The notes under the pieces were generated by a model. That model made no database searches and had not been told where the DNA came from. It saw only the letters and a program-made list of their open reading frames with translations. Positions 1-64,000 of a stretch of DNA of 64,000 bases are shown piece after piece. Source of the DNA: Loxodes magnus. Its lineage: Eukaryota > Ciliophora > Karyorelictea > Loxodida > Loxodidae. The position numbers and the translations under genes were made by a program. How positions within the stretch are numbered: the first letter of the stretch is position 1; each line of letters opens with the position of its first letter. The stretch spans positions 248,001 to 312,000 of the forward strand of contig CAMPDV010000140.1 in assembly GCA_946699065.1 (NCBI GenBank), written 5' to 3'.

Positions 1-394
1 GTTTTAAGTTCCATAAGCTAAAATAAGAGTTTATTAAACATAATAGCATGGATATCTAGGAACATCTTAACACTCCATCTGAACCTCCCTAATTTTTTAC
101 CTTTATACTCCTATATATTCAAACTAATAACAAACCAAAACAAATTTATTTATTTTGTTAGGTATTTGATATATATATCTTCAAAATGCTATTATGAGAT
201 ATAATTATCAAATGTATTTTTCGTTCTAAATATTTTTATAATTCATTTTCTCTGCTTGTAAACGAGAAAGGAATGCTTATTTTCATTTCTCTTACAACAT
301 AATAAACAGTAACCAGTTTACATAAATGATACTAGTTATATGTGAAATTCCTAAGTACAATACCCTTCAGAAAAAACTCTTAATGAAATATTTA

Positions 395-1060
395 AAATCT
401 ATGACTGTCCTTCATATTAAAAACATTTAGCTTCAGCAAATAAGTACTAAATAGTTAGTTATCTCTATTTGTATATTCATCCATACAAGGAATATGTAAA
501 GTAGGTATATTTATGAGAAGATAATAATTTGAACAAACTGGTTCGTTTTTATTGGCAGAATAAGATAATACAATGGCAAATTGAACAAGAGGAGAAGAAG
601 AGTTCGGACCTGATAAAATGATGTTTGTTTTCTTATAACTTAATTAACTGAAATTTAGTAAATTTCAAAGGTTATTTATTTTAGAGATTATAGATAGAAA
701 ATTCCCAAATTAGTTAGTTATTTTTTTTAAACAATAGTGTGAAAATACTTTGAAAAAATCTAATAAATTACGTTTATTCCCATATTTATTAATCATATCC
801 AAAAATGACAAAATGCCTTACACATAATAGCCTATCATCTAATCAATTATCAGGATTACAAATTTCAGGGATAAGGGCTGCTATTCCATCATCTAAGATA
901 CCGAGATGAAATTCTGATAAGTTTTAACTTACTTATGCTATTTCTGGTCTTATAAGATTATAAAATTCCAATCCCATTATTCAGGAGTATTAATCTCAAG
1001 TCATTTGAAATATGTACAAAGTTTAGGATATAAACTTATCAAAAAAGTTTTCTTACATTA
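395..1060 (+). CDS. possible 3' part of an unknown gene (ciliate code)
   Basis: I do not recognise a family. With TAA/TAG = Gln and TGA = Trp, a stretch near 500-640 reads as plausible protein, for example GSFLLAEQDNTMANW followed by TRGEEEFGPDKMMF, with G-starting codons more frequent than in surrounding DNA. A second frame near 830-1,020 is also protein-like, so either a frameshift, an intron or chance is involved. No start was identified and the end is uncertain; a TGA near 650 or a later one could close it. Because long open frames are expected by chance under this code, this is only a candidate, and it may continue from outside the window. Confidence 0.25.
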
Positions 1061-4000
1061 AAAAGATAGAATTTCCATAAATTATAATACTTTTTGGGAT
1101 TTCATTCACAAGATTAATTCTTATATATTCATTATGACATTGACCTTAATTGAGTCCGTTATATGAATTTAGAGTGGTATTAAAAGATGTGCTTACTTTT
1201 ATTTATTTCTAGTCTAAAATTTAAACAAGCCTAAAGAATATTTCTTTATATTACTTTATATCAGATATTTTATGGAATTTTAAGTTTTTATCTAAGCATT
1301 ATAACGCTTTTCTTCCTTTTTGTAGCTTGGCTTTATTCAATAAAAATTTTCATTGTAGAAAACCGCATCATATCTATAGGCTACAAAGATTTAGAAATCT
1401 TTCCACAATAAACCTAGTTTTTGAGTATAAAACTTGCTAAAGGTTAAGTCCAAAATTATTTAATTTATTTTCTATTTCTTTAACATCGAAATTTCAAGCT
1501 TTTAACTTAAAGGGAATTAATTTAGTTTAATAAGATTTTCTATCGTAAATTATTTAAGAGTTATATTCAGAGTATTTATGATAATGAAATTGAAAGAACT
1601 AACTAGATAGAGTTAAAGTAGCAGATATAGCTATCACTACATATTTTATTAATTAAATTTGCTTTATTCTTTTAGTCTAAATCATTATGGGTTTCCTAGA
1701 TTTATTTTTGTTTACTTATGTAAAAAGAAGGTTTTAGTATTTATAGAACGAATATAACTTTAATATCTTAAGATGTTTAGTTTCATTAGTAATAAAAAGA
1801 TTAAAATTTGAATTAAATAAGAAATATTTATTTAATTTCCTTCCTTGTTGCATTAAATTTGCTTAGACTTCAATTGAATTGTCCCTAATTTAAACTTGTA
1901 TCTTTTGCTAAATTATTAAATGAATATCAGTTACTAGCTATAATTATAGTAATTTAATTTAAAATAGATGGTTACTTAAGCTTGCTGTATTTATTCCTAT
2001 TTAGTATAATTTAAGAGTTTATATTAAGCTTAGGCATTTTAATATATTGCGCTAGTTGGTTTAGTTCTAAAAGATTAGTAGACTTATATAATTACTCTCT
2101 TTAATAAATAATTATGGTATATTAGCTATTCTTTATTAAAGCGTAGCTCATCACATAAAGATATTCTTTATCTTCTATCCTTTTAATAAAGTAAGCTTTA
2201 TTCTTATAACTTTATCCTAAATAGAGTAAAGTATGAATGATTGCTATATTCTAGTAGATGCAATATCTATATTATCTACTTAATTAATCTTTCCTCTATT
2301 CGTATATTTATGACTAATAGCTTAGTTTAAGATTCTATTTAAATTAAAAAGTGTTAGGGTATATGTTTAAAATATAGCTGATTATAAGTATTCAACTCTT
2401 TTAAACTTAAATAGAATCAAAGAAACTTGATTTAACATTTTGTGAATATGATTTTCAAAGTAAAGACTTAGTTGGAACTATGCTTACTATAAATTTAAAA
2501 TAGGAAAATCACTTACAATACTTACTATATTTACTATATATACAATATCTCTATCTTTAATATTAAGCACTAGTCAGCAGCTAAACTTTATGCCTATATA
2601 AAGAAATAATTAAGAAAAAGGCTATTTTGAGAATGAAAAATAGGATTTAGAAGATAGAGCAATTCAAAAAAATAAATTCTATAATCATTTTTTTTCGTAA
2701 AGTTTATCAATTTCTTTATTTTTAGTAGCTTTATCAAATTTAAACTACAACAAATAATTAGTTTTCCTTTCAAAAAATCACATTTGAATTAAAAACTTAA
2801 TTCGTGAGAAATCTTTAATCATAAAATTAGATATAATTAAAAAATTAAAGAGTAAAGCAAAGATAAATAAGTAGGAGTGCTAATAATAATTTCTTAAATT
2901 TTAAATAATTTCTTTATTTAATAAATCTTTATCTTTTCTAAATAGCACTTACTTTATTTGTTTTTAAAATATCAATAAAGCTCCTTTATTAAGTATTGCA
3001 ATTCAAAATTAATTTTACCTCCAAGCACATAAGAAAATTAAGCTAACTTAAAAATATCTTAATCATCTAGTAATATAATAAAATATAAAGTAATTAAATT
3101 AAAAAATTTGAAAATTAGAATTTTTATATTTTGAGTTGTTTCTTCAAATCAAAATTTTATTTCAATTTAAATATTTTATGTCAAAAACTTAGCAAACTGG
3201 TATAATATAAAAATTCATAAAAATAGTTATTTTTTAAATTTGCTTATATTATTAATTTTATACATTAAGCTTTGCTTTAGTTATAAATAAAGGTATAAAG
3301 CATTAAATATATTTTGCTTAAAGATATATACTTTTAAGATTGTATTAATATACTTTGGTAGTTTGATTATTTAATCTTTCTCCTTGTTAATTTCTAATTG
3401 TAGAATTATTTACTCGATGATACTTTTAATCTTTCTTTTAAATTAATAAATAGAAACTTACTAAAATGTACCAAAATGACTAAAATCCATCAGATTACCA
3501 AAACAAAAGTTAAAGACTTACCAAATTAATTAATATTGATTCTTAACTCATTCCTTATTTTTTCTTAGATGCATATAAATCTCGAAAATATCTAAATATT
3601 AGTCATTTATAATTTACTTTAGCTATAATAATAAATAGTTAAGATTTTTAATAAAACATTCCTATTTAAGTGTCTAGTAATAACTAGTGTAAGCTTCTAA
3701 TTTAATTGGCTGATTAAATAAAATAAAAGATGATTAGAATAAAATCTAGGTATACTGATATTAAGTTATTCAAAATCCTTCAATCATAAGAGAATTAATA
3801 AAATTTCTTACTAATATAGTTAAAATTTGCAATATAGTAGTTTTTTTCTAAGCAGTAACTGATATATCTTTACTAAGCTTTTCTAAATTATGTGATGCAA
3901 CTATTATTTATTTTATTAATTAAACTAATATCATATTTAATTTATATATACCAGCTTATGAAAAGTATTTGATGAATCTGAAAATTAGTATATTATCTAA

Positions 4001-4656
4001 ATGTATAACCATTACACTTAAAATTATTTTCTAAGCACTAATTCTTATTTAAATTTATCCTAATTAACAGCTTGCTTTTACTAAAGCTATATAAATTATC
4101 ATAGCTAATATTTTATTTGGTATTTACTTATATTGAGTTATTTAATGAGAAAATTAGGTTTTATAATTTAAGCAAAGAAGTATGAATATAGATATCTTGC
4201 TTTATCTAATGTTGATAAAAGATAATCCATTAATAATTCTATTGGTCTAAGTATTACTAAGCATAAGTTAATATTTTATGGCAAATAAATTTTACAGATA
4301 GCAAGCAAATTATAATGCTTTAATAGCAGTATATGCATTTTATTTCTTTAATTATATGAACATTATTGAAAATAATTCTAATTTATAGAAAGCTTATAAG
4401 TATATTAATTAAATACATGTCCTTAATATAGAGTAAGGAATCTAAATTTAAAAGCATAAATTATAAAATTAGTTAAACTAAAACTTCATTAGACAATTAG
4501 TCTTTAAGGAAAGCTTAGAAAGTTTTAAAAGATAATATAGAGAAATAATTATAAGGGATTTATTATTTTGACTTTAAATAAGTTAATTAATATGCTTACA
4601 GTTATATAAGCATATTAAATAAGCTAAAGATTAATGTAAATTTTATGTTTAAACAT
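1061..4656. other. AT-rich stretch, nothing recognised
   Basis: I see no protein homology, RNA gene or repeat family here. The sequence is dominated by A/T runs and short words such as TAAGCTT and TTTAGT. Confidence 0.5.
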
Positions 4657-4701
4657 ACTAAAATTAATAATAAAATGCAAAATTAGAAGCATCTAACTAA
4701 A
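4657..4701 (+). repeat. 45-bp exact repeat, copy 1
   Basis: Forty-five bases are identical to 16,061-16,105 in the same orientation, and a 20-base core recurs near 26,733. The repeat contains an ATG followed by codons reading MQNQKHLTK, so it could be a shared 5' coding end, but sequence on either side does not align. Confidence 0.7.
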
Positions 4702-4720
4702 ATAAGCTATGCATAATCTA

Positions 4721-5160
4721 ATGGAGATTGAAGAATCAAATTTAAATATTTATAAAACAAAGAAAAACTAAATATTAATAAAAAAATAAAAAGAAGAATA
4801 GTTATGCGTTGATTCAGTAAAAGGCTAGGATAGTAAAAAAACCTTGTTGGAGATATAAAAAGTTTCTAAAAAGTGAAAACATAAAATTATGAAATAGCCT
4901 AACTATGATTTATTATACACCTGAAGGTAAACTATAAAGAAAAAATATTCCGAGTAAGCAAAGCAACTTTTTATATCTAATAAGCAATAATTCAATAGAA
5001 AATAATTTGGATTCGATCTATAGAAGAAAATCATGAAAAGTAATTTAAAAATAATCAAAACTCAATCGTGAAGATTCAAGTAAGTTCTAAAGGCATTCTA
5101 TTTTTAAATATTGAACTCTTTAATTGTGGAGATCCGATTAATGATGGTACCTTTTTAACT
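4721..5160 (+). CDS. possible small unknown protein
   Basis: From an ATG at 4,721 the frame reads as a lysine/glutamine-rich protein (MEIEESNLNIYKTKKNQ at the N-terminus) of at least about 140 residues, with TGA at three internal positions that would be tryptophan. G-starting codons and charged runs suggest coding in the first 300 bases. No domain is recognised. The true end is unclear: the next in-frame TGA is at 5,438, and the composition becomes intergenic-like after about 5,160. It may be a gene fragment or chance. Confidence 0.3.
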
Positions 5161-5841
5161 AATTATTATTATATAAGATAAAACAAAATAACTATAATAA
5201 TGCTTTTATATTTAAATAATAATGACTAGCTTTCACATTTATCAACTCATTGTAAGTAATTTATCAACTAATATAAAATAATATTCAATTATCATTTATA
5301 TAACTTAAACAAAAAAAGAAAAGCAAATAGTAATTGGTATAAAATTAATTAAGAATCATTCCTTAGAAAATACTTATTTAATTGATTTATTTTATATTTC
5401 ATTCATCAACTTTTTATCAGACTTAGTAGACATTTTTTGATTAGCTGATATATATAAATTAATAAATTAAATATATAGAAACATTTTGCTTAACTACTAC
5501 AATAAATAATAATTATATCCTTTAATTTAGAAAAATTTAATGAAGATAAACTTGTTAATGCTTGGAAAAAACTAAAATAATAGCAAATTTAAAATTATAT
5601 TAGCTAAGAGATTTTATTTATTATGATCTTTAATTTTGAATAAATTTGATATCATTAATTTTAGATTTTATCCTAATCATCTTTAGTTTATTTCATCAAT
5701 CAAGCAACTTTAATTAAAAATTTGAAGTTTAAAATAATTATTGCTAGCACTATATCCCTAGAGTAGGGATAGTTTATTAGAAGGTCCTAGATAAATATCT
5801 ATTATTGCTGAATAATTGGTAAAACCTAATCTTAAAATATT
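5161..5841. other. AT-rich stretch, nothing recognised
   Basis: No feature supported between the possible small ORF and repeat A1. Confidence 0.5.
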
Positions 5842-6358
5842 ATTATATATATTTTTTAAAACCGCCATAGTTGTTCGAAGGTGAACAACAAGGTCATCTT
5901 CATCAGAGGTTGGGGAAATTAAGTACCCATAATCGACTTTATTTCTTCCTCTGCTTTGGTTTGGCCTCGAGACATGAGATTCTTAGACCTTCGGCACTGG
6001 ATTAGTTTAAATTTAATTCTGGAACTAAAAAGAAATAATATTGCGAGCTTCATCAGAGGTGAGAAATTTAAGTACCCATAATTGACACATGTCGTCCTCT
6101 GCTTTGGTGATGCAATGAGACACAATCCTGCCATGTCCTTGGACCTCCAGCAAGTATTAAAGATTACGAGTATTCTAAAATTATATCAGTATTGAACATT
6201 TTTATCAGTACTGAATAATTATACCAGTATTGAACAAGGTTTATCAGTATCTGATAATTTTATCAGTAAGAAACATTCTTGTCAGTATGAAACATTTTTT
6301 TTAAAGAGCTGCGCACCAACGAGAGTGCTACGCGCTCTATAATCAAATTTATTTATTA
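5842..6358 (+). repeat. SINE-like repeat family A, copy A1
   Basis: This ~510-bp repeat occurs three times (also 14,781-15,285 and 54,074-54,554). In order it has: a 5' hairpin (arms 5,870-5,876 and 5,883-5,889); two related ~55-bp modules that each begin CATCAGAGG and end CCTCTGCTTTGG (from about 5,900 and 6,050) and could fold as stems; a degenerate ~19-bp tandem repeat of the type TATCAGTATTGAACA (about 6,184-6,298); and a 3' tail (6,305-6,358) shared with other elements. GC content is clearly higher than the surroundings. The antisense reading frame through it is a shadow, not a gene. Its position 540 bp upstream of the HK1 start could matter for expression, but nothing shows that. Confidence 0.85.
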
Positions 6359-6901
6359 TAATTTTTTTTCACGAAATTATATTTTTTTTCTAATTCTTGA
6401 TGTAAGCATAAAGCTTAGATTACTAGACTAATATTTTATTTTAAAGGTCGGAATATTTAAATAATGCTAATATTATAAATAATTTTCTAATTTTTAGTTA
6501 AGTATATAATTTATTCATATGCTTCTATAAAACTAAGCCTCTATTTTACAATATCATACTTAACGTTGTTAATTCAAAATTATTTTTTTCTATTTAAGTT
6601 TTCTAAAGAGATTTACACAAAATGTTTATTTTTAATATATCTTAATACTTAAGATAAAATCTTTATTCTAATTTTAGAATTTAAATTTAGCAATAATTTA
6701 TCATAATATATTTAAACTATTATTGATTTACTTTATTTTTAGATTCTAAATATTTTTATTTAAAATTTAAATTAGAGTTATTAAGTATATCAAATAATAA
6801 AGATATATTTATCTATTTTATCAAACATGGTATATTAATACAATTTATATAGGTATTTAATGAAATTATGTAGCTAAGTTTATAAATTTATTTAGATATA
6901 A
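6359..6901. promoter_or_regulatory. upstream region of HK1
   Basis: AT-rich DNA between repeat A1 and the HK1 start codon. It should contain the HK1 promoter, but no defined motif can be pointed to. Confidence 0.3.
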
Positions 6902-9343
6902 ATGGAGTAGCTTAAAGAAAAGAAATATCTCAAATTCATTGGATAGCGTATCTAATACGAGTAAACCGTGCTTTCTTTTGTAATAACTCCTGCTGTTTAC
7001 TTTTATTTTTTAGAGAGCTTAATTTTTTATTCAGACTTTGAATAAATTTTACTTGCTCTTGTTCGAGTTTTGATTATAGAAATCATAAGAAACTCAATAA
7101 AATATCTTAAGAATAGTAAAATTCCTGCGATTGTTCTCTTTACGTATTTCTTGATCAAGACTTTTAAATACTCGCTCTAAAATGTAGACGACACTTGGCT
7201 TTCTTTTATTTACGTGCTACTCGTTCCAATGTCTAACAATTTTTATCTGAAGAATTAGAAACTTTCTCTTATTTTCTTAGCCTTACAAATCTTAGCCAGT
7301 CTTATCCTCTCTGTTTGAACTGGGTTTATTTATAAACTAAATCAAGATCATTTGGTAACTCTTTTCTTTACTTTTGGGTTAAGTTATTGTACTATAATTA
7401 GTAACTAGAATATTACAAGAAACTTTTTTGAAAAGCACTTACTTATTTAGAAATAAGTTAAAACCTTAAAATTCCTAACTAATAACTGCAGCACTGGAAT
7501 TATAATATTCAACAATAACTAAATTATGTACAGTAACAAGCTACTAGGAAAAATGATTGACATTCCATAGTTTTATGACTTTCTAGAAAGAGCAGAACTT
7601 ACCTAAAATAGCTAAGTTAAATTTAAGAATTCTCTAGATTAATATTTCACTGCTAGAAATCAAGAATAGTCAGAAAATTATATCATTAAAGTGGAATAAT
7701 TTTGGAATGAAGAAGATCCATAAAAAGTGATGTACTTCTAAGTCCAGGCATTAAATACCATCTGAGACAATGAAGAAGCAATAATGCTAAATATCAGTAA
7801 TTTAACTGATTCATATAACACTGAAAGATAAAATCTGTCAACTAGGTATAAAACTCTATTTTTAAGAGAGTTTAATCATTAAGTGAGACATCCTGCTACT
7901 TTAATCATGAGTATTGCCCAATAAATCTAAAGTTTTCTGACAACTTACACAAATAAATCTGCTGAGAGTAAAATTTCTGAATCGAATTTCTAGACAATAT
8001 AATAAAATAAAGAGACAATTTCTGAAAAAGGAAGTTAAAATTATCTTGGTAATGAAAATTAAGCTCTTTTCTTAAAGAGCAACTCATAAAATTATCTATT
8101 CACTTGTAAAACTTTTATAGAAAGTTTCAATAAATTGGAAATAAACTAAAAATTAGTTTAATGATGCAGCTAAAAGGCGTAAATCATAGAATAAGAGACC
8201 TAAAATTTGGTAAATATGACACTCTCGATGACTTAATTCTTATATGTTGAGAATCCTAAGTTAGTATATGATATTATTAATGTTAAAAGTTTATTCGTAG
8301 AAGCATTTAACATTATATAATTTCATATTCAAAGTAAAAATATCAAATTAATTTAATTCATAAATTCCGACGTTTCTGAAGAAATTTCCACCGATAAGTA
8401 AAAACTAATCTTCATTTTATAAATACTTCTATAAAATGCTTTGAAGTATACTAACTAAGGAGCTATAAGTCTTGGAATATAAAAGTCCAAAATTCAAGAA
8501 GACAAAACAAAAGAGTTCGTAAATTATAAAATCTGAGTAAAAGATAGTGGAGTCGGAATTAGCGAGGAAAAAAAGAAATGCTTATTTGAACACTTATTTG
8601 ATAAATAAGAAATTGATTTAGACAAACCATAAGGAAGTGGAATGGGACTGTATATAGCGTAGAAGATAGCTTTTCTACTAGGAAGCCAAAACATAAAAAT
8701 AAAATCTGAACTTGGTAAGTATAGCAAATTTACATTTAATATCAAATCGAAAAGCATTAAAAGTGTGAAATAAGACTAAATACTTTAATAGTAAAAATGA
8801 GACAGAAAAATTAAAAGAAAATCTAAAACACAATCACAGTTATTTACAGCTCCTAAAACGAATATAAGTTAAAAGCAAGAAAAAGATTCAAATTTAGACA
8901 AGTTTAAAAAGAAGGAAGATCCAAAAATTCACAAACAACATTAATGCAATTGTTAATAAGTATTAATAGTAGATGATTCAGAAATTATAAGAATGATCCT
9001 TTAAGAGATATTAGAAAGCAAAGGTTTCTCGTTTATGACAGCAGTTAACGGGCAAGAAGCTTTAAGTCTTGTTAATTAAAGAAGTACAAATGAATGTTGC
9101 AGAGAATTCAAAGTAATAATAATGGATTGCGAAATGCCAGTTTTAGATGGTTGGAAAGCTACAAAAGCCATAAGAAAATTAAGCTATAAAGGAGCAATAA
9201 TTGGACATACAGCTTATGCATATGAATAAGATGTTGAAAGATGTTTTAAAGCAGGAATGAATAATGTGCTATTAAAGCCTTCAAATTGTACTGCGATCTT
9301 AGAAGAAATAGAAAAGTACATGATAAGTTAAGAAAATAAATGA
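6902..9343 (+). CDS. HK1: membrane hybrid sensor histidine kinase, 813 aa
   Basis: A hybrid histidine kinase that would autophosphorylate on histidine and pass phosphate to its own receiver domain, at a membrane. Reading TAA/TAG as Gln and TGA as Trp, it has an N-terminal region of several membrane segments (about residues 20-175, e.g. WLSFIYVLLVPM), a PAS-like segment (about 190-230), an H-box NHQVRHP with candidate phospho-His 326 or 330, a kinase ATPase domain with N-box Asn512, G1 box DSGVGIS from residue 548 and G2 box GSGMGL from 578, and a C-terminal receiver with acidic pair 691-692, phospho-acceptor Asp742, Thr770 and Lys792. Five internal TGA codons (7,316; 7,763; 8,162; 8,534; 8,798) are read as Trp; four suit that reading, while 8,798 faces an Arg codon in HK2. 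The gene ends at TGA 9,341. The ATG at 6,902 precedes the first membrane segment. All catalytic boxes are present, so it looks functional. Confidence 0.9.
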
Positions 9344-12120
9344 TAAAGTTAAAATAAATATAAATTTGTATTACATAAGCTATTCTTAATAGTTTATTAA
9401 TCTCTGGAAAATATAATTCTATTTCAAATCATTTTAGTTAAAATATTAGCTTTATAATTTATTGAAATAAGCAAGATAATTATATGGAAAGCTATGATTT
9501 ACATCTATTGGATTTAGTATACAGTTAATGAAAATTAAATAAAGCAATTTTAGTTAATAATCTTCGATATAGAGCTTAATAATAAACTGATATTATAGCA
9601 TTTGAATTTGATTATAATCTTCTTTATTGATTTTAAATAAATTTCTATTTAAAATTGGACTAAATTAATTTGAGGCTTGTAAATAATAAATATCTAAATA
9701 TAAGGAAAGATTAAGTAATTTAGATGAATATAGAGCATTAGTTAGTGTATAAGAATAGCCTTAATTAAATTAAAAAGCCTATATAATTAATTAAATTCAT
9801 AAATAAGCATATACTTTCTATATCAAATTTAGTTAGTTTATTCAGCTATTTCTCTCTTTTCTATTTTAGATATAAGACATATATCTCAAATGAAACTTTA
9901 ATCATCATATCACTATTTATCTTGAAATGATTATGATTTATATCATTCTTTCTATAATTAAACTCTTATTAATATAAAATATTGATCTAATATAATAAAT
10001 ATTAATAGATATATACCTTATTATTTCTTTATATCCTTGTATCTCATTTTAAATTTTATTTTTTTATATGCATAATTAATTTTCAGCATTGAAGATATCA
10101 CTAAAAGCGAAATTTTCTTTGCTGTTAAGACAATAAATAAGATATTCTAATATTTTTATTTAAAATAATTGATTCCTGTCTTTTTAATGCATTGTTTAGC
10201 CAGCCTCTTTTATGCTTGCTTTAAGATAAATTAAAATAACTAGAGTCATAAAAATAAAAATGATTGCAAGACTCAAGTTATGAAGCTTTACTTATGAAAA
10301 TTAAATGACTATACTCTTGTAAAAGATAAAACTTATTGATGGTTAATTTAGAAAAGCTAATTTATTCATTTTTATTAACTTATAAACTTAAATAATCGAA
10401 ATATTTCTAAAAGTTTCATACTTTTATCATAGACTTTGAAAATATTAATTAATTTTTATTCTAAAACAGAGAAAAATATAAAACCTTACAATAATTTAAG
10501 CCTAGCTAATTTTTTATATTTAAAGCAAGAAGCTTGTTTAGAAAGATTTTGCTAAAAGAATATTAAAAAATTAATAAAAATAAGAAAATTTTAAAACAAA
10601 AGAGACTAATTATTTCACTAAATTTTACTAAGAATAGATTAATTTAAAATATTTGACTTTAACTTTAAGCATTAGAATAATGAAGAGTTTATAAAGTCTT
10701 TTTAAATAAATGATAAATAAATTAATTTTATCATAGTAATGCTTCTATAAGTAATACGTTATAGTTAAAAATATTTCTTAGAATATGAATGCTTAGTGTA
10801 TATATTTATTTATAAATAAATAAAGAAATCTTAATTTTAGAAATCTAAAATAAACATATTTTATTTGAAAACATTTATATATCCTTAATTATGAGTTATT
10901 TAAAGCATTAGATAAAAATTTTAAATAATATCTAAATTATATAAGAGTCTAGATATCTAATTATAATTTTATAAAACTAAATTTCTAGATTTTGTTTTAG
11001 TGATACAAATACTTATACTAATAAATTAAAAAATCAAGTTAAAAAACCCAAATATAATAATCAGCTCTATGCTAGCAATATCTAATTAAATAAATTTATT
11101 TCTTAAATCAAGAGTTATTAAACAAGTGAAAATATTGATTAATTTAAAAATTGAAAGAAGTATTAAAATTGTATAGATTTAAGAAAAGAGGATAAACATT
11201 TTTATTTTAATATATTTTTAATAATAAATTTTTATATTCCTTTAATCTTTTTTATTAAAAACATCTATTTAGAACTGACAAACACATAATCAAATGTTTT
11301 AAAGGTAAAATACTTATGAAATTATAAGTTTAAATAATTATTTATTTAATTGAAATATCTTTTCCTAATAAAATAATTTCTAGTATCTAACTTTAAGTAA
11401 AAAATAAATAAGCTTATTTTTTCAGTTCCTTAGTTTATATATAAATATTTATCTAACACTTTATTTTTAAATCAAATTGCTTGATTTTTTGTGTCTCTTG
11501 ATATATTAATAAATCACTAATTATTAAATTGCTCTTACAATTTTCTTATAAGACATTAATTTAGGTTAGTTACATTAGATAAATATAAGAGGTAATAGAT
11601 TATAAATTTTATCATTTAAAATATAAAAAATTAAAGTTAAGTTCTTATTTTAATAAATTCTTTAGGTATAATTGTATCGATGAAGCTTAAATCAAATATA
11701 ACCTTATCATAAGAAGAATATTACTTACTATATTAGATCTGGCAATTATTAATTGATGCTTTTAGACTAATTAAATCTATCCTAAGCTTTTGTTCTTAAT
11801 TTAAATTCTTAACATCATCATCTGATTTATTTTCAAATAATTTGATTTAATGATATTTTTATTTATTATAGACAATATGATATAAAATGTAATAAGTACT
11901 TAGTGGTATATATAAAGATTATCAGCTGTAGTTATTTTTTATTTTTGCTTTATTTAATTATTAGAGTCTAGCTATATTCTTCATTCTATAAAAATAATCA
12001 TCTATAGTATAATTTAAAATTTAACTTGCAAAAATATTAGATACAAATTTCAAGGTATTAAGATGATTAAGAGCCTTAACTTTCAAAGTTAATCTTTTTA
12101 GCTAAAAACTTAATAAAAAT
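9344..12120 (+). repeat. 3' flank of HK1, one arm of a large inverted duplication
   Basis: No gene was recognised, but the noncoding DNA aligns with the reverse complement of the HK2 flank. Anchors are 9,365-9,455 with about 62,115-62,225, 9,690-9,930 with about 61,660-61,900, 11,220-11,390 with about 60,290-60,450, and 11,945-12,110 with about 59,600-59,760. The duplication therefore covers HK1 plus at least 2.7 kb downstream. One segment (11,635-11,720) matches 60,070-60,165 in direct orientation instead, implying a local inversion in one arm. Confidence 0.65.
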
Positions 12121-13915
12121 TAAAGGTTTTGAATTAATAAAGTCAGATATAAAAAACATATTCTTTGTTTCTTTTATTTTTCATAAAATATATATAAATT
12201 CCCAAATAAACATGAATCCTTATTTAAATATAGCCTCTCTTTTAGTGTTATTATTTAAATGGAAAATCCTAATAGTAACTTCAAGTCCTTTGTATATATT
12301 ATAAATATTTTTATTATATAAAAATCATTTTATCACTAAAGTTTCAAATAGCCATAATTTTATATGCTTAATTTTTCTATATTTGATTCTTAAAACATTA
12401 GCATAAACTAAATAATATACTTTTGAATGATTTCTATTTTTAAAGCATTACTATTTTAAGCAAGTTTATATTTGAATATATAAAATTAAATTTATAAGGA
12501 ATGCAATATACATATATATGTTTTATTGGATCATGCTTTAAAATGTTTTCCATGTTTATTTCTATGAATCATTAATAAGCTACGATACTTCAAGAAACAG
12601 ATACTTTGCACAATTTCTTCCATTGCTTACTTTTAAAGATTTAATCACAATTTTGCTAAATTTTTAACTTAGATTATCTATAAAAATTGACAATTTAGTT
12701 AGTAGCATTAACAATAAATCTCTTATTTTACCTAAATTTAAAATGTAATCTCTTTAATTTGATTAAATAGAAAATTAATTTAGACATATATGACAACAGT
12801 ACATTTTAAGTTATAATTAAAATAAAATAGGAAACTTGATAAAGCTTTGTATTTAAATTAGCGTATATCTAAACCTTAAGTCTAAAGAAACTAATTTTAT
12901 ATAATGATAATCATATTATAAAGCATGCTAATTTATTAGATATGTACATATAATCTAGTTATATTTCCTATTTATAGAATAGCTTAAGCTTTTTAAAATT
13001 AAGCTTATCTAAATTTAAATTTAGCTTTAGAGCAAAATAAAAGGTGAAATGGAGAAAGATTTAAATATATATTAAGATTTAAAGCTTTAGCATATTTAAA
13101 ATAAAGGAATAATGAAGAACATCATTAATAACTTCTATTATTAAATTTTTAAATAATAGAGAATTTAGCCTAGTATATTTAGAATATTTATAGTATATAA
13201 GTTCAGACAGTCTATTAGCTATACAATTATTAATTTTATATATGGAAGGAAATAATTCAATATGCTTATAAACATATTATAAATAAAAAAAAAGGAAAAT
13301 ATTAAAAATAAATTAAACTGAGCTAACTAGATAAATAAATAAATACTTTAAATGTAAAATATCTAAGCTAAAATAAATTCATACATCATTTTAATATATA
13401 AATAAGCAATGGCTTTATATTTATTAATTAAGTTAGGAACATTAGACTTATTACTTAATAAATTAATATAGTTTAATTATAAAATAATAAAAGAAATAAG
13501 ATCTCGAAAGCTATTATCTCTAATTTTTATTTTATACATAGATTCTTCAAAATTCAATTATGAAGATCTCAATGTTTTGATAAAAATAAATTAGTTCTAT
13601 TATTTCTGCTTAGATATCTTTAAAGTAGAAGCTTAAAAATAAATTATTGTATATTTTCATACAAATTTAAATAAAGTAGTTACTCAATGAGTGTCTCTTT
13701 TCGAATCAAATGCTACCAAAGTTTATTTTTATTAAGATAATATGAAAGATACGTACTTTTAAATTATAACTCTACACTTAAATAATTTCGCTCATAAAAT
13801 AGATTAAATTATAAATTTAAGTATCATATTACAGTGAAAACTAAAAATTATGATTAAATTAGTACATAAATTAGCCATGGAATAATAAAGATTTAGTTAA
13901 TTAATTAATTAATTT
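12121..13915. other. AT-rich stretch, nothing recognised
   Basis: No gene, RNA or repeat is supported. The inverted duplication may continue here, but I could not align it convincingly. Confidence 0.45.
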
Positions 13916-13919
13916 CAAC

Positions 13920-14212
13920 TAAAAAAGTTTTTGGACCAGAAACTCCTTTCCGATTGCACGACCCGACGCTCTCTTTTTATGGAATAATGGGGATATCCTG
14001 TTGTGCTCCAGGCACAGCTGTTAGGGAGCTCCATCGCTATGAGCAGCCAGGCTTCAAGCCCCTACCAAGAGCGGATAATCTCAAAGACAGTGTTCCCTTC
14101 AGAAAATGACTCTGACTAGGGACTTTCTCAGCGACAGGAAAGGAACTTGTTCCTAGCCATAAAACCAGAAAGTGTTATCACGAAGGTCATTCTCAGCTCC
14201 CACCATCTTTTC
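13920..14212. ncRNA. GC-rich structured island, candidate noncoding RNA
   Basis: About 285 bp of near-50 % GC sequence stands out sharply from 80 % AT flanks. Both strands have T runs that could end a polymerase III transcript (CTTTTTT at the low-coordinate end of the minus strand, CTTTT at the high end of the plus strand). Visible helices include TGTGC/GCACA around 14,015, an AGGAAC/GTTCCT hairpin near 14,145, and long-range pairing of 14,024-14,030 with 14,195-14,201. On the plus strand CTTCAAGCC near 14,050 resembles a tRNA-type B box. On the minus strand GAGAAAGTCCC can pair with GGGGCTT, which recalls the P4 helix of RNase P/MRP RNA, but this is weak. A protein-coding reading is open in some frames yet matches nothing I know. 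Identity and strand are unknown. Confidence 0.4.
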
Positions 14213-14780
14213 AATTATAATAAAGATTTAGTTAAAACAATTGCAATTGCATGTATAAATCCTAGCACTAATATTTTAATTAATTAATTTTAATATAAAG
14301 CATTGGCTATAAAATGCTTTTAAAATTGTAAAAGCTTAAGATAGTAAAGTAGCTATAATTATTTTCTAAAATGATATTACAATATTTAATGCGAAATAGA
14401 GATAATAATTCTAAGTAAACATAGTTAGATAGTTTATATTATAGAAAAAGCATTTCATTGAACTTAGAATGATAGTGAAATACTCCTTATAAATTACTAA
14501 AAAAAAAAATAGTTTCCATATATAGTGAATTATTAAAGACAATATAAAAGGAATTCTTTATTATTTTACCTAGAAATGCATATTATTTTCTTTAAGACGA
14601 ACTTAAAATACTCAGATAGATACAAAACTTAAGAAAATACTAAAATTATAAAATTTAATTAGCATTAGAAGTATAAAACCAGTTGTGTTTCTACTTCTCT
14701 AAAATAACTTTTTAAATAATTTAAATGGATAAGCATAATTAGAATAACCTAAATTATTATCTATTATTTTATTAAATTGC
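14213..14780. other. AT-rich stretch, nothing recognised
   Basis: No feature supported between the GC-rich island and repeat A2. Confidence 0.5.
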
Positions 14781-15285
14781 TTTGCTCATTGTATGAAGGT
14801 GAGCAACAAGGTCATCTTCATCAGAGGTTGGGGAAGTTAAGTACCCATAATCGACTTTATGTCTTCTTCTGCTTTGGCTTGGCCTCGAGACATCTGCTAG
14901 TTTGACCTTCGGCACTGACTTATTATAATTTTTAATTCTGGAACGAAAAAGAAATAATATTGCGAGCTTCATCAGAGGTGGGAAATTTAAGTACCCATAA
15001 TTGACACATGTCGTCCTCTGCTTTGGTGATGCAATGAGACACAATCCTGCCATGTCCTTGGACCTCCAACAAGTATTAAAGATACGAGTATTCTAAAATT
15101 ATATCAGTATTGAACATTTTTATCAGTACTGAATAATTATACCAGTATTGAACAAGGTCTATCAGTATCTGATAATTTTATCAGTAACAAACATTATTGT
15201 CAGTATGAAACATTTTTTTAAGAGCTGCGCACCAATGAGAGTGCTACGCGCTCTATAATCAAATTTATTTATTTATTTATTTATA
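14781..15285 (+). repeat. SINE-like repeat family A, copy A2
   Basis: Same architecture as A1: 5' hairpin, two CATCAGAGG...CCTCTGC modules, CAGTATTGAACA tandem repeats and the shared 3' tail ending in a TTTA microsatellite. The extreme 5' end differs from A1 and A3, but the hairpin survives with a compensatory base change (arms 14,782-14,788 and 14,800-14,806). The middle spacer differs by small indels and substitutions. Apparent antisense coding potential is a by-product of the higher GC. Confidence 0.85.
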
Positions 15286-17650
15286 TATTTATCTAATCTT
15301 ATAGGTATATTCAATTATCATTAAGATAAGTGGATATATTATTTTAAATTAATAAACTTTAAAATTTTTCGTTTAATTTACTTTTAGTTAATTATGCAAT
15401 TTTAAAGCATTGAAAGTAGATAAATAATTAGATAGCCAATGGTAAATGTATTAAGTAATAAGAATTTAAGAAAATAATTTCATTATAATTATAAATTTTA
15501 GTTCTCCTGCTTTTCTTTTAAAAAATAAATTGGATATTTAAATATTTTTATATATAATTCCAATAAAATATAGACTCTAGTTGATTTTTATAGATTTATT
15601 TAATTAACTAAAATATTTTTTAGCTTCATTCTTAAATAGAAATAAATGCAAAAATTAAAGAAAATTATTTACTACAATTTTGCTTTAAATGTTTATTTTG
15701 GTAAAAAGATAAGGTGATTTATATTTTACAAGCTTACTTATTGTAGTAGATTAACTTCTAGGTTAGCAACTGAAATTAATGAATGATATGATTATATATT
15801 GTATTAGCATTTGTTTTAGATTTTAATATTAATATACCTTTATTTAGATAGATATAAACTAGTTAAAACATTACTAACTAATTATGAAACATTAAGTTAG
15901 AATTATTTTACTAATAATCTCATTATTTTAAGCTTGGTAGGAAAATATTAAATTAAATAGAGTGCAAGAAGCTTTTAAAAAGGGAATTTATAAAATAAAT
16001 ATCAAAAGCTTATTAAAAAAGTTAATATTAAATAAGTATTTTGTTTTAAAGGATTAAGAGACTAAAATTAATAATAAAATGCAAAATTAGAAGCATCTAA
16101 CTAAAGATAATAAAGCCTATTTTAAAATAATTTTCTTTTTAGGATAAGTCAAAATAATTAATTTCACACTAAAAATAAAAAATTAAGCCAATCCATAAAT
16201 AAAGCACGTAAAGAAGTTTATAGATATCATTAAAATTTTAATTGTCATAAGTTAAGCCATAAGTATAATTATAAATCTTAGAAGAAAAGTTTAAATCAAA
16301 AAGGAATAGCTAACAAGTATAAATTCTAAAATAAAAATTAAGTGATGAGATAATAAATCAATCTAATTAAAGAGACTCAAAAATTTAGAAATTTTACAGA
16401 ATATTTAATAGAGATAAATCACAAATGGAAATTACTAAGCAAAAAGGAAAATTTAGTTGAGTAAAATTGAACGAAAATATTAAAGGTAATGAAAATTAAA
16501 GATTGAATATTTATTAAATTTTCTATTGATGGATTCAATATATATCGTCTTCTTTTATACAGATTAATTATAAATTTATTAAAATTGATTAATTGCATAA
16601 GTTTTATTGCTTCTGATAAAGGAATTTCATGAAAAATTTGATTAAATAGAAACTTTATAAAATAAAATAGTTTAAAAAAGCTGATAAAATCAATCAAAGA
16701 TTGAAAGATTTAAAATTAAAAAAATCAAATTTATAAAATAAATAGGTTATTAATATTATGATGGAACAAATCTTATTTATAGAGATAACAAAGATTAAAA
16801 AATCTTCGCTAAAACTAAAATATAACTAGCAAAATAAATCTAAGTAAAGAAATAAGCTATGAAAGAAAATTAAAATAAATCAATAATAAAAAATTTAAAA
16901 TAAGCAATTTTTTACTTATAATGAATAACTTACCTAAATTATTTTAAAATTAAGTATAAAAGTAAAAATTTTTATTTATCTAAATAAAAAGAAACAAATT
17001 TAAGAAAGAGACTTAATATTTATTAATAAAGATACTTTCTATGTTTACATAATTAGCAATTTTATAAATTTAACTTAGTTTATTTTATTTATATATACAA
17101 ATTTTTAGACTTATTTTAAGTCTTTCTCTTTTAATTATTAAAGTTTAGATTTAATATTTAATTTATATTAGCTTTATCTAGGAAGTATTAAGATTCTTAA
17201 AATTTAGATTTTAGTTATAGCAAGTTTTTAAGTCCTTTTGCCTATTTTATTGTTAATTTTTATGTTTTTGTTCAATATGTAGTTTATTTCTTATACAATT
17301 TTATACCTTTGTATAAATAATTCTTGATTCTACATAGTTCAATTTTTAAGTTTCTATTGATTGAGGCTTTCTCGAAATTACTTTTTTAGATTTAATTTAA
17401 AGCAGTTTAATATACGTAGCTTATAAAATACCTAACTAATATAGTTTAGCTCTATATAATATTAAAGGACCACATAAATAGTTAATTTCAATATTTGAAC
17501 GATTAAATTTAGTAATAGCATATTAAACATAATTAAAATATGATCTGCCAAGTTTTCTAATACTCCTACATTAATGTAGAAGCTTCCCTAATTAGCTAAA
17601 TTTATATAATGGGAGGATTAATCTTTTATAACTATTATTATATATAAAAT
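15286..17650. other. AT-rich stretch, one short repeat only
   Basis: Apart from the 45-bp repeat at 16,061-16,105 (identical to 4,657-4,701) I see no supported gene. A frame opening at the ATG inside that repeat reads MQNQKHLTKDNKAYFK onward, but codon bias is not convincing. The antisense frame near 16,420-16,700 looks like chance. Confidence 0.45.
16061..16105 (+). repeat. 45-bp exact repeat, copy 2
   Basis: Identical over 45 bases to 4,657-4,701, same strand. Flanks are unrelated, so it is not part of a longer duplication. Confidence 0.7.
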
Positions 17651-18060
17651 ATGGCTGTTGGCCATTGTCAGGAGAACTAGTAGGTAATCTCGGGCAATGT
17701 GAACCACATTACAAGAAACCTCTAGATGTTACCACGGGGAAGAGTGGAAAAGCTCAGAAGAGACAAGTCTAACTTGCTTGAGGGTTCTCCCTAGAAGTAT
17801 GAACATTTGACTGACGGGCCGGGCAATTACTTGATTACTAATTCTTATTTGGATCTTGTTCAAGAAGATTGGAGCATTTGCTTCAAGATTTTAGAATTAT
17901 TTTTAATAAGCAGATTCCCCATTTGGAGAAAGTGATGTGACTCATTGGGTGAATAGAATGACAAGAAGAAGTATGATAAAAATTTAGAATATTAAATATT
18001 AATATTGAAGAGTTATGCGGCAATGAGGTGCTACGTGCTCTATAATCATATTTATTTATT
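17651..18060 (+). repeat. SINE-like element B
   Basis: A GC-enriched ~360-bp body with no similarity to family A or C that I can see, ending in the same kind of 3' tail (18,010-18,060: AGTTATGCGGCAATGAGGTG then CTACGTGCTC and an AT-rich TTTA run). The shared tail and absence of a protein frame suggest a short nonautonomous retroposon. It is the only copy in the window, so its 5' end is approximate. Confidence 0.6.
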
Positions 18061-18159
18061 AAAAATATTATAGTGAGTTAACTTTATTAAGCTCATAATT
18101 TCATTTTATTTTACTTGCTTCATTTTATCCGTTTATTTCCTGTCTTCCTATATAAAAAA

Positions 18160-18510
18160 ATGAAGCCCGGCTTTTTTACCAAATAAAATTAGAAAGGTAA
18201 AAATTAGTAAGAATCTGAAGAGAAAAAGTAGAAACAATCAAAACCTAGGAAGAGAATGTCTACACCTCCAAAGTAATAAGAAACTCCAGTTGACTAAGAT
18301 CTTTCAGAAATAAATCTTAGTGAGGATCGAAATAGCATTGAATAACTTACAGAATTAGTCTAGCAAATATAACTAAAGCAATAACTTTTACTTTCACAAT
18401 ATCTAAATATTAATTAAGTATTAAATCACTTTAAGTATTTTAATAAAAATCCTAGACATTAAATCAACCAATTTTATGTTATAGCCTTTAACCAAAATTA
18501 ATTGCTTTGA
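18160..18510 (+). pseudogene. zinc-knuckle-family N-terminus fragment
   Basis: The ATG at 18,160 opens a frame beginning MKPGFFTKQNQKGK, a lysine/glutamine/proline-rich stretch containing MSTPPKQQETP, and then a coiled-coil-like segment (EQLTELVQQIQLKQQLL). The start resembles the first residues of the zinc-knuckle elements in this window (a Gly-Phe-Tyr/Phe motif followed by a basic, proline-containing region and a coiled coil). No CCHC knuckle follows, so this would be a truncated or diverged relative. The resemblance is short; it could instead be an unrelated small gene. Confidence 0.35.
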
Positions 18511-18519
18511 GTATTAGAT

Positions 18520-19560
18520 TTAGTAGTAAGTCAAAATCGGCTTCATTTCCTGTTGTTGCTCTATTATTATCTATAATTTTAAAACTTCTTTCTTTTACTT
18601 TCAGTCTAATTAAATCTTTTGCAACCTAATTACTTTTGTGCTTAATAGACGCAGTTGCTTCATTCATAACTAGAATTTTAAAAGTTTAGAATAGCTCAAG
18701 AAATATTAACTGTGTCTCCTACTGAAATATTTTATTATTCTCCTCTTTATTTATTAAAATGCCTTAACATATCAAATAGAAGAATCAAGTGACATACCTT
18801 GGAGTTATAATACAAGAAAATGGTCTTTTGATCAATCACTGCGAATAGAGAATTTAAAAATATTTAGAATCGGTAAAGAAATGCATTTATACTCTCAGTC
18901 GATACAAGAATGTTACTCCCTGACACTTTAAAATGCTTTGTCGCATGTTTACGTTGCCTAAGGCTGAATACAGTGGAGAATTGGTTCCTTGAACTATAAT
19001 GAGAGGCTCATAATCAATGAAAGAGAAGATAAACAAAAGTATGCGTATAATTATAGTAATTCCTTCATCTAATTCAACCATTCTAAATAAAGATTATACA
19101 AGGAAGACTTTCCAGATCCCATTCTTCCAGCTATTTCAATTTTTTATTTTGATAGGATAACAAAGGACAAGTTATTTAATAATAATGTCGTATTTTATCT
19201 TTACCTCGCTTTACATTTCTAAACTCTTATTTTCCCATACTAGGTCCCTCTTAATGTTTTTCATTATTCTGCTACTCCTACATTATTTAAGTAAATGCAG
19301 GACTTCTCTCGATTGATAAAATTTAATTTAATTTTCAAGACAAACTAAGCATAAAAAACTGTCTTATAGCATACCATTTTTTGGAAGAACATAAGCAATT
19401 ATTAAACCAATAACATCTTCTTAAATGTAGGATTTTAAAAGTACTATCAAATATAGACATAGGGCTATTAAAAGAACAGAAAGCAACCCAGATATAGACT
19501 TAGTCAAAGTTACCAGCATTATAAAAAACTAGCTTTAAGATTTTCGCTGATAAGAGATTT
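18520..19560 (-). pseudogene. decayed C-terminal part of an ABCC-type ABC transporter
   Basis: On the minus strand, pieces in several frames match the second half of a multidrug-resistance-type (ABCC) exporter. From 19,560 downward come remnants of the last membrane domain (SIERS...FT motif), the lead-in LLLNNLSFVILSKQKIEIAG, the Walker A GRMGSGKSS, then after a one-base frameshift SLFRMVELDEG, a degenerate Q-loop region (IIVQGTNSPLYSALGN) and a Walker B-like KILVMNEATAS in which the usual first Asp is Asn. The ABC signature survives only as SVGD in a shifted frame. Several frameshifts and the damaged Walker B show it is nonfunctional. No paralogue lies in the window. Confidence 0.7.
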
Positions 19561-21218
19561 TATTTAAATAAATGCTTAGACTTTATACTTAAATTGAGCA
19601 TAATAGAAATATTTTACATTATATTAGAATAAACTTTTTATTTCTGGAATTAAAAATTTTCAAATATTATTATGTCTAAAACATGTTTTTTTCTATTTTA
19701 AACGTACTAATATAGTGATATTTTTTATGAATGAGCAAAATCTTAAGAGATAAGAGACATTTTACTTTTATCTTTTTATCTAATACATTATTTGTGCTTT
19801 TATTAATTAGAAAAAACAATTTTTTCATTTAAGAGAAATTAATACATTATCTTTATATTTAATTTAATTATTCAGATTCTTATTTAGCTATATTTTTTTA
19901 ATTTTTAAATATTAATTCTAAAATTAATAGTTCAATAGCATTATGCCTCTTTTCTTCAATTTTGGAAAGTTAATATTTTAGAGAAGGGAATTTTAAATTC
20001 TTTTAATTTTTTTTTTATTTTTGAAACATTTTCAAAACCTAATAAAAAAATTATTTTTTTATAAATCTCGAAATTTTTTCCAGCTTTATTCCCTAAATTT
20101 TCACGTAGTGTAAAACTCAGAGCAAAAAAACAAAAGTAAATTTTTAAACGATTTCATGCTTTACATACCCTTATCTTTTCATTTTTCTTTACAATCATTA
20201 AATTATGCAAAATTCTAAAAAAAAATTTTAATTTTTTTTTACTTTTTTGTGATTTCCTCAAAATTTTAAAATTTTGATTCAAAATCAAAAAAATTCTTAA
20301 ATAAAAAGCATAAACAAAAATTTTTATTTTTTTTAATTCGAAATAAACAATTTAAATTTTAATTTTTTTCTTTAAACCAAATCCAAAACAGAAAAAAACT
20401 TTCAATAATTTTTTTCAAAATAAAAGATTTTCCCTTCAAATAAAAATATAATTTTCATCAAATACCATTTTAAAAAAGTTTCTAAAATCGAATTTAATTG
20501 AAATTTTTTTTTTAAATTCCCATTATATTTTTCAAGATTCTTTTATGTTTAGAATTTTTTCTTGAAGATTTATTCCTTTTTTACTTTTTTCATCCGAATT
20601 TCCCTACTTTTACTTTGTTGGAAATATTCCCTCTAGTGATAAACGCTGAACAAACAAATTTTTTTAATTTTCACAAATTCAGGCTTTGATATTATGAAAT
20701 TTTCGGAAGAAAATATAAAATAATTACATTTACTATAAGAAAAAATATTTTCTTATAGTAAAAAATTTAATTATACATAAAAATTAAAAATATTATAATT
20801 AAACTTAACAAAACAGTAAGCATGCTTAAATTAAGTAACTAGTAACTAAAAGATTATATTACTTAACTCAAAATTCAAAATTGTTTACTTAGAAAATAAT
20901 TAAAATTTTTTTATTAATGATATGCTTAAATATTCTAAAATTTCTTCCTTTTACTTAAAAATAAATAAAATAAAATTAGAACATAATTTAGAACTTAATT
21001 TAGAAAATAATTTAGAAAGCAATTAAAAAAATAAACTTAACATCATTAAAAATAAATTAATATTACTCAAAAAAATTATGGACTTAAAAAAATCCTAAGT
21101 CTAAAATCATTTATACTTTAGTAATAAAGTGTAAGAAATTAAGAAGAACATACTCAATAACAAAAGACTTGATAAGATATTTTAATTCTAAAATATAAAA
21201 AATTAAAAGCTGTCTTAT
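19561..21218. other. very AT-rich low-complexity region
   Basis: Dense homopolymer A and T runs, particularly 19,850-20,620, and no supported gene. A perfect 15-bp palindrome lies at 20,729-20,762 (separate entry). Confidence 0.6.
20729..20762. repeat. perfect 15-bp inverted repeat with 4-nt loop
   Basis: Arms TTTACTATAAGAAAA and TTTTCTTATAGTAAA flank AATA. It lies in the long intergenic region downstream of the convergent WD40 gene. Function is unknown; it could form a hairpin in RNA or be a protein-binding palindrome. Confidence 0.75.
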
Positions 21219-22780
21219 TCAAGGATTTAACTTGATATATCTCTGTTTGTCCTCTACACTCATCTAAGCATTAACCATATTACAATTCTAAAATCTTAAT
21301 CCATAGTCACCGTAAATCTTATTCCAATCAGTCTACTAAATTAGTAAATAAATTTAAATTTGAAACTTACCTAAACTTATTATTATTAACTAATATTATT
21401 CTAAACACCATTCAACAATCTACCTATGTTCCATCTTCGAAAATTATAATCTTTAGCTTAAGCAGAAAATATACTTTGATTACTCGATACCAACCAATTA
21501 TTGTCTTTCGATATTGACAAACTACCCACTTAATCAGTATGACCCTATAATACACATATTTGCTAACTAGATTAAATATACCATATTCTTATAGTTTTAT
21601 CAAAAGATCCAGACATTATATACTTGTCGTCAGATGAGAATATAACCGAATACACAGAAGAAGAATGTCCCGAAAAAACCTTTATACATGATAATGTCTT
21701 GACGTCCCATAATCTCACCATTGTATCATAACTTCCCGATACGATGAACTCTGAATCACTGGATATAGCCACAGTATATGCAGAATATGTATGACCACTC
21801 GTGGTCTTACAGGTACCTTTTTTGATGTCCCATAGTTTAAGAGTCTTATCACTGCTACCCGATACAATGAACTCAGAATCACTGGATATAGCTACATCAT
21901 TTACATAATTTGTGTGACCACTCATAATTTTACAGGCACCTGTCTTGACGTCCCATAGTCTCACCGTATTATCATAACTTCCCGATACGATAAACTTTGA
22001 ATCACTGAATATAGCCACAGCATTTACAGAATTTTTATGATCACTCATGATCTTAAAGATGCCTGTCTTGACGTCCCATAGTCTCACCGTATTATCATAA
22101 CTTCCCGATACGATAAACTTTGAATCACTGGATATAGCCACAGCATTTACAGAATTTGTGTGACCACTCATGGTTTTACAGGTACCTGCAGATATGTTGT
22201 AGATTCTTAAGGTTTTGTCTCTACTTCCCGATACGATGGAGTTTCCATTAGAGGAGATGGCAACGGAATTTATATTACTAGTGTGATCGATAAATATATG
22301 AGGGAATTCAGTAGAGATGGAGGTGAGATTAGAGTTGCTGAGGTTGCAATCGACAAATTTAGTGTTACGAAGGTTTGATAATTGGAGATTGGAGTTGGAA
22401 AAATTGCATGATGTTAAAATAGTATCGGATAAGTCAGAGCTTGTCAAATCGATGTTTTAAAAATTTAAATTAGTGAATTAGAAATTCATGTAATTCAACA
22501 TTGTTATGGCATTGGCAGCTGCTATTTACATCTTTGGCTGATTCTTTGCTAAATTCAAGATCTATAACATGTATTGTTGGTTCTTTTCTGATTTTAATTG
22601 AATTAAATCGCATAAGATATTAGATTTTTTACATATGCTGGCCACACTCAATATATTATTCATGATGTAATTTGCATCTATTTACTTATTCTAAAATTCA
22701 TTGAGGATATTTTGAAGGTGTTACACATTTTCAATTTTTAACTCTTAAGGAGGTTATTTTACGATTTTAACTTGTTACAT
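21219..22780 (-). CDS. seven-blade WD40 repeat protein, 508 aa
   Basis: A probable protein-interaction scaffold. The N-terminal part (about 1-95) is helical and includes AAANAIT, followed by pentapeptide-like repeats (about 100-155, e.g. LSDTILTSCNFSNSNL) and seven WD repeats from about 160 to the end of exon 1, each with a GH...SV...S..S pattern and most closing with WD or WY. The seventh repeat (CVLQGHTDQVGSLSIS) appears only when TAA and TAG are read as Gln, giving a complete propeller. Translation starts at ATG 22,780, reads 470 codons, crosses a 35-nt intron (21,336-21,370), and ends at TGA 21,219 after 38 more residues. Several central repeats are almost identical in DNA, implying recent expansion or homogenisation. 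A standard-code prediction would see only the middle of this gene. The specific role is unknown. Confidence 0.85.
21336..21370 (-). other. 35-nt spliceosomal intron in the WD40 gene
   Basis: Read on the minus strand it begins GTAAGT, contains TTTACTAAT as a candidate branch site and ends TTTAG. It falls between codons. Reading continues as DWNKIYGDYGLRFQNCN and reaches a TGA 39 codons later. Confidence 0.7.
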
Positions 22781-24645
22781 TTATTATTATATTTGTTGCT
22801 AGATTTATTATTATGCTTGTTTTCTTTGGATTTAAATATTAACTTATTCTTAAGTTTGCAGCAATTATCTTTAAATTTATTCCTGATTCTAAGCAATTAT
22901 ATTTTATTGATTGATATACTTATTTATAAAAACTGTAAAATCTTTTATATTCGCTCTTTACTCCTAACTCACACTCATAATCTCTTACAATACTTGAAAG
23001 GAAACTTCTTATATTATTTTATAAATCTAATTATTGTCCTAATAACGCAAAGTACTTACTCTCTTTATCTCATTCTACAGTCCTTCAAATTTTTTAACCA
23101 AGTTATTCAAAGCATTTATATTACTAATGCATCTAATCTGATAGCCACTAACATCCACTCATTTCTTTCTAACATAGTGTCTACGTAACTTATTTCACTA
23201 TTTCACTGAATAACCAATGTAATTTCATGTTATTTTACTGTTCTCTTATCATTCTTGCCTTTTCCTTGTTTGCTTAGTCAGATAAGTCTTTTATCAATTA
23301 CATAAAATTAGCTTATTACTCGAACTTTCTTATTTACTACATGAAATATTCCTAAATTTGTAAATCCTTTAGATTATTTTCTTATATATTTATTATTTTA
23401 TTGTGAGTCTGGCATTTATATGCACCAGTTACTTTTAGAACATTTTTTATACATTTTGCACACTGAATACAGCCACAAATTAATACTTTAGGTAATCTTT
23501 TACCTTAATCAAAGACTTTGCTACAACTTTAACAGATATTTAAATCCATTACTTATAATATACTTAAAAATAGTAATTCATAAAGATTTGTAAATTACAA
23601 TGAAAATAAAATAAATTAAAAATAACAATTAATCAAAATTAGGATATTATTTTAATTACTAAAATGTAACTAACAAAATAAAGAAACTAATATTAATGTT
23701 TAAAATACTAGAAAACTAATAATTAAACAATATTCAGTAAAATTATTATTAACAAATTGTATTAATAAATAATACATCAAATTCACTAATAACAAAAAGA
23801 TAAAATGTTTCTTTATATTAAAATATTTTTAAATTGATTTTCTTTATATAATATAAGGAATATAGTTAAATACATTAAAACTACTTAAAATTTTTTATTT
23901 TTATAATATAAAATTTTTAAAAACTTAAACTGCAAATATTATTCACGAATAAGACTTAATAAAACATTATTAATAAAAATTAAAATAAATTTTAAATCTA
24001 ATTAGAGCAAAAAAATTAAAAAGAATAACTAATTATAAATTTAAGAGGAATTAAAGCAATTTAACCAAAACAAATTTTAAAATAATTAATATAAACATTT
24101 ATATTCTCGATTTAATATGTGAAAATACATTTTTTATATTTAATAAAGCTTTTAAGTATTTAAATTTGTTTATAACATTCATAAATTTAAAATCCTAAAT
24201 CTTGCTGCTTGCAGAACATTTATTATTATTAAAATTAGAAAAAATATTTTTTCACTAGATGAAAAAAATGAAAAAGCCAAATTTTTTTAAATTTTAATAA
24301 AATTTTAATAAAAATATATTTAAATGTTTTTGATGAGTAAAAAAGAATTTTTGATCCATTTAAATTATTTAATATCTTGGAATACTGATTCAATAAACTA
24401 AATACTTCAACAAAAAAAAGATTAATTCTACATTTTTATTTATAAATAGCATTTAAAATTATTATTTATAATTTCATTAAATTAAAAAATTTTTAAATCA
24501 TCTAAAATTACGATTCTGAAAAGATAAACAATTTCCTTTGATCTATGCAATTAATGATCAAATAAATACTAAGTTAACTGTAAAAAATATAAATAAAAAA
24601 AATTATAAAATGAAAATAAACTAAAAAAAATTAAAAATTCTCCTT
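22781..24645. other. AT-rich intergenic region, nothing recognised
   Basis: The hydrophobic plus-strand frame near 22,772-23,188 has T-rich composition without codon bias and overlaps the WD40 start, so I do not treat it as a gene. The remaining sequence shows no homology. Confidence 0.5.
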
Positions 24646-25235
24646 TCATAAATATAATAATTATAATAATGATGAATTAAAGTGATTCCACCTTTCAATT
24701 AGGTCATCATTGTAAAATTTATTAGTTTTGTTAAATATTCCATTTCCTGTCTTTCTCAGGTTTTTTTAATACATATCTGGATGAGCTACGTTAATTCTTT
24801 TTTTATTAAAGGTATCTTACCTTAGTCGAGTTCAATTCCAATCATTTAAATTTCTTTTTTAATTAACATGAGCATTGTCCATCTAGACTTCACTCCCTTT
24901 GTATGATTTTTTTCCTTTACAATAATTCTTTGAGGGCAATTTAATTACTAAAAGATACTCGTAATTTTAAATTTTTTTATTCTTGCTTTCGACTGAAATA
25001 TCAGCATTATTTTTTTCTCTTATATAAGAAAAATTTTTATGGCTAATCTTTAGGTTCTACATCCATTGAGCATTTCTCGACATATTTTAAAGGAATATGT
25101 TTCGGCCAGCTCTGCGAATTGGTTGAATTTTGTTTCTAATTATTCGATTCTGATATTTACTGCGTGCTTATTTCCAGTTTTTTATTCCTATGTGTTAGAC
25201 ATCAAGTAAGCGATTTTTCGTTCAAGATCTGATAA
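24646..25235 (-). CDS. unknown basic protein, 5' end not resolved
   Basis: Read on the minus strand with the reassigned code, this gives about 190 residues of basic protein ending at TGA 24,646. It contains PIRRAGRNIFLQNMSRNAQW, a middle part reading DISVESKNKK and later NDWNWTRLRQDTFNKKR, where one Trp is a TGA codon. G+C and G-starting codons are higher than in flanking DNA. No ATG is convincing at the 5' end; ATG at about 25,083 would give a shorter form, and an upstream exon is possible. No family is recognised; the Arg/Lys content suggests nucleic-acid binding, but that is a guess. Confidence 0.4.
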
Positions 25236-25604
25236 ATTTCTTAAAAATTAAAAAATTTCCTATTGAATAATTTTGAGTTCTTAAAATATATTAAGCTTAT
25301 CATAATTTGATTAAGATGAATCCTGCTTAGAAGAGACTTTTTGCAAGAAATTCACCATTTTTTATATATAATAAGCCTTTGCTTAGATGACTTTTATTAT
25401 ATAAATATTAAAACTTTGTATTATAATTTTTGGAAATAGATTAAATTAAATCCTATAAACTTAAGACATCTTATTTTATACTTATTTATAAATAATTAAG
25501 TTATTTAATTCGCAATTATTTATTTATACTTATTATCTTAAGTAAAATACTTTCAGTTAATGAAAAAGTATTTTATAGTAGTTATAAAAATAAATAAATT
25601 AAAT

Positions 25605-25800
25605 AAAATTGTTGGTTCTGATCGGAAGCAAAACACATTGCACAGCCATATCTGCTAATATACGGTCTTTTAGTACTAACGATTTCCTATGATATTTGTA
25701 CAGATAGGCAGTCGATAAATGGATATCTGCGGTCAGAGTGCTCAATCGTTGAGGGATGCCTGTTGTAAAGCCCATACGGTGGAATGCATATATTTTAATT
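25605..25800. ncRNA. structured island, candidate noncoding RNA with possible pseudoknot
   Basis: About 190 bp of balanced composition in AT-rich DNA. AACGATT (25,678-25,684) can pair with AATCGTT (25,744-25,750) and AGGCA (25,706-25,710) with TGCCT (25,757-25,761). These two helices cross, so both together would form a pseudoknot. ATATCTGC occurs twice (near 25,649 and 25,723). It does not match any snRNA, 5S, SRP or tRNA pattern I know, and it lacks the 3' tail of the SINE-like elements. Strand is undetermined. Confidence 0.35.
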
Positions 25801-27682
25801 TGACATTTAAATAAGATGCTGCATCTATGCTAATGAGCTTTACATTAAAATATACGAATCACAACACATAGCAAGCCAAATTAAAATAATAAATACAAAA
25901 AATACTTTAAGTTAATGATAATGTAATTTATAGAGTTTATCATTAGTAAAATATTTGTGCTATACTGATTTAATTCTTTAATAACTATAAAAATAACTTT
26001 AAATGCTTTAATTTAAACTTCTTTCTTTTCGCATCCTTATAAAAATTAGTTATTTACTAGAATTTGATAATAGTTAGACATGGAAGAAAATTTAAGCACT
26101 TTTATACTTATTGACATACTTAATCTTGCTTCTTGAAAATAGTATAAGTATCTCTAACTCTAGACTTCCTATCTACTTTATAATAAGGATTTACATTAAA
26201 TCTTCTTTAACTAGAAATTAATTATCTCATTTAATTCTAATTCAATCTGACTATAGCAAAAAGCAAAGCTATAAAGATATAAGTATTAAGCTTAAAAATT
26301 CTCAAATAAAATATATATAATTTGAAAAAATAATAGTGAAATTAAGATATCTAAAAGTGATACATTTTCTAAAAATTGAGTTTAACTTAAAATAAAAAAA
26401 AAAAAAATTTAATTCTAAAAAGTTAATTTAATCATATTTATATAATTTTTAAATTTCAAATCTCAAAAAATAAAATATTCTATTTTACTACTTTTATATA
26501 AAAAATCTTACAAAATTATAATAAAAATTGTAAAATTAAAATACTTAATTGTTTATATTAACTTAAATATATTAAAAAAATGAAAAATACTATAACAGAT
26601 AAAAAGAAAAATAATTAAATTTAAATTAAATTAAATTAAAAAATTATTAATTCATTTACCATTTAAAATTAAACAAATCTTAAATATTTTCTTTAAATTT
26701 ATCATATATGGTAAGTTGCTTTTTTATTTGCTAACTAAAATTAATAATAAAATTGTTAAATCAAAAAAAGGAGACTTTAAGATTTATAAAAATAAAATAT
26801 TAAATAAATTACAAAAATAATTGATAAATATTTTAAATAAAATTGAATAATTTTATAAAAATTGTTCTATGTAGTTTATAGTTAAATTGTAAAATAATTT
26901 AGATATTTTATTTTATTTTTTTAATTTTCTTCTAATTAAAATATAGTTAAATATTTTTTAATTTAAAATTAAATTTTTAAGTATTATGAAGTTGTCATTA
27001 TGAGTATAATAAATTGATTAACATTGATAAATTTTAAAAAATTAGATATTTGAATTATTTACATTAAACTAAAATTTTTAATAATTGCTAAAACAATTTT
27101 CATAATATTCTTATATTACAAGCATTTATTTATAATTAATAATAAAATTAATAATTTGATAATTATTATATTTATACATAAAAGAATTATTATAAGTTTA
27201 TGCTTAAATAGTTCTTTATAATTTATATTAATAATTATTGTTATCTTTATCTCCTATAATTTAATTTATTTTTATATTGCTTCAAATAGAAATTTATTAA
27301 TTAAAATCTATAAAAGATGGCTTTTATATATGAATTATATTATCTTCTTCTACTAAATATTCAAATTTCCTCCTTGAACTAACAATCTTATAAAAAGAGA
27401 AAATTTTACTTGTAGTAGTAGTATAATGTAGTAATGTATATTCTTTATAAGACTAAAAATTGTTTATTCTGATTAATTATTCACTAAATAGCAATAAGTA
27501 TTAATTTAGTTAGTTTCCTTTATATAAGAGCTGATATAATGGAATGCTAGTATGATTGCTATCTTTTGTTAGATACTTAAATATTCGCTACCTGAAAGCG
27601 TGAAATGTGATAGGTTGTTATTGTTAATTAGAAGAATGAAGTAAGTTATAAAGTTAATAATTATTAGATTTAATTAAAGGAT
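25801..27682. other. AT-rich intergenic region, nothing recognised
   Basis: Extremely AT-rich, with no supported gene or repeat. Confidence 0.55.
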
Positions 27683-30079
27683 TCATATTTTACCTTTATA
27701 GAGTTTCATTAAGAAGTCCCAGGAAAAAGTGCTTAAAGAATCTATGGAATCTTTTGAGTGCCTATAAAATATACTAGGCTCCGCTTTAGAATAATTTAAG
27801 GAAAAGTCAATTAATTTTAAATTTTTGCTCATTTCCTCCAGAGATTCAAATCCATCTTTTAATGCATGAACACTTTCTCCATGACTTCAAGTTGAATGTT
27901 TTCCACGGGGAATTACAGGATTAACAAAAGTTTTTCGTAAATTAAGATTAAAATGCCAAAAAGATCTAAGTATCCAATCACAACTTACAAATACAGTGTT
28001 TAGATCAGGTCAAACATAATTAGGAATTATAAAGTTTCAATGTCATTCTGGCTATTCTAAAGTAATCTGAAATAAGTTATTATATTAAGAGTAATTTTTA
28101 GGATAGCTTGTAATTGGTATAGCAGCTATTCTTTTTCCATAGTCTTTATTGTGAATAAATATTCGATTTACTCACTTGCTGTATTCATAAAAATCTTTTG
28201 ATAGGATAATATCATCTTCACATCAAAGCACTGACTTAGCTCCCAAATATTCAAAAGTCAAATTAAGTAGAAAATAGGCATTTTAAGCACACTAAAATTC
28301 TCCTTCCTTTTGCAAATCGATGAATTCTTAAGGGGTGTTAGTTCTAGGATGCATAACATGGATAATATTTAGAAAATTTCTACTTTTAAATTAATTAATT
28401 ACTTAAGTAACTTCTTACGAGTTACCATCTTAAGAAATAATAATAATAGCTTTCTTTATTCCACCTGCTTTCTCTATTTACATCAGAGTATCTCTTAAAA
28501 CATTACTTCTTTTGAAAGCAGGCATTAAAATAGGATACATTTCATTAATATTTATATTTAATCTTTTAATTATGTTCTAGTATTCAAGCCTTACTTATTC
28601 ATAAATCTCTGGATACCATTAATTCGATTTATAGTCAATGCAAGATAGACTGTGCTTAGTAACTTCGATAAATCTTTAGTTTACTATCTAACCCAAATGT
28701 TATTTACCTATTTTAAACACATTTCGCAAATAATACTTTTAATTTCTGTTTCCTGGCAAAAAATTTAAATGCTTTCCCTATAGAATATGCTCAGAGTAGA
28801 AGTCAACAATACTACTTTTCGTTCTGGAGTTTTAGTTTTGGTCTTAGCTTAGTAGCTTATATTACCTTTTAAGGTAGAAATTATAAAACATTAAAGGATT
28901 TAAATTCCCTACTATGTCGATACTTCCTTCTTCTATTGCTTCTTTCCTAATTACTTAAGATCCTATTCTAAAACGAAGTCCTGTTTGCATTAGCCGATAA
29001 TAGTTTTATTTAAATATTGAAAATATTTATGAGTTTATTATGATTTAAGCTTTAGGTATAAAATCAGCTTTTTTGCCATCGAAAATTGAAGTTCCATATG
29101 CTGTTAAAAGAATCTAAATGTAGTTTCAAACTCCTGACTTTATTGAAGTACTAGTTTCAAGGTATTAACAGCCTTCATCTGAACCTAGTTCTAGTAATAT
29201 ATTTCATTAATCTTTTTAGTTATTAATAAGATATAAGAAATAACCCCAGTGATAGCTAAGCTTGCTACAACCTTACATCTTATTTCCTAGAATAGCAAAA
29301 CGCCTTTCTTTCTTACTATTTTATTATCCTTCTTCACTCTGGTTTGCTTCACTAGTATTTTAGCTTTAATTTTATAACTCACTAAAATTGAATTTAACCC
29401 AAACAGAAATGAAAAATTCAGGAAAGTCTAAGGAACGATAAGGTCCATGAATTATAAACTACTAATTCTTTAGTAAATTGATTAAAATCTTAGAGTGACT
29501 GATCTCTTCTGTTTACTTTTTATTTTTTACTTAATTATAATTTTTAGATGCATAATCATTTTAAGCTACTCTGCTAGACTAAGCTTTGGCATTTATTTAG
29601 GTGTGTTTTTATAAATTTTAGGTTTTATTAATTAAGTTTTAGTTTATCCTTTAAGCTATTTTAAATTATTTAAACCGCTTAACAAATTTCTAAGTTAGCG
29701 AATATTAGAGACTTTGATCAGGATATTAAATCTACTGAGTAGAAATTTATGAGGCTTTTTATTTAGAATATTATTAAGAGGAAAACTTAACTCTCTTAAA
29801 GCTTTTCTAGGAAGTATTATTTTATAAACCAGTAAGATCTTTCTTATTAGCATCTGCTTCTTAATCTACCTCATTCCTTTATTTTTTTGTTAGTAAGATT
29901 TAAGAAATATTCTAAACTAATTAAATCTAGAAAGCACGTTTCTTAGACACTTTCTCATTAGTTCTATCATTTTCTATCTAAAAGAAGTTTTAATAGTCAG
30001 ATGCTCAAACAAAGAGGTAAAAAGCTAAGAAAATGAAAATAAATAGAATTAAGAGATATTTAAGCTTCTATCTTACCAT
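27683..30079 (-). CDS. GT1: LamG plus GNT-I-like glycosyltransferase, 798 aa
   Basis: A type II membrane protein, probably Golgi. ATG 30,079 begins MVRQKLKYLLILFIFIFLAF, a signal anchor, followed by a long Gln/Lys/Asn-rich stalk (about 30-230), a LamG/concanavalin-like domain (about 230-430, with FPEFFISVWVKF), and a C-terminal glycosyltransferase domain of N-acetylglucosaminyltransferase I (GT13/POMGnT) type. There WCEDDIILSKDFYEYSKW (W619 to about 636) carries the Glu-Asp-Asp metal/nucleotide-sugar motif, and a later D-W...R...PRG.H...W segment resembles the acceptor end of the family. Several Trp are TGA, and paralogue GT2 has TGG at some of the same positions. It ends at TGA 27,683. The stalk is much longer than in GT2. 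The EDD motif is complete, unlike GT2 and GT3 (EMD). The exact sugar and substrate are unknown. Confidence 0.7.
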
Positions 30080-31197
30080 TTTATATTTGATTAAGCTTAA
30101 AGCAATAAAGCTTAAATAATAAAATATTTAGCTATTTAATATTAGTAGCTTCCCTCTAAGTTAGTCATATCTAATAATTTTTCTATTGAGTTCAAATTTA
30201 ATGTTTGAACCTAGAGATTAGAATAAAGTTTACTATGTAAGAAGATAAATTTAATTTTATTAAAAAAAATAAAAATTAAAGGAGGCAAGGATGAAAAATA
30301 ATTCTAAGATATCGCATTAAACGAGAAGTTAAAAATGTTTGCTAATTTTATGAGATATTACATAAATAATTGCCATAATGCGTAATTAACCAATTTTTTA
30401 ACTAAAGCATTTTATCTAAATTAAAATAAAACTGAAGTTATATTCATAGAGAGAAAGAAAATTAAAATAAAACGAAAAATAATTTAAATTTAATAACTAA
30501 AATTAATAAATTTCTATTTTATTATTTAGTTTAAACAACACTAATGCAAATATATTTCCCCTGATTATATATAAATAATATATATTAAAATAAATAATTC
30601 CCTATGGTTAATTTATTATTTAATTTAAATGTTTTTATATTAAAGTTACTATGTTAAGATCATAGAAATTTTAGATAAATGATTGTAAATTTGAAATAAG
30701 ATTAACTATAAATAGTTAAGATATTTTAATTTATATCCTAAAATATATTTACTGCTTATTAAATTCTTCTAAATAAATTGATTTTATTATAATATCTGAT
30801 ATTATTAAATATATTAATTTTATATTTATATTTAAATCTTAAAATAAAGAAAAGGATTTATAAAAATTATTATTATTATTATTGAAATAGATTTCAGATA
30901 GTTTAATCATATCCATAGAGATATAAACCTAGCCATTTTATATTTATAATATCATTTTTATTATTATTTCACTAAACTCTTATTATTTAATTAACTATTT
31001 TATTTTAACTCACTTGGATATCTTTCTAATATTTTCTGGGAAAAATGGAAAAATAATAACTTATGATTAACTCTACATAAACTAGCAGTACATTCTCAAA
31101 AATAAATTTATACAGACCTACAAATAAAAAATTTTAACAGGAATCAACTAAAAAAGAATTGAAATTGTAAGACAAAATAAAAATAAATAATTGAAAC
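30080..31197. other. AT-rich intergenic region
   Basis: Upstream of GT1 and of a zinc-knuckle element. Nothing recognised. Confidence 0.5.
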
Positions 31198-32157
31198 TTA
31201 AAAAAGAACAATAATAATAAAAAATGGAAGGATTCAAAAAAGGTTTCTACACCACCTCCAAAAAGTTGGAGAGGAAACCTGAATCCAATCTTGGATAGTC
31301 TTCTTACCCTTAACCCTACTTTTTCTTAATTCTAACAACCTGAAGAGGAACAGAAACAAGCTCAGAAGACAACACATGAGATAACCCATCTCAGAAGAGA
31401 AGTCCAGAAAGTAGATGAAGTCTGCTCTGCACCAGGAGGTCTCAAAGTTCAATCCCTCTGGCCAGATGAGCATGGAACAGCTCATCAAAGTGGTACTAAA
31501 CCTCCAGGAAGAAGTTAGGAAACTGAGAAAGGACAATGAGAAACCGATGGAAAGACTCAACCTAGAGGAAGGAATAGAATCCAGACTAATGTCCTAAGAA
31601 AGAGAACTAAGCGCTTTCTGAAACATATCTTAAGACCAGAGTAGCTAATCCTAAAATTAGCTTCAGAAACAATCTGATATGAGTATTAGACTGGAAATAC
31701 TAGAAAAGAAATTAGATGAACAAAGGGGAGATTCAATGATGATCGAAGAGACCAATAGGAAGACTAAGGTTAAACTCCAAAAAGTAGTGAAGAAATGTTA
31801 CTACTGCAATTCAACAGAACACTTATGAAGACGCTGCAAGGAATTCCAAAATTTCAAGACGTAGTACTGGAATAAATAAAGAAGAATACAAGTTCAGCAG
31901 AGGAAGAAAAAACAAATATAGTAGAGACAAATAAGAGAAAGATTATACTTAAATGAATAAGGATACATTTACAAGAGAAAATTTAATTAGAAATAAGGCT
32001 AGATCCGGAAATGACAAGAGTAATGGGAGGAGAGAGGAGTAGAGACATCTAAAACTTTATTTTTAACACTGGAGCAATCTGGTGTCCAGCGTGAAGAGGT
32101 GAAAATCCTCGAAAATTGTTAAACTTAATTTATCCTATTATTATTAAAAAAGAACAA
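31198..32157 (+). mobile_element. zinc-knuckle element ZK1 with 14-bp target duplications
   Basis: A compact element (31,212-32,143, about 930 bp) flanked by identical 14-bp direct repeats at 31,198-31,211 and 32,144-32,157 (TTAAAAAAGAACAA). It carries one reading frame from ATG 31,224 (MEGFKKGFYTTSKKL), interrupted by a frameshift before 31,415. The frame continues as MKSALHQEVSKFNPSGQ, a coiled coil, a CCHC zinc knuckle (CYYCNSTEHLWRRC, Trp = TGA 31,826) and a basic tail. Domain order resembles Gag or the ORF1 protein of non-LTR retrotransposons, which bind the element RNA. No reverse transcriptase or endonuclease fits in the element. The 5' leader is only about 12 nt. GC content is well above the flanks. 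This copy looks inactive because of the frameshift. Confidence 0.8.
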
Positions 32158-34375
32158 GAAGTAATGCGAAGAAATGGAAGAAGAAAGGAACGATACTTGA
32201 ACTTTATGGATATAATTAAAATGAAGTAACTGATTCACATTAGTAACTTCATTTCATTATGATTTTACTGAAGTTATTTCTTCTTAATAAACAGATTTTA
32301 CTTTAATTTTTAGAGAAAATGAAAATATCAAGATTTACAAGTATACTCATTAATTAAAATATTAAAGTTAAAGGAATTTTGAAAGACAATGAAAAAACTT
32401 GCCAAGAAACTTAAAAAGAAATAAATGTTAAAAATAATGTTGATTTTTCCCTTGTAACTATACTTTAGTTTCTTTATCACATTGATTAAATAATTTAATC
32501 TAAAATAGCTTAAATAATTTAATGGATGTTGTTCATTGATATCTAAATAAAAGTTGTAAAATTCTATATATGAGAACTAAATTAATTATTTTAGTGCTTA
32601 ATTTTATAATTATTATTATATATAGTAGGACCACCCAACTACCTGAAATACAATAAAAATAGAAAAGTAGAAACATCCATTTAAAAATTTATGAAATTCC
32701 TTCTTTCATACCTTTTAACTATTTTGCTAAGCAAATCCAATTAACAATTTTTTTTGAAACTATTAGCAAAATTAAATTTTTTAATATTCTTAAAAATGTT
32801 TTATTTATAAAGAAAGGAGAAAGATATATGACGATATATAAAATATATGATTTATATATATTTAGTAATTAGTAGAATAGCTTTATAAATACTTTATACT
32901 TAAATTTATTTTATTTTGTTTATACCTTATTAAAGTTAAATTCTCTCCTTATTGATTTTAGAAGATATACAAAACCACTACTAATAGCATTTATTATAAT
33001 CCACATCTTTGAGTCTAAGCTTTTATTAATCTTAAGTTTAATACATCAATACTCAACAATATATAAGGTATTGATATCAAATATCTTAATATTAACTTAA
33101 TTTTAATATAGTATATTTATCACTCAAATTTACTAGACTAGTAATAGCATTTAAATTTGTTTCCTATGAAGCTTTTTAGCTAAATTTAAATTAAAAAATA
33201 AGATCTTAGAAATTTTATACTTGCAATTATCTGAAGATACGATGCTTATATTATAACTAGCTTGATTTTATATGAAAGACTACTCATACGATTTTGTGCT
33301 TTTTATTGAAAATTATATGATTTCTTTAAATTAAGAAAAATATTCTGATAAAAGACTGCTGTTTAACTATTTATAACTCACTTTTTTTTTCTTGCATGCC
33401 TCTATATGCAATATTAAAGTTAACCTTACAGCTCATCTTTTGTCTTAATAGGTATAAGTAAAATTGATAGGATATAATTTTCGGGATCAGTAATCTAAGT
33501 ATTAAAATTTTTATAAAGTATTTGGATTTGTATGAGTGGTATTCTATTAAGTATGATCTACTTGAGGGTTGAATTTACTTGTTTAGCTTATATGAAAAAA
33601 TGTTTTTAATTAACTATAATTAGCAGAGTATCATTCTCATTCTCTAATTTTATGTATTTAAAGAGTTATTTTATCACTCTTGTTGAAATTACTATGAATA
33701 AAGCTTTTCTTTTCTATAAAAAGGACTTAATATCTAAATATATGCTGCAACTACATTCCTTAGAAATTTGTTTATTGGTTTAGTGTACCTTTATATAGAT
33801 TTATTACCAACTTATATATCACAAATTTTTATAAAAGCCTTAGTAAAGCTAATATACTCAAATCTTCCTTTTTATCTTAATTTAGGTAAATTACTATTTC
33901 GATTTAATATATTAAAGACTGAGCTTCACTAATAAAATGTAAGTCTTGATTACTTGATATAGAAGGTTATTTATAGCTAAGTAAGTGCTTTATATTGATC
34001 CATATTCATTTATTTCTGCTTAAGTTTGATTAATCTTTGACTTCTATTTATTTTAATTAGCTTATTCCCTTAAACAGTTCTTCGAAAATAGCTCGGTGAT
34101 ACTTTATCCTATAGACTTCTTTAAACTAATTGTTGCTTGTTAAACGACCAACTAAATTTATAGTTTAAGGCTATGTAAACTTAATGCTTTAAGAGCCAAA
34201 GGTAACTCTAATTTACCTTGGTATAAAGAAATGCTATACTTATACTATGAACTGATAACATAGACTCTTTAATAGTATTTATATGGTATTAATTAGAGTT
34301 TATTGCTAGTATAATATGAAAGCTTTTTAAGTATAAGTTTAAATATTAGTCCTTAATAAAGTTTAAATTATCCCT
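32158..34375. other. AT-rich intergenic region, nothing recognised
   Basis: Downstream of GT2 and of ZK1; no homology or structured element seen. Confidence 0.5.
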
Positions 34376-36379
34376 TCAAATACTTCTGTTAAGTTTTTCT
34401 ATAAGAAAGTCATATGAAAATGGTCCATTAGTTTGATTAAGATCTTGTTTAGCTATACAATAAAAAGAAGGATCTTAGTCCTTGTAGTCTACTTTAAAAT
34501 CGATCAACTGTAGTCTTGATATTAAGATCTCAGTTTCTTCAATTTTACGTTTTATAGGATGAACATTATCTTTGTCAGCTCAGCTTATATGCTTACCTCG
34601 AGGTAGGTAGGGAGATAAATGAGTTTTCCTTAAGTTTGCAAATAAATACCAAAAATTACGTATAACTCAGTCACATCTAATAAATTGCATTTTCAAATCA
34701 GGCCACAAATAATTAGGAGTAATAAAATCTCAATGCCAATTAGGTCTTTCGTAAGTAAATTAAAATAAAGTTTTATAATCGCTAAAATTTCTAGCTTCTT
34801 AGGTTAAAGTTACGAATCCGATTCGCTTTCCTCATTTATCGTTATGAATTATCTTTCGATTTACTCATTTGCTGTATTCGTAGAAATCTTTCGACATCAC
34901 TATATCCATTTCACATCATAAAGCTGATTTTGCCTTGAGATATTCAAAAGTTAAGTTAAATAAAAAAAAGGCATTTGAAGCGCATAACGTTTCTTTAAGT
35001 TTTCTACCTTTGAAAAAAGAATTAGGAATGGAAGCTCTTGGATGTTGAATGTGAATGATATTAAGAATGCCTCTATTTTTGAAGTCGTTGATTACTTTTT
35101 CAACTTAAGTAGTTCGGCAGTCTTGAGATATTAAAATTATTGTTTAATTTATGCTATCAGCTGCTTCTAGACTCTGAAGGACTTCTTATAAAATATAATG
35201 TCTTTTATAAACAGGCATAAGAATAGGATATAGCTCTTCAGCATTAAGTTATCGTTGGGTTATAATGTCATCATATTATTTTTTGATTTACTCATATAAC
35301 TCAGGATAATATTCCTAGAATTGGTAATTATTACAAGCTAATTCACTTCTAATTCAAGGAGTAAAACTTGTTTCTACTATTTATCCATAATGATATTATC
35401 CTATCTGAAATGCATTTTCTATTTAAAAATATTTTAAATCCTTTTTTTACGTAACAAAACCGTAGAACATTCCATATAAATCCTTCTTCTAAAAATAATC
35501 TCTTAAACTACTTTTGAAAGCTGAATCTTCTTCTATTTTTTAGCTTAAAATTGAATATTCATTAGTTATATAAAAATTTGAAACTATAAAAGAGTTCAAA
35601 TTTCCAACTATTTCATTTGATCCTCGTTCTACTGAAAATTTTTGAACAACTTGAGCTCCTAGTTTAAAATGAATTCCTGTCTACATTAGTCTATAATAAC
35701 TGCTTTCGTACACTGATACCACTTTCTCGTTTACTCTCAGTTAAGCTTTCGGTTTATTAAAGTTTTCTTATTTATCAAAGAAAGAAGTTCCAAGTGCAGT
35801 TAGAAGAAGTTGTATGTTATATCACTTTTATTATTCTATTTAGGTATCAATTCAAATTTCTTAGCAGCCTTTATCTGAGCCAGTTTCGAGTAGAATTTAT
35901 CATGATTGATCGTTTTTATTAACAAGATATAAAAAATACCCTCAGTAGTAACTAAGAGAACCACAGCCTTCTAATTTATTTCCTAGAATAGCGTATCTTC
36001 TTTCTGTAAAATGTTGCGTAAGGTTTGAAAACAAGATATTATTAAAATCGAACTTGATTCAAAGTGAAATATGGAGTTCTGGGAAATCAAAGAAGTTCAA
36101 CGGGCCATAGACGATAAATTATTGCTTGGGTTTTATATTAATTTAGAACTAATTACTTGAGGGCTATTTATAATTTCAGCTTATTTCGGATTATATTTGA
36201 TTAAGAACTTTTTCCTTTCGATCACTCAAAACTTTCTAGTTATCATATGCTTTCTAATAGTTAAGAATCTTTATGTCAGATAATTTTTTAGTGTTTTATT
36301 AGTAAATAACGTAGGAGAAAATTGAGATAGATATAATGCTTGCTAGTGACAGATTAATAATGAGCCTTAAAATTTTCAT
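34376..36379 (-). CDS. GT2: LamG plus GNT-I-like glycosyltransferase, 667 aa
   Basis: Same architecture as GT1 with a shorter stalk: signal anchor (MKILRLIINLSLASIISI), a short coiled stalk, a LamG-like domain (about 95-290; FPELHISLWIKF and YYWGYFLYLVNK, both Trp = TGA) and a GNT-I-like catalytic domain beginning near residue 400 (ELYPILMPVYKRHYILQEVL). The metal/nucleotide-sugar site is WCEMDIVMSKDFY at residues 488-500, so the second acidic residue of GT1 is Met here, which may impair catalysis. Further TGA codons stand for Trp in KWVNRK, DKWGKR, HWDF, CDW and SWADK. Start ATG 36,379, stop TGA 34,376. About 1.4 kb is an inverted near-copy of GT3, in alternating identical and divergent blocks. 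Confidence 0.7.
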
Positions 36380-37284
36380 TTAATTAATTTGACAATTGAA
36401 AATAAGTTATGATAACCAAGTCATTTCAAAATATTAAAATCCTTTTCATACATTTCTAAAATAAGGATAACAAAGCAACTACGTCAAAATCTTGATCAAG
36501 TAATATGAAAGCTAATTTCCACATGATAGAATTAACTACCCAAAAGTATATTTATTTTGAATAGGTTTGGAGTATAAGATGTAATTTGAAGAAATTACTA
36601 AAAATTTTAAACAATTAGCAGTTTAGAAATATTGGTAGTTCAATTACTAGCTCTTAACTAATAAATTCTGCTTTTAAAACTGGTTTTAATTATATAGTTT
36701 CTAATTATCGATCCACTTTAATATGTGCTTAATGTATTTTTGCATTGAAACTTATCTTGGAGATAAAAATTCCTTGTATGCTTTATTTTTATTAAGAAGG
36801 ATATTTGGATTAAAGGTGATTTCTAGTAAGCAGAACAGATTAATAAAATAAATAGCTGTTTAGGATAATCTCTTATACTCTATTTTTCCAGGAGCAATAA
36901 GCAACTATTTTGCTTACATTCTTAGAAGCTTTAAAATAGAAAGCTTGATTTAGTTTTTAGGAAGAGCTGTTTTACAAGATATCTCTAATGTTTACACTAA
37001 TTACTCCTTCAGTTATATATTTATAAGATTATTAAATATAAGCTTGTCAATTTGACTATTGCACTCCATAACACTCAAAAGCATCAAACTATTTTCATTT
37101 TACATTTTCCAAAACTTTCTTACATTTCTTACTTTTATCTTATCTGAATTCGATATGGTTATTTTTCTGTATCTAACAGAGATTATAAACATTTTCAATA
37201 AGTTGTAAAGTTTAGCTTTAAATTAATAGTAGCTTGCAAAGAATCAATGATATAAAATAGTACTAAGAGATAAAAACTTAAATT
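36380..37284 (-). pseudogene. possible continuation of the neighbouring membrane-protein gene in another frame
   Basis: Immediately beyond the TGA of the 37,285-38,670 frame, minus-strand codons in the +1 frame look protein-coding (TISCEDKKSFLNHKILDTRE from about 37,440, then KIEYKRLSQTAIYFINLF near 36,880). The switch lies near a T7 run at about 37,507. This may be a frameshifted C-terminal half, a separate overlapping gene, or chance. No family is recognised. Confidence 0.25.
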
Positions 37285-38670
37285 TCATAGTGTTTGCTTA
37301 TAAAATCCAAGACTTGGAGAATTTATTTAAATAAAGCCAAAAGCCATCAGATAAAATTGGCATGATCCTCAATCACTTTAACATAATAAATAGAACCATA
37401 ACGAGAGTTTTTTCCCTGGTATCTAAGATTTTGTGATTAAGAAAGCTTTTTTTATCTTCACAAGAAATAGTTGGAACTTAGCATAATCATATGATTAGCT
37501 CTTCAATAAAAAAATCAAAATATTAAATAAAATTTCCTTATTTAAAAGATCTAAATTAGCAATGTAAGTAAAATAGTCAGGACTCCAAATTTTAATTTCT
37601 GTATATATTTGATCAGATAAACTTTAGAAAGACTAATAGCTGATTTTAGACTATTGCTTAAAACTTTTAAAACATAAGTGAAATAAATTAAAATTTAAGT
37701 AATTTGAAGATTTAAATGTAAAGGGTTATTTCAAACCTGACCTGATTATACAATATGCACTACCTGATAGTTTTCTCATTAAATTTGAGAAATCAGAAAG
37801 TATATCTTTGCAGTTTAAGCAAAAGGGATCACATTAAAATAGTTTTAAAGCACTTTAAAATGAAAATATACCAAATAAGCTAGGAATAATTTAAAGTATA
37901 AGGTAAGGAAATTTTAATCAAACAAAAGTTAAGGGACAAATAAAAAATAGATAGAAGTTTGATAAATCTTAAATAAGTAACTGTAAAAGATAATTCGTAA
38001 ATGCTTATTTCATTTAAATAGAAACTTTCTATTCTTCAGAAAAAAGTCTGAGTAGAAAAAAGCTGAAGACTAATGCAAATGAAAAACATTTAAGGTTTAA
38101 GAATGCTATAATAGAAATAATCTTTCTTCTAAAAATTAAAAAATTAGCCATTAATCAAAACGCATTTCTTTGATATTATAATACACTTAATTTTCTTAAT
38201 CAAGACATAATTTTCTAAATAAAGAATTCTGATTCTTAAGAATTTTAAATTGAGTAGAAATGAAATTGTAAAAGCGAATATAAAAAGAATAAATAAGGTT
38301 AATGAGGATAATGCTCATGATTAAATTTGAAATTAAGATATTCATTAGGCTAGTTCTATATAATCAAGAATTTTAAATTTTCTTGACTTTTTGACCAAAA
38401 TTATATGCATAGAAATAAATAGATAAAACTTGAAACTTAGAATCAATAAAGATAATAGCAATTCAATCAAATGATATTGAGGTAAAGGATTGTTTAAAAA
38501 TATGCTTTAGATATTAACTAATTTCCTAATAAATCTTTAATAAAAGCTCATTGTCCTAATTTATAACTATTTCCTTTAATTATTTATCTAATAGCTATAA
38601 AATAAAAGCTTAATGGTGTTAATAGACTAATAAATAACTTTTGCTTTATATTTAATTTAATTTTTATCAT
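37285..38670 (-). CDS. candidate multi-pass membrane protein, possibly frameshifted
   Basis: From ATG 38,670 (MIKIKLNIKQKLFISLLTPL) a frame with several strongly hydrophobic segments runs to TGA 37,285, with TGA read as Trp at several internal sites. After the membrane part comes a cysteine-containing segment, CDPFCLNCKDILSDF, and a hydrophilic region. The layout (several helices, then a soluble part) recalls sensor kinases such as HK1, but none of the kinase boxes is present. G-starting codons are frequent around 37,550-37,820. The reading frame probably switches near 37,507, so the last 70 residues here may not be real. The start is 14 bp from the divergent start of GT3. Confidence 0.4.
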
Positions 38671-38684
38671 TAATAAATATCTTT
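38671..38684. promoter_or_regulatory. 14-bp divergent gap between two start codons
   Basis: The ATG of GT3 (+) and the ATG of the candidate membrane protein (-) are separated by only 14 bases, TTAATAAATATCTT. If both starts are right, each gene's leader and promoter must lie inside the other gene. Confidence 0.35.
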
Positions 38685-40721
38685 ATGGCCAATTGAAAAA
38701 TTTCAATAAGCTTTATTGTCGTTTGTCTGCTATCCCTTGTTTTTTATTTTTAGTTTTAGAATATGAAAAAAAACTTTTCGAGCCTTTAATAGATAGACAT
38801 TTCAAAATCCAATAGGTTCGATGAAAAAACACATTTCAAAATGGTCAAAAATAAATAAAACTTTTTCGATAGAAACTTGAACTAGACACTTTAGATTATA
38901 AGATAAGCTCCTTTGGATGATGGATTCTAGATCAAAATAAAACCTTAACATTAGTTTGTGATTTATGGTCCGATGAATTCCTTTGATTACCCAGAACTCC
39001 ATATTTCACTTTGAATCAAGTTCGATTTTAATAATACTCTTTAATCGTAAGAAAAGAGTGATTCAAAATAATAGAATAGATAAGCCTTTCAAAGCACATA
39101 AAATAAATTTTATGCCATCTTAGGAAATAAATTGGAAGGCTGTGGTTCTCTTAGTTACTACTGAGGGTATTTTTTATATCTTGTTAATAAAAATGATCAA
39201 TCATGATAAATTCTTCTCGAAACTGGCTCAGATAAAGGCTGCTAAGAAATTTGAATTGATACCTAAATAGAATAATAAAAGTGATATAACATACAACTTC
39301 TTCTAACTGCACTTGGAACTTCTTTCTTTGATAAATAAGAAAACTTTAATAAACCGAAAGCTTAACTGAGAGTAAACGAGAAAGTGGTATCAGTATACGA
39401 AAGCAGTTATTATCGACTAATGTAGACAGGAATTCATTTTAAACTAGGAGCTCAAGTTGTTCAAAAATATTAATTGGACAAGGAAATTTTTGAGAAAACT
39501 GGAAATATGAATTCGTTTTACCTTGCAAATTTTTATATAACTAATGAATATTAAATTTTAAGCTAAAAAATAGAAGAAGATTCAGCTTTCAAAAGTAGTT
39601 TTGTTGAATATTTATAAGTGTTAGTTTTTAGGGAAACTTTTTATTCTGGATTTTATTATAAAGCCAATAAGTTATAAATACTTGAAAACGCATTTAAAAT
39701 AAATAAATAACATTTTGGGTCTATTTTCAATAAAAGATTTAATCCTTCTATAAAATATAAAATTAAGTGCTAAAGCTTTACTTTTAAAGAAGATGATCCT
39801 GAGTTATATGAGTAAATCAAAAAATAATATGATGACATTATAACCCAACGTTAACTTAATGCTGAAGAGCTATATCCTATTCTTATGCCTGTTTATAAAA
39901 GACATTATATTTTATAAGAAGTCCTTCAGAGTCTAGAAGCAGCTGATAGCATAAATTAAACAATAATTTTAATATCTCAAGACTGCCGAGCTCCTTAAGT
40001 TGAAAAAGTAATCAACAACTTCAAAAATAGAGGCATTCTTAATATCATTCACATTCAACATCCATAAATAAAAATTCATAAATGATTCATTAGAAATTAA
40101 AAAGCGGATGAATTTAAAGAAGCTTCAAATGCCTTTTTTTTATTTAACTTAACTTTTGAATATCTCAAGGCAAAATCAGCTTTATGATGCGAAATGGATA
40201 TAGTGATGTCGAAAGATTTCTACGAATACAGCAAATGAGTAAATCGAAAGATAATTCATAACGATAAATGAGGAAAGCGAATCGGATTCGTAACTTTAAC
40301 CTAAGAAGCTAGAAATTTTAGCGATTATAAAACTTTATTTTAATTTTAGATTGATAAACCTTTTTAAAGAAGAAATTTCATCATCCCTAGATATATTTGG
40401 CCTGATATTAAGCATGATTTTTCTGGATGTGATTGAGTGAAAAGAGCATTTTGGTATCTGAATTCAGTCTTAAGAAAAACTATTTTAAATCCACTTTTAA
40501 CTCGAGGAAAATATGGGATTTAAGTTGAACAAGATCTTTTAAACACAACATAAAATTATTAGATTTGATAAGAAAACAAATATATAAAATTGCTTGATTT
40601 TAAAGTGGATTATAATAAAGCCTAACCTTTCATAATTGAAGACATTGATTTTGATCATCTTAACAGGAGTCAAGCTTTTTCTTGGGATTTACAAATGGAA
40701 ATTAATTATGGAGAAATTTAA
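38685..40721 (+). CDS. GT3: LamG plus GNT-I-like glycosyltransferase, about 678 aa
   Basis: Third paralogue, opposite in orientation to GT2. ATG 38,685 starts MANWKISISFIVVCLLSLVF (Trp4 = TGA), a signal anchor, then a stalk, the LamG-like domain (YPELHISLWIKF) and the GNT-I-like domain with WCEMDIVMSKDFY at residues 501-513. CDWVKRAFWYL downstream again has Trp as TGA. Alignment with GT1 and GT2 places the natural C-terminus at about 40,718, where the next codon is TAA (40,719), not TGA; the first in-frame TGA is 40,917. Either TAA acts as stop here, or 66 unrelated residues are added, or the original TGA was lost. Blocks almost identical to GT2 alternate with diverged blocks, suggesting gene conversion. 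The Met replacing an acidic residue is shared with GT2. Confidence 0.65.
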
Positions 40722-40919
40722 CTGAAATTAATTATCATTATTAATGTAAATATCTTAAATAACTTTTATATATTAAAGATAAAATACTACGATCATGCTT
40801 AGCAATTATAAGGGCTTATATTTTTAAACTTTTTATAATTTAAACTTAAATTTATTCAATTTTCACTCTTATAAAGTTAGTTTTTATTATTTCTTAAGAA
40901 AAATTTTTTTTTTTAATGA

Positions 40920-41275
40920 AAAGAGAATAAAAAATGTCAGAGTTAATAAATTATAGTTAAAAAGCTAATGAAATTTTAGTTGCTGATTTTAAATCTCCAT
41001 ATCTTTTATAAAGAAAAAATAAAAGCTCAAAAACTTCTTATTTAGAACTGCTCTTCACATTTTTAAGAAAAATTTAATAAGCAATAAAATAAAAATCTTT
41101 GGATAAATGCCATTAAATTAAAATAAATTATTGAAAATAAATAAAAAAATAAGCATTAATGAGATTGAATTTTACATAATTTTATTAATTTTGTTAGAGA
41201 TTTAGTTTAGTAATATAATAACTAGAAATTTTATTAAGAAAACAGAAATTTAGATATAAGATAAAAATGGAATAA
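40920..41275. other. AT-rich spacer
   Basis: Between GT3 and repeat C1; nothing recognised. Confidence 0.5.
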
Positions 41276-41590
41276 ATAAATAAGATTATAGAGCGCGTAG
41301 AAGCTCATTGGCGCGCAGCTCTTTACAAAGATTTTTAAAGTTAAATTTTTTAATTTGAAGTCTTCTACAGTGCTAACATTCCCTTATGAATCTTGCCTTC
41401 TATAGGGCCGATATCGGAATGCATTCTAAGAGACCATAGTATCTGGCATCTTTCATCATTAAAACTACTTTATATCTCTTCAGTCTTGTCTTCTCTTTTT
41501 TCCTACCAAAATTCTACTCGACTCTTTGCCATAGGGTATTTGCTGGTACCAGATTTTAAGTTAATCTCATATGGAGAATAAATTCTCCCT
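41276..41590 (-). repeat. SINE-like repeat family C, copy C1
   Basis: Minus-strand element of about 310 bp homologous to 49,834-50,145. Shared blocks include TGAAAGATGCCAGATAC and GAAGACAAGACTGAAGAG. It ends at low coordinates in the common tail (AAGAGCTGCGCGCCAATGAG, then CTACGCGCTC and TTTATTTATT). It starts near 41,590 with GGGAGAA. Any coding frame across it is accidental. Confidence 0.75.
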
Positions 41591-42401
41591 ATTAAAATTT
41601 AATAAAAAATAGCATTAAATTAATTTTCATAAATCATAGTTGCTATTTAAAACTAATTACAGCATGTCATTTTTTTAGAGTGAAAGAGTCACTAAAAGGA
41701 ATATTTAGAAGCGATAAAAAAATTTAAAAAATTTAAAAAGTTTAAGAAAATTTAAAAACATTTAAAAAGATTAATATAAAAATTATAAAAAAAATTAAAA
41801 TAAATAGCAAATATTAAAGAAGCATAAATAAAATTCTTTTTTGATCATAAAAATAGCTGAGCTAATATTGCTTACTTTATTTTATTATAATAATGGTAAT
41901 AATTAATTAGAATGTTTGAGGCAAAAGTTCTAGTAGATGTACTCTTTGAACGGCCTTTTTAATTGATATAATAGGGATATTATGTTGATCAGTTTCTGTA
42001 AATAAGAGTTACTATGAGTGATGTATGCATACTTCATAATCGTTGACATCAAGACCTTACCTTGATCGAATAATTTTACAGTTGTATTTCCTTTAAGATT
42101 TTGGATTCAATCAAGCATCTCCTATTATGGAAAACCAAAAAATTAAATTTTTTTGAATAAGTAAAAAAACGAAGCTTATAATAAAAATAATGGATGAATA
42201 TTATTTTGAGTGTCTGGGTTTGGCTCTTATTTTAGAGAAATCTCTAAAAATATTATAAGTAAATTAAAATATTTAATTTTGAAAACGAACTGCAATAAAT
42301 GATACAAAAAACAATAAAGAAGCATATAGAAATATACTGAAAGAATGTAAATAGGCTATGACTTTTTAAATTTAGTGAACTAAGATATTTCTTAAATTCA
42401 T
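41591..42401. other. AT-rich stretch, nothing recognised
   Basis: No supported gene. A slightly less AT-rich patch near 41,920-42,130 has no recognisable homology. Confidence 0.45.
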
Positions 42402-42455
42402 AAATAAATTGGATTTTAGAACGCGTAGCACCTCATTGATGCCCAGCTCTTATAG
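42402..42455 (-). repeat. isolated 3' tail of a SINE-like element
   Basis: Only the common tail remains (AAGAGCTGGGCATCAATGAG then GTGCTACGCG and an AT-rich run). The body is missing, consistent with 5' truncation during reverse transcription. Confidence 0.65.
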
Positions 42456-44130
42456 TAATAATAATTTTAGGAATATAAAAACAAAAGAACTAGAAAAAAA
42501 TGCCTGAGTTATTTAAAAAATATGTGTTAATTATGATAGAATACTTAGTAGTTTTAAAAAATAGCAATTTTAAAGAGAATATAAAATTTTTAGTATAAAA
42601 ATATATGCTAAATTTTTTACATTTAAATATCTAAAAAAAGAAATTTTAAAAATTACGAAATTTCAACTAAAATTATATAAAAGAATTCTTAAAAATTAAA
42701 TAAAAATGTAAATAATATTTCTTCAAATTTAATATAATAATAAAGTTAAATTAAATCGGGTTTTTAATTTATATAAAGGAAATATTAAAAAAATTATAAT
42801 AATTTAATAATTATTTGCTACTTTTTTAATTTTACTATATCTTTTAATAGAAATATTCTTAGTTTAAATAATAAGATAAATCTAAAAAGGGATTTATTGC
42901 AAAATCTTTTTATAATTTTTAAAAGGGTTTTATGAATTAAAATTTTATACTAATTAAAATAAAAAAATAAAACAACTTACTGAGAAATAGCTATTAAAAT
43001 TATTGTAGCAATGCTTATTTTTTATATTTTAACAACTTTTTTAATTTTTAGAGAAAAATGTAAATAAAATTTTATAATAAATTAATAAAATAGACAAACT
43101 AATTTATTAAAGAAAAAAAATGTTTAAACTTTTAACACAGTAAGTTGATATAAATTTATTAATACATATTTCTGAAAATTTAAATATTTAAAATCAGCTA
43201 AATAAATTTAAAATATTTTAGGTTAAAGCATTTTTTAATAGAATAATAATATAATCAAATGATTAAATAAAAACTAAACAAATTTTAAAAGATATTTATT
43301 GATGCTAGAGTTAAATAACTTTTTGAAAAAATACTCTATCATTGAGAGTATATTTTTGATTATTTAATAAAAAAGTAAAAATGCCTTTGATGTAAAAATT
43401 TTCAAAACTTCTCTCTTTGGTAAAGTTTATTGGAAAGATAAAATAGATTATGGAAATTTGATATGGCTTATTTGCTTTAGAAAGCAATTTAAAAATAGAA
43501 AAATAAAATTTTTAATTTTTGATAAATTAATTAAAAAATAGCTTAGAGCATTATTTTATTTAAAAGCATTAGTTTGCTTAGCATTTTAAACGTAAATTAT
43601 TTAATTATATAAACTTAACTTAAAATTAAAAAATATTATGAAAAAAGAAATTATAAGATTATTGCCTTTATAAAAAATAATTAAACAATTAAAAACTATT
43701 TACTTTATAAATGATAGTTAATGCTCATTTATAAGCTTATTACAATCTATATTATTAAGAATAACATTTAATTTTGAATTAAATTTATTCAAATAAAAGA
43801 TTTTTAGAATTTAGTAGAAATAAAAATATAAAATAATAAAATATTAGAAATAATACTAATTTTAATATATCTAAACTATTATGAAAATTAAGAAATTAAA
43901 ATTATTAAATTAAAAATTTTATTTCTATGAAAAATTAATATATTTTTTATAAAATCAGTCAGAATAATACTATAGCAAGGATTAATATAGAATATTTCTT
44001 GATTTATTTCAGATTTAAATTATTTTAAATTTGATTAGAAAGTATATAATTTTAAAGTTTTTCTCTTTAAAACTTAATAAAAACAAAATTTCTTGAGTCA
44101 TTTAAGGAAATTATCTAATAATATGATTTG
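42456..44130. other. AT-rich stretch, nothing recognised
   Basis: Very low complexity, no supported gene. Confidence 0.55.
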
Positions 44131-45112
44131 ATATCTAAATATACTTAATTAAGTTAAATTTAAGTTATTCAGAGAAGGGATTGTTTTCTTAATAGTTTCC
44201 TACTCCCTATCCAACTGATAGATACTTGAACTCTTGGTGGTCTGTTCCTCCAGTCACTTTAAAGTCTTCGCAGTGGATTGCTCCGAATATTGCTTTTCTT
44301 CCTATAAAGATTCCCACTGCTAGTTGGGTAGAATTAGGTTAGTTCGTTTCAAATTTTCTTTTGGATCTCTTTTCTTTATCTGCATTTCCTTCAGAGATGG
44401 TTTATTCTTCCACAGATAAAACATTTTTTCTTAAAGTATCTTTCTTTAGTTAATTCGATTTGTTTATTCTAGACCTCTTCCAGCTCCATTGGAACGGAAT
44501 GTGCTGTCTAGATCTTGATATTCTCCATTTTAAGGTTAATATTGCTTTCAATTTTCTCTAACTTGATGTGCATGCTCTCGTTCATATCATATAGATATTC
44601 CAACTGCCTGTCGAATTCGTCAATTCGAATATTCATGGCAGCTTAGTTTTTGTTTCTAGGAGCATGCATCTCCTCGTCGTCCAGGTGTCATTGTTGTTTG
44701 GGCAAGCTCCATAACCTATTTCTCTAGGTCTTAGTTATTGCTAATTAACGCTATAATTAATTTAGCCATTTCCTCTTTAGCCATTCCGAGTATTTGTTCC
44801 TTGTTTATCTCACCGAGGTCCATGTATGGTGAGAAGTTCCGAATTTGCGTCTGAAAGTCGCTTATCTTCTGCTTCTTTGGAAGATTTTCCGTTGAGGTAG
44901 TAGCATGGCTATGTTTCTGAGGCTGTCTGGGAGGAGTTGTTTAGAGTTATTTTTAGGTCTTCTGGGGAGAATGTTATTATTAGAGGGTCTAGGTTTGGGT
45001 TTTAGTCTTTAGAACTTCCTGCTTCCTCTCCTCCTTTTAGACTTTGGAGGAGGTGGTGTAGAAGCCTTTCTTAAGACCTTCCATATTATTCTATATATCT
45101 AAATATACTTAA
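44131..45112 (-). mobile_element. zinc-knuckle element ZK2 with 18-bp target duplications
   Basis: Element 44,149-45,094 (946 bp), flanked by identical 18-bp repeats ATATCTAAATATACTTAA (44,131-44,148 and 45,095-45,112). One minus-strand ORF begins at ATG 45,084 (MEGLKKGFYTTSSK), has a Pro/Thr/Gln-rich region, coiled-coil segments and a CCHC knuckle (CFICGRINHLWRKC, Trp = TGA at 44,391-44,393), then a basic tail. A small frameshift seems present in the middle, around the segment that resumes at MNESMHIKLEKIE. The 18-bp duplication is long enough, even in AT-rich DNA, to be a real insertion footprint. This copy is diverged in sequence from ZK1, ZK4 and ZK5 but keeps the layout. Confidence 0.8.
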
Positions 45113-45639
45113 ATTAATTTTTGAGATTTTCGTCTTATAATAATACAATTTACCTATTAACCACATATGTTTTTTCATTAAAGATACTTTTTATATTTAT
45201 CTAGTTACTTTTATTCATATCCTTTTTTAGTTATTAAATAAGAAAGTTTTAAAAAATAATAGATTTAATGGGCCGCATTTTAAATATTTACATTTTTTAA
45301 TTGAAATAACTATATAGAAGACTTAGTATAAAACAAAATAAATAACTGGTATCTAATTTCCTTTACAGCTAATGCTACAAATTTAAAATATCTAACTACT
45401 TGGAGCTTTTTAATTTTAAAGTAATATACAATAATCTAATTATAAAATGATATAATTAAAAAAATAAAAATAATTTATATTTATCTTTTATTAACATTTT
45501 TTATATTAATAGATTGAATAAAGAATTTTTGAAGGATTATGTTATAAAGTTGGAATTAATTATGATAGAATAAAAAATAATCTTTAAAAGAAAATTTTAC
45601 ATTTATAGAATGAAAGCACATGCTATATAAAGCTAGCCA
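45113..45639. other. AT-rich spacer
   Basis: Nothing recognised. Confidence 0.5.
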
Positions 45640-46038
45640 TCAAAAGGTTTCTTTCATCTGAAAAACTAAATTTAAAGTAAGAGACTTTGAAAGTGATAAA
45701 TAATAATAATAGTAATTAATTTACATAGCTTTATCTTTAATAGATTGCCATGGTTTATAAACAAATTCTCAGATCAGTTCCATTTTTTTCTAATTTTATC
45801 TTGTAATTTTGTTTATCTTCACATTCTTCTAATTCTTCTTCAATCTCTCCATCATCTCTTCATTGGTTAAACTTGAATCTAATTTCTTCATTAAATTTGC
45901 TATATGTTACAATCTTTGGTTAATTTAAATTTTCCTATAATTGTTTTGCCATTTTTCTATTGCCATACTATCTGTAGCCTTCTTTTATCCTTCTCAATTA
46001 CTATTCTATATTATTTTTAAATTAAGAGACTTATTCAT
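45640..46038 (-). CDS. small unknown protein, about 132 aa
   Basis: ATG 46,038 to TGA 45,640 on the minus strand. The frame reads MNKSLNLKIIQNSNWEGQKK (Trp = TGA), then MAIEKWQNNYRKIQ, a charged helical part SSLTNEEMMERLKKNQKN and MELIWEFVYKPWQSIKDK (one Trp = TGA). G-starting codons and acidic/basic alternation support coding up to about residue 110; the last 20 residues may be spurious. No family is recognised. It lies just beyond the TGA of the coiled-coil membrane protein on the same strand (about 480 bp), but nothing links them. Confidence 0.45.
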
Positions 46039-46519
46039 AAATTTATGAAAATCAAAAAATATCAATTAAGACTTTAAAACTAAATACGATTTTCCATCTA
46101 AAAACTTTAATTAATGTAGAAATATTAAGAAAAATATAAAAATTAATTAATTTTCTTAATATTAACTATCTTTACATTTGCTTTACTCTTTAAATCATAA
46201 TTTATTAAATTAGTATTAATTATTGAAACTAATTAAAAATTAGTTCCCTTTATTACAATTTTAAAATAAAATAAATTTTAGTAATTTATAAAAATTAAAA
46301 TTTTTTAAATGATAGTTGATTTATTTATTTAGCAAAAGCATTTTATTATTTAGTTTAAAGTAAAATTTTACTATTAAATTAATTTATTATTATTTCATCT
46401 TTCTATAAATTATTTAGTAAAAATTATAGTCAAGTAAATAGTGGATTCTTAGATTATAAAAAAGTTTAAGTTTTTATAATGGTTTATAAAATTAGTTAAA
46501 TCTTTTATTTATTATGAAA
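46039..46519. other. AT-rich spacer
   Basis: Between two minus-strand genes; nothing recognised. Confidence 0.5.
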
Positions 46520-48207
46520 TCAAAATTTTTACAGAGTTTATTTCTCTTCTTGTTTATCTCTTTCCTGGATTTGCTCTTCTTGACTCTAATTTTTATCTTA
46601 GCTTTAACTCATTCTATTTTCATATTCTTATTAAAATTAATTTTAATTTTAATACTATTTTTGAATTAAATCCTCTTCTTGCATTTAAGTTTTAACATAT
46701 ATTACCTTAGTAAATGAAGAATGTGGCTTTACCTTTTAATTTTCCTTTTCAGGCTGCAAATCTTCTACTATACTACTAGTGAAATTTACCGCTGAATTTT
46801 GATTTTTTTCAATTAAATTGCTTGCATCTATGCTATCTTCATTAACTAATCCTATTTAGGAGTTTTTAATACTAATAAGAGTAAATTTATTTTTTAGTTT
46901 GCTTAGCATTTAAGATTATTGCTTGGTTGGAATAAAATCCCTGTCTAAGGTACTTTTGATGTTCTTAATTAATTGATCCCTTGAAATCTAAATTCTTTAG
47001 TTTTATGCCTGAATATGGTTATCTAGCAATTTAGGATTATTTTTTAACCTAAAAGCGAATCTAAACAAATTCTAAGAATCAGGCTTAATTTGCTTGAGTA
47101 GAGTTCTTTGTTTAGATATAATGATAGATCCTAATATGCTTATTACTCCTATACCCACTACTAGCATTACTTACAAAATTAAAACTTTTTTCTAGTCTGC
47201 ATTTATAGAAATTGCTGCTATAGTAGAAACATAGGAAATAAGTAATGAAGCTATAAGAATATTTAGAAAGTTATCTATTTAAATTTAAGTAAAATTTCTA
47301 ATTTTATTAAAGTTTTGACATAGTGAATTATTTACTCCTATCATTTAAGCTTAAGTAAACTTTAATTATCATTGGCTTCAATTTGAATTTCTTAATTAGT
47401 TTATATTTCATCTATTGAATTGACTTAATTCTCATATTTTTTCTATTATATCTAAATTTCTTGAACTATACTAATTATTTCATCTGTTTAAACTATTTAG
47501 TTACTGTAATAAGTGGAGAAGTTTGTTTAAGTAATTTTATGAACTAGTTATTTTGATAGCATTTTTTTGTGATATTGTTATATATCAGATTTGATTGACT
47601 AAAAATTGCTCTATAATAGTTTATATTTCTAATAAATTTTATTTATATAAGTTTTATAATATATTTTGTATATTTCTTAGTTACTTACCAATGTTTCAAT
47701 ATCTCGTTCATATTTTGCTTTTATATTAATTAGCATTTCATTTAATTATTGGTTCTTATCTATTAGTCTTTATATATTATGTTTAATTTCTTTTATTTCT
47801 AAAGTAAATAAGTTCTCATTAGATTAATTAATTATTTGATTTTATATTACATTTCTTAAATCAGCAGTTTAATTTTAAGGTTGTTTGCTCTGAAGATCAG
47901 GTAAATAATGATTATTTGAATTATCAGGATTAGTAATATTATTTTATTTCTTATTTGAAATTTAGCAGAATTGTTAATTAGTATTATTTAAAAATTAATC
48001 TTAAGTTTATGTTATTTTTGAATACCATAAAAGGATATCTTTATTTGAATTTTAATTAGGATTTTAAGGTATATCTTTAGAATTCTAACTATCTAGGATA
48101 ATATCTTATTTTTAGAAAGATTTCTTAGGTAATCGTTTCGTATCTCTCGCGGTATTATTTTAGGCGGTTAATCTGTTCCTCTATTTATAGGTTGATTTCA
48201 CTTTCAT
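46520..48207 (-). CDS. coiled-coil protein with two membrane segments, 549 aa, one intron
   Basis: I do not recognise a family. ATG 48,207 opens MKVKSTYKQRNRLTAQNN, a basic Asn/Gln-rich N-terminus, followed by a long coiled coil (about 110-290, e.g. LEIKEIKHNIQRLIDKNQQL), two hydrophobic segments (about 302-322 NILIASLLISYVSTIAAI and 334-356 LILQVMLVVGIGVISILG) and a hydrophilic Gln/Glu-rich C-terminus ending at TGA 46,520. A 38-nt intron (47,298-47,335) is needed: without it the coiled-coil frame and the membrane frame do not connect, and with it they join as LKLKWQENFTQIQ. One Trp there is TGA. The two close membrane segments after a coiled coil suggest a membrane-anchored tether, by inference only. 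The start lies about 280 bp from the end of the eEF1A remnant. Confidence 0.6.
47298..47335 (-). other. 38-nt intron in the coiled-coil membrane protein
   Basis: On the minus strand it begins GTAAAT and ends AATTAG. Removing it restores one frame between the coiled coil and the membrane segments (phase 2). Its size and ends are like the 35-nt intron of the WD40 gene. Confidence 0.6.
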
Positions 48208-48489
48208 AATACGCTACAATTAATATCCACGTTGAAGAGAGTTCCTAAGTAGTTTTAATGGGACGCGTATGAATTTGTTTTCCGGTTTTTGACTACAATT
48301 TTTAAGTAGTTACCTTAATAAATTTATTATTAGGTTTACTTATTTAATTTGTAGTTACTCCAAATCTTTCGTTTGGAGATTTTAATGCACCTGCTTATGC
48401 TTTTCCTATGAATTTGCAGCTTCTTTTAAATTAATTAAAGAAAAGTCACTATTAAAGACTAGTGAATTCTATATTTCGTCCATTTTTTT

Positions 48490-49416
48490 GCACTAAAATT
48501 TTAATTATTTCTTTTGTCTTTATTAGTTAGTCTTTTATGCTAAATACTATTTAATCTCCTGGAATAGCCTCGGTTTTTTTGAAAGGGATATGTTTCAATT
48601 GACTTTGCCTCAGAACTTAAATTTACAGGAGCGAATGTTTCAATCATACCTAGTCTTAAAATTATTTTTCCTACTGGAACTGTTCCAATACCTTTGTTTT
48701 TATATAAATTTAAAGAGAAATACGAAGTGGCTTATCATAAAGTTTTTTTGGCGGTTAAATATTATCTAAGCACTATAAAAGATTTTATCCTTAATATCAT
48801 TCCATATTATAAGATAATTCAACTATACTATCTCCTACTTAACCAGAAATAGGAGCAAATGGAATTGTTTATGTGTGGTATTCAAGCTTCTTCAAATATT
48901 CTTTACTTCATTCTAAATTTATTCGAACCTTTACTTATTATAATTAACTAATTTATCATCCATTTTATTTATTCCTACTATCATCTGTTTTACTCCCAGA
49001 GTAAAAACAAGAAGAATATGTTCTCTAGTTTGTCCTTCTTTACTAAATCCCATTTCGAATTCTCCTATATTTGCTGATACAATTAGAAGAGCAGTATCAG
49101 CTTAAGAAGTTCCAGTAATCATTTTTTTGATAAAGTTTCATTGTCCTGGAGTGTCAATAATAGTATAATCATGATTTTAAGTTTAGAATTTTCATAAAGA
49201 AACATCAATTGTATTTCCACATTCGCATTCTTATTTAAGTTTATCCAAAATTCAAGCAAACTTAAATGAACCTTTATCTATTTACTAAGTTTCTTTTACA
49301 AGCTTTTGAATATTGGGCTAATCAACACCTCCACATTTATAAATAAGATATCCAGTTGTATTAGATTTACCAGAGTCAACATTACCTATAACTAGCTGAA
49401 ATTAATCCCTTATCAT
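48490..49416 (-). pseudogene. eEF1A-like pseudogene, domains I and II
   Basis: A degenerate copy of translation elongation factor 1-alpha. From ATG 49,416 it has the P-loop [64 protein letters not shown] and [11 protein letters not shown] frameshift near 48,900 then leads to IPFAPISGQVGDS and NMEWYQGQ, a second near 48,710 to [10 protein letters not shown], and a third near 48,580 to EAIPGDQIVF, after which homology stops, so domain III is missing. The switch region RERG-ITID of true eEF1A is altered (ECECGNTID). The invariant Trp positions in FAWILDKL (49,252), SLWKF (49,192) and the M-P-W-Y-K-G-like site (48,797) are all TGA. It is clearly dead, but it is the best decoder of the genetic code in this window. 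Confidence 0.85.
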
Positions 49417-49833
49417 ATTAAATAGCTTTATCTTTTACTTTAATTTATTATTTTCTTAATTATTATCTTTATACTAAGAAACTATAGGATGAATATATAA
49501 AGCCCCATTATTTAATCTATAGAATATTAAATATAATAAAATTAATTTATAATAATAATAATAGAGTTTTAAGATTTCAAAGTAAGCTTATAAAAGCTTG
49601 TTAATATACTTCATTTACAAATTCTAAATTAATTCAAAAATATTAGAGAAAGTGAAAAAAGAGTGCTTTTAGAAGATGTTTATTAGGAAGATTCTAGCAA
49701 TTATTAGTATAGATTAATCTTTTGATAAATTAAGTTTGATTGATAATATTTATGGATTTTATCTATAAGTATAGAAATAGGATAATTTATATTTCTTTAT
49801 ATAAAATAATTGTTTATTATATATTAATTAAAA
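49417..49833. other. AT-rich spacer
   Basis: Upstream of the eEF1A remnant; nothing recognised. Confidence 0.5.
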
Positions 49834-50145
49834 GGGAGAAGCAATCCTCCAACTTAGATCTACTTAAGATCTAGTACTAGGAAGTATCTATGGGTGAAGA
49901 ACCGAACACGAATCTTGGTAGGAGGCGAGAGAAGATAAGACTGAAGAGGTATCAATTAACGTTAATTGTGAAAGATGCCAGATACAAAGATCTCTTAGGG
50001 AGCATTCTGATCATACTATAGATGACAAGATTCACAAAGGAATATTATCACAGTGGAAGAATGTATCAAAGTATTTAAAAAATCTTTATTAAAGAGCTGC
50101 ATGCCATTGAGGTATTGAGTGCTTTTTAATCTTATTTACTTATAT
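49834..50145 (+). repeat. SINE-like repeat family C, copy C2
   Basis: Begins GGGAGAAGCAATCCTCC, contains blocks shared with C1 (TGAAAGATGCCAGATAC, AAGACTGAAGAG), and ends in a diverged form of the common tail (AAAGAGCTGCATGCCATTGAG, 50,091-50,145). No protein frame is supported. Confidence 0.75.
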
Positions 50146-51055
50146 AAAAAAAATTTCCAAAAGCTGTAAAATTTGAAAAAATAAAAATAAAAAAAATTAT
50201 AAATTTCAAAAATAATAAATCATATAAATGCTAAATAAATGTAATTGTTGAATAAATAAATGCTTTGGTTATACAATTTAATTTTGTAAATAATAAATAT
50301 TATTTTATAGGTATTAAAATAAAAATTGAATCAAATTAACAGAATTTTTTTATATTAGAATAATTTAATAAACAGAAATCAGATTTTATCTAATTTTTTA
50401 AACTTTAGTTATATATTATAATAATTAATTATTAGTTTGTTCCATTTTTATTCTTTTTTTTATTTCTAATAAAAATGCGTTTTCTTTAGAAGATAAATAT
50501 CTTTATGAGTTAAAAATTAAATTAACCCTCTTAGAATAATAATTTTAAAATTTTTGGCTAAATGAAAATAAATAATTAAATTATTTATTTTAGTGTATCT
50601 ATATTAAGAAATAAAAGCAGTAATTATATTTACTAGTAAATGATAAAATATATTAGATATGAAGAGTTAATTTGATTTAATAATTTAACTTAAAACTTAA
50701 TTATTAGTATAGTAATCATATAATTTTATTATTATTATTTGCTTAAATTATAATCTTTATACTTTGTAAGCAAGATACTATTATATATTTATGTTTAATA
50801 TTGGTTATATTCTATTATTAACTATAGTATTTTATTTTATAGCTTATTAAGGAATTTCATTTAAGCAATAAAGGTAATAATTACTAACATATCTAAGATT
50901 TTTATATCTAAATTTTGATTTAAATTATAAGCATTTATTTTACTAAATATCAATTATGATTTAAATACTTATATTTATCATTTTCACACTCTGGCTTCTT
51001 AATTAAAACCCTTTTAGATTTATCTTTATCTTTAAATTTATTAAAATAATAGTAA
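50146..51055. other. AT-rich stretch, nothing recognised
   Basis: No supported gene. Confidence 0.55.
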
Positions 51056-51546
51056 CTGAAGTAGCGAGCGTTAGAATTCTCCCCATCGGGAAATGGGAAA
51101 TTCTGGAGAAAAAAATTCTAAACTCAGATTATTCAAAAGAGAGAAGTCAAAGAAAAGGAACAATACAAGGAACGAACGTGCAGCAAAGGAGATATAATAC
51201 TGCTCATTATAAAAAATTTGTTATTTTACTTCATTCAACATTTGCTATAAAAAGTGCTATACATTTCTTAACTTTAAACAAGAATACTGAAAATATTAGA
51301 AGAAGTTGGAAAATAAAAGGAAGATACAGCAACAACTAAATCTATCAAGAGAAAGATTATATTCCAACAATTTGGAAAAATAAAATAATTAAGAAACCAA
51401 ATATTATCTAGCAAAAGGATATTTCAGTGCATATGCATAGTAATGAGAAGAGTTATAGAGACATTTAAATTTTTATATTTAACCTCTAAAGCAATCTAGA
51501 AGTTGGCGAGAAAGAGGTTTAAATACCTTCAAGAACGCCAATCAAT
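51056..51546 (+). mobile_element. 5'-truncated zinc-knuckle element ZK3
   Basis: From about 51,270 to 51,546 the plus strand matches the 3' part of ZK4 (shared TATCAAGAGAGAAAGATTATA-type block and the terminal GGCGAGAAAGAGG / CAAGAACGCCAA block). The zinc knuckle and everything 5' of it are absent. The preceding 200 bp includes a small GC-rich patch (51,060-51,130) with GAATTCTCCCCAT/ATGGGAAATTC that can form a hairpin; its origin is unknown. ZK3 and ZK4 lie tail to tail. Confidence 0.6.
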
Positions 51547-51854
51547 AGTTTTTATATGTATAAATAATATCATAAATCTATAATTATTTTTTTAGCGAAG
51601 ATTAAGCTTTAAAATTATAATTAAAAAATTATTTAAGACATTTTAATCTTCTTTCAAAAGCTGATTATTTTAACTTTCAATCGATTTAGTAAAAAATAAA
51701 CTAAAAGTTATAATAAATAGTAATTTTTCCTTTTTTTGGTTTATTAATTTTCTGCTTGAAATATCATTTTTAGTTTAGATACTATTATTTTTTATTTTAT
51801 AGCTTAAATATTAAAATTCATAAAACCTTAAAGCATTTGAAAAAGTTTTGCTCC
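51547..51854. other. AT-rich spacer between tail-to-tail elements
   Basis: Nothing recognised. Confidence 0.5.
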
Positions 51855-52806
51855 AATTTCTTTTACAAATAAGAATACAAAATTAAGTGTTTGGCGTTCT
51901 TGGAGGTATTTCAACCTCTTTCCCGCCAGACTCTAGATTGCTCTAGAGGCTTAATATAAAAGTCTGAAAATCTCTACAACTCTTCTACTTGCCATACATG
52001 TTGTCTTTAATTCTTCTTTCACCTAAATGCTAGATGTCCTTTTTCTTGTAAATTTTCCCAAATATGCTACAGTATAATCTTTCTCTCTTGATAGCTTTAT
52101 AAATTATTGTTTCTTCCTTTTGATCTTCAACTACTTCTAATAGTTTCAATATTCTTACTTGAAATTGAGAAATTTCTAGCATCTTTTCCATAGATGCTTT
52201 TGAGAGTTACAATAATAGCATCTTTTTGCTCGTAGTTTAGATTTAAATCTTGAGTTATTTTCACCTTCAATCATCATTGGATCATTCCTTTATTCTTTCA
52301 ATTTCATTTAAAGTTGCAATTTGTACTGATTTTCTTCTACTTTTCTAATTTGCTAATCAGTTCTTTCTACTTCTATTGTTAGTTTTGAGATTAACTGTTC
52401 TAGTCTTGTGATATGTTTCAAAATGCGTTAAGGTCTCTTTCTTAGGTCAGGAGTCTCGATTCTATTTCCTCTGCAAGTTCAAGCTTTTCCATTAACTTAT
52501 TATTGTCTTTCTTCAACTTTTTAACCTCTTCCTGGAGGTCTAGCACCACTTTAATCAGCTAACATAGCTTATTTACTATTATGTGATGAGATTAGAGACT
52601 TCCGAGCGCATAATAGTATTAATCTATTTCCTAGGCTTTTCTTCATAGGTAGGAGATTCATTCTGATGGGTATCTTTTTGTTAATATTTTCCTAGTCCTA
52701 GCCTTTCTAGGATGTCGTTAACTCCTACTTTTTAGGAGCCGCGAAGAATCCTGGTTTGAATCCTGACATCTTTTATTTAATATCTTTTTTCTCTAAATTT
52801 CTTTTA
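51855..52806 (-). mobile_element. zinc-knuckle element ZK4, probable 11-bp target duplication
   Basis: Minus-strand element. ATG 52,769 begins MSGFKPGFFAAPKK; frames are interrupted in the middle, then continue through a coiled coil to a CCHC knuckle (CYYCNSQKHLWKRC) whose Trp is TGG (52,188-52,190), where ZK1 and ZK2 have TGA. AATTTCTTTTA at 51,855-51,865 and 52,796-52,806 would be an 11-bp target duplication bounding a ~930-bp element, the same length as the others. At 11 AT-rich bases this is suggestive only. Frameshifts make the copy inactive. Confidence 0.7.
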
Positions 52807-54073
52807 TTTTTATAATATTTATCTGACTTTTCGGAATAGAAATGATACTATTTATCAACTTAAATTCTCAAAAATTAACTATAGAAAATTTGTTCTTCAA
52901 CTCAAACAATACAAAACTGGGTTAAAATCAACTATTAGATAAAATTTCAACTAAATTATCAAAGAATTTTCATTTTTTAAAGCAGCAAAAAAGAAACTTT
53001 TGCTATTTAGTAAATTTAAAGAAATATTATTTGCAGTTGTTTTTTATAAATAAAACAAAACTAAAGCTTTAAAACTTCAGGATGTTGGACTATTATATAT
53101 AAAACTTACAGTTAGAAGAAAATAGGAAACCCTTAGTTATTACAAGAATAAACAGAAAGACTAAAGTAAAATAATAAGTATAAGCTATTAGTTATTTTAC
53201 TAAAATATGGAGAATTTTAAATATTTAGTTATAATTTTGGATATTAGAAAGCTTATTTGTTTATTACGAATGAGATAACCTTAATTTTAATGAAAGCAGC
53301 TCTATAGAGAATGTGATATTCTCATTTAAGTTTATATTAAAGTTTATCTCCTTAATTATTAAGAATAATTTCGTATGCTGTTTTAATATAAGTAAACAAT
53401 AAGCATAATAAAGCAAAATAATAAAAGTTGCTTTAAGATTTTCATAGTAAAGTAAAATTAATTAAGAAACCTAAAAATTAAAATATTAAGCTTGGAATAT
53501 TTTTAGAATGTAATAGTTGAATTTTTTAAACAAAGAGAAAGTATTAAATAATCATGATCCTTAATTATTTAGAAAGAAAATTGCAAGAATTTAATTAAAC
53601 ATCTCGAAGCATAAGATACTCTCTAGATTTTTTAGTTTCTATAAACTAAAAAATAAAGAAAAAATAATATTAATAAGCAAGGTACTCAATATATATCTAG
53701 TTATAAAGCAGTAAGTTCTATACACTTAAGGAAATAATCAAATAAAAACAATGTTAAAATTAAAGATTATACAGTAAAAGATAAACCACAAAAAGCCTAG
53801 ATTAAATTAAAAATAATTAAGTTTAAAGAAAAAAAATTCGTTCTTCTAGATATTTTATAATGATACCAAAAGTAAGAATAAATAATCTATTTTTATAGCT
53901 CATAGCTAAATTAATTAACTTTAATAGAACTTATTTAATATATGCTAAAAATAATTCTACATTTTAAGCAATTGTTGGGCTTTATTTATCATAAAATTCT
54001 AATTTTTAATTATTTTTCAAATTTAAAAGTTATTAATAGAAAGGAATTGCAAGTTTACAATATGTTCTGTATA
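52807..54073. other. AT-rich stretch, nothing recognised
   Basis: No supported gene. Confidence 0.5.
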
Positions 54074-54554
54074 TTATATATATATTTTTTAAAACCGCCA
54101 TAATTGTTCGAAGGTGAACAACAAGGTCATCTTCATCAGAGGTTGGGGAAGTTAAGTACCCATAATCGACTTTATGTCTTCCTCTGCTTTGGTTTGGCTC
54201 GAGACATAAGATTCTTAGACCTTCGGAACTGGCTTGGCTTAGTTTATTTTTAATTCTGGAACTAAAAAGAAATAATATTGCGAGCTTCATCAGAGGTGGG
54301 GAATTTAAGTACCCATAATTGACACATGTCGTCCTCTGCTTTGGTGATGCAATGAGACACAATCCTACCATGTCCTTGGACCTCCAACAAGTATTAAAGA
54401 TTACGAGTATTCTAAAATTATACCAGTATTGAACAAGATTTATCAGTATCTGATAATTTTATCAGTAACAAACATTCTTGTCAGTATGAAAGATTTTTTT
54501 TAAGAGTTGCACACCAACGAGAGTGCTACGCGCTATATAATCAAATTTATTTAT
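54074..54554 (+). repeat. SINE-like repeat family A, copy A3
   Basis: Third copy of family A, closest to A1 at the 5' end (shared TATATATTTTTTAAAACCGC). It has fewer CAGTATTGAACA units than A1 and A2. Its 3' tail ends exactly where the HK3 remnant breaks off after its G2-box-like GSGM, so it inserted into or truncated that gene. Confidence 0.85.
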
Positions 54555-55254
54555 AAGAAAAATCCATTCCGCTTCCTGTGACTTTGTCTAAGGCTATTTA
54601 TTGTCTATCAAATAGTTAATCAAATAAATATGTTTATCTTTCTTCGCTTATTTCAACTTCACTATCCTTTACTTAGATTTTATATTTTATGAATTTATAT
54701 TTTTATCTTACTATTTGCTTTTTTAAATCCAAGATAATTAAATTCTTAATTAGTTTTCTCAAGAATTTGACAGTAAAATCTGAAATTTGAAGAGAATCTT
54801 TACTTATCATTAAAACTTCTTCAGAGCTTCAAATTTTTGAATTATAATAACTTGATAGGCTTACTTTGTATATGAAATTTGATAGCTTTAAGCATTTCTT
54901 CGAATAAGTCTTTAACATTAACGACATCATATACTAGCTTATGCTTTTTATCTTATAAAAACTAAGTTAAGGAGAGTGTCATATTAAATAAGTTTTGAGT
55001 TTCTTGCTCTATTATTCCCGTTTTATAGTTGTATCATTTAGCTATTTTTTCTCAATTTACTTAATCGTAGTTTTCTTTCTTTAGTTTATGTTTTCTTTAA
55101 TATGATCTGAAATTTTAACTTTTTCATTAAGACTAAAAATATGACTTTCATGTAGTTATAATATTAACCTATGCTTATTTATTATTTTTCAGAGTTTTCT
55201 TTATAGGAATCTTTAAGAGATTAATCATTAATCTCGCTATCAATTTTGATTTCC
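54555..55254 (-). pseudogene. HK3 remnant, kinase half
   Basis: Minus-strand remains of a third hybrid kinase. It aligns with HK1 from the region after the H-box (IIEQETQNLFNMTLSLTQFL versus IIEQETQNLVNMTLSMTQFL in HK1) to the G2 box, where repeat A3 cuts it off. The G1 box is DSEVEIS, losing both glycines of DSGVGIS, and at least two frame changes occur. The receiver domain is absent. The Trp column of HK1/HK2 is TGA here too (55,034-55,036). The other end is cut by element ZK5, beyond which the gene resumes at 56,258. Confidence 0.8.
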
Positions 55255-56241
55255 TTAATTTAAAAAATTAATAAAAAATGGTGGAAGGTTTCAATAAGGG
55301 CTTCATGACTACCTCTTCCTAAGCTAAAAAGGAAGGGAGGAAGCAAGAAACCAGTTCTCGGCAGTCGTCTTAACTTTAACCCCAACTTTTTTCTTAACAT
55401 CCTGGAACCTAGGGCAACCAGGAATAATATAAAGAAATTAAAAAAATCTAAAATTCGGAAACTCCAACTCCAACTTCAAGCGAGAAGCCAAAGAAGGAGA
55501 TGAAGTCTGCCCTTCACCAGGAGGTTTCTTAATTCAATCCTTCTGGCTAGATGAGCATGGAGAGCTCATAAAAGTGGTCCTAAACCTCCAGGAAGAGGTT
55601 TAAAAATTGAAGCATTTAAACAAAAAACTAATGATAAAGCTAGAAGAAAAGAACTAAATGGACGAGTCTCGTATAGACAACTACGAGCGCTAAATGGATA
55701 CATTATACAACATCCAAAATCACTAGGATATGAACACAGCTAAGCTAAAGGATCTTGTTATGAAATAAGAATAGGAGATTCAACTTCTTAAAGAATCAAG
55801 AATGGAACAACTAAATACTGGATCGATCCCAATGGTAGTCGAACACTAAGCTTAACCTCGGATGAGACTAATCCCGATTAGGAAGAGATGCTTCTGCTGC
55901 GGAAGCCAACAACATCTTTATCGGAACTGTCGGAAATTCCAATAGAAACAACGGGATTTCTGATAAGCAAAGCGAATAGAAAAAATTAGATTAAACAAGA
56001 TTTTTTGCAATAAGAATGGAAGAATGTACAAGAAGAAGATGGAGCTAAATACAAGACTTGACTGGAATTTAGGACGGAAAACCTAATTTAAAAACCCGCG
56101 GATGGGAACGCGTAATCTTCCTATCGACCCAAACATTTTAATTAACAGCGAGGAGCTTGAAGCGCTATACTCCTGACAGGGTGAAATTTCCTAAAAACGG
56201 AGAAACTTTTTAGTTATTAAATTAAATTAATTTAAAAAATT
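55255..56241 (+). mobile_element. zinc-knuckle element ZK5 inserted in HK3, 15-bp target duplications
   Basis: Element 55,270-56,226 (about 957 bp) between two identical 15-mers TTAATTTAAAAAATT (55,255-55,269 and 56,227-56,241), lying inside the HK3 pseudogene. ATG 55,278 starts MVEGFNKGFMTTSSQAKK; the N-terminal half is in one frame through MKSALHQEV, a single-base deletion near 55,560 shifts it, and the rest reads as a coiled coil, a CCHC knuckle (CFCCGSQQHLYRNC, Tyr at the usual Trp) and a basic tail with ALYSWQGE (Trp = TGA). It is the least damaged copy. HK3 coding sequence on both sides makes this a well-defined insertion, although HK3 also lost about 50 codons nearby. Confidence 0.85.
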
Positions 56242-56257
56242 TATAATTGTTTTTTAA

Positions 56258-56770
56258 ATTGCTAAGCACCATTCATTAATAGTAGCAAGATATCTCATTT
56301 AATGGTTAAATTCATTGGAAAAATGGGTTTTGCACTTGTTTAGCAGATTTTATCGCACTGGATTATAAACCTCACTTAGATAATTAATATTAAGAATGGC
56401 AGCTTCTTCATTATATCTTGTTCTGAGTAAATTCAGCTAAATCAAGAAAGTCATAGAATTGAGAGATACCTATCATTTTTTAATAAGTTTGCTACTGTAA
56501 ATTATCTAGTTACTGTTATAAATAATTATTCCAGTGTTGCTGTGTTCTGTTAGAAACTTTAAAGTCTTTATTTCTTCTAATTAGCAAATGTTTTAAAACG
56601 GATCTTTTGTAATTACTCTTCATTTTAATATAGTACAATAGTTAACCTAACTATAAGAATATTATAAAATACTCTTAGTTTAGCTAGTAAATTAATTCAG
56701 TCCATAATGAAAGTCACAGGCTAGCTTAGATTTGTAGAGATAAAGCAGAGTAAGATTTTTAAATTATTAA
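56258..56770 (-). pseudogene. HK3 remnant, sensor half
   Basis: Continuation of HK3 on the far side of ZK5. It retains the PAS-like segment (TGIIIYNSNQIIYSSKLI, compare TGIIIFNNNQIMYSNKLL in HK1), FYDFLDLAEFTQN, a jump over about 50 codons, and a damaged H-box region (SNEFNHQMRYLATI, compare REFNHQVRHPATLI; the second His and Pro are lost). Upstream, KHLLI-type similarity to HK1 ends in frameshifts near 56,600. The membrane segments are not recognisable. Confidence 0.75.
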
Positions 56771-56959
56771 GGTGTAATTATTGAACATAGGAACAAGCAG
56801 AACTAAAATTAAAGAAGTCAGATAGAGTCAAAATCATAAAGCTGGCGTTTAAAACTTTAAACATGAAATGCAAACAAAAGACGTAGGTAGGTGCCTTATT
56901 ATAGTCAAAAATTTTCCAAGAAATTATCTTAACTTTCAAAAAAAATTAAAACTATATAT

Positions 56960-57015
56960 AAATAAATAAATTTGATTATAGAGCGCATAGTACCTCGTTG
57001 GTGCGCAGCTCTTTC
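56960..57015 (-). repeat. isolated 3' tail of a SINE-like element
   Basis: Common tail only (AGAGCTGCGCACCAACGAGG then TACTATGCGCTC and TTTATTTATT on the minus strand). No body is recognisable beyond 57,015. Confidence 0.65.
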
Positions 57016-59585
57016 AAATAAGATTTATGCCAGAATAAAAAACTAAATTAAGGAAGAAATATCATTAAATAGAAGGGATTATAGGATAATAGAAAAAGAA
57101 CTGATCATTTTTAATATATTAGCCTATAAACTCTCAGTATTTTTTATTTTTTTATTTCCAATATTTTAAATAATATTTCTATACTTAAGCTATTTGCTTA
57201 GATGGCGTTTTATCTTACTAGGACAAACTATTTAAAAATAAAAATAAAATCTTTTATCAAACCAAAATTTCTTTCTTCTATCATATGGAAAAATTTAATA
57301 ATGCTCTCAATTTACTAATAAAGAGGATAAAAATATCTCACCTTTAAAATTTTTAAATTTAGCTTACATTTTTAAATCTAACTTCAAGCAAGGACAAAAA
57401 GAAGCTTGTATAAATTTAGTTAAATAAAAGAAATAAAAGCTATATTTAGCTATTTCAGTTCTAAATATAAGTTTCTAATACTATTATTTTAATATGGATA
57501 AAATATTAATTTATATTTATATTAAAACTTTATGTATAAACAGACTGTATTGATACTGAGAAATATATATTATATATAAAAGCTTTTTTCTGGGAGCTTA
57601 GGAATATTAGGATAAAGTTGTAAATTTATATTAAGACTATTATTAAATAGAGAACTTTATCTTACATAATACTCCTTTATAATAATAACCTTAAAAAATA
57701 AAATCTACACTAATTTATAGTAATTTAAGTCATTTACTTATTATGCTGCTTTAAGTCTTAATTTTAGTTTCTTTAATCTAAGTAATTCTATTAATATACT
57801 TGCTAAGCTATTTTTAATTAAATTAGCATGCTTTTAGCCAGTTCTAGTCTATATTTATAAAATTTCATATATAGCATAGATAAAATATGTGTGGTTGAAA
57901 ACTTGACTTAAACATATATTAAGACTTGAATTAATAATATAAATGAAGATATAGCACACTGACTAATATTATATACTCATTTATAATTATTCTTAAATTA
58001 GCTAAATTAGTCTACTTTAATACTTTAAAATTGCTTATATTCTGAAATTATGAAGATAGACTATTAAAGTACTAAGATACTAGAATATTTCTATGATAGT
58101 TAAATTTATTTAAATGCAAAATCCCTTTATATTAGACTTATAGAATAAATCGAGCGCTTTTAATTACTAATTGTGTTAAAAGTTAGATATAAGTTCAGTC
58201 TAATATATTTATGATTGTTTGCCAGAATTTTGATATAATTTCAGTGGCTAAATAAACTATTAATAAAGTAAAAAGCAACTTTTGAAAGAAAATATTGGAT
58301 CGTTTTATCAGAAAGTGGTGAAGTGTAAATTAAGACCTAAACAGAAAAAGTTAGCTAGCAGTTGTCTTTAATAATTTAATTCTTAATGCTTTAATTTTAT
58401 TTCAAGAAGAAAAGGAAAAAAATTGATAGGTTTCTATTAAATTTATGAGAATTAACTTTTGCACTGAGGTTAGCACGATAATGATATTTGAAAAGTAAAA
58501 TCAGATTTGAAGCATTGGAAAAATAAACTTTAAAAAAAGAAGCAGAATTTTATATTGAGTTAAGGTTGTGGAATATTAAAATAAATTAGGATTTATATCA
58601 TAAATCATGAAGTACTTAATGAGCTTATAAAAGTGCAATAGAACTACTATCAGACTATTTTTACTATGGAGATTCCATTAGTTGCTCTATTAATACTAAA
58701 CAATTAATATAAAAATCTAATTGATACCAATCTTTATAATTTTCAGAGATAATATTCGAGAATCACATACTTATAAATTCCATCTCACTGATACTTTGTA
58801 AATATTTTTATTAGAATTTAATGTGAAGCCTTTATCAAGTATTATTCTTTAAATGAACTCAATCGTTCAAGAATATAATTGAAATCTTTTAGTAATTTAT
58901 CTTTAATATAGATATTTTGTAAAGTAACCAAAGCTTTAAAATTTTTATTGGAGTTAAGGAAATCAGAAAAAGGTTGATAGCAAATTTGAAACTTTTATTA
59001 ATGAGAAATAATTAATAAAGAATATATTATAAGGCAATTATCTGAAAATTAATTTTTGAAAAACTTTGATCAAGCAAATTAAAATTCAAACTAACTTCTT
59101 AATAAAAAGCAAAAACATTCTAAATTAAATTAATTAAGACCTTCATTTTTCTTTAACTTCACACTTATAAATTAAATAAAACTATAAATCTAAATTTTAA
59201 GATACTTAACACTGCCTAAGTAAACCTAATATAAATTAAATTATTAAATCTTAACTTTAATACTTAAAAGAGAAAAATTCAAATTAAACAAAAGATCTTT
59301 TTATATAATAAAATAAATTAAGTTATTTAAATTTGTAAAATCCCTTATTATAATAGAAAATAAGTGTTATCTTTTATTAATAAAATTTATTTTTTCTTAA
59401 ATTTGTTACTTTTTATTTAGATAAATAAAATCTTTTTATTATTTATTTTCATTTTCATGTAAAGCTTCCTTTTTTCTTAGATTTATTTTGTTAGTTATAT
59501 TTTAGCTTTAGTATAAATTTTTTATTTTTGTCATCCCTTAAATCAGTTTTGATCTATCTTAAAAAATCATAAATTTTAGTTTTTA
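57016..59585. other. AT-rich stretch, nothing recognised
   Basis: No supported gene. Part may belong to the inverted duplication, but I could not establish it. Confidence 0.45.
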
Positions 59586-62227
59586 TAAATTTTATTTTTT
59601 TAATTTTATAGCTAAAAAGGATTACTTTGAAAGTTAAGTCTCTTAATCAAATAAAAATTTAAACTTAATTGCATTTTTAATCTAAATTTTATATTATAAT
59701 AAAGCTAATTTTTATAGAATGAAGAATAAAACTAGACTCTAATAATTAAATAAAGCAAAAATAAAAATAATTATAGCGATAATCTTTAGAAATATTACTA
59801 AGTATTTATACATTTTCTTTCGTATTTTCTACAATTAATAAATAAAAAACTTATTAAATTTAAATTAGTTTAATAATAAATCAGTAAAGATACTTAGAAT
59901 TAAAAATTTAATTTAAGTAAAAAGTTTAGGATAATTTTCGTTAAAAGCATTAGCTAATAATTACCAGACCTAAGTAAATAATATTGTCCTTAAGATAATA
60001 ATTTAAGTTAGTTATATAAAAATAAAAGGTCTTAATTATTGATTTTATTATCTAAAATTTGAAAATGAAATGAAAGTTCTTATTTTAATAAAATTTTTAC
60101 ATTTTTAAAATAAAATGTTTCTATAAAACTTAAATCAAGTATAACCTAGTCATATAAGAAATTGAAAGAACAATTTAAATATTAAGGATTTATTTATATG
60201 ACAAGGAATACAATAAATCAAGTAAACTTATTAGAATAAAAAGTTAGATAAATATTTTTATTAAAAAAATGAACTGAAAAAAGAATTTTATTAGAGAAAA
60301 GATATTTCAATAAAATAAATTGATAGATATTTAAGATTATAATCTCATAAGTATTTTAGCATCAATTATTTAAAGTTTATTATATGTTTATCAGTTCTAA
60401 ATAGATGCTATTAATGAAGTTGATTAAAGGAATATAAAAAATTATGTCCAAGAATATATAAAAATAAAAAATGATAATCACTTCTCTTAAATCTGTATAA
60501 TTTTAAATATTTCTTTTTAGTTTTAAGTTAGCAATTGTTTTGCAAGCTTAAAAACTCTTTAATTTAAGAAATAAATGTATTTAATTAGATGTAGCTCATA
60601 TCTGATTATTATATTTAGTTTTTTTATTTTTATTTTGTATTTATTAAAGTCGCTATCATGAGCATCTTTATCCTTAAACCAATTTACCGAAATCTAGATT
60701 TAAAAGTATAATAATTCGATAGCTAGACGCTTATAAAATTTTATATCTTTCAAGATTTTAATTTAATATTTAAAATACTCATAATTAAAGTAAATAAAAT
60801 ATTATATCTCTTTTTAAAATGATATATGCTTATTTTAGATTCCTAAAATTATGATATCTTTCTATAAATACATAATACACACTAAGTATTTTTATTCTAA
60901 GAGTATTTGTAGTTATAGCAGTATTACTTTATATTGGCATTATTATGAATAAAATAAATTTATTTCCCTTTTATTTAATTTATAAACTTTTCATTATTCT
61001 CACGTTTTTAAATTTTCTTAAGCCTTTTAATAATCTTATAATCAAATTTTACTCAGCAATATTCCTTGCTTTTAATATAAAAGTTTAACTAGTGCTTGAT
61101 TATTTTATATAGTTTTGTATTTATTTCCTCTACATTTAGAATAAGAGTCATCAATATTTTCGATTTTTTAGAAATATTTTGATCATAAAAGTTTTAAATT
61201 TAATAAAAATGAATAGATTAGCTTTTCTAAACAAGCTGTCATAAGTTTTATCTTTTATAAGAGTAAAGCAATTTAATTTAGGTAAAGCTTTATAATTTAG
61301 ATACTTTACAATTATTCTTATGCTTTATAACCCTAATATTTTCATTTTATTTTATCTCTAAACAACTACGAAAGCGTTTGATTAAGGAATAAAATAAAAA
61401 AAATAATCTAAAATGAAATAGTTGAAAGTTATAATGGTACTCTATAATAGTTACCAGAATTTTGCTTATAAGGATATCTTCATTACTGAACATTTTATTC
61501 TTAGATCCAAAAATTATTTTAAAATGCGTTGCAAGGATATAAAAAAATAATAAGGAACATTAGGTATTTTAATATTTCATGATTTTGCTTTAAGAGCAAT
61601 ATTTTTATATTAAATAAGAGTTTATTTATCGACAGAATTCTATAAATAATAATCATTCAAATTGAATAGGGGTATGATAATTAAAGTTTCGCTTGAGATG
61701 TATGCTTTATTTATATCTCAAATTTAAAAGAAGGAAATAGATAATAGTTTACTAATTTTGACTTAGAAAGTAGGCATTTATTTATGAATCATCGAGCTAA
61801 ATTAATTATAAATGCTTTTTTATTTAATTAAGGCTATTCTTATGTTCTAACTTCTATATTTGTCTAAAATTTATTATTGATTCTTAATCTTTTCTTATAA
61901 TTATAAATTTAGATATTAAATTAAACCATCTTATTCATTTAGTCCATTAAAAGTAGAAATTTGTATAAAATCAAATAAAGGAAATCATTAATATATTTTT
62001 CTCAAAAAGCAGATCTACAAATTTATTATTAGATGCTATGTCAAAGATAGTTAGAATTGTTTTATTTAACTTTATCGAGTTGTGTGCTTGTATTAAATCT
62101 AAATTTAGTTATTTACCTATGAAATGATATAACAATAAGTATAAATCTAATATTTAACTAAAATGATTTATTACATAATTATATTTGTAAAGAATTAATA
62201 ATCAATTAAGAATAACTTATGAAAGAT
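59586..62227 (-). repeat. 3' flank of HK2, second arm of the large inverted duplication
   Basis: Noncoding DNA that aligns, reverse-complemented, with 9,344-12,120 at several anchors (see the HK1 flank entry). Divergence is moderate, with many small indels. The piece around 60,070-60,165 is in direct orientation relative to 11,635-11,720. No gene recognised. Confidence 0.65.
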
Positions 62228-64000
62228 TCATTTATTTTAACTTTATTAGCTATTCTCTTAACTTATTATGTACTTTTCTATTTCTCGTAAGATTACTGAA
62301 GATTGAGTAGGCTTTAATAATACGTTATTCATTCCTGCTTAGAAACATCTTTCAACGTCTTTTTCATATGCATAAGCTGTATGTCCGATTATTACACCTT
62401 AATAGCTTAACATTCTTAAGATTTTTGTAGCTTTCCAACCATCTAGAATTGGCATTTCACAATCCATTATTATTACTTTGAACTCTCTGCAGCAATTATT
62501 TTTTCTTCTTTAATTAACTAAATTTAAAGCCTCTTACCCATTAACGGCTGCCATATACGAGTAACCTTTACTTTCTAATATTTCTTATAGGATCATTCTT
62601 ATGATTTCTGAATCGTCTACTATTAATACTTATTAGCACGCGCATTAATCCTGCTTATGATTTCTTGGATTTTCATTCTTTAAAAATTAGTCAAAAATTG
62701 AATCTTTTTGATGTGTTTTACTTATAACTGTTTTAGAAGCTTTAATTAACCTTTAATGTGTTTTACAAAGTTTTTAAATTTTTCTGTTTCTTTTCTACTA
62801 TTAAATTATTTGCTCTTGCTCTACATTTTAAATGTTTTTTGATTTTATATAAAATGAAAATTTGCTATACTTATTTAACTCCGATTTTATTTTTATATTT
62901 TAGTCTCCTAGTAAATAAGCTATTTTCTAAGCTATGTATAATCCCATTCCACTTCCTTAAGGCTTATCTAAATCGAATTCTTATCTATCAAATAAGTGTT
63001 CAAATAAGCATTTCTTTTTTTCCTCGCTAATTCCTATTCCACTATCTTTTACTCAGATTTTATAATTTAAGAACTCTTCATTTTCTTCGTATTTAATTTT
63101 AGACTTTTAAATTCCAAGACATATAGACCCTTAGTTAGTATATTTCAAAGCATTTTATAGGAGTATTTATAAAATGAAAATTATTTTTTGCTTATCGGTG
63201 GAAATTTCTTCAGAAACCTCGGACTTTATGAATTATTTTAATTTGACATCTTTACTTTGAATATGAAATTATATAATTTTAAATGCTTCTTCGAATAAGC
63301 TTTTTACATTAATAATATCATATACTATCTTAGGATTCTCAGCTTGTAAAAATTAAGTCATGGACAATGTCGTATTTATCAAATTTTAGGTCTCTTATTC
63401 TATGATTTATGCTTTTTAGCTACACCATTAAGCTAATCTTTAGTTTCGGTCGAATTTATTAAAGTTTTCTATAAAAGTTTAGCAATTTAATAGAATATTT
63501 TAAGAATTACTTGCATAAACTAGAGATTAGTTTTCATTAACAAAGGAATTTTAACTTTCTTTTTCAGAATTTGTTTCTTCATTTTATTTGAATAATCTGG
63601 AATTCTACTGAGATAATTTGTTATCAGCAGTTTTATTTACGTACACTGCCATACAATTTTAGATTTATTGCGCAATGCTCATGATTAGAGTAGCAGGATG
63701 TCTCACTTAATGATTAAGCTCTCTTAAAAATAAAGTTTTGTATCTATTAGACAGAATTTGCCTTTCTGAATTTCATGATTCAGTTAAATTACTAATATTT
63801 AGCATTAATACTTCTTCATTATCTCAGGTGGTATTTAATGCCTGGATTTAGAAATACATCACTTTTTATGGATCTTCTTTATTCCAAAATTATTCTACCT
63901 TAATAATATTTTCTGACTATTCTTGGCTTCTAGAGGTGAAATATTAATCTAAAGAATTCTTAAATTTAACTTAGCTATTTTAGGTAAATTCTGCTTTTTA
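62228..64000 (-). CDS. HK2: hybrid histidine kinase, C-terminal ~590 aa, cut by window end
   Basis: Paralogue of HK1 with the same order: H-box (LRELNHQVRHPATL), ATPase domain with G1 DSGIGIS and G2 GSGMGL, and receiver with DDS, DCEMPILDGW, HTAYAY and LLKPT. All catalytic residues of HK1 are conserved, so it looks functional. The frame enters at the window edge in the PAS-to-H-box linker and ends at TGA 62,228, five codons later than the equivalent of the HK1 stop because two TAA codons and further sense codons precede it. TGA is used for Trp where HK1 also has TGA (NTTWDN), while at 63,425-63,427 HK2 has TGG and HK1 has TGA. The membrane part lies outside the window. Confidence 0.88.

Follow-up and report, generated by a model that had tools for sequence, protein, structure and literature searches.

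The ambiguous nuclear code of Loxodes magnus seen from a genomic window: UGA as tryptophan and main stop, with UAA as a probable minority stop

Introduction

The macronuclear assembly of Loxodes magnus spans 706 Mbp, is translated with NCBI table 27 and contains abundant LINE-like elements, according to the available passages of PMC11441545. In those passages, UGA is given as the only stop codon; UGA and UAA, and not UAG, are described as depleted before stops; and introns are very short and of mixed lengths, with a mode of 17 nt (PMC11441545). By the same source, 95% of heterotrich introns have 15 nt and the remainder 16 nt. Besides, a tRNA-Trp with a 4-bp anticodon stem, which raises UGA readthrough, has been reported for Loxodes (work cited in the available parts of PMC13092985 and PMC12005148). 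The reading of UGA as tryptophan inside genes is a rule already described for this ciliate group, i.e., it is published and ordinary for the lineage.

Here, this rule is examined in the window, i.e., the whole stretch of 64,000 nucleotides that was analysed (contig 140, positions 248001-312000, in an assembly of 705,730,643 bases in 7,843 contigs). A sequence-only reading of the window had claimed that UAA and UAG encode glutamine and UGA tryptophan, with context-dependent stops, and this claim is supported by (i) the paralogues of the window; (ii) 90 kinase domains; and (iii) gene ends of the histone, Rab, GT and eRF1 genes, all of the same genome. The source is almost certainly karyorelict nuclear DNA with the ambiguous code 27, in which UAA and UAG would be read as Gln, and UGA as Trp internally and as stop at gene ends. 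The main result is that the published ambiguous code can be confirmed from bare sequence, without transcripts, and that its context rule is visible in one gene family.

Codon swaps between paralogues of the window

The histidine kinase paralogues comprise: (i) HK1 (6902..9343, + strand), a hybrid histidine kinase with a HATPase_c domain (Pfam PF02518, 3.5e-15) and a response regulator (PF00072, 5.1e-23); (ii) HK2 (62246..64000, - strand; PF00072 2.8e-22, PF02518 2.6e-14), a paralogue of HK1 that runs off the window; and (iii) HK3 (54832..55050, - strand), a short kinase fragment found as an inverted-repeat arm to HK1 with 74% identity. HK1 and HK2 form an inverted pair of 1,680 nt with 84% DNA identity and a dN/dS of 0.30 (code 27). 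By paralogue alignment, HK1 has in-frame TGA at 7316, 7763, 8162, 8534 and 8798, and its stop is likely the TGA at 9341-9343; HK2 has TGA at 63826, 63775 and 63055, and TAA TAA at the HK1 stop column. The swap that had been claimed at one kinase column, with TGA in HK1 (8162), TGG in HK2 (63425-63427) and TGA in HK3 (55034-55036), lies where it was placed, and so does the TGA of HK1 (8798) opposite AGA in HK2. The TGA at 63775 in HK2, which the sequence-only reading had omitted, is opposite TAT in HK1. HK1 belongs to a large kinase family with at least 150 matches. Among the matches listed, 13 are on this same contig, 15 to 53 kb apart, along with GT genes; several copies of the family have like scores, as if duplicated recently.

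The GT paralogues are named after the domains that the sequence-only reading assigned to GT1 (27683..29500, - strand), i.e., LamG-like and glycosyltransferase-like. GT2 (34376..36260, - strand) has TGA at many Trp columns, and GT3 (38901..40721, + strand) is inverted in orientation; all three were delimited by paralogue alignment, and their in-frame translations gave no Pfam matches. The likely stops are TGA 27683-27685 for GT1 and TGA 34376-34378 for GT2, and GT3 has TAA (40719-40721) at the stop column. At the LamG ISVW/ISLW column, the TGG of GT1 (29399-29401) and the TGA of GT2 (36059-36061) were found as reported, and GT3 has TGA too (39012). Further swaps, beyond those noticed earlier, occur at GT columns 117, 519, 530 and 542. 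The dN/dS values are 0.29 for GT1/GT2, 0.35 for GT1/GT3 and 0.64 for GT2/GT3. The last two genes form an inverted pair in which patches of 96-100% identity lie between diverged stretches, as after gene conversion. The GT family is much expanded in the genome: at least 150 copies were scored of 457 candidates, and many of those on small contigs (e.g., C1170, C1320 and C426) have equal scores.

Taken over HK1/HK2 and GT1/2/3, 52 codon pairs contain TGA, the partner being TGA in 22, TGG in 10, TAA in 6, GAA in 4, TAT, AGA and TCT in 3 each, and GTT in 1. Hence, TGA is opposite TGA or TGG in 32/52 pairs; TAG was opposite neither of them in any pair of these genes. Stop columns account for 3 of the 6 TGA/TAA pairs. 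Once these three are removed, TGG represents 10/27 of the non-TGA partners versus a TGG frequency of 0.0055 in the genes (binomial 2e-16, the pairs not being independent). In any case, the paralogues have Arg, Glu, Ser, Tyr or Val opposite some TGA codons of the window.

Four zinc-knuckle frames, aligned as paralogues, provide a smaller comparison. At the H-L-W column, ZK1 (31400..31950, + strand) and ZK2 (44200..44900, - strand) have TGA (31826 and 44391-44393, respectively) and ZK4 (51950..52700, - strand) has TGG (52188-52190), all at the places given before; ZK3 (55289..56089, + strand), which had been left out, has TAT (Tyr). No Pfam match was obtained for ZK1, ZK2 or ZK3, and ZK4 gave only a sub-threshold match to Sec3_CC (E 0.0097).

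An eEF1A remnant (48122..49398, - strand; PF00009, 7.3e-36), with a frame change between its halves, aligns in its first half to PDB eEF1A (E 4.6e-63). The sequence-only reading had counted on TGA at three invariant Trp sites in this copy. The three codons are present (49254 and 49194 in the first half, 48799 in the second), but they do not carry the weight given to them: a fourth TGA (49140) falls on an invariant Arg, and another Trp site is occupied by TAA (48841). This copy should not count as evidence, since it is decaying and TGG to TGA needs one transition.

In a WD40-repeat gene (21260..22999, - strand), the eight Trp codons counted within 21212-22780 are all TGG; the sole TGA in that range (21260-21262), past the last blade, is probably the stop of the gene. 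As for other features of the window, an element about 500 nt long and richer in GC is present in three dispersed copies (5862-6361, 14779-15277 and 54094-54559), with pieces 71-96% identical to the first. It ends in a 66-nt stretch, of which a fourth copy (62%) is at 17999. This element gave no Pfam match, a coding-like frame having been tried, and no Rfam match; Rfam gave no matches within the window.

Codon meaning in kinase domains of the genome

The meaning of these codons was examined genome-wide in the top 90 of 136 listed kinase domains, with stops masked for alignment. When TGA was tabulated at conserved columns (agreement of at least 50%), as the sequence-only reading had suggested as a check, 46/50 were at Trp; the others were at Ile (2), Glu (1) and Leu (1). 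The TGG control gave 77/84 at Trp. In total, these domains contain 93 TGA codons, of which 67 are in scored columns and 46 in Trp-majority columns. The per-column likelihood points the same way: for TGA, W is best (220.3) and F next (39.6); for TAA and TAG, Q is best (291.8 and 134.7, respectively); and the controls agree, with W for TGG and Q for CAA. At the DxWS column, the 90 domains have 45 TGG, 33 TGA and 12 Phe/Tyr codons, and neither TAG nor TAA. The second kinase Trp column has 15 TGG, 26 TGA and no TAG, and the third 32 TGG, 13 TGA, 4 TAA and no TAG.

Codons that stop

UGA is the main stop of this genome. Altogether, 93 anchored gene ends were counted: 83 TGA, 10 TAA and 0 TAG. Six more, in which a TGA comes 1-5 codons after the TAA, were set aside as ambiguous.

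Histone-fold genes (H3, H2A, H2B and relatives) were fetched at 30 of 31 listed loci, and four of them (L053, L054, L062 and L063) were left out, their ends not being in view. The 26 ends in view comprise 24 TGA, 1 TAA and 1 ambiguous. The TAA end (L042) reads TAA TAA TAA, and the next 139 codons, as far as it was read, lack TGA. The ambiguous one is the H3 variant L039, in which TAA is followed by TGA five codons on. A second H3-like family, of six copies (L039-L044) that start with MVRTKQS and end with GEK..., has TAA in two copies where the others have TGA. Both copies of eRF1 end in TGA, as judged by eye.

Regarding the Rab/Ras genes, 60 of at least 150 matches were fetched, and 43 clear prenylation ends gave 40 TGA and 3 TAA. 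The TGA ends follow a CC, CXC or CaaX-like motif, 38 of them by rule and two (L128 and L141) by eye. The TAA ends are (i) L145, with motif CLIF and the next TGA 22 codons on; (ii) L149, with motif CNC and no TGA in 42 codons; and (iii) L160, with motif CCN and no TGA in 24 codons, where an in-frame TGA lies upstream of the motif and the frame is less sure. Five ambiguous Rabs (L151, L153, L170, L171 and L177), one with an unsettled frame (L150) and 11 without a motif were set aside. In 15 Rab loci with the C-terminal motif in another frame, candidate GT-AG introns were found that include lengths of 16, 17, 19, 20 and 22 nt, many of them starting with GTAAG; only candidates that restore the frame were considered, so that multiples of three are invisible, and some candidates, as well as the other lengths, reflect chance.

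Finally, the GT family (20 copies fetched of at least 150 matches, and the three of the window) contributes 23 ends: 17 TGA, 6 TAA, 0 TAG and 0 sense. In the five fetched copies with TAA, there is no TGA in the remaining stretch read (up to 49 codons). GC content drops after both types of GT ends, from 0.27 to 0.19 for TAA and from 0.26 to 0.18 for TGA. The ends of the HK family were discarded as a stop-codon test because the end column is not conserved: in 20 other copies, fetched of at least 150 matches, the HK1 stop column has 6 TGA, 3 TAA and 11 sense codons.

The ten TAA-ended genes are L042, L145, L149, L160, L188, L189, L190, L193, L200 and GT3 of the window; they represent fewer than ten events, since L189, L190 and L193 are close relatives. 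These ends suggest that UAA is probably a true minority second stop, while still Gln internally, and that UAG would be Gln only. A code of this kind would coincide with neither table 27 nor table 28, and the same reading takes as its UGA decoder an unpinned tRNA-Trp(CCA) present in about 100 tandem copies.

Context dependence near the stop

The GT family shows context dependence within its own alignment: the Trp near the stop is TGG, and the Trp codons upstream are mostly TGA. A Trp located 12 codons before the stop is encoded by TGG in 20/20 fetched copies, as well as in GT1 and GT3 (GT2 has Tyr). Twelve upstream Trp columns in the GT copies of the window, hand-picked and leaving out columns in which TGA or TGG faces other residues, have 24 TGA versus 9 TGG (Fisher 2e-8 against the near-stop TGG, the copies not being independent). 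The full-length GT matches listed have 3-7 TGA within a 135-codon stretch.

There is no TGA in the last 20 codons of the Rab and histone ends. This absence says little, given that these ends have few Trp codons and that the first TGA past the match or motif was itself scored as the stop. Glutamine codons were counted at 27 Rab ends in frame 0, 24 histone ends and 20 GT tails, the latter adding no Gln codons. TAA makes up 15/73 of the Gln codons near the stop versus 81/222 farther up (Fisher p 0.014), and TAG 25/73 versus 63/222. A role of UAA as second stop would also explain a depletion of UAA, but not of UAG, just before stops, a pattern on which PMC11441545 and the present counts agree.

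Decoder tRNAs and eRF1

A tRNA-Trp(CCA) pattern matched the genome 130 times versus 20 in a reversed control. Of 100 matches listed, 96 are in two tandem arrays with identical matched letters: 48 on contig C67 (482323-491201, L224), spaced about 187 bases apart, and 48 on contig C148 (155464-168457, L225), about 241 bases apart. In three array copies, two from C67 and one from C148, ARAGORN and cmscan show a tRNA-Trp(CCA) whose 27-43 pair is broken (A.C or U.C) and whose anticodon stem has, in consequence, 4 bp; with the same programs, two copies on C110 have an intact 27-43 pair and a 5-bp stem. Pattern matches on C12 and C33 gave no tRNA.

A non-exhaustive pattern search gave no tRNA-Trp(UCA), the decoder that had been proposed for checking: its pattern had 23 matches versus 32 in the control, and none of the three fetched scored as a tRNA. 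The arrayed tRNA-Trp(CCA) with the 4-bp stem is instead likely to decode UGA. The pattern for Gln tRNAs (UUA/CUA) matched 29 times versus 70 in the control; of three matches fetched, L235 is no tRNA, and L234 is one, has UUA as its anticodon and, in our judgement, resembles tRNA-Gln. The third, L233 (C1668:14622-14722), is of the same kind, except that its anticodon loop has 8 nt (UUAA) and that of L234 is normal.

Two eRF1 genes (L001 and L002, contig C196) are located 35 kb apart, both with the motifs RAQNIKS and FLCENTF. The usual eRF1 motifs are TASNIKS and YxCxxxF.

From the literature, it can be proposed that the unpinned tRNA-Trp(CCA) misreads UGA by relaxed pairing where eRF1 is weak, and that eRF1 would outcompete this tRNA only near the 3' end of the transcript. 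Such an advantage of eRF1 near the 3' end has been proposed for Condylostoma, in the available portion of PMC4967479.

Discussion

Due to the AT-richness of the genome, in which TGG to TGA and CAA to TAA are single transitions, the in-frame TGA, TAA and TAG might be plain nonsense mutations in pseudogenes. The eEF1A copy, with its frame change, its TGA at an invariant Arg and its TAA at a Trp site, does look so, and the GT2/GT3 dN/dS of 0.64 points in the same direction; however, in-frame TAA and TAG are also carried by the fetched kinases, histones and eRF1, and the HK1/HK2 pair keeps a dN/dS of 0.30. The DxWS column, with 33 TGA and 0 TAG, argues against nonsense decay as well, since decay should produce TAG from TGG as often as TGA. 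Kinase and histone data refute this explanation genome-wide, and its overall probability is very slight; for the eEF1A copy alone, it is still the likely one. If UGA were instead read as Cys, as in Euplotes, or as selenocysteine, the kinase columns should not favour Trp so widely over the next residues (F, Y and I); no support for either residue was found, and the chance that one of them applies is practically nil.

The choice between the two tables named by the sequence-only reading, which had placed the organism in a lineage with code 27 (karyorelicts) or 28 (Condylostoma), bears on the stops. In a code of the Condylostoma type, UAA, UAG and UGA all serve as stops, and the TAA that occupies the stop place in 10/93 counted ends would suit it. 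Nevertheless, TAG ends amount to 0/93 and TGA ends to 83/93, and the candidate introns of 17, 19, 20 and 22 nt, recognised by motif only, are unlike heterotrich lengths. Table 28 is, then, highly unlikely, and the data fit code 27 far better, with UGA as main stop and no UAG among the counted ends.

Within the karyorelict reading, the hint of a UAA stop goes beyond what is published for L. magnus and is the part worth following. No statement on a UAA stop for Loxodes was found in the literature searched, a search that Seah 2022 lay outside of; its abstract reportedly points to UAA stops as a small minority. Should UAA stop translation too, (i) ambiguity in this lineage would extend to another codon, its near-twin UAG remaining unambiguous; (ii) what tRNA-Gln and eRF1 each tolerate would be separated; and (iii) some gene ends would be overrun by gene finders that were trained only on UGA.

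Comparison with known systems

Three described systems are closest to the one analysed here. NCBI table 27 (karyorelicts; Parduczia, Loxodes) shares with it the reading of UAA and UAG as Gln and of UGA as Trp internally and stop at gene ends; the difference lies in UGA being published as sole stop (available passages of PMC11441545), whereas TAA is at the stop place in 10/93 ends here. Table 28 (Condylostoma) has in common that all 64 codons can be sense, that stops are context-dependent and that there is a tRNA-Trp(CCA) with a 4-bp stem (PMC4967479 and PMC13092985, in the parts available), but here UAG stops 0/93 ends and UGA dominates. As for the 4-bp-stem tRNA-Trp(CCA) of Blastocrithidia, Condylostoma, Blepharisma and Loxodes, the likeness comprises the broken 27-43 pair, the CCA anticodon and a genome in which UGA stands for Trp; its arrangement in two tandem arrays is what differs here, the available parts of PMC13092985 and PMC12005148 making no mention of copy number in Loxodes.
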